Assembly: GCA_003008705.1 (NCBI GenBank)
Contig: PDUO01000005.1
Location: 1,057,997 to 1,121,996, forward strand
Length of the DNA stretch: 64,000 nucleotides
Source: Pezicula radicicola
Taxonomy: Eukaryota > Ascomycota > Leotiomycetes > Helotiales > Dermateaceae
Direction of reading: 5' to 3'
Shown here: piece after piece, positions 1-64,000 of the stretch
Position numbering within the stretch: position 1 is the stretch's first letter
Layout of the letters: each line of letters opens with the position of its first letter
Translations under genes and position numbers: made by a program
Notes under the pieces: generated by a model
Databases searched by the model: none
Told to the model about the DNA's origin: nothing
The model's input: only the letters and a program-made list of their open reading frames with translations

Positions 1-1050
1 GGGCCAGTAGGAGTTGGATTTTGACGAGATCAAGACTCATGGATAGAGACTCAGTGATTGTGTGCTCGACTTGTAGACGCGGATTTACTTCCAAGAAATA
101 AAATGATGGCGGAGAAGAGCGAACCAGAAACTCAAAGGTTCCCAGGGACATATATTTGACCTGCAGTTTCCATCAGTTGATAGACCAATAAAATTAAGAG
201 TAGAACTCACAGCTTTAGCCATCCTGACCGCTGCATCAATAACCTCCCTCACCAGAATCCGATCCCTAATCGAACTCGGCGCAAACTCAACAACCTTTTG
301 AAAGCGCCTCTGGATACTACATTCCCTCTCCCAAAGATGCCTAACCCCTCCCATGCCATCCCCGATAATCTGAACCTCAACATGCCGATAACCATCTACA
401 GCGGCTTTTTCAGCAAACACCTTCTCACTCGGACTCTCTTGCAAAGCACGCTTGGCAAGGTTCTCTAAGTCTTCTTTTCGTCGTACAATTCTAATACCTC
501 TACCTCCGCCCCCATCAACTGCTTTGATAATGATAGGGTAGCCTACTCCACGGGCGAAGGTTTCTAAGTCTGTGACTGTGGATGTCGGGGTACTAAGTGC
601 TGGTAATACGGGTACAGAGCATTCTTCCGCTAAGTGACGTGCTTCTAATTTATCGGCAGTCTTGCTCAATATATGAGAACCTGGTCCAATGACTACAGCG
701 CCAGCTTCGTCCCACATCCTAGACGCAAACTCGGCTGATTCAGAGAGGAAGCCATAACCAGGATGGATGGCATCGATGTTATTGTTTTTGACAATTGATA
801 TCAGTGCTGAGATGTCTAAGTATGCAGCTGGTGATGGGAGCTCTATTGCATGTGTTGAGTTTAGGGTGTGTGAGGCGTCGTTGCTTGTGTACAGTGAGTA
901 GGTCTCAAGTGAGAGCTCTCGTGCTGTAGATATTATACGAGTTGCAATTTCGCCTCTATTCATGTTAGCTTAAACTTTTCGCTCAAAAATTGATGTTTAC
1001 CTATTAGCAACTAGGAGACGCTTTATCGCTCTCTGTTGTAGTTGAGACAT
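1..1050 (-). CDS. Acyl-CoA carboxylase biotin carboxylase subunit, N-terminal part (runs off window)
   Basis: ATP-grasp biotin carboxylase half of an acyl-CoA carboxylase; it carboxylates biotin with ATP and bicarbonate. Model: exon 1 1050-1001, intron 1000-956, exon 2 955-211, intron 210-161, exon 3 160 to beyond position 1. Exon 1 encodes [17 protein letters not shown], which joins GEIATRI and restores the family signature. An ATG at 963 lies inside intron 1 just before its AG and is not the start. Seen: HPGYGFLSE, the glycine-rich ATP loop [20 protein letters not shown], and after the second splice [13 protein letters not shown] with ITE. Biotin carboxyl-carrier sequence is not in the window, so whether this is a methylcrotonyl-, propionyl- or other acyl-CoA carboxylase cannot be read here. 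It is divergent from the carboxyltransferase gene at 1439, its probable partner subunit, likely mitochondrial by family. Confidence 0.9.
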
Positions 1051-1438
1051 CGGTAGAAAAAAGTGTTTAGTCGAGCGAGAACCGGAAATGAGGGAGAATT
1101 GAGAAGATTGAGGGACTTTAACAGAAATCTTGAGGATATATTCCAACCCGTGTGTGAAGCATTAATAGAACTGAGACTCGGCGGCATTGATGATGGAAAT
1201 GTATGACAAGTAGTGTTCGATACAGGAGAACAAGCGGCTTTACCGACGGGTGGAGAAAGCTTGAACTTCCCCGCCAAAAGCAATTCGTGGGGTCATTGAG
1301 CCGAGGCTTCAATTTCCATCCAACGTCACCTCATGGCAACTCAAACTCTTCCATTCTAAACAATGGCATCTCCATCCCCAGCTTTGCAATCCACTCGAAT
1401 TGTCCTTCTCTACCCAACTTAGCGCATAGCTCTTCATT
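1051..1438. promoter_or_regulatory. Shared intergenic region between divergent carboxylase subunit genes
   Basis: 388 bases separate the two start codons of the divergent biotin carboxylase and carboxyltransferase genes, so both promoters must lie here. The arrangement suggests co-expression of the two subunits. Open frames in this stretch are short and have no recognisable homology. No specific operator was identified. Confidence 0.5.
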
Positions 1439-3157
1439 ATGACCAAAAATGATCCTAAACCCAGAGCCAATCCATCCCAAAGATTGTCCCAAGTAGCCGG
1501 TCACATAGCTCCCTCCTCAACTCCCAACAAACGACGTATTCGTAAACCTAAAGACGAACTTCCACCCGATTACTCAGACATTCTCACGCAACTCGAATCT
1601 CTACGCACAATAGCTTCAACGCCCGATCTCAGTTCTCGGGGTTATATCCGACAAAAGCAAGCTGGCAAACTTTGGGTCCGGGAACGGGTCCTCAGTCTGC
1701 TAGATACTGGAAGCTTCCGCGAAGTAGGAAGTGTAAGCGGGTCAGTGCAATGGAAGAAACTTGAGGGAACGAAGGAGGAGCCAGTGGGTTTTATACCAAG
1801 CAATAACGTGCAAGGGTTTGGATTGTTGAGAGGAAGGAAGGTTGTTTTTACAGCTAACGATTTTTCATTAAGGGCCGGACATGCGGATGGGGCATTGATG
1901 GAGAAGACGGTTTATATGGAGAAGCTGGCTATTTCTTTGAAATTGCCGAATTTGAAGTTGGTGGATGGTAGTTCTGGAGGTGGATCTGTGACGACTATTA
2001 GGACTAATGGGTTTAGTTATATTCCTCCTATGCCTAGTTTCGAATACGTGGTGAAGCAATTGAACATGGGGATTCCGAATTTGGGAGCTGTTTTGGGACC
2101 AGCTATTGGACTTGGTGCTGCTAGAGTTGTGGCTTGCCACTTCTCGGTCATGGCAGAAGATGTGGGCGCTTTATTTAATGCTGGACCCAAAGTTGTTGCT
2201 GGTAATTGGATCTCTAAGCAGATATTGTTTCACAGAAAAATTGACTGACACAATTTAGGAGCAACTTTTGAAGAAGGCTTATCTTTCACTGACCTAGGTG
2301 GTCCAAGTATGCATTGTACAAATGGTACAATTGACAATCTTGCTGCCAACGAAGAAGAATGCTTTGAGCAACTGCGTAATGTACTTTCGTATCTACCAAA
2401 TCACGGCCTCTCGCTACCACCCACAGTGACTTCCTCAGACGCAGCTGACAGATCTTGCGAATCTTTACGTACCATAATCCCTCGCCGAAAAGCACGCATG
2501 TACAACCCTCGTACAATAGTCACAACAGTCGTTGATGCTTCTTCTTGGTTCGAGATTGGTCGCATATGGGGAAAAACCGCAATTGTAGGCCTCGCACGTC
2601 TAGATGGTCGACCTGTAGGCATCATCTCTCTGAATTGTGAAGTCAACGCTGGTGCTTTGGACGCAGCAGGAAGCCAGAAAATCGCTCGGCATCTAAAGTT
2701 TTGCGACATCTTCAATATTCCCATTCTGCAATTTGTAGATGTCCCAGGCTATGCGGTTGGGACTGTTGCTGAACGTACTGCCACAATGAGACACGGTGTG
2801 CAGCTTGCTACAACATATTATAGTACAACAACACCAGTCTTCAGCGTGGTAACTCGCAGAGTCTATGGTGTAGCCGGAGGTATTATGTTAGATTGTCGGG
2901 ATCCACGAATGCGCGTTGCATGGCCGAGTGGAGAATGGGGATCCCTTCCTTTAGATGGTGGTATCGAGGTTGGTCATGCTGCAGAATTGAAGGCCGCAGA
3001 AAAAGAGGGAAAGAGAGAGGAGATGTATAAGGCGTTTGAGGAAGAGTATACTCGTTTGATGAATCCTGTTAGAACTGCAAACGCTTTTGGGGTTGAGGAA
3101 ATCATTGATCCTGCAGATACAAGAGCTATTGTTGTAGAATGGTGCAAGCATATGTAG
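1439..3157 (+). CDS. Acyl-CoA carboxylase carboxyltransferase subunit
   Basis: Crotonase-fold carboxyltransferase that moves the carboxyl group from biotin to an acyl-CoA. Exons 1439-2201 and 2259-3157 with one 57-nt intron; the join restores VVAGATFEEGLSFTDLGG and gives 553 aa, a normal length for MCC-beta/PCC-beta relatives. Seen: the N-terminal domain with RERVLSLLDTGSF, NDFSLRAGHAD and VDGSSGGGSV (oxyanion-type glycine motif), then LGPAIGLGAARV. The C-terminal domain carries RARMYNPRT-like text (RKARMYNPRT), GIISLNCEVNAGALD and FVDVPGYAVG. The GPAIGLGAARV and LGGPSMHCTNGTIDNLA text differs from what I recall of standard MCC and PCC beta chains, so the substrate is left open. The divergent neighbour supplies the biotin carboxylase half, making a two-gene unit. 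Confidence 0.9.
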
Positions 3158-3298
3158 GTGGCATTTGTTGAGATGAACTTTAGAAACCTATGTGCTGATG
3201 ACTTTTTAGGTATGAAGAGCTGCTTCCAATTCGACTACTTGAGCGAGCGAACGGCAAAATCAATCCAATGTTTTATTAGATTCGACCTAATGGAATAC

Positions 3299-4763
3299 TC
3301 AAACATCCGCAGCCTCTGACGGCTTCTGGGCATACACCACAATAATAGGAATGTACGAATGAATCCTGTGATCTTTCAAGTCCTTCCGCACATCAACCAA
3401 AAACGCCTCTAGTTTCTCAACAGACCATCCCAAAATTCTTGTAAAAGTAGCTAGACTAATTCCAGAAAGACCACCACTGACATTCTCATGACACCACATT
3501 CCCAGTTCTTTCAACTTCTTATCCTTCGGCCAACGATTCATAGGCCATCGATAGTCCACCTGGACAATATTCACAAATCCTGCTTGTGCAAGATGTTCTT
3601 TGTAATGTTCGCTGCGTCAAGATGGAGACCAACAGAGGCAGTTGCTTCCATGGCATAATTAGTCCATTTTTGAAGTGCTGAGTTGGGTGGGAAGGTATTG
3701 TCGTCAGTCCGGATTGGGTAGCAGGGGTCGAAAAGCTCAATGAACCCACCCGGTGACAAGTTCTCGTATGATTGCTGGAAGATGCGTGGCCAGTCGGTGA
3801 AACATCCGATCAGATTTCGACCATAAATGAAATCGAATTTTTGGCTAAAGGTCCAGTCTTCATCTAGATCGTCCACTTGGAATTTCAAATTTGGTGGGAT
3901 AAATAGTGGTTGTATTGCGGAAAGGTCAATCCCTAATACCTCTGCTTCTGGATCTGTGGATTCGATATTCAGCAACCACTAACCTATCAGTTTTAAAAAA
4001 GATCAAAACATTATTTCATGAACCAGATATGGCTGATAATGGGTACATGATATTCACTGAGATTGTAAGTAAAGTCGACTTGTTCTTACGCTCGTCTGCA
4101 AAATCAATTGCCCACTGTATGGCACTAGTAAGCAGCCGTCTACGAGTAATAAAGGAAGTGCAAGAGCCAAAATATGAAGAAGTAATATGAGATGCATGAA
4201 AAGACCCGACTTACAATTCCAGTGCCAGTACCCATATCTAAAACACGATGCAATTTATTTTCCTTCCCAGCTGGACACAAATATAGTTTATTATCCAAGG
4301 TCAACGTGCAAAGATGATGCTGTAAATCTAATATACTCCTTGTCAGCACAAAGTAAAACGCCTACTCATGAGCCTGCGTACCAAGTCTATCATTTTCTCT
4401 CTCATCGTTCGGAATCATGTACTTGCCGTCCTTATACCTACATGATTTTTTATTAGCATCAACAATCGAGAAAAAAAAATATGTTGCAGAAATAATTTAC
4501 GAGTGGAAGGTCCTCCCATTCTCTTGTCGATGCTTCAAAATACTTTCTGAAATACTTGTTGTCGAGCTTGCAATGCTGGCGTTTCCAAGTGCTGAATCTG
4601 TATCAATCCAGTCATCGGGCTCTGCTTGTAATGGCACAATTGCTGGAGGCGATGTAGCTTGAGGTACGGATATTGTGGGAATGGTCGGGGTTATAATTTG
4701 TGATTGGTCATGGCCCTCTTGTGCTGCGGGGGAGACGTTCGCGGATGCATTATTTTCGTCCAT
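3299..4763 (-). pseudogene. LaeA-like SAM-dependent methyltransferase with one frameshift
   Basis: Class I methyltransferase of the large fungal LaeA-like (TAM) family. Exons 4763-4501, 4437-4382, 4327-4215, 4114-4090 and 3953-3299, all with GT-AG introns in matching phase. The N-terminus is disordered and Ser/Thr/Pro-rich, followed by SYKDGKYMIPNDERENDRLD and the SAM motif VLDMGTGTGIWAIDFAD. Then come VLGIDLSAIQP, VDDLDEDWTF, DFIYGRNLIGCFTDW and LSPGGFIELFDP. The last exon changes frame between about 3601 and 3612: the upstream frame stops at 3571 while HLAQAGFVNIVQVDYRWP continues one frame over. No GT-AG pair can bridge this, so one base appears to be missing. Unshifted, the protein would be about 370 aa. 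It is either a young pseudogene or a sequencing deletion. Role in the cell unknown; relatives range from secondary-metabolism regulators to uncharacterised enzymes. Confidence 0.8.
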
Positions 4764-5602
4764 TATCGAACGTCGTTTAGAATCACGAAAACAAGTGATT
4801 TAAAAAGTCTCCAGGATATCAGCGACGAGTCTTCCAAAAAGTTGGAAACTTAATAGCTTATGATTATTTCAATATCCCGACAACTTGGGTGAAGTGGATC
4901 AGCTTGCCAACCGGTTATTCTTCCGGAATAACCCATTGGTTTAATCGAGTCCAGGATCCAACATTTAGCAAAGCACACGCATTTCTGAGCTGTAATAGCA
5001 ACTCGATATAGGAATCACAACTGTTTTTCGTCAGTCCACCTTTGCATTTGAAGAAGGGCTAAGTTGTTGGATTTCGTATGCTTGTTTTTCTGCATCCGGA
5101 TACATCGCCGACTTGGGACTCGCTTAAATATGCAACTGGCTAACCGAGGTTATTTAGGAACTTCTACTCCGTACTTTGGAAGTTGATGTGTCGGTTATGC
5201 AGAAAATTCTGGATAATGATAGATGTAGTTTCCTTGGAATAATGTGTACTGTATGTTGCACTTGTTCAAGTTGATTAACCTTGCGTTTAGATGCTAAGTT
5301 ACTCAAACTTATAAAATAGTTGGAAAAATGCTTCAACACCTACCTAACTTACTATTATTGTGCAGTTGTAGCGGTGGACTATCTTAAGAGAGGATATAAA
5401 CCTGTAGAACTTTATCACTGGTCATATCGCCGAGTACCTGCTATATTGTCGAGCCTTTTTAATGAATTACTCAAGTTTGGCATTTCGCTTAAAATTGTTA
5501 ACACCGGCTGCAGCTGTTTACAGCGGTAAAAATATATACATCTTTGAAGAGTAAGAGAAGAAGTTCAAGAAGCCAACAAAGACTATTCTAGGAAACACCT
5601 AT
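4764..5602. other. Intergenic, no gene seen
   Basis: About 840 bases between the methyltransferase start and the galactanase stop. Only short open frames without recognisable domains are present. It should contain the methyltransferase promoter at its left end and the galactanase 3' UTR and terminator at its right end; no specific signal was identified. Confidence 0.4.
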
Positions 5603-6912
5603 TTAAATAGAAGCAAAGACCGCTAAACTCTGTCTCGCCGTGCCTTCGTAAGCGAAGAAACAATTATCAGAGCAAGACGAGCCTAATGCGGCATTGTCGA
5701 CCCAAGCAGATTCCCAGTAGAATAATCCAACACCCTTACTAACGCTTGCAACAATAGCTGCAACGTCCTTCATCCATATAACTTGGCCGTCTGCTGAGAC
5801 GGGGATTGACTTGGTATCCGAGGGGAAAGCATAGGCTGGCTTAGGGCAGATTGCTGGCCAATTTGTTTCAGCGACCACAAGCTCTTTACCCCAAGTTGAA
5901 GCCATGTTGTTGAGACTGGTTTTCAAGTTGGCGAGTGTGGCGGAAGAAGTGTAAAATGGATAGTATGAGACACCCATCATATCGAAATCCTGCGAAATTT
6001 GGAATTAGTATTGGTGTTTACGAATTCATCCAAATATACTTTGATTTAATTTACGAGTAGTGAGGCATATGGTAGAACCTGGATATCCTCATGATTATGA
6101 AGGTGTGCTTTATTATTAAGTTGAGCATAAAGAGGAAAGTACTCACAGTTGTGAGGAGCGTTCCCTTGGCAAGGATGGATGTCCACCACCACTTCTGTGT
6201 CTCCCAATTCCATCCATTATCTAAGTGAATGAGAATTTTGGGCTTGGTGGCAAGATTAGAGTCCTTGATTCCCCATGCAGCGGAGTGAAGTAAACGACCG
6301 AGACTGTAAAAGTCTGAGGTTACGCCGACTGGCCAAAGCATGCCTTCAGTGATCTCGTTGCCGATGGATACAATAGATAGAGGGATATCTGCGGAGGCAA
6401 AGCTGTTGCAAACTGACTTCGTATATTCGTAGAGTTGGTTAGTAAGTGTTTCGATGTCACTGGACCATCCCGAGGGAAGCGTCTACCCAAAATCAGACTC
6501 GGTTCTTTCTTTGCTTTTGAATCACGAGAGACTTACCTGCGCTGAAAGACTTGCCCATGTATCGGAAAAATGCATGTCAAGAAAGATACCCAAACCAGCA
6601 GCTTTAGCTCGTTTCGCCAGCTTCAGATTATAGGCCAAATCATATTCGCTGCCTGACTTCACCCAGAGTCTCTGGCGGACGGTGTTTGCACCATTGTTTT
6701 TCAGTAAAGTCTCTAGCGGAGTCGTTACACCGCTCGTTGTTTTAAATTTTCTCCCAGCAGCTTCTTCAATTCCCACAGAAGTCCAATCAGCCCCCTTGTA
6801 CTGCGATTCTTAGCCATTAATAGTTAAATATTTGAGTATTAAAATAACTTACAGTAAGGGCTGCCTGGGCCGTTGCAGCGAAGAAAGTGACTAAAGATAA
6901 AAGACGAACCAT
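5603..6912 (-). CDS. Secreted endo-beta-1,4-galactanase, GH53
   Basis: Arabinogalactan endo-1,4-beta-galactosidase that cuts beta-1,4-galactan side chains of pectin outside the cell. Exons 6912-6853, 6800-6537, 6482-6147 and 5989-5603, all in phase 0, give 348 aa, the usual GH53 length. The first 18 residues (MVRLLSLVTFFAATAQAA) form a signal peptide. Seen: YKGADWTSVG, NTVRQRLWV, MHFSDTWA, the acid/base glutamate in SIGNEITEGMLWP, HLDNGWNW, FDMMGVSYYPFY and the nucleophile in VVAETNWP. The third intron is long at 157 nt and contains a 24-nt GT/AG-flanked segment in frame that could be a microexon; the conserved protein reads well without it. Plant cell-wall degradation fits a plant-associated or saprotrophic fungus. 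Confidence 0.93.
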
Positions 6913-9896
6913 GGCGATGACAATGATGCAGAGAAATTAACGAGAGTACTCGGGAAGAGAAGGAGAACCAACCTATGGTCAAGGTAGTGAGTGGCATTGA
7001 TATATCTAAAGTTATGGAGAGACTATTTTCCAGAAGGAAGCACCAAGGAGATTGCCCGCGTGGAGTAATATATCTGCATTAATGTTCCGTGTCGGATACG
7101 AACTGGCTTGCAAATAGACTAGATTTGTGATATATTACCCTCGCAAGGTGCTAGTTTCACCCCGGTTGAATGGTTATGTATATCTAATAGAGCAGAGGAA
7201 GCACTTTCGGGGGACCAAATTATCAAAGAGTGGCTGTTCTTGGCAACAACCCATGAGCCGAAAACCCCGAGCCTTGCCTAATCTCCGTAGTCCCTCCATT
7301 TAAAGTTAAATTTTAACTTATCTTTAATTTGTTCGTGCTATCATAGGTGAGCATCCCTGATCACAATTTGTTCTCTACTCGAGTATGATGAGTTTTATCT
7401 AGCAAGCAATATGTCCAGGGCTTGTATCAGTACTTCTGATTGCAGATATATTTCTTCCGTTGAGCAGCATTCAAATATACACTTCCAAAAAACAATATTT
7501 CCCTATTTTCTTGAATTAGTCTCGATTAGCTTGTGTAAGTTCAATCGATAATAACCAAGAACGAAAACATAGAAGGCTTAAAAAGACTAATCACCTCCCA
7601 GGTTAAATCGCATTAAATCTTACACCGTATTCAAATGCTTAACTCTATCCTTGAATTTCCTGGCCGCACAAACTCGCCTCTCATCTTTATTTTCATGCCA
7701 GTGGAAATAACATCTTACGCTTAAACCGCAACACTCTCAGCAGTACTTTTCTCTGCATAGTCTTGCTTCTAGTTCCAAGATACATATGAAAAACAAAACA
7801 AAACATATACTAATGAGAATAGCTACACGATTATGATACTTCAATTCAATAGCCAACAGAGGACCCTAGATATTAATAGCATCTTTTAAGTATAGTGCGC
7901 CAAGTGCATCACAACTGCGTCTGCAAGATCTTTTGCGAGTAATTCGTATTAGTCGATATCAATAGGTACTGAGCACGAGTGAAAAACCTATGTTGTTGAA
8001 CTTAGATTAGATAAAACGTATAGGAATAACAGTAACTACACTCGACTTAATTAACCTGTAGAGAAAGAAGTAAAGAGCCTCATGATAATAGTGTAGTAGA
8101 CTAGTATGCCAAAGTTTCAATTATAGGTAGCAATAGTTTTAACCTAAGCGATATACTTGTTTTAGTATAAGCGATATTAGAAAATTGTAAACTTGAAGAA
8201 AGCCATTAATGAAAGCTTTTGTTAAGGTTAAAGCTCAAGTCTGTTTTAAGAGCTGCTATTGGTAGAAAGGATTGGCCCTTCTCCCGCTGTTCGTATTGCC
8301 GTACTCAGTTAACGATACAAAGTTACGAAGTATTTGCAATTACTTTCCTGGAACACCATATCCCTATTTATCATACTGAAGCAATTGCCACTTTGAATTT
8401 TGTGGCGGAACAGGTAAAGGGGCTATAAAAGAAACACCTCGATTAAACAGATGCCATTTTTCGTTGCTAGATCCAGCCCTGCTGTATTTGCTGAAATATC
8501 ACGAACAACTATGGCTTGTATAATTGAAGATCTTGAGAAGCATGAGGTATAAAACTTCGGAAACAAAGAGTTTGTGCCGTTGAGCAAGCTTGAAGAGTTG
8601 TTCACGCGGAAGAGAATTGGTGATCTACTTAGAGAATACGACGTCAAACTTATGACCGAAGAAAGATTACGAATGCGGTTCTAAGCATGACCTTAGAGCA
8701 TTTAAACCGCTTGCTATAGGTGGAGATATCAAACCTGTTGCGTGATCTCTGAGAGCTGATTATTTTTCAGATCACCGAATAGCCGGTTCGACACAAAGTT
8801 GCCTCTGAACGAAAAAAAACTCCTAGAACTATCCTCCTAGATACTCATAAGGCCAATCAATTTCGTTGAAAGCAATGAAGATTCCTCGCTTCAGTACTCA
8901 AGGTCTAGCCATCTCATCTTAAGCTTGATAATCGAACGCTTTTGTTCTTATCATTTAAGCTTGTCGGCCCACGCGGATTTTCAAATGCCTTCAGAGCTCG
9001 TGTAGACACAAAACATCATCAACTTGATAGCATAGACTATGATTCGAGCCACTAATCTTGATCTATATTTATTGCAGGCCATTTATTATGACCAGCTGCT
9101 TTGAGTTGAGATTGGTTTGAAATAAGTTTCTTACGGCGTTAAAGCAAGTAAGCTGAAGGTGGACTTTGATCAAAAACTACACAATTTATCCTCGGCGAGA
9201 CTTCTCAAACACCTTAAAATCATAAAACTAGTTGCATCATACACTAAGGGCACAACTAATAACCTCCTTCACCCTGTTGCTGGTGAAGCTTTGAAGTTTA
9301 TCCTCGAACACTGGGCTTTGCAAGAAAGAATCAAGACTGTAGGCGAGCAGAATCTACAACTCTTGCCTCCAAGCTGGATATAGAAATAGTTTATTATGAA
9401 CAAGATAGGGATGATGAGGTGGCGGCCTTGTTACAGACTGCAAACTTAACCAAACAGCTGTGCTGGGAATTTAGGTCTTGCTGTCGGGCCCTCATCACCC
9501 TAACCAAACAAAGAATATCATATTTAACTTAGCAATTCGTCTAGGATCTTAAAGGTCTAACCCCTCTAATCATCTTCCATAGAAAGTGACTGGAAGATAG
9601 AATGAAATTTCTCGGAAAATATTAGAGTGATGCGATTTGTTGGAAGCAAATTGAAAAGGAGAACTAACATATAAGGGTTAGCGAACTCGCTTAAGGTGAT
9701 GGATTAGCGAGATGGCTAAATTAAGACGCCTTACCTGTTCGGGCGCACGACGCCGCTCAAGACAAACCTCTTCCGAACGTCACAGACGTCGAACCTCAAT
9801 ACTTTACACCAAGACTGCTAAGTGCATTAGAACATCGAAGCGCTTGCAAGTAATGTCTTTAAATTCTTACACTAGGCTTGCTCTTCTCAATCTCAA
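6913..9896. other. 3-kb gene-poor stretch with degraded coding remnants
   Basis: No intact gene is recognisable. About 8560-8690 on the plus strand reads FVPLSKLEELFTRKRIGDLL and onward as helical, charged coding-like sequence resembling the short domain found in fungal kinase/NACHT-type proteins, but it is flanked by stops. Open frames at 8219-8428 and 9159-9383 (plus) also look coding-like without a family match. The simplest reading is one or more decayed genes. The leftmost part upstream of 6912 carries the galactanase promoter. Confidence 0.35.
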
Positions 9897-10775
9897 ATGC
9901 CCATAGTCCTTCGCAGATCCTGTGCAGCTTGTGCAAAGGCCAAGCATGCTTGCGATCTTCGAACGCCGAAATGTTCAAGATGTATAAAACGAAATTCTAG
10001 CTGTGTGTATGCTAATCAACCACTCACGTCAACTGGCAGCCAGCTTAGAAGCCTTCCATCTCAGACCTCACAAGAGTTCACCTCTGGTCCTTCCGATTCC
10101 TCTCCTGGATTGCACCATGGAAACACCCCGTCGGATCTATCGGCATTGTCCATAACCATCGGAGCACGATCCTTTGATCCATTCGATTCCTATCCATCGA
10201 CCAATCTGCCTCGTCTGCGTGTTCAAGGTTTAATACAACTCTGTAAGTGCCCTATTTATATGTCTTAATTGCAAACACACGTGACCAAAATATACTGATA
10301 TTCTAGATAGTTCTTTCTAAAATCGCTTTCCAATACTACCCACTGGATCTAACGGAATCAAATCCATTCGTTACTTCTTGGTGGCCTTTAGCTCTCACCG
10401 ATCCTGCTTTGTTCCATGTTTCTCTTCAAACCGCCTCTCTCGATGATGAGTTCCAAGCCCAAAAGGGGTTCCGAGATTCCGAGATCCTTATGCGCGATTC
10501 TGTGTCTCTTGTAAGACGCAAGGTCGAGGATTCCTCGTTAGCTTTCCAGGATGCAACTATGGACGCTGTCGTCACGTTGGCTGCTATTGAGGTAAGTACA
10601 TTCAACATGACCGGCCGATTACTAGCTTACATGTTATGAAGCATGGAAAAGGGAATCAGCATGTAAGCGAAATGCACATCGAAGGTATTAAACGTATGGT
10701 CAATGTTAGAGGCGGACTTTCGAAAATAAAATATACAAGCCCTCTTACTGCGAGAATGGTTCCCTGGTAAGTCGG

Positions 10776-10806
<31 letters not shown>

Positions 10807-11568
10807 CGATGCAGCGCTGATCTGTGCCAACGTAGGGTATCTATGTTGGTCATGGGATCACCACAGTTTGAAGTTCAAGATGACTTTGGAACGGGCTCTG
10901 GAATCAGTGTGATACCCCAATGGCAAGGTAGTCTTTTGAAGACATGTCCAGATTCAAACTTGCTGAATTTGGAACATCTTGGCATAGACTTTGCTCTTAA
11001 AGATATCCTTACTCGTCTTCGCATAATACTCTATCAGTCTTCAGAGGCTGATTTGCAGATGGAGTCGGCGGTTCTTTCCACCACCGATCTTCACGATCTA
11101 ACATGTTTTGTTTTGCACAAACTGCTTCTCATGCCTTCTCCCATAGAGTTTGACTCTCGAACGTCGGCTCTCCGCGAAAGTATTCGCTATGCAACATCAA
11201 TTTACATGTTCATCATACATGGGCCGACATACTACTCCCACGCAGCAGTCCTAGAAGCACTTGTTCTCCAGCTCAAATATTGGCTTGAGTTTCTTATCGG
11301 TACTGATGGCTTCCATGATCCATTAAGTGTCTGGCTTATTTCTGTTGGAATGGTAGCATCCGTGGGCACAAGTGAGAGCACATGGTTCATGGCTCAAGCG
11401 ACAGCACTTTCGTCATTATCGGGTTTTCAGTTTTGGGAGGACATCAAGGTTCGTTTGCAACGTGTTCTTTGGCTGGAAACGAGGGGTGTTGCACTGTTCC
11501 GTCAGCTCTGGGAGAAAATCATCGATCCGAATACGTCACTTCCCAACTTAGACACGGATTGCGTATAA
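9897..11568 (+). CDS. Zn2Cys6 transcription factor
   Basis: Nuclear DNA-binding regulator. Exons 9897-10242, 10311-10591, 10642-10766 and 10836-11568 give 494 aa; all four exons join in frame. The zinc cluster is at residues 8-36: CAACAKAKHACDLRTPKC then SRCIKRNSSC, spaced CX2CX6CX6CX2CX6C. The rest is a helical fungal-specific regulatory domain, including a VEDSSLAFQDATMDAVVTLA segment and a Trp-rich C-terminus. The acceptor of intron 1 is the second AG (...CTAGATAG), needed for frame. It sits 543 bases upstream of the CYP61-like gene on the same strand and is the obvious candidate regulator of the 12-19 kb block, but no binding site was demonstrated. Intron 3 carries a 25-C homopolymer. Confidence 0.88.
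10779..10803 (+). repeat. Poly-C homopolymer inside intron
   Basis: 25 consecutive C residues inside the 69-nt third intron (10767-10835) of the Zn2Cys6 gene, taking up over a third of the intron between donor and acceptor. Homopolymer length is unreliable in most sequencing chemistries and may also vary between strains. Confidence 0.9.
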
Positions 11569-12111
11569 ATGCGCCGCACAAAGATTTCAACACGACTAAG
11601 AGTGGAATGGTATGACAGTACGGAGACTAGCCCTCTTTCATACTAGTCTCCGCAATATCAACAAGCCGATTTAGCAAGGCCTCGAGAATATGCCACGAGC
11701 GCGACTATGGAACGATGTATCTGCGCAGTGTGCACAGGCCATGGACCCTAGTGCAGATCATTTTACGGAGTCTAGTCCTCTTTCAGCAGAGGATGTTGCT
11801 GCGCGGGCCAATCCCAAGGAAACGATAATGGGGTGATCGATTGGCTGTGCATAGATGATCGTGATATAATGTGCGTAAGGGGGATTTCTAAAGTCAAATC
11901 CGTATTTCCGAAATATCCAGTCCAATCTCAGGGAGTTATAACTTCTGCGGGTTGGTATTGTCAGCTGCGTGTTGAGGCAAGGAGTATGTTCTTCCCTTTC
12001 AATTTTTAGACTGACGGACTTTACAGAGTGTATTCGGCAGTCAGAAGTACTCCTAAGGAAGGAAGGAAAGTCAAAGTATTTCTTGTGCGAGCAGCGAAAT
12101 CAGTCCCTCCA
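11569..12111. other. Intergenic between regulator and P450, no gene seen
   Basis: 3' region of the regulator and promoter plus 5' UTR of the P450. An in-frame ATG at 12028 opens 28 codons earlier than the chosen P450 start but encodes a basic stretch not expected ahead of the CYP61 membrane anchor. A short direct repeat of ACTAG and CTCTTTCA text occurs near 11625-11790. No specific regulatory site was identified. Confidence 0.35.
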
Positions 12112-14046
12112 ATGGCTGCAAATACGACTGAGGCGATGATGGCCGCTACCATGGCCAATACTTCTCACGCCTCTGTCACTTTAGTACAAACACACGTTGT
12201 GGATTTTGTACCCAAGTACTTTGTCGCTGTAAGCTTTTGGCAGGTTGCTGCCACGGTATTGGCGATCCTGGTAGCCTACGATCAATGTATGCTACACCCT
12301 GTAGAGGTATACCCAAGATACTAATTATTAAAGTCATGTATATCAAAAACAAAGGATCGATCGCCGGTCCGATGTTCAAGCTTCCCTTTATGGGACCATT
12401 CCTCCAATCTCTGGACCCGAAGTTCGAGGCCTACCAACGGCAATGGGAAAGTGGTGCACTTAGTTGTGTATCAGTTTTCCACAAGTATGTCCCTCACACA
12501 ATCTTCAAGATCTGATTGAATATCTAACATTTGCTTTCCTTAGATTCGTCGTATTGGCCTCTGACCGCGATCTGGCGCGCAAGGTTTTTAACTCCCCTGC
12601 GTACGTTAAACCTTGCGTGGTTCCTGTTGCTAGTGAGATCATGGGACATGATGCCTGGGTTTTCCTAGATGGAAAAGCACATGTCGATTTCCGCAAAGGC
12701 CTCAACGGACTCTTCACCCGAAAAGCTCTCGATTGCTATCTTCCAACTCAAGAAAAGGTCTTCTCGGAATACTTCGATAAATTTGTCTCTGCCAGTAGAA
12801 AACTGGGGCAGAAGCCAATGCCGTTCATGAGCTTTTTCCGAGAAATCAATTGCGCAATATCCTGCCGTACATTTGTTGGCCAATACATTACGGATGAAGC
12901 GATCCAAAGAATTGCCGACGATTACTACTGTATCACGGCTGCACTAGAATTAGTGAACGTCCCTTTGTCACTTTATATTCCATACACTAAGGTTTGGCTG
13001 GGAAAACGCGCAGCGGTTGGCGTCCTTGCCGAATTTGCAAAGTGCGCCGCTGCAAGCAAGCTTCACATGGCGGCGGGTGGAAAGGCAACATGCATTATTG
13101 ATCGTTGTTCGTAAATCCGGTTCATATTTGTCCTCTCTCTGCTTTTCTCGGGTATTATAACATTTCTCGAGATTTCCATACTCCAAAGACAGGCTCGCTA
13201 CTCCTCAATCATGTCTTAGTTCTCCAAAAACCTTCTATAAGAAGTACTGCTAACACCGAAGTCCTAAACAGGGATAGCCAGTATGATCGAATCAAAGGCC
13301 TACCGTGATAAAGTTGCTGCTGGTATAGATGCAGAGAAACCTCCGGTTCTACTAAGGGAGTTTACAGACTATGAGATTGCACAGACAATGTTTACATTCT
13401 TGTTTGCATCCCAAGATGCATCCAGCAGTTCCACAACTTGGCTTTTCCAGATTATGGCACAACGACCTGACGTTCTTGATCGAGTTCGACAAGAGAACCT
13501 GGATGCCCGAGGCGGGAATATCGACGCAGCAATTAGCCTGGATTTGCTGGAATCAATGCCTTACACAAACGCAGTGGTAAAAGAAGTTCTCCGCTACCGC
13601 CCACCAGTCATATTCGTTCCATATCTTGCCAAGAAAGCTTTCCCCGTTACCCCAAGCTATACCGTACCGAAAGGCGCCATGATTATCCCTTCGTGTTACC
13701 CAGCGCTCCACGATCCAGAAGTGTATGCTCAGCCAGATTTTTTCGATCCAGAAAGATGGATTTCGGGAGATGCAGCAGAGAAGAGTAAGAATTGGTTGGT
13801 CTTTGGGACGGGGCCGCATAATTGTCTTGCGCAGCAATATGTGCAAATGACAATGACAGCAATGATTGGAAAGGCGGCGTTAGAGCTTGACTGGGTGCAT
13901 CATGCGACGAAACGGTCTGATGAGATCAAGGTTTTTGCGACTCTCTTCCCAATGGTAAGTCTCTTCAGCAAGAAATCCAAGAATGTCAAGTACTAATTCT
14001 TCAGGATGATTGTCCTCTCGTTTTTACCAAGAGGCCGCGAAACTAA
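12112..14046 (+). CDS. CYP61-family cytochrome P450, sterol C-22 desaturase (ERG5-like)
   Basis: Membrane P450 of the CYP61/ERG5 family, which desaturates the sterol side chain at C-22 late in ergosterol synthesis, in the ER. Exons 12112-12286, 12334-12484, 12544-13106, 13272-13954 and 14005-14046 give 537 aa. Seen: N-terminal membrane anchor, GSIAGPMFKLPFMGPFLQS, SCVSVFHKFVVLAS, WVFLDGKAHVDFRKGLNGLF, I-helix FLFASQDASSSSTTW, ExxR in KEVLRYRPP and the heme loop FGTGPHNCLAQQY with its cysteine. The residue after CL is usually Gly in this family and is Ala here. Joining exon 3 to 4 across the GTTCGT donor restores the conserved Trp in CIIDRWIASMIES. Genomes normally hold a main ERG5 elsewhere, so this may be a paralogue tied to the neighbouring regulator, transporter and GMC enzyme; that is inference. 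Confidence 0.92.
13107..13271 (+). mobile_element. Introner-like intron, copy A
   Basis: 165-nt third intron of the CYP61-like gene. It starts with the uncommon donor GTTCGT and ends with CTAACACCGAAGTCCTAAAC then AG, including the branch site. It is homologous end to end with the first intron of the lyase gene at 59,232-59,066. The first 30 nt match at 28 positions; shared blocks follow around TTCTCGA/ATTTCCA, GCTCGCTACT, TGTCTTA and GCTAA-ACCGAA-TCCT. The host genes are unrelated, so the intron itself must have been copied. Other introns of this gene are about 47-60 nt. Confidence 0.8.
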
Positions 14047-14957
14047 GTCATCGTTTTCGCAAGCCTCAGGATTTTCTTAGATTCTCGGGATGACCCAATA
14101 GCTGTATTTGTAGTATGATTATAGAGATGTTTTCAGATGGTTCGGAGATGGGGCTATCTGAAGTACTTGAACTGATGTAATTTCTTGCAGTATACTTCCA
14201 TATCAGCTTATATTATATCTTAACATCAAATTATTATTGGAAAACGGCGACTGTGTGAGTCCCATGGTGAAAGACGTTGTAGTCTGTACTCAATATAGTG
14301 CAGCGAGAGAGTGAGCCTACCCAACTTGTAAGGGGGTAGATCACATGATTGAAGCGAAGCGAGGTGCCCGAAGTGCTTTATAAAGTTCTGATCTTGCAGT
14401 ACGGCTCTACTCGAGTTCGGCAAGTATTATCAAGTTATTTTTTGGACACGATTGGTTCCTTTTCCTCGACCCAGAGGTCTATTACATTTTATAATGACAA
14501 TCATCTTGCTCTCTCATCACGTGGCGATAACATTTTCGGCGCCGAGATAAAGCAGAAAGAAGCCACCGCCACGGCCGGCCCCATATAAGATTGTAGAAGT
14601 TGAAGCTCGACCGAATAACTTCAAGTCATTCAGTTGCCAAGGAAGCTTTGCCTGATAGGCCAACTACAATCTGGGGGTGTAACCGTACCATTTCATGTCT
14701 CGAGTCTCTACTCCGTACATAACCGCCACACTAACGCCACAATATGGTTACTACTACTCCCACTCTTGCTTGTGTACCTAAGAGGCTCAAGTCGCCCTAT
14801 CTCTGCTATCTTGCCGGCAATGCAATTATGTCTACTTGTGGACACTTTGCCGACGGCCAATTTGATGCTGTACATATATATAAGGTCCGGACTCATTCTG
14901 GCGACGATGACGTTGATTGTTGGCCGTCTTGAATCCGATTGATCGTTCTGATGCATT
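14047..14957. other. Intergenic between P450 and MFS transporter
   Basis: P450 3' UTR and MFS promoter. Overlapping short frames near 14630-14970 on both strands are shadows without homology. A TATA-like run lies at 14875-14883. No other gene seen. Confidence 0.4.
14875..14883 (+). promoter_or_regulatory. TATA-like box ahead of MFS transporter
   Basis: TATATATAA, 75 nt upstream of the chosen ATG at 14958, in a plausible position for a fungal TATA element. Supported only by sequence and position. Confidence 0.3.
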
Positions 14958-16775
14958 ATGGCTGTCATTGAGGAAAAGTCCGCGCCGGGAACAGTGCAGC
15001 TAATTGATGAGAATGGAGAGCTTCACGTCAAACATTCTCAGGCTGCACATGATATTGTGTTGGTGCCATTGCCCTCAGGTATGTGGATTCTCTGGTGTCT
15101 AAAACCCTCTGAACATTAAATTTTGCTGATTCTATAGGAAAGATGATCCGGAAGATCCATTGAATTGGTCAAGAAGAAGGAAGCTATTGCAGACATCATG
15201 TGTAGTTATGTACACAGTCATGATGGTCTTCCCATCCTCAGCAGTGTATTCAGTCACCACCCCCATCTCAAAAGCCACAGACCTATCTGTAAGTGACCTA
15301 GTTTCCGGCACAGGCGCTATGTTCCTGTTTTATGGATGGGGATGCATAGTCTGGCAAGCCCTCGCACTTCAGTACGGCAAGCGGCCTGCATATTTGATTT
15401 CTATGGGAGGTTCGATTATTATCATGGCTTGCGCTCCTTTATGCACAACAAATGGTCCATATCTAGCCAACAAGATCCTTCAGGGGTTCTTTGGTGCTCC
15501 AGTTGAGTCTCTTTGCGAGATTAGCATGACGGACATTTGGTTTGCGCATGAGAGACCGTTATATCTTGCAGTTTATGGTTTAAGTCTAGCTTTCTCGGGC
15601 AAGTTTGCTCCCGTTTTTGCAGCCTTTATCAATACAGGACAGGGTTGGAAATGGACTCTTTGGTGGTGTGCTATTGGAATGGGTGTAGCATTTGTCTACT
15701 GGTATGTTTCCAATCCTCTACTTCGTAGAATATGGATGCACTAACCACCAAACAGTTTCTTTCTCATGGAAGAAACTAACTACGATCGCCACATTGCTCA
15801 ATCAACCATCAGCGCAAATACTAGCACTGAAGTTGTTAATGAGCCCAACACCGTCACCAGTGAGAAATCAGCACCAACAGACAGCAGCGAGGGAAGCAAG
15901 AATTCTGCCGCAGTCGATGGAGCAGCAGTGGAGATGGGTCAAATGGTCTACCCCCGCAAAACCTACTGGCAGAAACTTAGCGTGATTGACAAGAAGCGAC
16001 CAAATCGTGTTCTCGACATCATGTGGGCTCCCTTCAAGTTCTTCAGCTTTCCAGTTGTAGTATGGGCGGGTTTCATGTATGGAACTAATGGACTTGTCTG
16101 GCCTGGAATATTAAATGCTACAGCCTCCCCACTGTACACAGGAACATACCACTTTAACAGCAGTGATGTCGGCTTTGCATATTTTGGAGCTGTGGTGGGA
16201 ATGGTTTTAGGGTAAGTAGATGCTCTAAATATATGTCTAAACATCGCTAAGAAGAAAATAGATCTCTTTGGGTAACATTTGCTGGACCAAAGCTCGTCCT
16301 ACATCTAGCTCGCCGTAATGGAGGAGTTGCCGAGCCAGAGCATATCCTCTGGCTTTTCAGTGCCTCCCTTGTTTGCGTGCCATTCGCCATGCTTCTCTGG
16401 GGTCTCGGAGCAGCTTATAAAGTCCACTGGTTTGGCCTTGTGTTCGCACAATGCATTCTTGCCATATCCAGTACTCTTTGTCTTTCGACGTCGATCCAGT
16501 ATGCCACTAGTAGTTACCGTGATCTCGGCGGGGAACTCATCACTACGATTATCCTTATCCGGAATACGCTAAGCTTTGGTATAAACTATGGTATTACACC
16601 TTGGTTAAAGGCACAGGGTCAGAGGAATACTTTTATTACTGTTGCGGTGCTTGCACTGGTTTGTAACGCTACTATGTTTATTATGATCAAGTATGGACGA
16701 CGGCTCAGGGAAAGCAGCGCTGCTCGATATTGGGGATATGTGGAGACGGCCCGGGCGAAGGGACTAAGTCATTGA
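14958..16775 (+). CDS. MFS transporter, DHA1-like
   Basis: Proton-coupled major facilitator transporter of the plasma membrane. Exons 14958-15078, 15143-15701, 15756-16211 and 16262-16775 give 549 aa. Intron 1 must use the second AG (...TATAGGAAAG) to produce the family hallmark DIVLVPLPSDDPEDPLNWS ahead of TM1; the first AG shifts frame. About 12 hydrophobic segments, the loop 2-3 motif YGKRPAYL, CFFLMEETNYDRH at the start of the long central loop, and an acidic/Ser-rich loop around residues 245-290. The substrate cannot be read from sequence. It follows the P450 on the same strand and converges with the GMC oxidoreductase, leaving 109 nt between stop codons, so an efflux role for a product of the block is plausible but unproven. 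Confidence 0.9.
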
Positions 16776-16884
16776 TCGGGTTCAAATCCTGCAGCAATGC
16801 ACATATCTTATAAGTACAATTAAAAAGACTTATTAGATGTACAATTGACATGATATCATACTATGATTATCAGTGACAAATGTC

Positions 16885-18990
16885 TCATTCTCCGTTTCTA
16901 ATAAACTCTGCAACTTTTTCAGCAAGAGCGTCTACTTATGTCAGTACCAGCAAAGGGAAAATCAGGACTAGAGGTATGGGGACTACTAAACTTACAAACA
17001 GTACTCTGCGGATGACCCGGCGGCAAAAATGGAAACGCACTAGCATCCACGACTCTCAAACCTTGTACTCCCAAAACCCTTGCATGACTATCCACAACAG
17101 CCATCTCATCCTCAACCTTGCCCATCTTACAAGTACAACTAGCATGCCAAACAGTCTGCAATCCATCCTTGATCTTGTCCAGAATCTCATCATCAGTCTG
17201 TACTGTCATGCCAGGATAATACTCATCACCAATCACAATTTGCTGCATGAAGTTGGTGGCGAAAGCTTCTCGGACTCTACGGTACGCTGCGATGGCTACT
17301 CTTTGGTCTGTTGGTGATGTGAGATAGGCCGTGTTGATTATTGGGAGGTCCTTTGTGTCGGAGGATTGTAATGTGACTGTCCCGCGGGAGAGCGGTGCTA
17401 CGAGAGCTGCAAGAATAGTTGCGTATTGATAACCATCTCTCGGCTCTGCAGTGATTTTAAGCATTAGTTCTTGATACGAATGACTGAGTAGGGAACTACT
17501 CACGTTTGAAAAGCAGGCCAGACCAATCGCCAACATAGCCGGGGCCGGACAAATACTCGATCTCTGGCCAATCTAGAGTCAAAAACTCGGAGTTAGTTTA
17601 CTTATTCTAGATATCTCGGGGCTAGTGTACACAAGATTCAGGGACAACAATAAATAAACTAGAAAAGGCCAATTACACTACAAAAAATCTGAGTACATAC
17701 CGGGCGGAAACTGAGATAATTCTTGCAAAGCCTCTTGACCTAGCGACGGACGAAGATGTTCAGGTACCTTCTCCCACCCAAGAAAATCAGCCACATTGTT
17801 GGTAAGTGGACCTTTTTTCCGGGCGTAACTAATAGTATTTTTGAGGAGAAATAAAGGATTCTGCTACACGTCAGCCAGAAAGCCACCGCTATTTTCTATC
17901 AACTCACATTAGCTAGTTTTGTAAGTGTTGTCACATCAACTCTGTAAGCAGGACCGAAGAAAATGTGGTCTTGCATATTTTGACCAACACCAGGTCGATC
18001 AGCAATGAGGGGGATTCGAAATTTCTTTAACTCTTCTGCAGGCCCGATCCCAGAGACCATTAGAAGCTGTGGAGACTGAAATGCACCAGCAGATAGGATA
18101 ACTTCTTTGTTTGCGTGAAGAGTGAAGGATTTGAACTTTGATTTGACTCTTACTCCTGTCGCCCCCCTATTAGGCCCAAAGAGTATCTGTTTCGCCATTG
18201 TAAGTGTGAAAATTTTGAGATTAGTGAGCCCTTCTGAGCGTGCGGCATTTAAAAAAGATGTTTGGGATGAGTCGCGGGTTTGGGACTTGGGTTTAATAGT
18301 AGTTGAAGTGTATTGACACCCCATGAGCGCACCGGTGTTAAAGTCTCGTACTGTTGGAATGTTGATCTCGTTCATTGCGCCTTCCATATAGCTCGAAAAT
18401 GCCTGCGCGAAGTTGGGGTAAGAAACGTTCAGAGGCCCACCAGTTTTAATAAACGCCTCCGGGTTATAAAGTGTTGGTGATCCTGCATCTCGATTTGGTC
18501 CAGGAGGCGTGAAGTGAGTGCTTTTCTGGTAAAACGGAAAAAAGTGTTCAAATGACTGTAATTTGTGTTAAGATATACCCTTGGAGTAGTGGTTCATATG
18601 CCTCACCCAAGATTTATCGCCTACATCCTGAGCCCACTTATCTAGCGTTTGCACCGTTGGCCTCTGATATATCATGAAATTTCTTGCAGAACTACCACCA
18701 AGACATTTCCCTCTTGCATAGGATCTCGCCTTGTTATTGGAGGCAGGATCAGGTTTCGTCTTAAATCCCCAGTCAACGAGTCGATTGACTTCACCTGTTC
18801 CCGCAAACAAGACGTCTGCACCTGGAATTGACTCAAGAAGCGGCGAAGCAACCTGATATCGCATCCCGGCCTCAACAACCGCTACTGTGACATTTGGGTC
18901 TTGTGCAAGGCGCATGGCAATTGTAAGTCCACCAGTTCCACCGCCAACAACGACATAGTCAAAGACATGCTTCTTGTTGGGAGGTTTCAT
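16885..18990 (-). CDS. GMC-family FAD oxidoreductase
   Basis: Glucose-methanol-choline oxidoreductase; FAD-dependent oxidation of an alcohol or related substrate. Exons 18990-18607, 18555-17908, 17863-17701, 17572-17504, 17445-16996 and 16931-16885 give 586 aa, the usual length. Seen: FAD dinucleotide motif VVVGGGTGGLTIAMRL with VAVVEAG; GMC signature 1 GKCLGGSSARNFMIYQRP; signature 2 SAGAFQSPQLLMVSGIGP; the active-site region HASCTCKMG and HPQSTVYALAEKVA. The last splice uses AGTAG before ACGCTC to restore the C-terminal Tyr-Ala-Leu-Ala. Exon 3 could start three bases later at 17860 with the same frame. No clear signal peptide, so it may be intracellular. Convergent with the MFS gene; part of the 9.9-19 kb block. 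Confidence 0.9.
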
Positions 18991-19830
18991 GATTCTTGAA
19001 GACCGGCTCGGGTTAATATGAAAATATAAAAAAATACAGCTTTTCTTGTGAGAAACCTACCACTCAGTCATATATTATTTAACAAGCAAGCACTACCACT
19101 CATGGCTAGTTGAGACGGTACACCAGTACTGTATTACGACGAATCCTTCAAAACTTTGTCCTTGCGAAAGGACAAGTAGTCACCAGACATCCGATCTTCT
19201 TGCCTGTGCTTTCCCGAGGCATAGAGTTGTATTGCAAGGGAGACCTTGACAGTCCCTACTAGGATACCGGCACTCCAAATCTGACGGCATTTGGATACCA
19301 AGTGATAAAGAACCATTGGAACAAACAATATGCCGTGAATAGTATGAATCCCGGGTATTACTGCAACCATGCTGTTAATGATGGTTGACGGCTGATGGTT
19401 ATGGCTATGTCAACTTTAGGAAGCCAAGGATGTAGAGACGAGATTTCGCAACCGAGGCCGAAAGTCTGTGGCTACATGTGATTAGAACAAATCCCAAATT
19501 TCTTTATAACATTTCGGTACCTTGTATATCATACCATCGCGGGAACTAGCTGTTTGGCAATGTCTATAGGAGATACAGTTCATAGCCACCGAAAACAAAT
19601 TAGTTATACTACGTGTAAAGCCGAAGTTTAGTGTTGAGCAAGCGAAACAGTTTTGCACTATCTAGTATTGATGACAAATATTAAATTCTAGTCAGTGTTC
19701 ATGATGCAATGTATCTTCGATGCACTCTTGCCAGCATTGGCAGCATATAGGGATATTATATATTATAAGCGCATAGCTAATGCTACCAGACAAAGAGGGT
19801 ATATAATATTTGGGTGTTGCGAACATCCTC
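18991..19830. other. Intergenic with one doubtful small ORF
   Basis: Contains a 78-codon minus-strand frame, 19370-19134, with a hydrophobic first half and a charged end. It has no recognised family and no clear upstream exon, so it is not called a gene. GMC promoter at left, pepsin-like gene 3' end at right. Confidence 0.3.
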
Positions 19831-21615
19831 TTAACCCTGCAACTCAAACGCGCTTCCACCTGCTACGTTTGAACCATAATATCTTGGATCCGAAAACCTC
19901 GGTGGTGGGTTAAGTTGGTTGATGTACCTCATTTCCACGCTCTCCATTTCCATTGGGCTTAAGCCACCCACCGCCTTGTTGTCCTGCATTTGTACAGAAG
20001 GCCATTTGTACTCCTGTTGCCGGTCTGTTGTTACTGTTTCTATTGGAATTGGATTGTTGGACTTTGATGATTTCCTTTTCTTGAAAAACAATAATCCAGC
20101 TGCGAGAAGCCCAATCATGGCCACAACACCGACAGCAATCCCTGCCTTTTCACCTGTTGAAATTGGAGGTGATGTAGAGGTATAGAGTGAAGATGAAGAT
20201 GATGGGGATCCAGTACCGTTGAGATCCGTAGTATTTGATCCAATAGAGGTCCAAGTAGTTCTCCATGTATCAATCCAAGAATTTTCCGACGGAATGATAA
20301 ACTTATCCGTTGGGGCGATTGAGGTGATGGCTGCCAGAGATGACGAGGGTGTATTTGGTCCAGGTGCTTGAGCTAGGAACCAGACACCATTATTATCTGT
20401 CTGCCATGTCACACCGACGAATGCAGCCTGTAAAAATGCCTTCCCCAACGTATAAATAGTCCCGCCAGTGACTGGAAAGCACGGGAAATATTGTGTCTGT
20501 TGAGAGACTAAAGGGGCTGTGAGAGTGAGGTTCAGCAAAGCGAACGGGACGTTAATGGAAACATTTTTGGAGACGCTGTCATTCAACCGGAATGTGAATC
20601 CGAGGAATGATGGACTGGAAATGATAGTTTCGTATTGGGGATCGGATGTGTTCCAGAAGTAGAGGCCATAGTCTGGTTGGAAAGCAACTGGTAGTTGCGA
20701 GGCGACAGCGTCACACGTGCTCTGTGGTAGATAGAGGTATGGAGCGACTGAATCAACACGTACTTGAAGCGAGGTTCCTATTGAAGAGTTACTCTGTGCT
20801 AGAAGTCCTGATTTAGATGGGAACTTAAAGGGCGAGTTTCCCATCGCAACGTCAATGCTAATGTCGAGCAGGTCTATTGGGAGAAAGTTCTGTCCATAGG
20901 CTTGTGTCGTGACAGCGCCTAAAACCCTCGTCTGATCGTATCCACCAAAGTACAAAGAGCCCGGGATCCCAAGTGCCACCGAACCAATGTGCAACCCGTA
21001 GGAATTCGACGGCACAAGCCCCTGGGAAAACAAAGTACTTGGAAGGAGAGTGCCGTTTGCAGCAGGCCTCCCATTTCCGAGCTTGAAGGTTTGGTTGACA
21101 TCCGGCGAGCCCAGAGCTAAATTTCCAACCTGCAGGCCATACTTCAACCCGCCAGGAAGAATATTGAATCCCGAAGTCCAAACTTGCATATCGAAGCTTG
21201 GAATGACGGCGGCCGGAGCGCCTTCTCTGTCCGCCAAGGGATTTAAATCGTCGTAGATATAGCTTGAGTTTACGCCGAGTGTGAGGCTTCCGAATGATGC
21301 ATTCGTGGTGGTTGGAAGTCCTTCGTAGGTGAAAGACGTGCTCGAAGCTTGGGCATTATAGACTCCGGCGCTCTGCGCATCGCAGATAGTAGTGCAAAGA
21401 GAAGACCCGTAAATGACGGACTGGAAAAAACCGCCGGGATACAGATCGATGGGCTGAGCTGGCGTCCCGATTGCTACACTGACTGCTTGCCATGGCCCAT
21501 CAGGACCATATGCTTTCGAGGAAAACATCATGCCTCGCGGAACCACATTATCAGCACTTGAAAAGTCGAGTAAATAGACAGCAACGATGGGCAAAATCAC
21601 ACATGCCATGGACAT
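19831..21615 (-). CDS. Membrane-anchored pepsin-like (A1 family) protein, probably catalytically dead
   Basis: Single exon, 594 aa. N-terminal signal sequence (about 1-21), an A1 aspartic-peptidase-like fold over about 35-430, a Ser/Thr-rich stalk, one transmembrane helix (GEKAGIAVGVVAMIGLLAAG, about 485-510) followed by KKRK, and a cytoplasmic tail of about 80 residues rich in Met, Asn and Pro. Family text includes SVAIGTPAQPIDLYPGG, GLHIGSVALGIPGSLYFGGYD, YLYLPQSTCDAVA and YTLGKAFLQAAFVGV. The first active-site DTG is replaced by DLYPGG and the second region reads VDSVAPYLYLP, so the usual catalytic aspartate motifs are not intact. This fits a yapsin-like surface protein that binds rather than cuts, an inference. 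At least several N-glycosylation sequons are present. Confidence 0.85.
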   Translation of the reverse strand: MSMACVILPIVAVYLLDFSSADNVVPRGMMFSSKAYGPDGPWQAVSVAIGTPAQPIDLYPGGFFQSVIYGSSLCTTICDAQSAGVYNAQASSTSFTYEGLPTTTNASFGSLTLGVNSSYIYDDLNPLADREGAPAAVIPSFDMQVWTSGFNILPGGLKYGLQVGNLALGSPDVNQTFKLGNGRPAANGTLLPSTLFSQGLVPSNSYGLHIGSVALGIPGSLYFGGYDQTRVLGAVTTQAYGQNFLPIDLLDISIDVAMGNSPFKFPSKSGLLAQSNSSIGTSLQVRVDSVAPYLYLPQSTCDAVASQLPVAFQPDYGLYFWNTSDPQYETIISSPSFLGFTFRLNDSVSKNVSINVPFALLNLTLTAPLVSQQTQYFPCFPVTGGTIYTLGKAFLQAAFVGVTWQTDNNGVWFLAQAPGPNTPSSSLAAITSIAPTDKFIIPSENSWIDTWRTTWTSIGSNTTDLNGTGSPSSSSSLYTSTSPPISTGEKAGIAVGVVAMIGLLAAGLLFFKKRKSSKSNNPIPIETVTTDRQQEYKWPSVQMQDNKAVGGLSPMEMESVEMRYINQLNPPPRFSDPRYYGSNVAGGSAFELQG

Positions 21616-22793
21616 CGGGCCTGGAGCTGTTGCTTTTTATGAAGGTAGTTCGAGTAGCACAAAAGGAAAAGTTTGGCAGGAACTATACAAAAGAAAAGTA
21701 AAAGTATTACCTCGCAGTCATCTTGTTACTTCAAGACTTGGAATGTAGCCGCCCTAGGTCTACGACATGCCGCCTAGCATCCAGTGAAGAAAAACAAACC
21801 CGAAATCGAAAGTCCAACAATCCAACACCATAGAGTTAGGACAGTTGCAGCGCGCCTAAATCCGCCATTACCCAAGGTTGCAGCCCACAACGAAGCGCAG
21901 ATTTTGTGGTCAGGATGCCACTAGCCCTGACATAGCTGGCCTTCTGAGCTTGAGATATGCATGAGTCCCAGAAGACATGTTATAATAATAGATGCTCGTC
22001 TCCATTGCGTCTTTAAGGCGCTAGATTTCTGCAAAACTACGCAGATGTGTGAAGATTGAAGGAGGGCAAGTACTTAGACTCCAATTTTAATGCTCTTAGT
22101 TGACCACTTGTTTTCCCGTGGTAACAAAGACTCTTAAAAGACTTGGACTCGAATCTAACATGAGCTCCGCATGATAGCGTTCTGGCCTGGGAAACTTCTC
22201 CCAGCCCAGACTGCCAGTACCACTCCAAAAGATGTGTCGCTGGAGCCCGGAGTCCGTATTGGGTTTAGATCAGGAGTGAACCCGGGCGATTCCAACAGTT
22301 TGGATATTGACAGCATACATACAGTACGAAAGGTACAGTAGTGCAGAAAATAATGCCAAACGTGCAGCAGCGGTAAGGGATGCCGACCCATAGCGATGAG
22401 GTAGATTGGCTACCAACGTAACGGTACGAAGTACTTTCGTAGTTTGCTCATGCCATCCACGGCCGTCTACGCGCCGCATCGTGTTCCCCTAGTTTTGCCG
22501 CAGTACCGCGCGATGCCGCATCACAATGTTAGAGATATTAGATAAGGATTAAGGACTGGAAGCGCTGGCAACTGGTGGGGATTCGGAGAATTGTCTCCAC
22601 GTACCATTCGCTCTCTTGCCGCGAGCAATTTCACAGCGACAGCTTGACGACGAGGGTGGCTCAGGGGAGGGAAGCCGAGGAAGCGTAAAGGCAGCATGGC
22701 CCGCTCTGAGGTCTTGAGAGTATCGTCTCTACTGTATCGTCGTTTTTCTTGGGCATTGCGTTCCTTTTGTTTGTACCGGTATCTTCATGAAAG
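21616..22793. other. Divergent promoter region, no gene seen
   Basis: 1.2 kb between the start codons of the pepsin-like gene (minus) and the glycosyltransferase gene (plus). Short frames have no recognisable domains. The GT61-type gene likely has a long 5' UTR or promoter here. No specific element identified. Confidence 0.4.
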
Positions 22794-24602
22794 ATGTTGA
22801 GCAAGTCCGACTTCCGCGGGTTGAGGATATGGTTCATCGTCGTTTGTGTTATGCTCCTGACGTATCATTATCTGAGCTTAGTGCGGCGGCCCGAGCATCC
22901 CCAGACACCACCACCGCCACCATCCTTATTTGATAGCGGAACTGTACCACCACCACCTTCACTTCCACCCCCTCCGCCGCAACCACCAACGGTACTTGAT
23001 AGCGAGAAAGCTGTTCCACCACCACCTCCTCCTCCTCCACCTCCTCCCCCTCTTCCAGAGACACACCCAGCATTGGACAGCGAGAAGACAGTTCCTCTCC
23101 CTCCACCGCCACCAGCTCCTCTTCCTGTACAACCACTTCCGCCTTCTCCTCCACCTCCACTTCTACCTCCGTCTCATAATGCCATCCATGAAATCGTTTC
23201 AGGCACCAAAACCGTCGTCTTATATCCGCCCGACTACCTCCCAATCGCGAAGGATGACGAAGAGTGTGAGGCCTTGTACAGCTCTCGCTATCTCGAATAT
23301 ATCGCCTCACATCATACACAATACTGCGAGGATGGGTCACGATCAGCATTCGAGTGTTTTCGCACTCACAGGAATGAGACAACATGTCTTGCCAGCGGGG
23401 TACTGATGGATCAGACGCGCGAAGAGCCAAATAAAAAAATGACAATGCACTGTCAGTTGCGGAACTTCACGGCAGAGGTTGCGAAATCCCCTGATATCGC
23501 GAAGGCACTCTATGGTGTGTTGAATGTCGAGGATATGCCCAGTGGCTATTTTGACACGGGCCCCCCGTGGCAATTGAAGTTGTGGGATGTCAACACCAAG
23601 GATTCGATCATGGCGATGGGCGCTGGCGAAATATGTGAGCCTGGGAAGAGCGATGGAAAATGGACCTTGTTGGTAAAGCGGGAGAATCAGGGCAACATCT
23701 GGCATAAGTTGATGGAACTTTGGCAGGCAATGGTCACCCTCGATGTTTTGCAAATGGCTGTCGATCCCTTGACAAAGAAACCCTATCTTCTACCGAGTGA
23801 CATTCCCAATATCCAAGTCGTATTTACAAGTGGAGATAACGGGTTTGTCGATGGAGTTGACACGTGGTGGGAAATGGTTACAGGCAACAGGCCAATTCTT
23901 CAGGACGACATGGCACCAACTTGCCTGGGCAAAGTGATTCTACCACTTGCCGGGTCCTACTCCCCGTTTTGGGCGAATCAATGGAAGGAAAAAGATTGTC
24001 ATAACACCTTCCTCCTGGATGCCTTCCTGAAGCGCGTTTATCGTCACATTGGCATCACTCCTGAAAAGCATGGCGATCAGACCAGTGAGACTATTGTCAC
24101 AATCATTGATCGCAAGGGAAAGAGGAAACTCGCAAATCTTGAAGGTCATGTTGCTGATGCGCGGGCGCGCTGGCCCAAAGTCAATTTCCAGGTCGTCGAC
24201 TTTGCTACCATGTCTCTGGAGCAACAAGTCGCTCTAACCAGGAGGACCGATGTTTTATTGGGTCTCCACGGCGCGGGATTGACACATGCCTTGTGGTTGC
24301 CAGAAGAATCCAGTTTAGCAGAGATTCAGCCGCCAAACAAAAGGATGCCAGAAGCACAGCCATTTACTGGATTCAGAAATTTGGCAAAGATGCGAAATCT
24401 TCATTACTTTACGGCCCACCCAGAAAGGAGGGACGGAGTTGATGAATGGGATTGGCAATCCGGCGAGTGGGTCGAAGTGAAAGGCCAAGTCTTTGCGGCT
24501 TTGATTGATGCTGCAATCAATGCGCAGATCCATAAGGGATTGAGCCAAGGTGAAGTGCAGCCTCCGGTTGGATTTGTCTCCTATACCCCATCAGATATGT
24601 GA
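22794..24602 (+). CDS. GT61-type glycosyltransferase with polyproline stem
   Basis: Single exon, 602 aa, type II membrane protein: short cytoplasmic N-terminus, signal anchor at about residues 10-30 (IWFIVVCVMLLTYHYLSLV), then a low-complexity polyproline stem at about 36-130. That stem has three spaced copies of LDSE/FDSG text (SLFDSGT, VLDSEKAVP, ALDSEKTVP). The C-terminal catalytic domain is DUF563/GT61-like, with RRTDVLLGLHGAGLTHALWL then EIQPPN, as in EOGT and plant xylosyltransferases. It should act in the Golgi or ER lumen on glycans; the donor and acceptor are unknown. Divergent from the pepsin-like gene. Confidence 0.88.
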   Translation: MLSKSDFRGLRIWFIVVCVMLLTYHYLSLVRRPEHPQTPPPPPSLFDSGTVPPPPSLPPPPPQPPTVLDSEKAVPPPPPPPPPPPPLPETHPALDSEKTVPLPPPPPAPLPVQPLPPSPPPPLLPPSHNAIHEIVSGTKTVVLYPPDYLPIAKDDEECEALYSSRYLEYIASHHTQYCEDGSRSAFECFRTHRNETTCLASGVLMDQTREEPNKKMTMHCQLRNFTAEVAKSPDIAKALYGVLNVEDMPSGYFDTGPPWQLKLWDVNTKDSIMAMGAGEICEPGKSDGKWTLLVKRENQGNIWHKLMELWQAMVTLDVLQMAVDPLTKKPYLLPSDIPNIQVVFTSGDNGFVDGVDTWWEMVTGNRPILQDDMAPTCLGKVILPLAGSYSPFWANQWKEKDCHNTFLLDAFLKRVYRHIGITPEKHGDQTSETIVTIIDRKGKRKLANLEGHVADARARWPKVNFQVVDFATMSLEQQVALTRRTDVLLGLHGAGLTHALWLPEESSLAEIQPPNKRMPEAQPFTGFRNLAKMRNLHYFTAHPERRDGVDEWDWQSGEWVEVKGQVFAALIDAAINAQIHKGLSQGEVQPPVGFVSYTPSDM

Positions 24603-25503
24603 TTGCTGGGGCAAGTCAGGCTGCGGCAGTGATCAAGGCCAAAAAATTCCTGTCATTGGTAGCCAAAGATATCCTTTTCGCACAGAGCATGGAGTTCAAG
24701 AAAACATGTCAGCCAAGCTGCTACCTGGCTTGAACAGAAGCGGGCTCTTACAGTGAGAGGATATTGCCGCCACAGCGCCGTTGCGTCAAGGTAGGGTATG
24801 CCTTGAAGGTAGAAAGTTGATATAAACCTGGAGCCTCGACCTAGAAGCACGTTGACGCCGCAGCGTGGAAATAGCATGGAAGCAGCTTTTTCCACGCCAT
24901 GTAGCGGCTGGGTGCTTTCGGCGATAAAAATTCGCATCAGTAATTTGTTGGGACATCGCAGCACAGGGTAGCAAAGTCGTTCAGCGAGAGGGCCCTGGGC
25001 TCATCGCGTGCGTGGCTTGTCGCGTAATATAGACCGCCTGGTGCGTGGTGGAGTTTACATGTTCGATCACAACAATAGGCTGTAATAATAAACTACCCGT
25101 CTTTCGGGTGTTATAGAGTTCTCTAATACCCAATGTGAAGTACTGTGAAGTAGCTGAAGCCCATGTGCTTCGATGATTAGGATGATTAGGCCGCACAGGC
25201 CAGATGCTTGGCGAGCTCACTCCCAAGTCACCAACTTTCATTCTACTACGAGTACGGCGGACTGTTGAGCCGGCTTATTCTTCTTCTCACGGTCTCGAGA
25301 TTTTCACCTCCACCTCCAGTTCCAATAATGGAAGGTGGAATGGAAGTTTGCCTCAAATCAACGCGCGGTGAGCACGTAAGCCGATAGGGAACTCTGAGTG
25401 CCTTAGTTGACGTTTGGCAATAATAATATGATTCCCACCATGTCACATTCTTCTTCGCCCTCAATCTTCTTCTGTCGCCACTTATATATATCTGCGAGCG
25501 ACA
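24603..25503. other. Intergenic, no gene seen
   Basis: Between the glycosyltransferase and the ABC transporter, same strand. Minus-strand frames at 24653-25241 and 25246-25704 have no recognisable homology, and the latter overlaps exon 1 of the transporter. Confidence 0.4.
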
Positions 25504-28500
25504 ATGAATGCTTCCGCCTCTTGCATCGCCGATGCGTCCTTTGGCCCCACCGTCGTGGACTGCAATCGCTCCTTTGATTTCACCGTCACTTTCGAAGAGA
25601 GCATTCTTTCCATTACCCCCTCTGTTCTCCTGGTTCTCCTTGCCCCAGTTCGCATTTTCCAGTTGAAGAATGAACGTCGACGCGTTGGTGGCCGTGGCCT
25701 TCAATTGGCGAAGCTCGTGAGGCCCTTATTGTTACATAGTAACTTTTGAGCTGACGTGTGTGCTAGACCGCCATTGCTGTGTTTGCAGTTTTGCAATTGG
25801 TCCTTCTAGTACTCTGGTCGCTTCAAGTACGACAGCGAACGGCACTTTCAGTCTCTGCTGCTGCTCTGTCGTTTGTAGATGCTTTCGTTTTCTGTGCCTT
25901 GTCTTACACAGAACATTCAAAATCCCTCCGACCATCTTCTCTATTAGGCGCCTACCTTTTTTTCTCCTTGCTCTTTGACGCTGTGAGAGTCAGGACGCTT
26001 TGGCTAATTGAAAATGATGGCATTATCCGAAGCGTGTTTACGGCATCATTTGCAGCGAAGCTGGTAATATTGCTGCTGGAGGCTCAGGAGAAGAGGCGAT
26101 TTCTGAGCTCTAGTGATCGTCTGAAGAGTCCAGAGGAGACCAGCAGTATTTTCAACCAAGGTGTTTTCTGGTGGTTGAATGCACTGATCAAGAAAGGTTT
26201 CACCAAGGTTCTCGCGATGGATGATCTCTATCCCGTCACTGAGGAGATGGTAGCTGAAAGGCTAGGTGCTGACTTCAGGGCACACTGGGCTGCTTGTAAG
26301 CACCTCGAAATCAATCTACGCTGCCAATTAAACTGACCTGTTGTCCATCAGCACAAGAAGGTGGTAAATATAGGCTCATGTTTGCGCTTATCAAGATGTT
26401 CAAATGGCAGATGGTTACTCCAGTTATCCCTCGCGTGTGTCTAGTGGGATTCACATTCTGTCAACCGCTACTCTTGAATCGGTATTTGAAATTCCTTCAA
26501 GATCCAACGGAAAGTATGAGTGTGGGTTATGGCTTGCTTGCTGCCTATGGTGTCGTGTATTTCGGCCTCGCGGTAACTTTGCCATAAATACATCCCAAGA
26601 CATATATTCTAACAAAGATAGATCTCGACCGGTTTCTATTGGCATCGCGTTTACAGATGGATCACATGTATTCGAGGAAGTCTTGTTTCGTCTATATACT
26701 ACAAAACGACGGAGATTTCCATTACTGCTCTTGACAATTCCGCTGCTGTCACTCTAATGAGCACCGATATCGAGAGAATTGAGACCGGCCTTCGAATGTT
26801 TCATGAGCTATGGGCAAATGCAATCCAAGTTGCTTTGGCAACATGGCTATTAGAAGAAGAATTGGGTCTGGCCTGCATTGCACCCATTATTATTGCTGGC
26901 TGTAAGTGAGCTCGGTCTTCATACGCGGGTTTGCTGTTAGCTAACCCACTGGGAGTGAGCGCTGGGGGTTCTGCTTGGATAGCATCTAGTGCTGGCGCTA
27001 AGCAGCTACGCTGGGTTAAGGCAATTCAGAAGCGTGTTGGTTTGTACTGCGTTTCTCCTCAAATATGTCTCAGCTAACTCGCAGTTTTCAGGTATTACGT
27101 CAACCATGCTTAGTGGCATGAAAGGCGTTAAGCAAAGTGGTTTGACTCCGCGGTTAGCATCACTAATTCAAAAACTTCGCGAGAGTGAACTTGCCAGTAT
27201 GGCAGCTTTTCGCATGGTTTTGGTCTACTGCGCTGCATTTGCTTTCGTACCACAGCAACTTGCCCCTGTTGTCACATTCGGTACTTTTATCGGACTAGAG
27301 AGCTCTAATGGTCGTGTCCTTGATACCGCAAGGCTTTTCACGTCGGTTTCTTTACTCGTACTTCTCAACCAGCCTCTGGCGCAAATTTTCCAGTCATTTC
27401 CCTCCCTAATGTCTGCTGTTGGGTGTTTAGACCGTATTCAGAAATACTTGAGTGCAGAATCGAGAGCCGACCATCGTTTGTTGAGTGATGCGGCTTCTGC
27501 AGCGGATGGAATCAGCCGTCCAGTTGCCACAAGAGGAAATTTGAAAAGAATGAAAGTCCCGGATGACATTGAGATGGCACAATCAAGAAGGATTTCAAAC
27601 AAAGCAATGCAACTAGTGCGTTAATTACCAGATTTATGCTGTATTTCCATTGGAGCTAATAAGAAACTTAGAACAATAGCGAGATCACGCCTCCCGCCCC
27701 TGAGGTCATCCGGGTTCGTAGTGGAGCTTTTGGTTGGAAGAAGGATGAGCCACCGGTTCTTCAAGATATTAACCTCGACATTTCTCGGTCGCAATTCACA
27801 ATCCTTATCGGCCCAGTTGCTAGTGGCAAGACTACACTTCTAAAAGCCCTTCTTGGAGAGACACCAAGCTCAAAGGGTTTTGTGCATATATCAACTTTGG
27901 ACTTTGCTTTCTGTGACCAAACTCCTTGGTTGCTAAGTCAAACTGTGCAGAAGAATATATTGGGATTCAGCACCTTCCAGCCTGAGTGGTACAATACTGT
28001 CATTCATGCTTGTGCACTAGACGAAGATATCTCTCTGTTTCCTCTCAGAGACCAAACGTTGATTGGGAGTAATGGTATAACCTTGTCTGGGGGACAAAAG
28101 CAACGCCTAGTAAGTGAGCAACACAACTCTAGAAGAGGACGGCTATTAATGTGGTTTAGACTATTGCAAGGGCTGTTTATGCAAGGAAAGAGGTAAATTT
28201 TGAACGTGCATAATACATTACCACACCAGGCTGATTTTGATAGGTTGCGATATTTGATGATGTGTTCAGTGGCCTTGATGCAACGACGGAAAGAAATGTG
28301 TTTGACCGTGTTTTCGGTCCAACGGGTTTACTTAGACAGAGTGGCACTACGATTATCGTGGCTACACATGCAGGTATGCACGAGTAATGTATGAGCTCAC
28401 CCTACAGCTAACAGATAGCAGTTAACCTTCTCCCTCATGCTGATCAAATCCTTGCTCTTGGTAAAACTGGCAGCATCGTTGAGCAGGGTACCTTTGCCGA

Positions 28501-30531
28501 ACTCAACGCCCACGATGGCTCTTATGTACAGAGTTTTGCCTTACGTGGAGGCGCCAGATACTCTGAAATGGGGGACTTAGAAACCGCCATTCCCCTGAAA
28601 TTGGTCAACAGTCAAGCGGCGACTCTGGATGCTTCGGTTGATGACAAAGCTAGGCAGATGGGTGATCTATCTGTTTACTGGTACTATTTTTCTGCCACTG
28701 GAAAGTCTGCGATGATCATCTTCTGGGTACTAGAAGTCATGTTTGCATTCTTGGACACCTTTCCTTCCATTTGGCTCAAATGGTGGTCGTCTGCTGTAAC
28801 GAGTGGGACTGGGATGTCCAACGCATCATATTTGGGAGTTTATGCAACTCTTCAAGCATCGAGTCTATTAGTGCTTATGGTACTGGCTGCGTAAGTCCTC
28901 ACCTCTGATAGTGTTGCAAAATCTAATCCAACCTCTTTGAAGTCATACATTCAACACAATGACATTCCGCTCCGGCAAGGAACTTCACCTTAGAGCTCTG
29001 ACCACTGTGATGGCCGCACCTATGGCCTTTTTCAGTAAGACTGATACGGGAGTAATCCTGAATCGCTTTTCGCAAGACATTCAACTCATAGATGGCGAGC
29101 TCCCTATGTCGCTTTTCAACGTCGTCTTTAGTGCTCTGTCCGCTGTTGGCCAAGCCTTCTTGATCGCTAGTGCTACGTGGTATATCGCGGCCTTCTTCCC
29201 ATTTCTACTAGCCATCTTTTATTATATTCAAAAGTACTATCTAAGAACATCTCGCCAACTCAGATTTATGGATCTAGAGGCAAAGAGTCCTCTCTACACA
29301 CAGTTCCTCGAGAGTCTGAGTGGCCTTGCCACTTTAAGAGCTTTTGGATGGCAAGGCCCAAATAGATCGCTGAATAATGAATTACTCGATTCCTCCCAGC
29401 GGCCAGTCTATCTATTATATATGATACAGCGATGGCTAACTTTAGTCATGGATTTTATATCGCTCAGTCTAGCACTAATTGTGGTAGGCCTCTCACTCAA
29501 GTTGAGACAGTCGGTCAGCATCGGTTTCACTGGCGTTGCTCTTGTCAACATTATATCCTTTGGCGAGAATGTTAAATGGGTTGTCATCCAGTGGACTACA
29601 CTTGAGACGGCTATCGGTGCCGTCAGCCGAACGAAAAGCTTTACAGCGACCACGGCAAACGAAAACCTGCCAGCAGAAACAAACATTCCAGAGGCAAGCT
29701 GGCCTAGCACTGGTCATGTTGAGATCCGGAACCTAGCGATATCTTACAAGCCAGAGTCTGGGAAGAATGTCATTGAAGGGTTCAATCTTACAATACGGCC
29801 TGGGGAGAAGATTGGGGTTTGTGGGCGTAGTGGGAGTGGCAAATCGTCACTCGTGCTAGCACTTTTTCGCATGATCGAGATAACTTCTGGTAGTATTCTT
29901 ATCGACGATGAGAATATTTCGAATATACAACGTCAAGAAGTGAGAAGTCGGTTAAACGCCATTCCACAAGACCCTTACTTCCTTTATGGAACGATCAGAT
30001 CGAATGTGGACCCTTGGGAGTCTCATAGTGACGAAAGTCTTGTGGAGGCGCTACAGAAGGTTGAACTGTGGAATTTGATTGAAGCAAGAGGAGGCTTAGA
30101 TGCTGAGATGGATGTGGATATGTTGAGTCACGGGCAGAGGCAGCTTTTCTGCCTGGCAAGAGCGATCTTACGACCAGGAAAGATTGTAGTGTTAGATGAA
30201 GCGACCAGCAGGTAAGTTTCTGTCAATCTGATTATAGCCTGTATGTGAAGACTAACACTAAAATAGTGTGGATCGCAAGACGGATGGCCTGATGCAACGC
30301 ATAATTCGCGAGGAGTTTGCTCATCACACAATCATTGTAATTGCACACCGACTGGAAACAATTTTGGACTTTGACCGGATTGTAGTTCTTCACAAGGGAG
30401 TACTTAAAGAATGCGACAGCCCCAGCAGCTTGCTTGCGAGAGAATCGACATTTAAGGAGCTGTATGAGATGAAGAAGGACTCTGAGGAGCGCACACCAGA
30501 TGACGGATCTGAGGTTTCTGGAAACAACTAA
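25504..30531 (+). CDS. ABC-C (MRP-type) full-length transporter
   Basis: ATP-driven membrane exporter with layout TMD0-TMD1-NBD1-TMD2-NBD2. Twelve exons: 25504-25716, 25767-26295, 26352-26572, 26622-26901, 26983-27039, 27092-27615, 27672-28109, 28160-28192, 28244-28373, 28419-28890, 28943-30211, 30267-30531; 1,476 aa. Exon 5 may instead start at 26941, adding 14 aa but leaving a 39-nt intron. Seen: N-terminal TMD0, ISTGFYWHRVYRWIT in TMD1, NBD1 with GPVASGKTTL, LSGGQKQRL and VAIFDDVFSGLDATTE. NBD2 has GVCGRSGSGKSSL, LSHGQRQLFCLARA and VVLDEATSSVD. The NBD1 Walker A has Ala where Gly is usual (GPVGSGKS), and its Walker B ends in Asp, as is common in ABC-C NBD1. Drug or metabolite efflux is likely; substrate unknown. 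All exons are frame-consistent, so the gene looks functional. Confidence 0.93.
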
Positions 30532-31409
30532 ATATTTTAGAGGGGGGATGCGGCCAGAGAAAACAAAACTTAATACATGAAATCTAAAGTCTATAATTCG
30601 CTAAGAAGGCTGGCGTTGGGTTTGCTATTAGTGTTACAGCGTGTCGGAGTGTTCTTCAAAATCATTTATTGTTTGTTCTCACTCTGGGAAGTGCCGTTAG
30701 AGATTCCCAACTTTTTAAAGTCGAAGGGTGATGGATCTCTACCCTGGCTACTAAGCAGAGCTGTGAGCTTTTGGCGTGTCGAAAGATCTGAATGAGATCT
30801 GGATTGCTTGAGGCACAATCTTCTTATTCATTTGCCAGATTGTCTTGTATTGACCGATGTCTATTCTGCCGATTTTATGATCAAGTGTTGAAATTTCTAT
30901 GCCTTTTTATCATCAAGTTCTTGAAGCGGGACCTTTACAACTTAGGCATCCTTTGTAGTTTTACTCGTAGGCTGATTTAGAATCACAAATCAATGTCATA
31001 ATCCAAGTACTTTTACATTCTGCAATGGGTAGATATCAACGGCACAGCGTGCAGCAACCATGCTTAGCCACGCTGAGCCACACAGCTCAGCCTCGAAACC
31101 AGGAGAAGTTATAGAACACGAAAAATCGTTGTGCCCTTCCCTTACACTACTTATTAAGTGTACGAAGTAGTCTTCAGAGTGTTGTCGAAAGCCCTTATGT
31201 GCCGGCATCGTAGACGGTGTGTCCAATAACCCGACAATGAACACAGGTTCCAATCATGGCTCTATCTCCACGAACCCGAAGAACTGCGTCTGCATCTGAT
31301 ATTATAGATTTTTCAAACTTTATTTTCCATTACAAACAACGCCATAACAGCACTATTCAGGATACTCTTTCGCTGATCGTGAGGGTTGTAGCATCGCACC
31401 ATAATCTCC
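30532..31409. other. Intergenic, no gene seen
   Basis: ABC transporter 3' region and about 0.8 kb of sequence whose open frames (30577-30980 plus, 30996-31253 minus) are without recognisable family. Confidence 0.35.
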
Positions 31410-32756
31410 ATGATTAAGATGAAGAGCTTTCTCCAGAACCTGGCCAAGAAGCTTGCAGCGTCTGCCAAATTTAAGCTACTGTGGATCAAGGTTGACACTG
31501 CGAACTACATGGTCAATTTTATGCTCCTCCAGGAGGTGAGAACTGAGAACGGCACAACTACTCGGCAACACATACCGAGAAGCACTTCTGATACTTCTAA
31601 CCAGCTATTTCCTACGTCTTTATTGGTGAGAGGCTCAAAGAGTCGCTGGGTGTAATCAAGCTAATATCATAAGACATACAATGCGATTTCGCCCAGAGCC
31701 ACAATCTATCGGTCCAAGATTATCCCATGGTCGGGTAGTGTAAGTTCTTCACACTCCTTCAAATAACAACCTACGTCGACTTTTATTGATTATCGACGCC
31801 AGCGAGATCAAAGAAAACATTAGCGACGTTCATCGATCAAGTTTACTCCTACTACAGCTGTTTTGTCTTCGCCTTCTTGATAAAGAATTCACCTTTATTC
31901 GGGAATTCGCCCAACAACACCTACTTCTCGAGACTGCCTGTAGAGAACCTTCCTTATTTCAAGCATCATCACCATTGGATCAAAAAGACGTAAGTTTTTG
32001 TCCTTCCTAGAAATAGCACTAGCAACTGACATGGCCAAGTTTCAAAGGTGCTACAAAAGAACGACATTATCATTCGATCTTCCTCGTCTCCTACTAGAAC
32101 CTTGCCGTTTGTCAACAAAGACTTCTACTGCTGTTGACAGGGCACTTATCGAGGTTTTCGCACCGAAACGTAACACTGAAATTGGTAGTAACCACCAAGG
32201 GTTATACAAAGCAGCATCTTCTGTACTTCTTACTATTTCCACACCTGCTGTAGCGCTGTTGTGTCTCAAAGAACGAACCTCCTTCCAATTGTGCATGAGC
32301 AAAAGGACAGACTCCGGGCTTCAGAGGACGGAAGTCTCTTTGATGATCGGAAATTCAGTAAGTCAAGAACTTACCACTGGATCATCAGAAACTGTCATGG
32401 CCTCTGTACGTCAACCCAGACAAACCTGAAGTTTCTACAAGATTTCAGTATGAACTACCTACCCGATCTTCGAGGAAAAGTACATGCGTATGAATGGCAT
32501 AGGCTAAAACACTGGACCTTGAGATTGAGAGAAGAAATCTCAGAACTAGACAAGGTCCGGATGGAAGAAATGCTCTACAAGAGCAGTTACGTGAGATTGT
32601 GAGTATATTCTTACCTCCTAACTCCTCTCTTGAAGTGCCCAATCTTCGCTAACTTCTGTTAAGAGAGATGCAGTACGACTCTTCATCATCCCCTACAGAT
32701 CCAGGGCACTAATCATAATAATAACTACATGGAGCAACTGCTTTACTAGAAAGTAG
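31410..32756 (+). CDS. Possible multi-exon gene of unknown function
   Basis: Several plus-strand open segments bounded by plausible splice sites suggest a spliced gene, but I could not build one continuous model. Segments: 31410-about 31540 (MIKMKSFLQNLAKKLAASAK, then FKLLWIKVDTANYMVNFM). About 31675-31739 (TYNAISPRATIYRSKIIPW). About 31803-31990 (TFIDQVYSYYSCFVFAFLIK and onward, ending HHHHWIKKT before GTAAGT). About 32500-32600 (LDLEIERRNLRTRQGPDGRN) joined by GTGAGT...AAG to a terminal segment ending at TAG 32754-32756. The region 32000-32480 fits less well and holds conflicting frames. No known domain was recognised. It could be a real but fast-evolving gene or a decayed one. Confidence 0.3.
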
Positions 32757-32851
32757 AATAGCAGTCATACAAGGAGACCGCGTAAAAGTTCTAACCTGCT
32801 TCAGTATTGCATACATCCCTCTCGCCACGGTATTGGTGTATAGTTTTCTAA

Positions 32852-32882
32852 CATTTCAATTTCAATTTCAATTTCAATTTCA
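32852..32882 (+). repeat. Hexanucleotide microsatellite
   Basis: About five tandem copies of ATTTCA/CAATTT. Simple repeat; no function implied. Confidence 0.9.
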
Positions 32883-33122
32883 TCTTTCTCTTTGCTCACG
32901 ACCATCCTCTCCAGATTAATGGGCAGCCAAACTAACCAATAACTTATCAGTCCATTTACGCATGAGTGTCGTTCCGAATACGGCAAATCTTACTTCTTAC
33001 TTCGTTGTCAGTGCATATTCTCTCTCGTGACTGTTCTGCCCGCGCTTCTTCTTCAATGAAATTCCACCGCCGCAGCAGAAGCAAATTTCGGACCGCAAAT
33101 TAGTCGATCCTTAATAGACGAC

Positions 33123-33545
33123 ATGAAATCGGGAACAGAATCAATCATCTGGAGACTTGATTTGACCTGGAAATGGTTATCCTGGCCTGCTGTCGAAGTC
33201 TACATGTTTGTGAAATATATCTACCAGGACTCACAGCATAAAACTAGCAACAAGTTCCTCTTGCCTATCATCTTAATCGGCCTCCTCTTTTATCAAAGTC
33301 TTGTTGCTTTGATATCAGCATCGATTCAATTTACGGTATACATATTCTGGGAATTCCCAGCCGATGAGTTGGCATATACTTTTAACTTACTTTACAGACC
33401 TACGGAAACTGTTTTTGAGCCCGTGAGTTTTAGTCTGAGAAAACTCGTTCTTGATCTCCTAAGATTTATGTTTCTCCGGCTATGGCTGGCTATGGCTGGC
33501 TATGGCTGGCTATGGTTATTGTACGTGGGGTCTCGGCTGCAATAG
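33123..33545 (+). CDS. Hypothetical membrane-like ORF, doubtful
   Basis: Open frame of 140 codons beginning MKSGTESIIWRLDLTWKWLS, with hydrophobic stretches (FLLPIILIGLLFYQSLVALI) and a C-terminus generated by a 10-bp tandem repeat (AMAGYGWLW). No family recognised and no upstream exon established. It may be part of the uncertain gene ending at 32756 or a chance frame. Confidence 0.25.
   Translation: MKSGTESIIWRLDLTWKWLSWPAVEVYMFVKYIYQDSQHKTSNKFLLPIILIGLLFYQSLVALISASIQFTVYIFWEFPADELAYTFNLLYRPTETVFEPVSFSLRKLVLDLLRFMFLRLWLAMAGYGWLWLLYVGSRLQ
33479..33517 (+). repeat. 10-bp tandem repeat
   Basis: Three full copies plus part of a fourth of TATGGCTGGC. Because 10 is not a multiple of 3, copies are read in successive frames in any overlapping ORF. 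Confidence 0.9.
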
Positions 33546-34910
33546 TATATTTGGTCGTGAGTTTTTTTAAGTTAATAGGGAGGCTTATAGGGTTTGCTTC
33601 ATAAGTTTATAGCAATACATACTTAACGTATTCCATATATAAGTGCTAATCGCCGCATATTTTGCATGAATACAACATTTGAGGCCAAGATACTGCAGCG
33701 GACTTGTTCTTAATCCTTTTTACTGAAAAAAAAAACAAGCACTTATTTCTAGGTATTTTATGTGGTTCGAGGTTATGTGCAAATGTTTAATAGGAGCCTC
33801 TGGTTTCGGGGTTCTAGCTATTAAATTGATTGAAATCTTATGGTGAATTAGTTTAATTGATTTAAATGGCCTACTAACGTCTCGCACTTACTAATAACTA
33901 GGTCAAATAATAGCCAAATATTTTAGATATTATTTTTAATACGAAGTGTGTACTTATAGGTCAATTTATAAGCAGTTTCAAGTCCTTTAATCTCAGGCGT
34001 AGCTAAAGTAATATTCATTAGCGAGTGCGATACAACACAGGAGCTAAGCGAGATACTTAGAAGTCACATAGTGCACCGATGTTGCTAGATTCCAGCAACC
34101 TGTTATGCAGCCACCACATGTCGCGACATGAACCTCGAAAATTAAACAGAATATATAGGTGAATGTCTATTTATAAGTGCCACCATGAATTCACTTAGGT
34201 AATGTTAAACACCACAACTTCTGAGATATAATGTCATAAGCGGAGCTACGACCGTCGATACCACCAGTAGCTCTTTGCTGGAGAACACACGGGAGGAGAA
34301 GATTATACTTTTGAAAAGAGGTTTTTTTTTATCCAGCTATGCTCGAGGATGGAGATATAAGTTAACATTGCTACCTAAACTTAAGTTGAAAGGGAGTTAA
34401 AAAAACACTTCGCCCAACTTACCGAACTGTTATATAATATCAAGTCAGCAAAGCCAGAAAAGGAACTGTGATATTAGAACTTAACCACCTATATATAGAG
34501 ACAATAGGATCAACAATGCCAATATCAGGGCCCTAATATACTTACCTATATTGTTGGCATAGATAGATACAAGAATATCCAAGTCATTCACTAAAGTCAT
34601 TCATCTATGTCATTCACCTATGTCATTCACCTATGTCATTCAACCAACCAATTCACCAACTAACGATAATGCGCTAATTTAGCGCTAGATCTCAACGCCT
34701 ATATTAACAATCTCTCTCTTCCTTCTTTCGCTCTTCTTTCCTCTTCTCTACAACAGCATCTCCAGAACAGAACCGACTCGACACCACTGATCTCAATTTC
34801 CTACCAACATAGTCACATCTTACCAACAACTGTACCATACGCCTCAATCCCGCCCCCATCAAAGACTACCGGAGGCATATCCAAGCCTAACACGACCAAA
34901 AGTTGGAACA
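33546..34910. other. AT-rich intergenic stretch
   Basis: No open frame of note. AT-rich, with T- and A-runs; holds the 13-bp tandem repeat at 34583-34645 and ends in a CT-rich pyrimidine tract (34710-34760) typical of fungal promoters just upstream of the small gene at 34911. Confidence 0.4.
34583..34645 (+). repeat. 13-bp tandem repeat
   Basis: Four copies plus a partial fifth of GTCATTCACCTAT with minor variation, about 270-330 bp upstream of the small gene at 34911. A minisatellite; a role in expression is possible but unsupported. Confidence 0.9.
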
Positions 34911-35639
34911 ATGTCTGACCTCACTTCCACCGCCCCAAAAGACCAGAATACCATGGGAACATCTGACAGCGACTACCGTCGTCACTACCTTCCTTGGCGT
35001 AACGAGATACTTGAGAATAAAGAACGAGTTCAAAAGATTCATTCTTCACCCTTTGAGACAAAGATTTTCACACAGTAAGTATCACGTTACCTCCTTGTAT
35101 TCTTCGTCACCTTTGGTTTTCGTGTTTCTCTTCTCCACCTTCGTATCATTCTTTAAGGCCGATTTTCTAACATCCAATTTTTGATAGTCAATGCCTTGAC
35201 GGTCTCTGGTATAAGCCGTGCATGTTCTCTAATTCTCAGCGCAAGCAAGACGATATGGTACTTACCTCCCTCCCCTTCGTCAGCCCCTTTGTCAGTCCCA
35301 CCCCACCATATCTTCATTCTGCCTTCACCCTTTCCTTAAACAATTACAATTCAATCTCCCTGCAGATCAAACTAACGAAGAAATCTCCGTTGTTAGCTCT
35401 GCCACTGGTGCGCCTGGGAGGCTGGCTGGGTAGATGAGAAAGATTTTCAACTTCATTACCACATCCACTGCAATGGACCAACTAAGATATGTGGACAAAA
35501 CATATCTCTCGACTACACTGCCACGAGTGAGGACCTACAGAAGCCGGTGGCCGAACCCAAGGTTGTCTTCCAGAAGAAGATGAGCCAGAAGGAGCGGAAG
35601 GCAGCTGCGGCGAAAGCGCGAGCAGAGGGGCATGTGTAG
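34911..35639 (+). CDS. Small Cys/His/Trp-rich protein of unknown function
   Basis: Three exons, 34911-35074, 35188-35257 and 35397-35639, joined in frame give 158 aa. The N-terminal part is MSDLTSTAPKDQNTMGTSDS followed by DYRRHYLPWRNEILENKERV. The core after the first splice carries HQCLDGLWYKPCM, then LCHWCAWEAGWVDEKDFQLH and YHIHCNGPTKICG; this Cys/His spacing suggests metal binding or disulphides. The C-terminus is basic and helical (QKKMSQKERKAAAAKARAEG). No signal peptide. I do not recognise the family. Support comes from three independent splice junctions keeping the frame and from conserved-looking composition; the longer overlapping frame from 34903 is a shadow. Confidence 0.65.
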
Positions 35640-36437
35640 AATACGGAGTTTGGACGTTTGGGGACTGGGTTTCTCTATTTATCTGCAGGTAGTGAATTGC
35701 AGATAGTGGTAATCCATTTGATGTAGTGAGCATGAAGCCTCGGGGTCTATTAAGTTATTCGAGAGAACTTTTGACATAGCTGCCAGGTGATTAGCTGGTG
35801 GCTCATAGCGTTAACTACATAGCGCTCTTGAATTGCATTGGTTTTCTATTCACACTTTACTTTTTGGATTAAAAGCACTCTGTGTTTTCTGTTTACGAGG
35901 ACTTCGCCAATAAATCAGTGAATTTCCAATACAAGTAAAGGGGTTAAGCGGGGTGCCAGTAGTACTGTAATATTTCGCCAAGACACCTTAAAGTACTCAG
36001 GACTCTAAAGAATACTTATTCCCCCCTTGTTGAATTTAAATCGTGTACGTACACGAGATTTTGGTCTGCTAGGTCTCTATAAATGGGATACCACCATATG
36101 ATCTAGCTAACCTGGATTCGCCTCAACTCCACAAACCATAATTTAAGCACTGCGCTCGAGTGGGCCATCTGCAACTATGATAATTATAAGACTGGTAGTG
36201 GTAATAACAATAAATAATGATAGCTATAGTCGTGATGTAGAAGATAACTCCGACTATAAGTTTACCTTAGATTCAGAAGCTAGACTAGTGAGCATATACG
36301 GCTTGTGCCTCCACTACTGTATCCTCTCCATCCCTGTTAGACACTTCAGAACCAGCAATCACTAAATATAGTACAAGTTTCACTGAGTAGCCTCTCCATC
36401 TCTACCTTGACGGTACGTAGCCTTGCCAGAAACAGAA
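35640..36437. other. Intergenic, no gene seen
   Basis: Between the small gene and the stop of the sugar transporter on the opposite strand (convergent). Contains only short frames without homology. Confidence 0.4.
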
Positions 36438-38104
36438 TTAAGTGACTTCTACATCCTTGGTTAAAACATTCCGCCCATCGCCAATGTGTACACCATCTGA
36501 ATGGACAACCTCATCAAAGATCTCATCAATCTCCTCTAACGTTAGGCCTCTAGTTTCGACGAAGAACAGCCAGATAATAGCGCAAATCACCACGTTCCAT
36601 GCTGCATTGATACAGTAATACTTCCAACCAATGTTAGTTAGCGCAAGTGGAGTAGTGTATTGGTTAACAAAACCGAACGCATAGCACGCCATTTGGCCAA
36701 CGGCTATACCTTTGGCACGTTGACTATAGTTCAGAATCTCACCTGGGTAAACGAAGGTTAGGGGAGTCCATGCGAAGCTGTAGGAACCAAGGAACAAAAA
36801 CATTATTGCGACAGTGCCGTATTGCGCGGATTGATTTGAGCTGTCGGAGTAAATGGAACCAAGAACAGCCATAAGCGCCAGGAAGAGAGTCATCAATATC
36901 GAAGCCCCAAGTAGCATGCCCTTACGTCCTAGTTTCTCCATGGAAAATGAGCCCGCAAGGGCACACACAAGGTTCCATACATTTAACACCAGCGTGACAA
37001 CCATCTGTCTCTTCGTATCCGTAATGCCTGCACCTTCTAATGCAAGCCCAAAAAATGAAGAGACAATGTTACTGCCAATTATCTGAGCTGAAATGTTGAG
37101 AATTATCACGATGATGAATCGTTTAGCATTTGCTGTCGGGGTAACCAAGCCTTTGAAGCCACTCTGGAGAACCTTCTCGTATTCCAATGTATCCTGGATC
37201 TCTTTGAATTCAGCCATGACCAGTGGGTCTTCACGGTTGCCCTTTCCATGTATGCTGACAAGCAAGTCAAAAGCTTCTTCGTGACGATCATGCGATATCA
37301 ACCAGCGAGGACTTTCCGGCATAAAAGGAAGAAGCGAGAGACTTAGTAACGAGGGCACCACTTGACCCTATTTTAAGTCAGCCGCCACTTTGTAAACGTT
37401 GTCATGCTTAACTTACCAATGCGAGGCCTCTCCAGGCCCATGTTGAGTCGAAAAAGTAAGTTCCGAGAGAAATCCCAGAAACGATGATTGCCGCGAAATA
37501 CCAGATAGCCATATACAACCCGCCCATAAGGCCACGATTCTTTGGGTGTGCCATCTCCATGACCCAGACAGGCGCAGCACAACCATTAATAGTTATTGCA
37601 ACGCCCAGGAGAAATCTGCCCACGCAGAATGCCGCTTCTGTCATATGATTAGTCGTAAGTATGCTGCATCGTATAGGACTACGCACCAGCTGTCGCCGAA
37701 GCTTGAATTGCAACAGCGATGATAGTGATAAATGCTGATACGGCAATACCTGATCTACGACCAAATTTATCACAAAGCTGTCCCGCAAAGAGACCTCCAG
37801 CTACAGAGCCAGCGTTAATAAGGGCGACGTTTAGCCCAAGAAGGTTATCGTCCAGATCGAAGTCTATATAGTTCATTAAGAAGTAGATCTATGATCGACA
37901 GAGCCAGTAGACTTACAGTCAACATATTTATCAATCAGATTAAGGTTGTTCATCACTGGTAGTTATAATTTCAGTCCGCAGCATGCTTGAGATAAGGTAG
38001 TACAACTTACTACTCTGATCATATCCTTGAGTGCAACCATTAAACACTGCTGTCAAGAACACCATGCCCATCAGGACATCACCATTCAGCGTGATGCCAA
38101 ACAT
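36438..38104 (-). CDS. MFS sugar transporter
   Basis: Sugar-porter family of the major facilitator superfamily, plasma membrane. Exons 38104-38011, 37955-37917, 37863-37687, 37637-37417 and 37367-36438 give 486 aa. Seen: N-terminal FNGCTQGYDQSMMNNLNLID (the GYD at the end of TM1 is typical), GQLCDKFGRRSG between TM2 and TM3, GRFLLGVAITI, PESPRWLISHDR after TM6, FVYPGEILNYSQRAKG and the C-terminal VETRGLTLEEIDEIFDE. Closest in feel to fungal lactose/hexose/pentitol permeases; substrate not readable. Divergent from a nucleoside hydrolase homologue and about 4-10 kb from pentitol dehydrogenases, so a pentose or polyol substrate is a reasonable guess. Confidence 0.9.
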
Positions 38105-38724
38105 CGTGTCTGTTATAGATAGCTCGATTTCGAGTCTGCACTATGAAGAACTCCAAGGTTTTTCTAAGGGACACAGATAGCATTTATATCTTGTGCTCAT
38201 AATTATGCACCATGCTAAAGATAGTCGAATCCATATCCCACTTTCCCTTGTAGCTCTTCATTTCCAATGCAACCCATTCTTGCAAACAATAAACCCAACT
38301 ACATCTGTCAAGGTAATCAGGGCCTAAATTTCACGCAATACGAACAGTATTAAACGTTTTGCGGTAAAAGAAAACTCATCTACCTGGAACAACCCGTTTA
38401 GTGGTAAGTACCTTGAAGACTGTTCGGTCACTCTAGTTCACAAACACAGATACAAGATGATTTGCATAAAAGCTTTAATACTAGATCCGTGCAACAAAAT
38501 AGATCCTAAGCAAAGATAAGGATCAAGGCTAATTGGAGACGGGCAGTCTATCTCTGCGGAGCTCTCCGATGCGGAATGCGGAATCGGGCAGGAACCGATA
38601 TAGTGATATTTTATTAAGTGGGATGGAGATTATTCATTACGGATTTCAGTCCCAGACTCCTAGAACTTTTTTCCAACATTCAATTGTCCAGGACTATCTC
38701 GAAAGCTCGTTCTCTCTCGGAAGT
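38105..38724. promoter_or_regulatory. Divergent promoter, transporter / nucleoside hydrolase
   Basis: 620 bases between the two chosen start codons. In-frame codons upstream of the hydrolase start run from an ATG at 38533 but encode a Ser-rich, non-family N-terminus, so this is treated as leader. The shared region suggests common control. No operator identified. Confidence 0.4.
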
Positions 38725-39726
38725 ATGAAAAACATCTTGATCGACTGCGATCCAGGGATCGATGACTCCGTGGCGATTCTATTCGCATTGCACCATCCAG
38801 GACTCGAAGTGAGAGCTATAACAACAGTCTCCGGCAACTTGCTCGCAGATACGTGTTCATTGAATGCTCGCAGAATACTTTATCTTTCCAAATTAGCTAA
38901 AGCTCGAGAGATACCTGTCGCAAAAGGTCCGTTAAAACCATTGGTTAGACCGTACCCACGGGATCCATTTTTTCACGGACCAGATGGGTTAGGAGGTTTA
39001 GGAATCGTGGATACAGGTGGCCTAGAAGAAAATAATCAGTTCGCTCCAGATTTGATCATCGATACTGTCAACAAATACAAAGACGTCGCTACAGACGCTG
39101 GGTCGAAAGGACTTACACTGCTATGCTTGGGTCCATTGACGAATATTGCACTAGCTATTATGAAAGATCCTTCCTTACCAACGAAGGTAGCAGAACTGCT
39201 TTTCATTGGTGGATCTTTCGGGTTCAATACTGCAGGGTCTGTCAGAGCAACAGGGGATAACCCCGTCAGCGAATGGAACGTTTACGTTGATCCAGAGGCC
39301 AGCAATCTGGTGTTTAATGCGGGATTCAATTTGACGGCTCTTGGCTTGGATGTGGTTACATTACCTAGTATGGAATTATCTCTAGGCCATCGCCAAGCCC
39401 TACGAGATGTTGCACAATATAATGCATCTGCTAAATTCTTGATCGATATTGTTGGGTTCGCAGAGTCGAGGCAATTCGCCTCCTGGTGTTGTCTAATTGA
39501 CTCGGTTGCTATTGCGGTTGCAATAGACTATTCTATTGTGGAAGTGGAGGAGGTTAGTGTGATAGTTGAGACGCAGAGCTCTTTAAGTCTTGGACAGACT
39601 ATCGTTGACTGGAGAGAGAGGCCTGAACACCGGTGGAATCATCTTCCAAGAATTAAGGCTGCAAAAGCTATAGGAGTGGAAAGGTTTCTGGACCTTTTAG
39701 TGAAAACTCTAGTAGCATGTAAATAA
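38725..39726 (+). CDS. Inosine/uridine-preferring nucleoside hydrolase family protein, atypical active site
   Basis: Single exon, 333 aa from MKNILIDCDPGIDDSVAI; this start matches the family. The enzymes cleave the N-glycosidic bond of nucleosides to ribose and base using Ca2+. Seen: the calcium-binding DCDPGIDD motif, HGPDGLGGLG, LLCLGPLTNIALAI, GGSFG, and GDNPVSEWNVYVDPEAS. The usual C-terminal LHDPxAVA motif reads LIDSVAIAVA: the Asp is kept but the preceding catalytic His is Ile, so activity or substrate may differ. If active, ribose release would fit the divergent sugar transporter. It could be a ribohydrolase-like enzyme with another leaving group. Confidence 0.85.
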   Translation: MKNILIDCDPGIDDSVAILFALHHPGLEVRAITTVSGNLLADTCSLNARRILYLSKLAKAREIPVAKGPLKPLVRPYPRDPFFHGPDGLGGLGIVDTGGLEENNQFAPDLIIDTVNKYKDVATDAGSKGLTLLCLGPLTNIALAIMKDPSLPTKVAELLFIGGSFGFNTAGSVRATGDNPVSEWNVYVDPEASNLVFNAGFNLTALGLDVVTLPSMELSLGHRQALRDVAQYNASAKFLIDIVGFAESRQFASWCCLIDSVAIAVAIDYSIVEVEEVSVIVETQSSLSLGQTIVDWRERPEHRWNHLPRIKAAKAIGVERFLDLLVKTLVACK

Positions 39727-39803
39727 AAATAGCTTTAAACTGAGTAAACATAACTTCTACTAACAGTTTCATATAAATTAAGTACTAGATTAAATTACAA
39801 CTA

Positions 39804-39839
39804 CGGAGGTTCCCGCCAAAAGTCATGATAATACAGGGC
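39804..39839 (+). repeat. Left terminal inverted repeat of Tc1/mariner element
   Basis: 36 bp starting CGGAGGTTCCCGCC and ending ATACAGGGC; identical in reverse complement to 41819-41854. Preceded by TA. Confidence 0.95.
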
Positions 39840-39920
39840 CCAAGCGCTGTAATTTAGGGCATGCGCCCTGTAGGCTCCACTCCCCATACAATCCACTATA
39901 TAAACGAGAGTTACAGGGTA

Positions 39921-39943
39921 CAAGCCCTGTAATACAGGGCTTG
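39921..39943. repeat. Subterminal near-palindrome in transposon
   Basis: CAAGCCCTGT followed by AATACAGGGCTTG: 11-bp arms around one central base, repeating the ACAGGGC motif of the TIR inner end. Possible additional transposase-binding site. Confidence 0.7.
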
Positions 39944-40001
39944 AAAATCATGAAAATTGACTCTATTTTGAAGATATACTCCCCATCTCTCTTCCTATTG
40001 T

Positions 40002-41556
40002 TTAATGGTAAACACTCTCCTTTTCCATTCCTATTTTCCTTCCTTCCTTATATTCATTACCTCCTTTAAGCTCTATTATCTTCTTAATATGAATTGGAAT
40101 CCGCTCAATCCAAGCCTGTATCTTCTCTTGTGGTAGATTATTCCAACACTTAATCCAATCTTTCTTTAATTGCTCCTTACTTGTAGGGGCACCCTTCTTT
40201 GTTGTTTCTCTCTTCATCCAAAACCAACAAGGTTCAATAGCATTTAAATCAGGAGAGTTCCCAGGCCAAAGAAGCTTACAAATCTCCCAGAAATCAAAGA
40301 TCTCTTGTTGATAATGTGAAGAGTGTGGGCCTGCTCCATCTTCTTGTACAAGAGTGCCTGGGTAGTCTTTTTGACACTCTTTATAAAATGGAAGAAGAAG
40401 AGGCTCTAAAATAACCTTCTGGTATCTATACTTATTAGTAAAAAGAAGAGAAAAAGGCTTTATATTCTTACCTATACCAATCAATTCCTCCTTTCCCAGA
40501 TCTTCGAATATAAGCTCCATTCTTTTCAGAGTGTTTCCATTGTGGTTTTGGCCCAGGAATATTACTTCGAAGTCTTACTCTATTTAGTCCAATTGATAAT
40601 TCCCATTCTCTTTGATCATGAGCAACTCTAGCTGCATTTCGAGCAGCTAAATCCTTCTTTGCCTCTTGTTTTTCTTGCTTAGTTTCATCTTCCCAACAAT
40701 GGCAAGGGCCTTTCTTTGCCCAAGTAAATGAACCCCAAAACATAAAAGAAGAAAAGCCTTTCCATCTTCTCTTAATAACATGTAGGTGATAAGCCTCAGT
40801 ACTTAATCTCCATACTCTTCTCTTTCCTCGAACTCCACCTAATTCAGCACTACTTTCATCTGTAAAGATAACTTTCTTCCAATCTTCAATAGTCCAATCT
40901 TTATACTTCTTGCACCAATCAAGTCTCTGCTTCTTCATTTCCTTTGTAAGACCTGGCTTAGTAGTATGTTTATAAGAACCATAATGAGCTCCCTTTAGAA
41001 CTCGTAGAACTGTCCGAGCAGAGATTGTATCCTTATTTTTCAAGTTGAATTCATGGGCTATTCGAGCACAAGAATAAGTTCGAGTTGTTGAGTTTTTGGT
41101 AATAATTATAATAACTTTTGCAGCAACTTCTGGGGTAGCTTTCAGAGGCCTTCCAGTTCGAGGAGAATCATCTAAATAAGAAGCCAAAATAACCTTGTCG
41201 ATTTTAGGGTTATATCCTCTGCTATATGCCTTTACTCGGAGCTTATATATATGAGGTACAGAGATATGAGTAAAAGCCTCAATTTGCTCTGGCTTCATAT
41301 TACCCTCAAGTAGAGTAAGAGCCTGAATTCGAGCTCCAATATCATGAATAGGCCTTGACTTCTTTGGAGGAGGAGGAGGAGGAGGAGGAGGAGGAGCCTC
41401 TAATTCAGATTCATCATTATCAGAAGAAGATTCAGAATCAATAGGAGAATCAGAATTAGAAGAAGATTCAGAATTATATTGAAGACCTAATTCTGGCCCA
41501 GAATTATAAGAATCAGAGCTTATGTCGTCGTCACTTGAATCAAATGAGGAGTCCAT
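40002..41556 (-). CDS. Tc1/mariner transposase
   Basis: DDE transposase that cuts and reinserts the surrounding element. Exon 1 41556-40472, intron 40471-40426, exon 2 40425-40002; 502 aa. The intron (GTAAGA...TATAG) must be removed to join GIDWYR to YQKVILEPLLLPF. Layout: acidic Ser-rich N-terminus, a run of ten prolines (about 55-65) encoded by GGA/GGC-rich repeats, HTH region (IGARIQALTLLEGNM..., then SPRTGRPLKATPEV), and the catalytic domain. Catalytic residues seen: Asp in IFTDESSAE, Asp in VQEDGAGPHSS, Glu in GNSPDLNAIEPCWFWMK, with 34 residues between the second Asp and the Glu. No stop or frameshift, so potentially active. Confidence 0.93.
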
Positions 41557-41818
41557 TTTAAAGCAATAAGATAAGTATATTAGAAGATAAAGAAGAAGAA
41601 GAAGAAGAAGAACAATAAGAAAGAAATAATATAATTATAAAGATGTAGGAAAGGCTGTAATACCCATAGAAAATAAGGCTTCGATGATGTGCTGGCAATA
41701 CATATCACCTGACATTAAGCCTATTACTGGCTCGCTTCTAGGCTTCCCATGCCCTGTAATCGTCGTTTCTATAGTGGAGCCCTAATAAATGGGGCCTACA
41801 GGGCATTATAGGGCCCAT

Positions 41819-41854
41819 GCCCTGTATTATCATGACTTTTGGCGGGAACCTCCG
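41819..41854 (-). repeat. Right terminal inverted repeat of Tc1/mariner element
   Basis: Exact reverse complement of 39804-39839, ending GGCGGGAACCTCCG and followed by TA. Confidence 0.95.
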
Positions 41855-42377
41855 TAGGGATAGTAAATTTGTAAAATAATACTTAGAAGTGGATCTAATT
41901 CATAATTACTCCTGGTTTTATTAACCCCTCTCTAGAATGATATTGCCTACCTGTATGTCTACCTTATAAGAGGGCTATTTGGCTTTATAATGATAGATTT
42001 GTCAATTGGGAATAGGTATATGACTAACTATGGCTACACTGATTGCCCTCGCTTAGCTACTACATGTACACATGGACCTACCTAGCTAGCTAAGTAGAAG
42101 TTCTTCAAGCTCTCTCTTGGGTCTTTGCAGCACAGAATGCAACATATTTGCTACACGGAATTTGACCCTGTACAAGATTTTTTATTCCTGGTTAATTAGC
42201 TCTCGCTTACTAGCGTAAACTTGCAAAACTGATAACAATCTTTAGATGCAACATAAGGTCCATGCTTCGAGTAACACAACTAGCATGTAATATAATATAA
42301 GTCTCAAGGGCCTAATATTCAATACAAACCTATAGTTTATTAAAACACGTGTATAAACATCCTTGCTCAAATTGAAG
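41855..42377. other. Intergenic, no gene seen
   Basis: About 520 bases of AT-rich sequence between the transposon and the 3' end of the decayed dehydrogenase. No open frame with homology. Confidence 0.4.
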
Positions 42378-43570
42378 CTACAGAATACCCTCAATCATAA
42401 CCTTAAATACATCATGCCGACCCGTTTTGACGAGCTCGAAAGCCTTCTCAGACTCCTTGAACTTAAATCGGTTGGTAATCAATCGTTTAACGTCAATTTT
42501 GCCGCTCGATATCAGGTCAATGGTCGCTGGATAGCAGCCGTCAGATAGCGGATAGACCCCTTGATCACCAGTCCTTTTATGCACACGGTCGTGATAGGAA
42601 ACACGACATTATCTTTCCCCATGCCCGCCTGCACAAATGTTGCCCCTCGCTTGGCTGCAAAAATGCCAATCTGAACACATGCCTCAGCCCCCGAGCATCC
42701 TAGCACTACATCGAATCCGTCCCCAAGCTTGAATTCTTGATTGATGGCTGCGGTCACCTTCTCAGCATGCGACATGAGATCTGCTCCCTCTTCGGCTCGA
42801 GGAGGTAGGAAAGTATGGCCTATGCCGTACGACTTCGCAACATCAAGCCGAGACTGTACCACCTCTACACCAATGACGTCTTGGCCCCATAAGCTTTGGC
42901 GACGGCTTGACACAGGACGCCGATAGGACCACAGCCGAGCACAAGCACGCTTTGGTGAGCTTGTAGCCCAGCCGTCTTTGCAATAACCACAGCCACTGAC
43001 ACAGGCTCGATCATTGCCCCTTCTTCAAGGTTCATGGAGTCTGGGATGCGGTAGCAGAAGTCAGATGCGTTGACATAGTACTTGGCCAGCGTGCCATCCC
43101 AGGGCGGTGTAGCAGCAAAAATCATGTCTCCGCAAAGATGGTAGGAGCCTTTACGACAATAGTCGCATCGTCGACAAGGAATTCCCGGCTCTAACGCTAC
43201 TCGATCGCCCGGTTGTAGTGTCGTCACTAGATCCCCAACCTCTAAGATTACGCCTAACAATTCATGGCCCAGTACCATAGGCCCGTTTAGTACATAGTCG
43301 CTACTACGACCACGTTGCCAGCTGCAAGAGAGATAACGTAGTTAGTAACACCTTCAATGATTGTCTCTATAGACTTACTAGTGGACCTATGCCAACTAGT
43401 TAGCGGGCGAATCATCAGGAACTAACAGAAAAGCATCGGGTATATACGTCGCTTCCACAAATGCCTGTTTGGGAGATTTGGACGAGCACATCATGTCCGT
43501 CACGAAGCTTGGGCTTTGGTCTATCCTCAAAGACAATATCTTTAACAGCGCGGAGAACAAAGGAAGTATT
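42378..43570 (-). pseudogene. Sorbitol/xylitol dehydrogenase-like MDR gene, decayed
   Basis: Zinc-dependent medium-chain polyol dehydrogenase resembling xylitol dehydrogenase (XDH); would oxidise a polyol with NAD. Coding pieces: 43570-43448, an 8-nt microexon 43386-43379, and 43321-42378. Splicing gives GICGSDVHYWQRGRSSDYVL. Seen: GHELLGVILEVGD, structural-zinc cysteines in CRRCDYCRKGSYHLC, GCGPIGVLCQAVAKAYGAK and DLISSGKIDVKRL. Two one-base deletions break it: near 42879-42884 (frame leaves AKAYGAK and resumes at DVIGVEVVQSRLDVA) and near 42541-42547 (frame leaves KGSIRYL and resumes at DGCYPATIDL). No ATG could be found for the first exon, which should lie just upstream of 43570. The C-terminus and stop at 42378 are preserved. 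Sequencing indels are possible, but the missing start plus two shifts favour a pseudogene. Faces the SDR gene at 44402. Confidence 0.8.
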
Positions 43571-43833
43571 CTATAATATAGTTAGTAAGAGTGATTCGAA
43601 GTAGGACTCAACTTGAAGTGTGTACTTGCAGCCAGAATAAGAGAAATATGCGAAGATGTGTCTTGTTGGCTTTAGGGTATTGCGTAGGCTTAATGCTTTA
43701 TATACAAGTTTTATATTAGATTTTAAACGTACAACTGACTTGCTACCTTTTCAACTCGACTCAATACGCCAGCAGTGCTATGCATGTCCAAGACAACCCC
43801 CACATCACTAGAGATTCCCATTTCTCTATTCGC

Positions 43834-44099
43834 CAAAACAGGAAATTTACGCGACCCCTATTCTCTAAATTCATTATTTCAGAAAAGGTAGCAGATACTA
43901 ATCTAGAACAGGAAATTTACGCAGCCCCACTACTCGCTAAACTTGTTCCAGTGTCAGAAATCGTTACTAAATTTAGCTCGGAGAACCTCACGCTTCCCTT
44001 CTATATTTTTGTAGTCGAGAAACTACTGCACTATGAAAAACGCACTGGATCTCCATACTCCAGAACAGGCAGTTTATGCAGCCCCGCCATTCGTTATTC
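43834..44099 (+). promoter_or_regulatory. Three degenerate direct repeats in divergent polyol-gene promoter
   Basis: Three copies of AGAACAGGAAATTTACGCAG followed by CCCC and an ACTCGCTAAA-like tail, at 43834-43872, 43905-43942 and 44062-44099, the last more diverged (CAGGCAGTTTATGCAGCCCC). Spacings are about 70 and 157 bp. They lie between the decayed dehydrogenase and the SDR gene, where both promoters must be. Candidate binding sites for a pathway regulator, or a decayed tandem repeat. A 123-codon frame crossing them is considered accidental. Confidence 0.45.
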
Positions 44100-44227
44100 T
44101 TGCTGTCTTGGAAACGCGAGAGATGGTAGTCACAAGCATAAACTAGAATAACTTTGCAGAGAGAATAATTATGCAGGCACAACGAAATACAGATAGGCAT
44201 TGAAGGAGCTCCAAACTAAGTATATAG

Positions 44228-45202
<975 letters not shown>

Positions 45203-46864
45203 ACAGAGAGGAGGGCAGTGTTATAGACTCTGTAGCTCTATACATAGTACTATCATTATTATAGACTCCTTGCTGGGACGGAGTGTGAACCTACCTAAAT
45301 AGTCCTACCTAATACAGTGCTAGAAAAAGAAGTAATCTAATTGTGATCTGTTCCGACGCTTTCGCCATTTATTAAATAGACCAATTCGACTAGCTATAAT
45401 AATTTGTTAATTTAGTAATTTTATATCTTAATTCTTAAATTCATTAACCTCTTATTACTATATAGCTTAGTTCTAAACTTAGTTAATCTTCTTATTTAAT
45501 ATAGTAGAGTATAAATTACTAGTATAGAAATTACTTTATCTTAAATACTACTTTTTTTAAATTAATTATATAAACTTAGATAATACCTAATTGGGTTAGT
45601 TCCTTTATATGTTGTTATATCTTATATAATAAGCATTTTAAGACCCTAAAGCAACCTATACCTATAAGGGACCTTAGTAGTTATACTTTATTACTAGAAG
45701 AACACTAAATTACCATTACCTTATCTATTATAGTTATATAATATATAGTTCTATATATAGTAAAGTATAACAACAACTCCGAGTCTTCTATCTGTTATAA
45801 GTCCCACCCACAAAATCCTCTACATTGACCAATGTGAATGAATATTGGCGAGTGCGTCGGAATAATAAATCACCAAAGTTAAATTTCGCGAAAAATTTCA
45901 CAGATAGTTTCCTCACAATATTGATCTTGGTGGTGTATCGGGCTTGGTGGTTCCACTCGCATGAGCAATTGGTTCTAAAATGTAAGGCGCCAATTATCAC
46001 AGGTTTTAGGGTGAATTAATGAGTTTTGACTATGTACGCAGTATTAGATGGTTGCATTGGTCAATGTAAACTGACTCGCCGGGTAGCACTTTATTAATAT
46101 TGGCGAGTGCGTCGGAACATATCGTTTAAGATTCATATATTCGGGGCACTTCGGTAAGGGGCTTATAAATTACTAGTAAGCAATTTATGAACTCGTCGGC
46201 CTAGAACCTACGGTAACTAACATAGGCTCTTCTGACATTACTGTAGTGCCACTGAACAGATTCCGGCTATAACTACGTGGTCTCCAAGGTGCAGATATAG
46301 TTAGAGCCTTCTTTACCTAGCGTCTCCGCTTGTTCTCCTTAAAAGGGTAAATTATGTGTTACTGGGGACAGATCTGGGAAATCTCGCGATAGTCTTCTCG
46401 AAGGCTTAGTGGGGCACAATTGCACGCGAGGGGGGGAGAGAAGAAGCCAAGGAACGCTAACAGTTCGTCTGGTATGAAATTTGCTAGCTTTACTTGTTTG
46501 TAGTACCTGTATCCGGTCAGATGTCAGAAACTACATGTAATACCTAATTGCCAAGGATGTTAGTTATAGGAGATCTTTAGATGGACAATATTTAACATTT
46601 TCGTCCACAGTAGTCAGCTGGTATCAATCTTGGCTTAACATTTTTTCCGCCTCTTTCTTGTCTTTTTAACTTGTTACATTCCACCCCACTTAATAATGAC
46701 CCCGCTGCTGCTAAGAGAGACAGAAGGAGAAATAAATAGAAAGGAAGAAAGGTGACAGGTCGATCGCTCATAGTAGTTTTTATAACTAATTCAGATTTCT
46801 CTTTAGAAAAAATTCAAACTTACTGATCCTCCACCCTAACATACCAAATTATCAACTGAACATC
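45203..46864. other. AT-rich intergenic region between SDR and LAD genes
   Basis: 1.66 kb with no gene. About 45400-45790 is very AT-rich and RIP-like. A TIR-bounded segment is annotated separately at 45349-46119. The right part (46600-46864) is the promoter and leader of the L-arabinitol dehydrogenase gene, with pyrimidine-rich text upstream of the ATG. Confidence 0.45.
45349..46119. mobile_element. Possible MITE-like element bounded by imperfect inverted repeats
   Basis: Left end TGTTCCGACGCTTTCGCCAT then TTATTAA (45349-45375) matches the reverse complement of the right end, where TTATTAATATTGGCGAGTGC then GTCGGAACA closes at 46119, with a few mismatches and one indel. An extra copy of the right-end motif (AATATTGGCGAGTGCGTCGG) sits inside at 45841-45860. 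No coding sequence and no clear target duplication. It may be a non-autonomous DNA element, possibly two nested copies. Confidence 0.4.
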
Positions 46865-48044
46865 ATGCCATCTATTGAGAATATAGGCGTTTACACCACC
46901 CCCTCCCACGAGCTATACGTCGCAGATGCCACTCCCGCCCTGAAGCAAGTACGTGATGGCTCGAACTTACAGACTGGAGAAGTGACGGTAGCGATTAAGA
47001 GCAGTGGAATATGTGGGTGAGCACTAGAAATCTCCTACGGAGTCGGGCAGAGACGTCTACGCGGGAGTTCTGACTGATCATCCGGCCTCTTCTCGCAGTT
47101 CTGACATACACTTCTGGAGACATGGCGGTATTGGGCACTGGAAAGTCACAGATGCGCATATTCTGGGCCACGAGTCCGCAGGCATCGTTGTTGCTGTCCA
47201 TCCGTCCGTCATGTCGCACGCCGTTGGTGATCGCGTCGCCATCGAGCCCCATATCATCTGTGGCGCCTGCGAGCCGTGCCTGACAGGCCGTTACAATGGG
47301 TGCAAGGACCTGGTGTTCCGATCAACACCACCGTCACCGGGCCTGTTGCGAACCTACGTGACACACCCTGCTGTTTGGTGCCACAAGATTGGGAATATGT
47401 CATACGACGAGGGCGCCTTGCTTGAGCCCCTCAGCGTGGCCCTGACGGGCGTGACACGGTCTGGCGTTCAAATTGGCGACCCCGTACTGATTTGTGGCGC
47501 CGGCCCCATTGGTCTCGTTACGTTGGAGTGCTGTAGAGCAGCCGGTGCCTCACCTATCGTCATAACCGATATCAACCAGGACCGTCTGGATTTCGCGAAG
47601 GCGTTCGTGCCGAACGTGTATACGTATAAAGTCGAGGCCAACGCCGCCCGTGTGATAGAACTCATGGCTGCTAGTGGTGGTGGTAGTGGAGTTGAGCCGG
47701 CCATCGCACTAGAGTGTACTGGAGTCGAGAGCTCTATTAGCGCCGCCATTCAGAGTGTCAAATTTGGTGGGAAAGTCTTCGTAATTGGCGTGGGTAAAGA
47801 CAAGATGGAATTTCCCTTTATGAGACTTAGTGCCCAGGAAATCGACCTGCAGTTTCAGCAGCGATACGTCAACATGTGGCCCAGAGCCATTCGTGTGCTA
47901 TCCAGTGGTGCTATTGATCTGAAGAGGTTGATTACGCATGAGTTCAGCTTACCGGATGCAGTCCATGCTTTCAAGACAGCAGCAGATCCGGCGAGCGGCT
48001 CAATTAAAGTAATCATCCGCAACTCCGAACCAGGAGAGGTGTAA
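46865..48044 (+). CDS. L-arabinitol 4-dehydrogenase (LAD1-like)
   Basis: NAD-dependent zinc medium-chain dehydrogenase oxidising L-arabinitol to L-xylulose in fungal L-arabinose catabolism, cytosolic. Exons 46865-47016 and 47099-48044, 365 aa; the splice restores [13 protein letters not shown]. Seen: [19 protein letters not shown], catalytic-zinc [11 protein letters not shown], structural-zinc [35 protein letters not shown] then WCHKIGNMS (highly typical of LAD), [17 protein letters not shown] (NAD specificity), [10 protein letters not shown] and [13 protein letters not shown]. It shares the locus with an SDR of L-xylulose reductase type and a decayed XDH-like gene. Confidence 0.92.
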
Positions 48045-48372
48045 CGAAAAGATGACACTGCAGCTTATAATGTGCTGCACCGCTCCTAGAGGCTGAAGGA
48101 TCATATTTTAGTAGGCAAGCTCAAGGACATGTCACTACTTGGGTTTGATATCGGCTAAGCAAATATAACTACATACCTAGGTTTTATATCAATAAAGCAA
48201 AGGAAAATTGATCCTGCTCTTATGTGAATTATCGCCTGAGGGTACAATTAGATGTGCTGACCTCTGAGACTGAAACCAGCCTACATGAAAGCATACAAAT
48301 GGATTTCTGCAATCGGAAGAGCCTTGTCACCAAGATGGTAATTTGATCATCAGAGTAGTGAATTGTGTCATG
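48045..48372. other. Short convergent intergenic region
   Basis: About 330 bases between the L-arabinitol dehydrogenase stop and the stop of the truncated regulator. Nothing recognised. Confidence 0.4.
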
Positions 48373-48962
48373 TCAAGTTTCTTGCTCAGGTAGATTACCG
48401 AAGCCCTCGTATGAGATACCCCACTCATGTACTAAAGCCTTAATTCTGTACTCAGTATCGACTCCGAAATCTCTCTCAATACCTTGCAGTAAACCCACCA
48501 AGAAGCGTTGGTCACGAGTTCCCGTTAAGCACCGGCCAGCCACGTAGAGTGGCTGCAGCGTGTTGGTCCTAACCGTACCGTCAGGGGCTCCGAGAGCAAT
48601 TGAAAATATTTCCTTGGCGTGACAACACAACTCCCGTTGTAATACATGATAACCAAGTAGCAAGTCGTGCTGGCTTTGTGACATGGAAGATCGTTCAAGG
48701 AAAAGGTTGATGGGTCGCCGAATCAGCAGTATCATTCGAGCCATGTGGTAAAACATCATTGCCATTGCACATGTACTATTAATAAACCAGATCTCTCTGG
48801 CAAAAAGGTCCGACAGGGGTGTCTGCTCGTCGTCTTGTTGTCTCCAGACAATGTCGGCTTGAAATGAAGGAAGAAGGGTATCGAACCATCTACTTAATTC
48901 CATGTCAATCCATACCCATTTTGCCCGTTGCTCGTCTTCTCTCGAATTCCAAGCAACTTGTT
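48373..48962 (-). pseudogene. C-terminal stump of a fungal transcription factor, cut by retroelement
   Basis: An open frame from about 48962 to the TGA at 48373 encodes roughly 195 residues typical of the C-terminal part of fungal-specific Zn2Cys6 regulators. Text includes WNSREDEQRAKWVWIDMELS then RWFDTLLPSF, EIWFINSTCAMAMMFYHMAR and LVGLLQGIERDFGVDTEYRI. Upstream, at 48963, sequence abruptly becomes TA-rich retroelement DNA with stops in this frame; no zinc cluster or first half is present. The gene is therefore 5'-truncated and presumably dead. Being next to the L-arabinitol dehydrogenase, it may be the lost regulator of this locus. Confidence 0.75.
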
Positions 48963-49296
48963 TCTATACTATATTAGACCTTATATAGTATACTACTATA
49001 AATAGTACTATTTATTTACTAAGTAAATTTATTTAGTTATAAAATAGCTTCCTCCTCTACTATTTCCTTTAAAGGAGATAAGCTACTATATTACTTTAAT
49101 TATATACCTAAAGTAGTTAGTAAATATAGACTTATTCCTTAAAATAAATAACTTTATACCTTATATAGATAGCTCTAAAATAGCTCTTAATAAATACTTA
49201 TATTATAATTCTAAAGAAGAATTATATAATAAAGAGTTAACTATAAAATATATAGAAAAAGAGTCTAATTATAAAAGGAATAATACTAAGGTATTA
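48963..49296 (+). repeat. Inverted fragment of copia gag region
   Basis: RIP-degraded sequence matching, in reverse complement, the 5' internal part of the copia element: it corresponds to 55490-55438 followed directly by 54720-54420. It lacks the solo LTR inserted between those two stretches in the main element, so it preserves the empty site. It ends at the N gap. Confidence 0.75.
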
Positions 49297-50176
49297 NNNN
49301 NNNNNNNNNNNNNNNNNNNNNNNNNNNNNNNNNNNNNNNNNNNNNNNNNNNNNNNNNNNNNNNNNNNNNNNNNNNNNNNNNNNNNNNNNNNNNNNNNNNN
49401 NNNNNNNNNNNNNNNNNNNNNNNNNNNNNNNNNNNNNNNNNNNNNNNNNNNNNNNNNNNNNNNNNNNNNNNNNNNNNNNNNNNNNNNNNNNNNNNNNNNN
49501 NNNNNNNNNNNNNNNNNNNNNNNNNNNNNNNNNNNNNNNNNNNNNNNNNNNNNNNNNNNNNNNNNNNNNNNNNNNNNNNNNNNNNNNNNNNNNNNNNNNN
49601 NNNNNNNNNNNNNNNNNNNNNNNNNNNNNNNNNNNNNNNNNNNNNNNNNNNNNNNNNNNNNNNNNNNNNNNNNNNNNNNNNNNNNNNNNNNNNNNNNNNN
49701 NNNNNNNNNNNNNNNNNNNNNNNNNNNNNNNNNNNNNNNNNNNNNNNNNNNNNNNNNNNNNNNNNNNNNNNNNNNNNNNNNNNNNNNNNNNNNNNNNNNN
49801 NNNNNNNNNNNNNNNNNNNNNNNNNNNNNNNNNNNNNNNNNNNNNNNNNNNNNNNNNNNNNNNNNNNNNNNNNNNNNNNNNNNNNNNNNNNNNNNNNNNN
49901 NNNNNNNNNNNNNNNNNNNNNNNNNNNNNNNNNNNNNNNNNNNNNNNNNNNNNNNNNNNNNNNNNNNNNNNNNNNNNNNNNNNNNNNNNNNNNNNNNNNN
50001 NNNNNNNNNNNNNNNNNNNNNNNNNNNNNNNNNNNNNNNNNNNNNNNNNNNNNNNNNNNNNNNNNNNNNNNNNNNNNNNNNNNNNNNNNNNNNNNNNNNN
50101 NNNNNNNNNNNNNNNNNNNNNNNNNNNNNNNNNNNNNNNNNNNNNNNNNNNNNNNNNNNNNNNNNNNNNNNNNNNN
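49297..50176. other. Assembly gap (880 N)
   Basis: Unsequenced scaffold gap inside the copia nest, between two oppositely oriented element fragments. Real length and content unknown. Confidence 0.99.
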
Positions 50177-50346
50177 TATATATACTATTCCTAATAAGGA
50201 AGTATATAATATAGAAACTAAGGTTATATAACTAATATAGCTAGAGTTATATACAAAAGTAGTAAATATAGTTTTAGTAGTTTAGTGACTACTAAAGGTT
50301 ACTATAGCTATAGAGTATTTATAGTATATAATTATATAATACAATA
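50177..50346 (-). repeat. Partial 3' LTR of copia element
   Basis: 170 bp matching the first part of the LTR in reverse orientation, cut on the left by the N gap. The terminal TG of the LTR has become TA, consistent with RIP. Confidence 0.8.
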
Positions 50347-52364
50347 TACCCTCTTAATAAGTACTATAATAAACTAAGAGACAAAGAGCTTTAGTTCTAT
50401 ATATATATATAATATATATAATAGTACTAATTAAAGCCTATTAAAGTTAGGAAGTATATAAACTTAACTCTATTTAATAGCTTAGTTAGGCTATCTACCT
50501 TTTACTCTTTAGAGGGAATATATAATAGGTTTATAATTCCTTTTTCTATTAGGTCTCTATTATAATAGTATTTTACTACTATATATTTAGTTCTTTTATA
50601 AAAAGTAGGGTTTTTAGCTAGTAATAAGGTACTATTATTATCTATATATAGAGGTAATTTAGTCTATTTAAAATAGCCTAACTCTATTAGAATTTACTTT
50701 ATATAGACTACCTCTTTAATAGTACTAGTAATAGCTATATATTTAGCTTCTATAGTACTTTATACTATTATAGATTATAATTTAGATTTCTAAGAAATTA
50801 GGCTACTAGCTAAGAAGAATATATAACTACTAGTAGATTTTCTAATAGTTATATTACCTATATAATTAGAATTATAATAGTCTATTAAAGAGCTATTTTC
50901 TTTATTATTAGAATAAGTAATTCCTAAGTCTATAGAGCCTTTTAGGTATCTAAATACCCTATTTATATACTCTATATAAATTTTACTAAGATTAGATAAG
51001 AATCTAGATAGTTTACTAATATTAACTACTATATCTATTCTAATAGCTAAAGCTAAATATAATAAAGAGCCTATAATACTTTAATAGTATTTAATCTTTA
51101 TTTTAGAGGCTTATCCTTTATTAGGTTTTAATATAACCTTAGAGTCTAAAAGAGTACTAACTATACTACTTTTTAGTAGATTAAATTTAACTAGTACCTT
51201 TTATATATATTTAGTTTATTTTTATTTTAGTATAATACTAGTTCTTTCTATTTCTATTCCTAAGTAGTCAACTATAGGCTCTAGTCTTTTAATTTTAAAG
51301 TATTTCTCTATAGTATTATAGAAGTTACTAATAGAGTTTATACTAGGGCTTATAATAGTTATATTATCTATAAAGATATATAGTTTTTAGCTAATAGGGA
51401 TTTAAAGCCTAATTTATTAACTAGTATATCTATAAGAGTTAAAAACTATAGTCTAGTTAATTACTTTAATCTATATAGTACTTTATTTAGTTTAAGTACT
51501 ATATTAAGATCTTTAATAAATTCTAAAGCTTATTTTAAGTATATAGGTAAGTCTATATTACTTTATATAAAGGGAGAAATTATATCTATTTTATATATAT
51601 ACTAATTATATAATATAACTAGTATAAAGACTATTTTCTAAGTTATTTATTTAATAATATTAATAATAGTATCTATATAGTTTAAACTATATAATTATTT
51701 AAATCCCTTAGTTATAAATCTAGCTTTAAACTCTATATAATTATTAGATAGTTCCTTAATTTTATAAATCTATCTAGTCTTTAATAGTTTATAATTAAGT
51801 ATTTTATTATTATCTATCTCTTCCTAACTATATTATATATTTAAGGAATTATATTTATTATATATAGTTTTAGTTTAATATTTATTATAAAGACTATTAA
51901 TAACTTTATTATATATCTTTAAATCTTTAAATATAAAATTTTATAGCTTTTTAATTATAACTTTTTATATAAAGTTATAATCTTATATAATTTATTAATT
52001 AAAATTAAGCTTATAATTTAAATCTTCTTTTTTAAACTTTAATATAATATTATAAACTAGTATATTATAAAAGTTATTAAAATTATTATTCCCCTTACTT
52101 AAAAATATTAAATAAGTTATTAAAACTAGTCTATAAGGGAAGTTTCTAATTTTACTAAGGCCTTCTATAGCTTTAGAGCTCTTTAGTATATTTAGGCCTT
52201 ATAAATTAATATTTAATTTCTTAGAGGTAGAGATATATTTAGGATCTAGTTTATTTAGACTACTATTATTATTTATAGATCTATTTAGCCTTATAGGATT
52301 AGCTACTAGTACTAGAGAAGATAGTAAATTATAAAATAATTTATCTTTACTTAGTTCTTAACTT

Positions 52365-52414
52365 TCTTCTTCTTCTTCTTCTTCTTCTTCTTCTTCTTCT
52401 TCTTCTTCTTCTTC
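52365..52414 (+). repeat. CTT trinucleotide repeat
   Basis: About 16 tandem copies of CTT (GAA on the element's coding strand) within the copia pol remnant. Confidence 0.9.
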
Positions 52415-52778
52415 TATTTTACTAGTATTATTATTAGAAGAGTTTATAGAGTTATCTATATTATCTATAATAGAAGGAATAGAATATTTATCTTAATCTA
52501 TATTAAAATTATTTTTATAAATTAAGCCTTCTTTTATTATTATATCTCTAAAACTAATAACCTTATTTAATATAGGATCCTATATAAACTAGATAATTAT
52601 TAGAAGACTTAAAGCCTACTAAAATACCTTTATTAACTTTATTAACTAATTTACCTTCTTTAAACCTAGAAGGGGCTTTCTTATATTATAGAGTATAAGT
52701 AAAAGATCCTAATATTCTTATATAATTTATATTAGGCTTAATATTTATAATAGTATTATAGAGAGTTTTATTTATAAT

Positions 52779-52838
52779 AGAATTATAAGTATAATTTTTT
52801 ATATATANAGAATTATAAGTATAATTTTTTATATATAT
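52779..52838 (+). other. Duplicated segment around single N, probable assembly join
   Basis: A roughly 28-base stretch beginning GAATTATAAGTATAATTTTT occurs immediately on both sides of the N at 52808. This looks like two overlapping contig ends that were joined without being merged. Confidence 0.7.
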
Positions 52839-54720
52839 TATAAACTATATTATATAAGATTATAGTTTTAGAGGGATAGATTTTTATTTATAGAAAGCTA
52901 TAATCCTTTCTATAATAAATAGATTTAATCTTTTACTTATATTATTCTATATAAAGGTATAAGGACTAGTATATTTAATTATAATATTTTAATTATTAAA
53001 GTATTACTTAGTTTTTAATAATTTAAATTTAATTATATTATTTAATCTAAAGCCTTTTATACTAATTTTAAATTATATAGCTATTAGTATATAAAAGCTT
53101 ATAATATTATCTATAGCTTCTAATTTAAATCTAATAGGATAAATCTATATAGCTCTAGTCTTTTTATAAGTAAAAGTCTATATATACCTTTCTTCTTTGA
53201 AGCCTTTAATTTTAATAGGGCGTAATATATCTAAATTAAAGAAAGTAAGTATATTTTTAGGTACCTTTAGAGGCTTTCTACTAACTATTTCTTTAAATTT
53301 TCTATAGTAGTAAGGATTGTAATTAGTTAATTACTTATTCTTATATAAATCTAAATTAAGACTATTTATATAGTCTATTATTTTATATAGATAATCCTTA
53401 TTTAAGTACCCTAAGCGTCGATATAATATATCTAGACTATTTTCTATTATAGTACTTTCTATACTAAATAGACTATCAACCCTATATATAATAGGTTCTA
53501 ATTTAGTAAAATTAATTAGAATATTTAGATAGTAAGTATTACTTTACTATACTACTTCTATCTTAGTTTTAGACTTATATTTTAATATAATACTATTTCC
53601 TTTAAATAAAATAGTCCAACTCTTATTAGTTAGTTCCCTAGGGCTTATTAAAGTAGATTTAATATTAGGAATATAGTTTATATTAGTTATAACTAGTTCT
53701 TTATTATCTACTATAATAGGTATTTTACCTATAGCTTTAATAGGTATTTTAATACTATTAGCTATAGTAATAGACTTATTATTTACTTCTACTAAGTCTA
53801 TAAGCTAGTGCCTATTAGGAGTATAGTACTCTATAGCTCTAGAGTCTAATATAATCTTATTATCTAAGTATTTATATTTTTTATTAATATTAGTCTCTAT
53901 AATAGTAGTATAACTACTAGGGTTTATAGGATCTAAAATATTAATATTAGGATTATTACTAAAAGTAGATATAATAATCTTATTAGAAGACTCTTTAGTA
54001 GCTTCCTTATTTTTAGTATTATCCTTATTTTCTTTAGATTTAGATTTATTCTTAGACTTAGACTTAAACTTAACTTAGTCTTATTATTATTAGACTTATT
54101 TTTAATCTTTAGTTCTTTATCTAGCTCTTTGAATTTTCTAGAGGTAAAAGAGTTAAAAGGACTAGTTAACCCTTTAAATAAGATCTAAACTATAAATATA
54201 TTATTTAGTTTATATCCTAAATCTTTTAAATAAAGACTAGACGATTATATAATACTTGTATATTCGTCTATATTAGAACAGGACCTATAGTCGGCTTCTA
54301 TAAGCTTATTAAAATATCTACCTATTAGTTCTATACTAGTTTCACTAAAGGTAATTATAATAGCTTTATAAAAATCACTAGTACTTAGTTTATCTTTAAA
54401 TCTTTTACTTATATCTAAAGTTATAATAGATTATAAAGTACCTAATACCCTAGTATTATTCCTATTAAATTCAGACTCTTTTTCTATATATTTTATAGCT
54501 AGTTCCCTACTATATAGTTCGTTTTTAGAATTATAGTATAAGTACTTATCGGGAGCTATTTTAGAGCTATCTATATAAGGTATAAAGCCGTTTATTTTAA
54601 GGAATAAGTCTATATTTACTAACTACTCTATATAATTAGAGTAGCTAAGTAACTTATCTCCTTTAAAGGAAATTATAGAGGTAGAAGCTATTTTATAGCT
54701 AAATAAATTTACTTAGTAAG

Positions 54721-55437
54721 TGTTGTATTATATAATATAATTACGTACTATAAATACCCTGTAGCTATAGTGATCTTTAGTGGTCGCTAAAGCCCTGTAA
54801 TAATATTTACTACTTTCGTGTATAACTCCGGCTATATTAGTCACGTAACCTTAGTTTCTNTATTATATACTTCCTTATTAGGAATAGTATATATAGGACG
54901 CTAAACTAGCCGAATCGAATAGATAGGGAAGGAGAAAACTAAACTAGTAGTTTTCTAGTTATAAATTAGTTTTTAGTTCACAAGGAAAGACTACTTGTTT
55001 AAGTAGGAATAGCGAGGTCTAATTAAGTAGACTAAATAAGGTAATTCGTACGAACTGCCTATTAGGGTAGTCTATACGACTATACGCTTATAATACATAT
55101 TTTGTTTTATTTTATATTGTTTTATTTTATATTGTTTTATTTCATTAGTGTTTTATAAGTAAAGCAAAGCTTTCCTAACTTAGTAGTTTATACGAACTAG
55201 TCTATACTAAATATAGTAGTCTTTACGACTAGCCTTTTGTATATAGATAGCCTCTCTTTCTTAGTAGATAGATAACTTCGAATTCAAGTCTTTAGTTCTA
55301 TATATTATTGCTTCCTACTTGTCTATCTAAACTCTGTTCGACGCTCCTCCTATTCTATATTTATAGTGTGCTTTAGGCTGTGCCTACCCTACCTCCCTAC
55401 CCTATTTCACCCTATACTTATAGCATATAACCTGATA
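54721..55437 (+). repeat. Solo LTR (plus) inserted in copia internal region
   Basis: 717 bp, starting TGTTGTATTATATAATATAA and ending AACCTGATA, flanked by the 5-bp duplication GTAAG (54716-54720 and 55438-55442). The uninterrupted site is seen in the inverted fragment near 49005-49012. Same family as the LTRs at 56787-57488 and 62479-63184. Confidence 0.85.
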
Positions 55438-56786
55438 GTAAGTAAATAGTACTATTTTTAGTAATATACTATATAAGGTCTAATATAGTACAAGAATTAA
55501 AATTATAGCTCTAAAAATAAAGCTAATATTAATTTTTAAATTTTTTAGTTTTATAAACTTCTTTAATCTAGCTATTTTAAAAAGTTTATAAATTTAATCG
55601 ATTTTTAAATTTAATTTAGTTCTAGTTTTAGTACTAAGTAAGGTATATAATTTTACTTTATATATATAGACTATATATATATTATAGTACTATATATAGG
55701 CCTTATATTAAGCCTCTAATAAAAATCAAGCTATATATATATTAAACTTACTAAAATATAAACCCTCTATTACTTATATTAAATAGAGGCATAGACCCTA
55801 TATATTAAGTCTAGCTAAAGGATTATTTTTATATATAAATAAAATTAGAACCTTAGGTCCTAAATTATATTATACTATATAAATATTCTTATTTCTAATA
55901 GTAGAAATAACCTATATAATAGGATTTTTATTCTATAAGAATAACCTCTTATATATATTAAAATAAGAGGATTTAAATACTAATTAAATAGTAACCTTAT
56001 TATAAGGATTTTATACTACTTATATAAGTAGTAAATACTAGGCTTATATAAGACTTAGTAATTCGTGTTCCCTTAATCTCTAATAAAATAGAGAACCTCT
56101 ATAAGAGGAATTATAACTATAGCCTAGTCTAATACTAGTATCTATAGACTTACTAAAGGTTTCCCTTAAATAACCTACTAGCTTAAAATACAGTTTCTTA
56201 TACTTCTTACTAATAAGCTAAATAAAGTACTAATTTAGCTTTTCTTATAGTGAATATCTAATTAAGTATACTACTTATATATAGCTATATAGCTAATAAA
56301 ATAGTATATAATAATATAAGTCTACCCTCTCTAAGGATAGCTTCTTATAGAACTTATATATTTAGAAATTACTATAATATAGACTAAATAGAGAGTTATA
56401 AAGTAGATATACCTCTTTATAATAGTATATTCCTTAGTTAAGAATAAGGCTATACTTATATACTAAAGCTTAAGGATAGATACCTTTATATATAAATAAG
56501 GCTATAACACCTACTATAGGTGGTGTAATTATATAGTTATAGCCGCTAGAGTCTATATACTATATAAAAATAGTATACTAGTAGATAGCTATATAAATAG
56601 ACTAACTACTACTACCTTTATACTCGGTAGAGTCTAGTTACAGGGACTTAGGCCAAAGGGCTTTTATACTCTCTAAGTAGTAAGAATAAGGGATAGGGAA
56701 TACTTATAAAGACTAATATAGCCTCTATATAGATATATAGATATTACCTCTGAAATACCAATCAACAGTACTCCGGGCTTATAACC

Positions 56787-57488
56787 TATCAGGATATAGG
56801 CTATAAGTATAGGGTGAAATAGGTAAGGTAGGTAGGTAGGGTAGGTACAGCCTAAAGTATACTATAAATATAGAGTAGGAGGAGTGTCGAACAGAGTTTA
56901 GACAAGTAGAAGGAAATAATATATAGAACTAAAGACTTAAATTCAAAGATATCTATCTACTAAGAAAGAGAGGCTATCTATATATAAAAGGCTAGTTATA
57001 AAGACTACTATATTTAGTATAGATTAATTTATATAAACTACTAAGTTAGGAAAGCTTTACTTTACTTATAAAATACTAATAAAATAAAATAATATAAAAT
57101 AAAACAAAATATATATTATAAGTATATAGTTATATAAACTATCCTAATAGGTAGTTTATACGAATTACCTTATTTAGTCTACTTAATTAGACCTTACTAT
57201 TCCTACTTAAACAAGTAGTCTTTCCTTATGAACTAAAAACTAGTTTATAACTAGAAAACTACTAGTTTAGTTTTCTCCTTCCCTATCTATTCGATTCGGC
57301 TAGTTTAGTGTCTTATATATACTATTCCTAATAAGGAAGTATATAATATAGAAACTAAGGTCATGTAACTAATATAGCCAGAGTTATATACAAAAGTAGT
57401 AAACATTATTACAGAGCTTTAGCGACCACTAAAGATCACTATAGCTACAGGGTATTTATAGTACATAATTATATTATATAATACAACA
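56787..57488 (-). repeat. 5' LTR of minus-strand copia element
   Basis: 702 bp, reverse-complement match to the solo LTR. Adjacent inner sequence has a primer-binding-site-like motif, identifying this as the 5' LTR. Confidence 0.85.
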
Positions 57489-57527
57489 GTTATAGAACCT
57501 TAATAGTTATATACTATATTCCTAGTA

Positions 57528-57768
57528 ATACTAAATATAATAGTTCTTATAACTAGCCTTTTATATATAAACATCCTCTCTCTCTTAGTAGATAAATAAC
57601 TTTAAATTTAAGTCTTTAAGCTCCTTCCTTATCCTATTGTCTTTAATTTACCTATTATTTCGTTTGACGCTCCACTACCCTATAATTATAGTGTGCTTTA
57701 GGCTGTGGCTACCCTACCTTACCTGCCCTACCTATTTACCCTATACTTACTTATAGCCTGTAATTTGA
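57528..57768 (+). repeat. 3' fragment of a plus-strand LTR
   Basis: About 240 bp matching the last third of the same LTR family (ACTAGCCTTTT ... GTGCTTTAGGCTGTGGCTAC ... TATAGCCTGTAA), abutting the 5' LTR of the main element. It ends about 130 bp from the stop of the lyase gene and marks the border between TA-rich and normal sequence. Confidence 0.7.
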
Positions 57769-57897
57769 CATTTGAGAAAGAGGACAACTATAATTAGTGG
57801 TATTTGAGATAGATTACAAAAACACGAGTGTCGGTCGAGACATTTAATCACTTTTAGGTGGTATTTGACATATTTTCCGTTAACTTTATTGTATCTA

Positions 57898-59635
57898 TTA
57901 AGCTAGTAGCTCAAAATCTGTATCTAGACAAAACAATGAACTTTCTATTAGCCTACGTCGACCCCGTATCCAGATCTCTTGGTCAGCGAGAGTCTTTTCT
58001 GCTATTGCTAGCATACGAGCCATCTCAACTGGTTGCGGCCCCCCAGCAGTAGCTCTGTTGCGGACAATAGCTACAGGATCTAATGTTGAGCGAAATTCCG
58101 CTTCGCTCATTGGCAACCCACTTCCAGCAGAATTCATTTCTTTCAGAGTCTCCATGTAGATCCGCTGTGCCTCGACGTAAGGGAAATCACTCGGGCGAAT
58201 GTCGTGCGCCTTAGCATAACCAACAACCTCCGAAGCAAAATGATGGCCAACACGAAATGGCAGTTTGTATTGCCGCATCAACACATCGGCCACTTCCTGG
58301 GAGGCTGTCCAGTCATTGTTAAGCTCCTCCAACGCCCGCCCCTTGTTAATGACCATGGCATCAAGGATCAGCTTCCAATCTGAAAGAACACGCATAGCAC
58401 CCTTCAGCACAGCAGTATTATCACCTAGGATCTTAGCGTCACTCACTAAATAGTAAGAGAGTCAGCATTTATCTTGTATAACCAGTGAATGAGGAGCAAG
58501 GCCGGCCCTCATACCAAATAGAGTATAGAAGAGATATAATAAAAAGCAGCGTGGCCGAGAAAAAGATGAAGAAAAGGGTTATCCTTACTACCAGGCGGGA
58601 TATTGTGAGTTTGGATGGCTCGACCAATGCCCAGTGTGACAATGTTAGATGCCCTAGCGCGTGTATGATTCAAAAGTCCTGGATTACGCTTTTGCGGCAT
58701 TGCACTTGACACATAGGTGTTGTCGCCCCCTTCCTGCAGCAAAATCCAGGGACGAGGCTGAGCATACTGCACCATAATATCTTGGATAAAAGCTCCAGCA
58801 TGCAGCGCAATGCTGGTGGATAGAGCACCAAGTTCAACCGGCATCTCGGTGGCGGAGATTTGTACGGCATCATAGGCATTTTCTGCGGTGGCAGCAAACC
58901 CCAGGTAATTTGCCATGCGATCACGATTCAGTGGCCAACTAGTACCGTTCAGCACTGTCGTACCCATAGGCGACCGGTCCAGCCTGGCATAGAATTCTCT
59001 CAGCCTTTGGGCATCACGTTCAAGTCCAGCAACATGTCCCAAAAGGTAATGACCATAACTGTTGGCTAGTTCAGGATTTCGGTATTAGCTGCACTTCCTT
59101 CAGAAAGTCCTAGGAGAAATAAGACACAATTTATAAGTAGCGAGGCAGGTCTCGAAAATGTGGAAATGTCGAGAAGTGTTACAGCATCCAAGACAGTCAA
59201 CAAGAGGACAAAAATGAAGCGGATTTACGAACGCTGAGCACCGACACCATTGGTATAGTTGGGGACGACAGTGTCCACATGGACTTCAGCCATACGGACC
59301 ATTGTCGCCGTGGTTTCATGTAGCTGCTCGGCCAGACAGAGGGTCTCGTCACGAATGATGGCGGTTCTGGCCGTCATCAGCATGTCCTGACTTGACCTGC
59401 CGGCGTGCAGCAATGTCGCTTCCACTCCAGCAGCCTGGATTAGCAGTGGCTCAAAGGTAATGACGAGGCTCGGTCGCCTTGCACCAGGCTGATTCCCCGC
59501 CTGCATGACGGTGCGCAAGCCATTTGCGATGCGTGGTGCTACATCACGATCCAGTAAACCCTCGTCGGTGTTGATGACAGCAGTTGCCTTATTGATCTCG
59601 CCGAGCCAGAAGAAGATATCACGAGTTGAAGACAT
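57898..59635 (-). CDS. Argininosuccinate lyase-family enzyme
   Basis: Member of the aspartase/fumarase/argininosuccinate lyase superfamily, which splits fumarate (or an analogue) from an N- or C-linked succinyl group. Exons 59635-59233, 59065-58589 and 58445-57898 give 475 aa. A TTG at 59665 would extend it, but MSSTRDIFFWLGEINKATAV is the natural start. Seen: LHAGRSSQDMLMTARTAI, VPNYTNGVGAQPNSYGHYLL (restored by the first splice), LNGTSWPLNRDRMA, the signature SSAMPQKRNPGLLNH and the ASL-type C-terminal part PFRVGHHFASEVVGYAKAHD. It resembles bacterial argininosuccinate lyase-like proteins of unclear substrate more than the arginine-pathway enzyme, so a catabolic or secondary role is likely. 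Lies 356 bp downstream of a regulator on the same strand. Intron 1 is an introner-like copy. Confidence 0.88.
59066..59232 (-). mobile_element. Introner-like intron, copy B
   Basis: 167-nt first intron of the lyase gene. Starts GTTCGTAAATCCG, ends GCTAATACCGAAATCCTGAA then CTAG. Homologous along its length with the intron at 13,107-13,271. Its removal restores GAQPNSYGHY, so it is spliced as a normal intron. Confidence 0.8.
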
Positions 59636-59991
59636 TCGGAAGAGAAGTGCAGAGGGAATCTCCAAGTGAAATGATAGACAAAGACAAAATAAGCTTTTTC
59701 CTATTTTTCTTTTTTTTCTTTTTGTCGCAAGTATGATGTTATTCAGGGCGGGGCGTACGAAGATAAGCCTCAGCCGGGGTTAAACTCGGCTTTAATACTG
59801 CTTGACAATGAATAGTGGGAGGAAATTTAAACTGCAAGCGAAGACTTTGGTGATGGTCTTTCACTGCGTAATTTTCTGCCAAGACCTCATTTACCTATGG
59901 ACTTTCAAAGCAAGAATAACAAATACTTGTACAAGGGTCTTAGGCCGTGGAAGCGCCCTCTGGTCCAGTGAGTGCACGAACCACTTAATCC
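59636..59991. promoter_or_regulatory. Intergenic region between regulator and lyase gene
   Basis: 356 bases carrying the regulator's 3' end and the lyase promoter. Contains a T-rich pyrimidine tract at about 59693-59725 (on the coding strand an A-rich run). No defined operator. Confidence 0.35.
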
Positions 59992-62029
59992 TTAGGCCAA
60001 GGCCATGCATTGCTGAGAAGCAATGTCGAGCACAGCGAGAATATCAAGAAAGCATGAAACATAATGCTGCGAAGGCCGTCCGGGACCATGAACTCCTGGC
60101 TGTATTCCATTACTGTCAATTAGAGTTGCCGCGATTTCGCGGACCTTGACGACCTATCTTGTGTTATTTGTAGCTCTCTTGTAAAGACTGACGACACCAA
60201 GGGGGATTGAAATAAGGAATGCACTCTTTAAAAGAAATGAGGCATACCAGCGAGGATCCATGCGACTCAAGTGCATTCTGAGAGCAGCTTTTGAGAATCT
60301 GCAGCAGCTGTCTGGCGATATCCTCACGGGAATCGGCTTCTGCTTCCTTGTGACCAGGCATGGAAGATGTACATCCACTCCGTGGTTCTTGGGATGTGTT
60401 ATTCCAAAGTGAGTAGGTCGGCTTTGGGCAGCGGTCGAGAATCCAGCTTTGAAGGTAGAGCTTTGTGATGTGGATATTGGCTTTCATGATTTCGAACTGT
60501 TGGAGCTCTGGCGAGGTTCTATTACTCTGAGAGAAGAGCTTCAGATCATCCGGAATATGGCTGATCACATGTTCAAGTCTCTCGATGGTCCTGACTGATA
60601 AATCCTCGGTAACAACTCCGTCGACAACACCGGATATTATGCTAGTTATTGCAGGCTCTATTTGCACTGGTTGAGATATTGTGAGTTCTCCGTCCATTGA
60701 TACAACATTGACTAAGCAAGCGAAAACCTTGATTAGGGCTACAAATCCCGAAATGATTGGAGTAGTTGAAGGGGGAGGCAAATCCTAGCATCATTACTCA
60801 TTAGCTCTCAAGCACAGGCAATGGAACAGGTTGAAACCTCAAAGACTGGCGATAATCGATGCTTCTTAAGTCGTTGTGCTCAATATACCTCAAGCAGATT
60901 AGCCAAAGGATAACGAGAGATGACTGACTTACTCCTAAAGGCGTCATCTCGGAGCTGAGATACTCGTCGTCGATTTCTAGGGGAATTAGGAACTCCCAAT
61001 CAGTCAAGATAGGGTCCTGTGCAAGCGGAGTATGTGGATTCTGGTGAGAGAGACGGTCATGGCTTTCGCCTCTTAGTAGAATGTAGAAGATGGGAAGTCT
61101 TAGTCCTACATCTGTACAATAAATAATAGCCAGAATGCCCGTTTGTTGACTTCCCTCTCAGCGACGCTCAGGCGCTCATACCCCGCTGCGAGATATAAAC
61201 CCAGGCTGCGACAACAATGTATGCTTTCATTCAACAGTACCCAACCTCTACTAGAGCAATGGGTGTAATGAGATGCTGTACCTAACAGCAAGGTGCTTAT
61301 CATCATCTCTGAAGTCGGATGCTCAGCCCAGTTAGGCGATATTGTAAAACGACTGGCCATGGCAAGCTGGTATGCTCTATTAACCATTTCGGCAGCAGTG
61401 GAGTAATATTCGAACCCGTAGGTCAAGATCCTTCCAGGTAGTGATGCAACGGTCATCGCACAGAGAGAAATACACAGAGCAAAGAACGCAGGGTCATCTT
61501 CGTAACTGCGAGCGGCGAAGCGTCGACGGAAAGATGGCCGGTGAACGATCGGAGCTATAGGATAGATGTATTCAAGGTAGTCGTAAATAATGACTTCAAA
61601 TATGTCAATAGGGCAGAGATGCTCAATGCGGAAGTTACCACCAGTTTGACTAAGGTCTTGGATGTGCATGGGTGCTTTCTTAGCCTCGGACGTAGCCGCT
61701 GGATGTCTATACTTTTCAGTTCGTCTTGAGGTAGACGTTAGCAAGAGACATCGAAGAGAATGTCGACCACGGTTAACAGACCGATTAGGACGGCCGCGGC
61801 GTTTACGACCATTTTGAAAAGAACATACTAAATCAAGATTGGTACAAGCGGCGCATTGAGAGCCTCCTGCAATCCACGAGCACTATATTTCAATTACTAT
61901 GGAGATACCGAGACAAGGTGGCTACGAAGGGTTTTCTTTTGCCAGCTAGCTGCTTACCTTGATCTTCCGCTCCCGACAATAGTCACAGGCTTTAAGTGCA
62001 ATAGGTTGTCCCTTCCGAGTAGATAGCAT
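59992..62029 (-). pseudogene. Zn2Cys6 transcription factor with one frameshift
   Basis: Regulator gene: exons 62029-61958, 61882-60933, 60784-60248 and 60153-59992, about 573 aa if unshifted. The zinc cluster is split by intron 1: ACDYCRERKIK joins CSWIAGGSQCAACTNLDLVC using the acceptor ATATAG, giving CX2CX6CX8CX2CX6C, followed by a basic linker GRKRRGRPNR. The fungal-specific domain includes IYPIAPIVHRPSFRRRF and REVNKRAFWLL. Near 61115-61130 the frame breaks: FWLLF runs into a stop (VQM*) while the neighbouring frame continues YCTDVGLRLPIFYILLRGES. No intron fits, and exon 2 is one base short of frame. The last splice restores KVREIAATLID and a natural C-terminus. It is either a recent pseudogene or a sequencing deletion. 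Likely regulator of the adjacent lyase. Confidence 0.78.
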
Positions 62030-62410
62030 TTCGGTTCGGTACGTGCCACAATTGGCCTCCCAAGGGGAGGTGAAGCACTATCAGCAAAGTTACAGTACTG
62101 GGTGCGACTGTGGTAGGTAGAATGATGAGATGCATCGAGATATATGAGAGCCCGTAAATATTTGCGCGTTCGATCTAGTTTGGTATACTGTTGTTGCTTT
62201 GCGGAAAAACACTTCCGAAAGGTGGGGACGGAAGGCACGGTATGCCGACTGGTGACTCGCGTACTGTACGGTAGTACTTTATATACAGTAAATTTAAGCC
62301 AACTAAAGAGGATGTAGACTAGTCAAATCGACCGTTGCTGGTGTGTTACTATAGTCTAATATAACTGCTTCGAATAAATAATATTTATAATAAAGTCTTA
62401 CAATTAACTT
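62030..62410. other. Regulator promoter region
   Basis: About 380 bases upstream of the Zn2Cys6 start, becoming TA-rich toward the right where LTR sequence begins. A long minus-strand frame here is a shadow of exon 1. Confidence 0.35.
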
Positions 62411-63636
62411 TATCAGGTTAATAGGCTATAAGTATAGGGTGAAATAGGACGGGTAGGTAGGGTAGGCACAGCCTAAAGTGTTGTATTATACAATATAATT
62501 ACGCACTATAAATGCCCTGTGGGTATAGTGATCTTTAGTGGGTCACTAAAGCCTTATAATAATATTTACTACTTTCGTGTATAACTCTGGCTATATTAGT
62601 TACGTGACCTTAGTTTCTGTATTATATACTTCCTTATTAGGAATAGTATATATAGGACGCTAAACTAGCCGAATCGAATGGATAGGGAAGGAGAAAACTA
62701 AACTAGTAGTTTTCTAGTTATAAACTAGTTTATAGTTTACAAGGAAAGACTACTTGTTTAAGTAGGAATAGTAAGGTCTAATTAAGTAGACTAAATAAGG
62801 TAATTTTTACGAACTACCTATTAGGGTAGTTTATACGACTATACACTTATAATATATATTTTGTTTTGTTTTATATTGTTTTATTTCACTAGTATTTTAT
62901 AAGTAAAGCAAAGCCTTCCTAACTTAGTAGTTTATACGAATTAGTCTATACTAAATATAGTAGTCTTTACGACTAGCCTTTTGTATATAGATAGCCTCTC
63001 TTTCTTAGTAGATAGATAACTTCGAATTCAAGTCTTTAGTTCTATATATTATTGTCTCTTACTTGTCTAAACTCTGTTCGACGCACCTCCTACTACCCTA
63101 TATTTACAGTGTGCTTTAGGCTGTGCCTATCCTACCTACCTACCTACCCTAATCCACCCTATACTTATAGCCTGTAACCTGATATAGACTAATTCATATA
63201 AACCACTAAGTTAGGAAGGCTTTACTTTACTTATAAAACACTAGTAAAATAAAACACTATATAAAATACTATATATATTATCCGTATAAATTACCTTATT
63301 TAGTCTACTTAAATCAGACCTCGCTATTCCTACTTAAACTAGTAATCTTTCCTACTAAACTATAAACTAGTTTATAACTAGTAAAATACTAATTCGGTTA
63401 TCTCCTTCCCTATCCGTCCGATTCGGCTAATTCATCTTATAATATAAGCTATACCTAATAGGGTAATATATAATACAGTAACTAATGTCACGTGATTAAT
63501 ATAGCCGAAGTTATTTACGAAAGTAGTACTTGTAATTATAGGGACTAGAGACCACTAAGTGTCACTATAATTACAGGGTCTTATAGTGTATATATTTTAC
63601 TATAGTATAAAATTATATTATATATAAAATACAACG
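62411..63636 (-). repeat. Minus-strand LTR interrupted by LTR at 62479
   Basis: Left piece 62411-62478 (starts TATCAGG, matches the LTR end) and right piece 63185-63636 (ends ...AAATACAACG, matches the LTR start) belong to one minus-oriented LTR. About 150 bp present in the intact LTR at 56787-57488 are missing at the junction. Confidence 0.65.
62479..63184 (+). repeat. Full-length plus-strand LTR nested in another LTR
   Basis: 706 bp, TGTTGTATTATACAATATAA to AACCTGATA, same family as the solo LTR at 54721-55437 and less RIP-altered than most of the nest. Flanks TAAAG and TAGAC do not form a clean duplication. Confidence 0.8.
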
Positions 63637-64000
63637 TTTTTTAATTTATAACTTATTTTTTAAGCGTATCCTTTATCTATTATTTAATTTATATAGATTA
63701 CTAATATAAAATATACCTTTTATATAATAATAGATTTAAGAGGAAGAGTTACTACCTTTTAAATAGAGGTATAATAGTAATTATAATATTTAGATTATAT
63801 AAATATTATCTAAGGTTTCTATAATAATAATTTTTTACTAGTATTTTAGTATACTGTAGCTAAGTCTACTAAGGTACGATTATATAGAATTTATATTTAT
63901 CCCCCGGGATAGATACTATATATAGATATACTCTATATAAGAAGTAAGGTATATTACTTACATTAAGTAAAGTACTTATAATATTAATAATAGAATTATA
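63637..64000. other. TA-rich degraded repeat DNA to window edge
   Basis: Composition as in the copia nest, no open frame. Probably more RIP-mutated element, not identified. Confidence 0.4.

Follow-up and report, generated by a model that had tools for sequence, protein, structure and literature searches.

Two homologous introns in unrelated genes of a Helotiales-like fungus as probable members of an introner family

Introduction

How new spliceosomal introns originate has been asked for a long time, and introners belong to the few intron sources that can be observed at work. Fungal introner-like elements (ILEs) are known from the Dothideomycetes Fulvia fulva, Dothistroma septosporum and Zymoseptoria tritici, as described in the available passages of PMC4457414, and those of the 2022 introner survey name Alternaria alternata (PMC9860276). 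Leotiomycetes and Helotiales have no mention in the main text of this survey (PMC9860276). In the literature found, covered by title and abstract with most subscription papers and supplements outside that scope, no introner was described for the Leotiomycetes. Here, two introns of a 64,000-nucleotide stretch of DNA (the window, i.e. the whole stretch analysed) are compared with these systems. Both are very probably members of an introner family in a Helotiales-like fungus.

Results

The two introns are located in an ERG5/CYP61-like gene and in an argininosuccinate-lyase-like gene (Table 1). The lengths (165 and 167 nt) and coordinates given for them in the preliminary description were correct, and their end-to-end likeness was confirmed: the alignment contains only two one-base gaps and, as claimed, 28 of the first 30 positions are identical. 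The block GCTCGCTACT, said to be shared by both, is exact in the CYP copy, while the lyase copy reads CCTCGCTACT. A blastn comparison within the window showed 74.4% identity over 164 nt (E 4e-25). The global alignment score of 199 lies far beyond those obtained when the lyase intron was shuffled 1000 times (mean 41, sd 8.7, maximum 74), so that the proposed shuffle control spoke in favour of the pair. Splicing out 13107-13271 in silico results in CIIDR-W-IASMIESK in the ERG5/CYP61-like protein, and removal of the lyase introner in YTNGVGAQ-P-NSYGHYLLGH. The Pfam domains p450 (4-426) and Lyase_1 (74-277) cross the respective junctions in the spliced products, which bears out for both genes the earlier statement that removal restores a protein motif.

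Table 1. Coordinates of the two predicted introner copies, their splice signals and the neighbouring exons and introns in the window.
Feature	Position	Strand	Length	Phase	Remarks
Ordinary intron ahead of ERG5/CYP61-like exon	12485-12543	+
ERG5/CYP61-like exon 5' of introner	12544-13106	+
Predicted introner copy, ERG5/CYP61-like gene	13107-13271	+	165 nt	1	Subfamily A
Donor	13107-13112	+			GTTCGT
Branch site	13249-13254	+			GCTAAC
Acceptor	13269-13271	+			CAG
ERG5/CYP61-like exon 3' of introner	13272-13956	+
Lyase intron 2	58446-58588	-			Unrelated to the family, single genomic copy (control)
Lyase exon 2	58589-59065	-
Predicted introner copy, argininosuccinate-lyase-like gene	59066-59232	-	167 nt	1	Subfamily B
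Donor	59232-59227	-			GTTCGT
Branch site	59089-59084	-			GCTAAT
Acceptor	59068-59066	-			TAG
Lyase exon 1	59233-59635	-

The insertion site in the ERG5-like gene is uninterrupted in a paralogue of the same genome and in 28/28 unspliced reading frames from relatives. These were taken from 32 entries of metagenomic or nameless source, out of 120 listed; P0001, P0031, P0032 and P0098 do not reach the last intron and were left uncounted, which gives n=28. The lyase belongs to a bacterial type (83% to Tardiphaga), and its introner position is uninterrupted in the bacterial homologues. For a gene of such a type, the ancestral intron-free state is as certain as possible, and the direction of change is thereby fixed. 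The orthologue comparison, for which empty positions had been predicted, thus showed uninterrupted sites for 2/2 copies examined (ERG5-like and lyase), and judged by these homologues both copies in the window are gains.

DNA and pattern searches of the window's own 61-Mb genome revealed at least 59 copies of the family on 28 contigs. Intron 2 of the lyase gene, used as a control, gave one genomic match, itself. For detailed analysis, 73 model matches in 76 loci were reduced to 53 by merging duplicates, 47 of which were near-full-length copies. The copies are homologous, short of near-identical, with a mean pairwise identity of 72% and 93% for the best pair. Of the near-identical copies of about 150-180 nt that had been expected, further copies in unrelated genes were found, at a lower identity than foreseen, and at this mean value the family need not be active at present. 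The family divides into subfamilies, one of which is younger. A 13-mer with at most two mismatches gave 870 matches versus 1171 for the reversed control, which is uninformative as a count; 16/20 exact matches fell in family members and 4/20 outside (L036, L043, L044 and L046), and a gapped pattern gave 19 matches versus 6 for its control. Pfam was run on 32 spliced products, those of the two genes in the window plus 30 out of the remaining 45. Domains of many different kinds cross the junction in 21/32 products, two of these matches (L061, L014) being under Pfam's curated cut-off for such fragments, and no Pfam family was found across the junction in the other 11/32. The closest named homologues belong to Helotiales and not to Dothideomycetes, the group named for introner-like elements in the preliminary description.

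The splicing model removes a GT..CTAAY..AG intron from each of the 47 copies. After removal, the shorter of the two sides had an open frame of 156 nt in the median (n=47), and both sides were open over at least 60 nt in 43/47 copies. Among the controls, shifted acceptors had medians of 72-78 nt, random pseudo-introns one of 63 nt and antisense introns one of 45 nt, while an alternative donor at +5 gave 81 nt; these values are well above zero, 29-33 of the 47 shifted-acceptor cases also reaching 60 nt. As sense introns, 43/47 copies read better than as antisense introns. At +5 a second donor-like GTAAAT is present in 34/47 copies and yields the better frame in 11/47. The element has a length of about 166 nt, a donor that is mostly GTTCGT, the branch site RCTAAY and the acceptor YAG. 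Donor positions 1, 2, 5 and 6 are invariant in all 39 copies gathered by similarity alone (39/39), and the CTAA of the branch site is conserved at 98-100% versus a mean of 82% elsewhere; positions 50 and 61, outside the splice signals, are likewise 100% conserved. Because a copy carries its own donor, branch site and acceptor, the protein would be intact after its removal. Frames and signals suggest that splicing of the introner copies takes place.

Copy by copy, the flanks of the 47 copies showed no match beyond chance that would represent a target-site duplication (TSD). A terminal inverted repeat (TIR) was not significant for either form of the consensus (p 0.43 and 0.42); the best score was 11, and shuffles averaged 10.8 (p 0.43). 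A terminal stem of the Xylaria NTIRE kind was also tried and was no better than in shuffles. Stable secondary structure has been reported for ILEs and is not treated as defining. The stable stem-loop anticipated for the present family was not recovered (z -0.45, with 69/200 shuffles folding as well, and no consensus pairs). A search of 6 loci with Rfam gave no match to the element itself; the one hit, in L004, was a tRNA that has nothing to do with it. The flanks are biased towards G before and T after the intron (36 copies with a frame of at least 90 nt on both sides), and G precedes GT in 26/47 copies. MITEs sit inside three introner copies, where they retain clear inverted repeats (16/18 to 30/34 matched bases), so that both insertion signatures could be compared side by side in one genome.

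Discussion

The introner-like family proposed in the preliminary description is supported by copies in unrelated genes, by a score beyond shuffles and, for the two window copies, by uninterrupted homologous sites. On this reading, a spliceosomal intron some 166 nt long would have multiplied and entered the coding exons of many unrelated genes as a complete unit. Its dozens of copies in unrelated genes, one of these genes being of bacterial origin, make it a clear example of brand-new fungal introns. The RNA of the excised intron, or DNA copied from it, may have returned into genes, either by reverse splicing with reverse transcription or by capture during DNA break repair. This explanation does not account for the bias towards T after the intron. 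With about even confidence we prefer an RNA intermediate or DNA-break capture over cut-and-paste transposition. More tentatively, and with clearly less confidence, the copies could represent a Leotiomycete intron lineage, recently or still mobile, which enters transcribed genes by way of its own RNA after excision, prefers targets of about A-x-G^T and makes even bacterially acquired genes intron-bearing. If this were true, it would be a fungus where RNA-driven intron gain is directly followable. 

A non-autonomous DNA transposon, i.e. a MITE-like introner that moves as DNA, whose TSD and inverted repeats are too short or eroded to be seen and whose non-exon copies were lost, would agree with the subfamilies, as these occur in transposons, and with the first four nucleotides of the consensus, GTTC, which are complementary to the GAAC directly ahead of the acceptor. 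Many introners outside the ascomycetes also have TSDs and/or TIRs, according to the available passages of PMC9860276. However, at position 161 only 54% of copies have the G needed for this pairing, the best inverted repeat and the flanks of single copies match no better than chance, and the sense orientation of 43/47 copies as well as the inverted repeats kept by genuine MITEs of the same genome speak against movement as DNA. As some introners are without TIRs, the missing TIR makes this route less likely while leaving it some probability, and on balance we regard it as unlikely.

The Xylariales provide another model for multi-copy ascomycete introns, the [D1,2] stwintrons, in which two introns are nested. 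Their total length is similar, with 185 nt in four near-identical stwintrons of Xylaria (passages of PMC12403724) and 165 nt in the present element, and insertion occurs without duplications in both; but they begin with GGT (passages of PMC8469720), while G stands before GT in 26/47 copies here, and proteins are already restored by one-step removal. This makes a nested structure very improbable. An RNA gene or a regulatory element that lies in old introns and is conserved there for its function, without mobile insertion, is equally improbable. It would account for conservation over the whole length of the element, but not for the empty sites in homologues of 2/2 copies examined, nor for a fold like that of shuffles and the lack of an Rfam match in the 6 loci.

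The introner family has in common with the Dothideomycete ILEs that spliceosomal introns are repeated across unrelated genes by recent gain, and also their decay towards ordinary introns and the species-specific families (passages of PMC4457414). Those ILEs comprise hundreds of near-identical copies (same passages, PMC4457414), whereas here at least 59 copies with a mean identity of 72% were found. The host is Helotiales-like by its closest named homologues, in contrast to the Dothideomycetes for ILEs; this sets the two apart by description. With the Xylariales stwintrons and the cropped introns derived from them, the family shares multiple copies and seamless insertion without TSD (passages of PMC8469720 and PMC12403724). 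The stwintrons are nested, start with GGT and carry terminal or near-terminal inverted repeats, without nucleotide bias at the exon borders (same passages, PMC8469720 and PMC12403724), while a single intron with no significant inverted repeat, and with G before and T after it, is seen here. In kind, the family agrees with the ascomycete introners of the 2022 survey: it is an introner of this already known kind, with neither TSD nor TIR, an element that carries both splice sites, and sense placement in genes (passages of PMC9860276).

The two introns and their host genes

Two homologous introns had been described in unrelated genes of the window, and both were found in the proposed places; they align over their full length, with two gaps of one base each. 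The 28 identical bases among the first 30 positions of the donor end, earlier counted by eye, were reproduced. Identity reached 74.4% (blastn, E 4e-25), and the global alignment score was 199, while 1000 shuffles gave a mean of 41 (sd 8.7, maximum 74). After in silico excision, the proteins read CIIDR-W-IASMIESK at the CYP intron and YTNGVGAQ-P-NSYGHYLLGH at the lyase intron, and Pfam domains (p450 and Lyase_1, respectively) cross both junctions. By homology, the CYP intron lies in an ERG5/CYP61-like sterol 22-desaturase gene, the best database rows being 83-84% identical.

Features of the introner family and its surroundings (L-loci: positions internal to the locus; all others except the paralogue: window positions)
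Feature	Position	Strand	Remarks
CYP intron	13107-13271	+	165 nt
Tc1/mariner-like transposon	39801-41857		perfect inverted repeats of 39 bp, TA on either side
AT-rich blocks	50001-58000, 62001-64000		GC 0.19-0.31
GC-normal island	58001-62000		holds the lyase gene
Lyase-like gene	58446-59635	-	looks horizontally acquired
Second lyase intron	58446-58588		control
Lyase intron (L022)	59066-59232	-	167 nt
ERG5-like paralogue (L076)	G000:C25:667206-668189		66% identical to window copy
L031 introner, MITE-split	about 1595-1730	reverse	MITE family common to L080; TA at both ends; inverted repeats 29/30
L080 introner, MITE-split	about 380-536	reverse	MITE family common to L031; TA at both ends; inverted repeats 30/34
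L083 introner, MITE-split	about 424-563	reverse	different MITE; inverted repeats 16/18
L077 donor variant	near 347-352		apparently GTAAGT for GTTCGT

Copy number and subfamilies

Further copies had been predicted, and the assembly (61.0 Mb, 152 contigs) holds them in unrelated genes. The CYP intron as query retrieved at least 40 copies (40/40 scored candidates matching) and the lyase intron 27/27 candidates. The consensus matched in 40/40 scored out of 59 candidates; its two parts, queried separately, gave 51 and 44 candidates, of which 40 were scored in each case. Merging the similarity searches with family members from a 13-mer pattern yielded, as a lower bound, 59 distinct copies spread over 28 contigs (plus strand 26, minus strand 33), with only one pair less than 1 kb apart. 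The control, the second lyase intron, had no genomic match besides itself.

Pairwise identity among copies averages 72% (range 51-93%). Subfamily B, comprising the lyase copy and those at L008, L013, L014, L016, L019 and L068, is younger, with 20 of its 21 pairs at 85-93% identity and the remaining pair at 83%. Four copies have shrunk to 111-137 nt and three are interrupted by MITEs, whose insertion into introners is one way for new introns to lengthen. The Tc1/mariner-like transposon of the window carries two overlapping minus-strand ORFs in differing frames, one of 362 aa that matches HTH_Tnp_Tc3_2 and one of 172 aa that matches DDE_3.

Reading frames and splice signals

For 47 near-full-length copies, the frame of the joined exons has a median of 156 nt on its shorter side, 43 reaching 60 nt and 36 reaching 90 nt. 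Acceptors shifted by 1, 2, 4 or 5 nt gave medians of 72-78 nt (29-33/47 still at 60 nt or more), random pseudo-introns in the same loci (n=1212) a median of 63 nt (53% reaching 60 nt), and elements taken as antisense introns 45 nt (17/47). A Pfam family spans the junction in 21 of the 32 predicted spliced products scanned (window genes 2/2; other batches 7/10, 6/10 and 6/10), including two MFS_1 matches (L061, L014) that, on these fragments, fall short of Pfam's curated threshold; of the other 11, eight had no Pfam match and three a match on one side only. Host families include sugar and amino-acid transporters, MOSC, chitin-binding, alpha/beta hydrolase, transcription-factor, aldehyde dehydrogenase and luciferase-like monooxygenase proteins, and a sphingomyelinase-like protein gene has two copies 246 bp apart. 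The short predicted products of L021 and L028 had no Pfam match; they resemble the ATP synthase beta C-terminus and kynureninase.

Donor positions 1, 2 and 5 are conserved at 100% and position 6 at 98% in the 47 copies. Eight of these stem from a donor-like pattern, and in the 39 found from similarity alone positions 1, 2, 5 and 6 are invariant. The branch-site CTAA reaches 98-100% per base against an average of 82% outside the splice signals, and most often has its branch A 18-19 nt ahead of the intron end; positions 50 and 61, without known role, are also at 100%. The acceptor columns agree at only 61% and 54%, as the distance to the closing CTAG, CAG or TAG varies a little from copy to copy. 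A second donor-like GTAAAT occurs at +5 in 34/47 copies; splicing in silico from this site lowers the median frame to 81 nt, and the first donor does better in 35/47 copies and worse in 11/47. One copy, L077, has an apparent change to the textbook donor.

Gain of the two introns

The CYP-intron site is empty in an ERG5-like paralogue of the same genome; the fungus may possess two sterol 22-desaturases. The paralogue frame is open over the site (match spanning query 36-362, CIMDGWVMSQ reading through); its single stop, a TAG, lies elsewhere, and the frame is broken where the window gene has its older intron 2. Among the matches listed were 32 metagenome or nameless ERG5 rows, 28 of which continue beyond LFPM into V..., i.e. 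into the last intron, and therefore derive from unspliced sequence. The CIIDRW site is uninterrupted in all 28 (identities 65-85%).

Named lyase homologues among the matches listed come for the most part from Alphaproteobacteria (Tardiphaga 83%), and a few are fungal (Coleophoma 82%, Phlyctema, Colletotrichum); the motif over the intron site is present in 111/120 rows listed. In a midpoint-rooted FastTree phylogeny, the window protein joined Coleophoma plus two unlabelled rows at a support of 0.89, within a clade of 20 (support 0.98; one inner node only 0.07) containing 12 labelled fungi, seven unlabelled rows and the window protein, and no labelled bacteria. This gene, alphaproteobacterial and argininosuccinate-lyase-like in appearance, probably passed from bacteria to fungi before the introner entered; since it also has the second, single-copy intron, at least two introns would have been gained after transfer. 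Judged from the empty sites examined for these two copies, both window introns are gains and not ancestral introns. In the AT-rich blocks on either side of the lyase island, the dinucleotide bias is strong and RIP-like (composite index 1.2-1.5).

Mode of spread

No target-site duplication was detected above chance in per-copy flank matches, nor a terminal inverted repeat better than shuffles (p 0.43). The stable stem-loop anticipated in the preliminary description was not recovered: there were no consensus pairs, and the folding energy was ordinary. In the exons flanking 36 confident copies, T directly follows the intron in 20 (p 2e-4), G directly precedes it in 16 (p 0.005) and A stands at position -3 in 19 (p 9e-4); ten positions were tested, and the p values are uncorrected. 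G ahead of a donor is ordinary; T after the acceptor is not usual.

The genome's own MITEs retain insertion signatures, whereas the introners lack them. Because of this and of their sense placement, we infer that the introners would more probably have spread through an RNA intermediate or by capture at DNA breaks than by a DNA route. Such routes have been proposed for other ascomycete introns (PMC9860276; PMC12403724).

Relation to known introners

The setting is not that of the Dothideomycetes, from some of which such elements are known: the closest named ERG5 homologues are those of three Helotiales, Coleophoma cylindrospora, Halenospora varia and Stipitochalara longipes. A literature search by title and abstract made no introner report evident for Leotiomycetes or Helotiales, and the survey of 2022 (PMC9860276) names neither group in its main text. 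An earlier report being possible, the family is filed here as a new addition to an already known kind of element, the introners.
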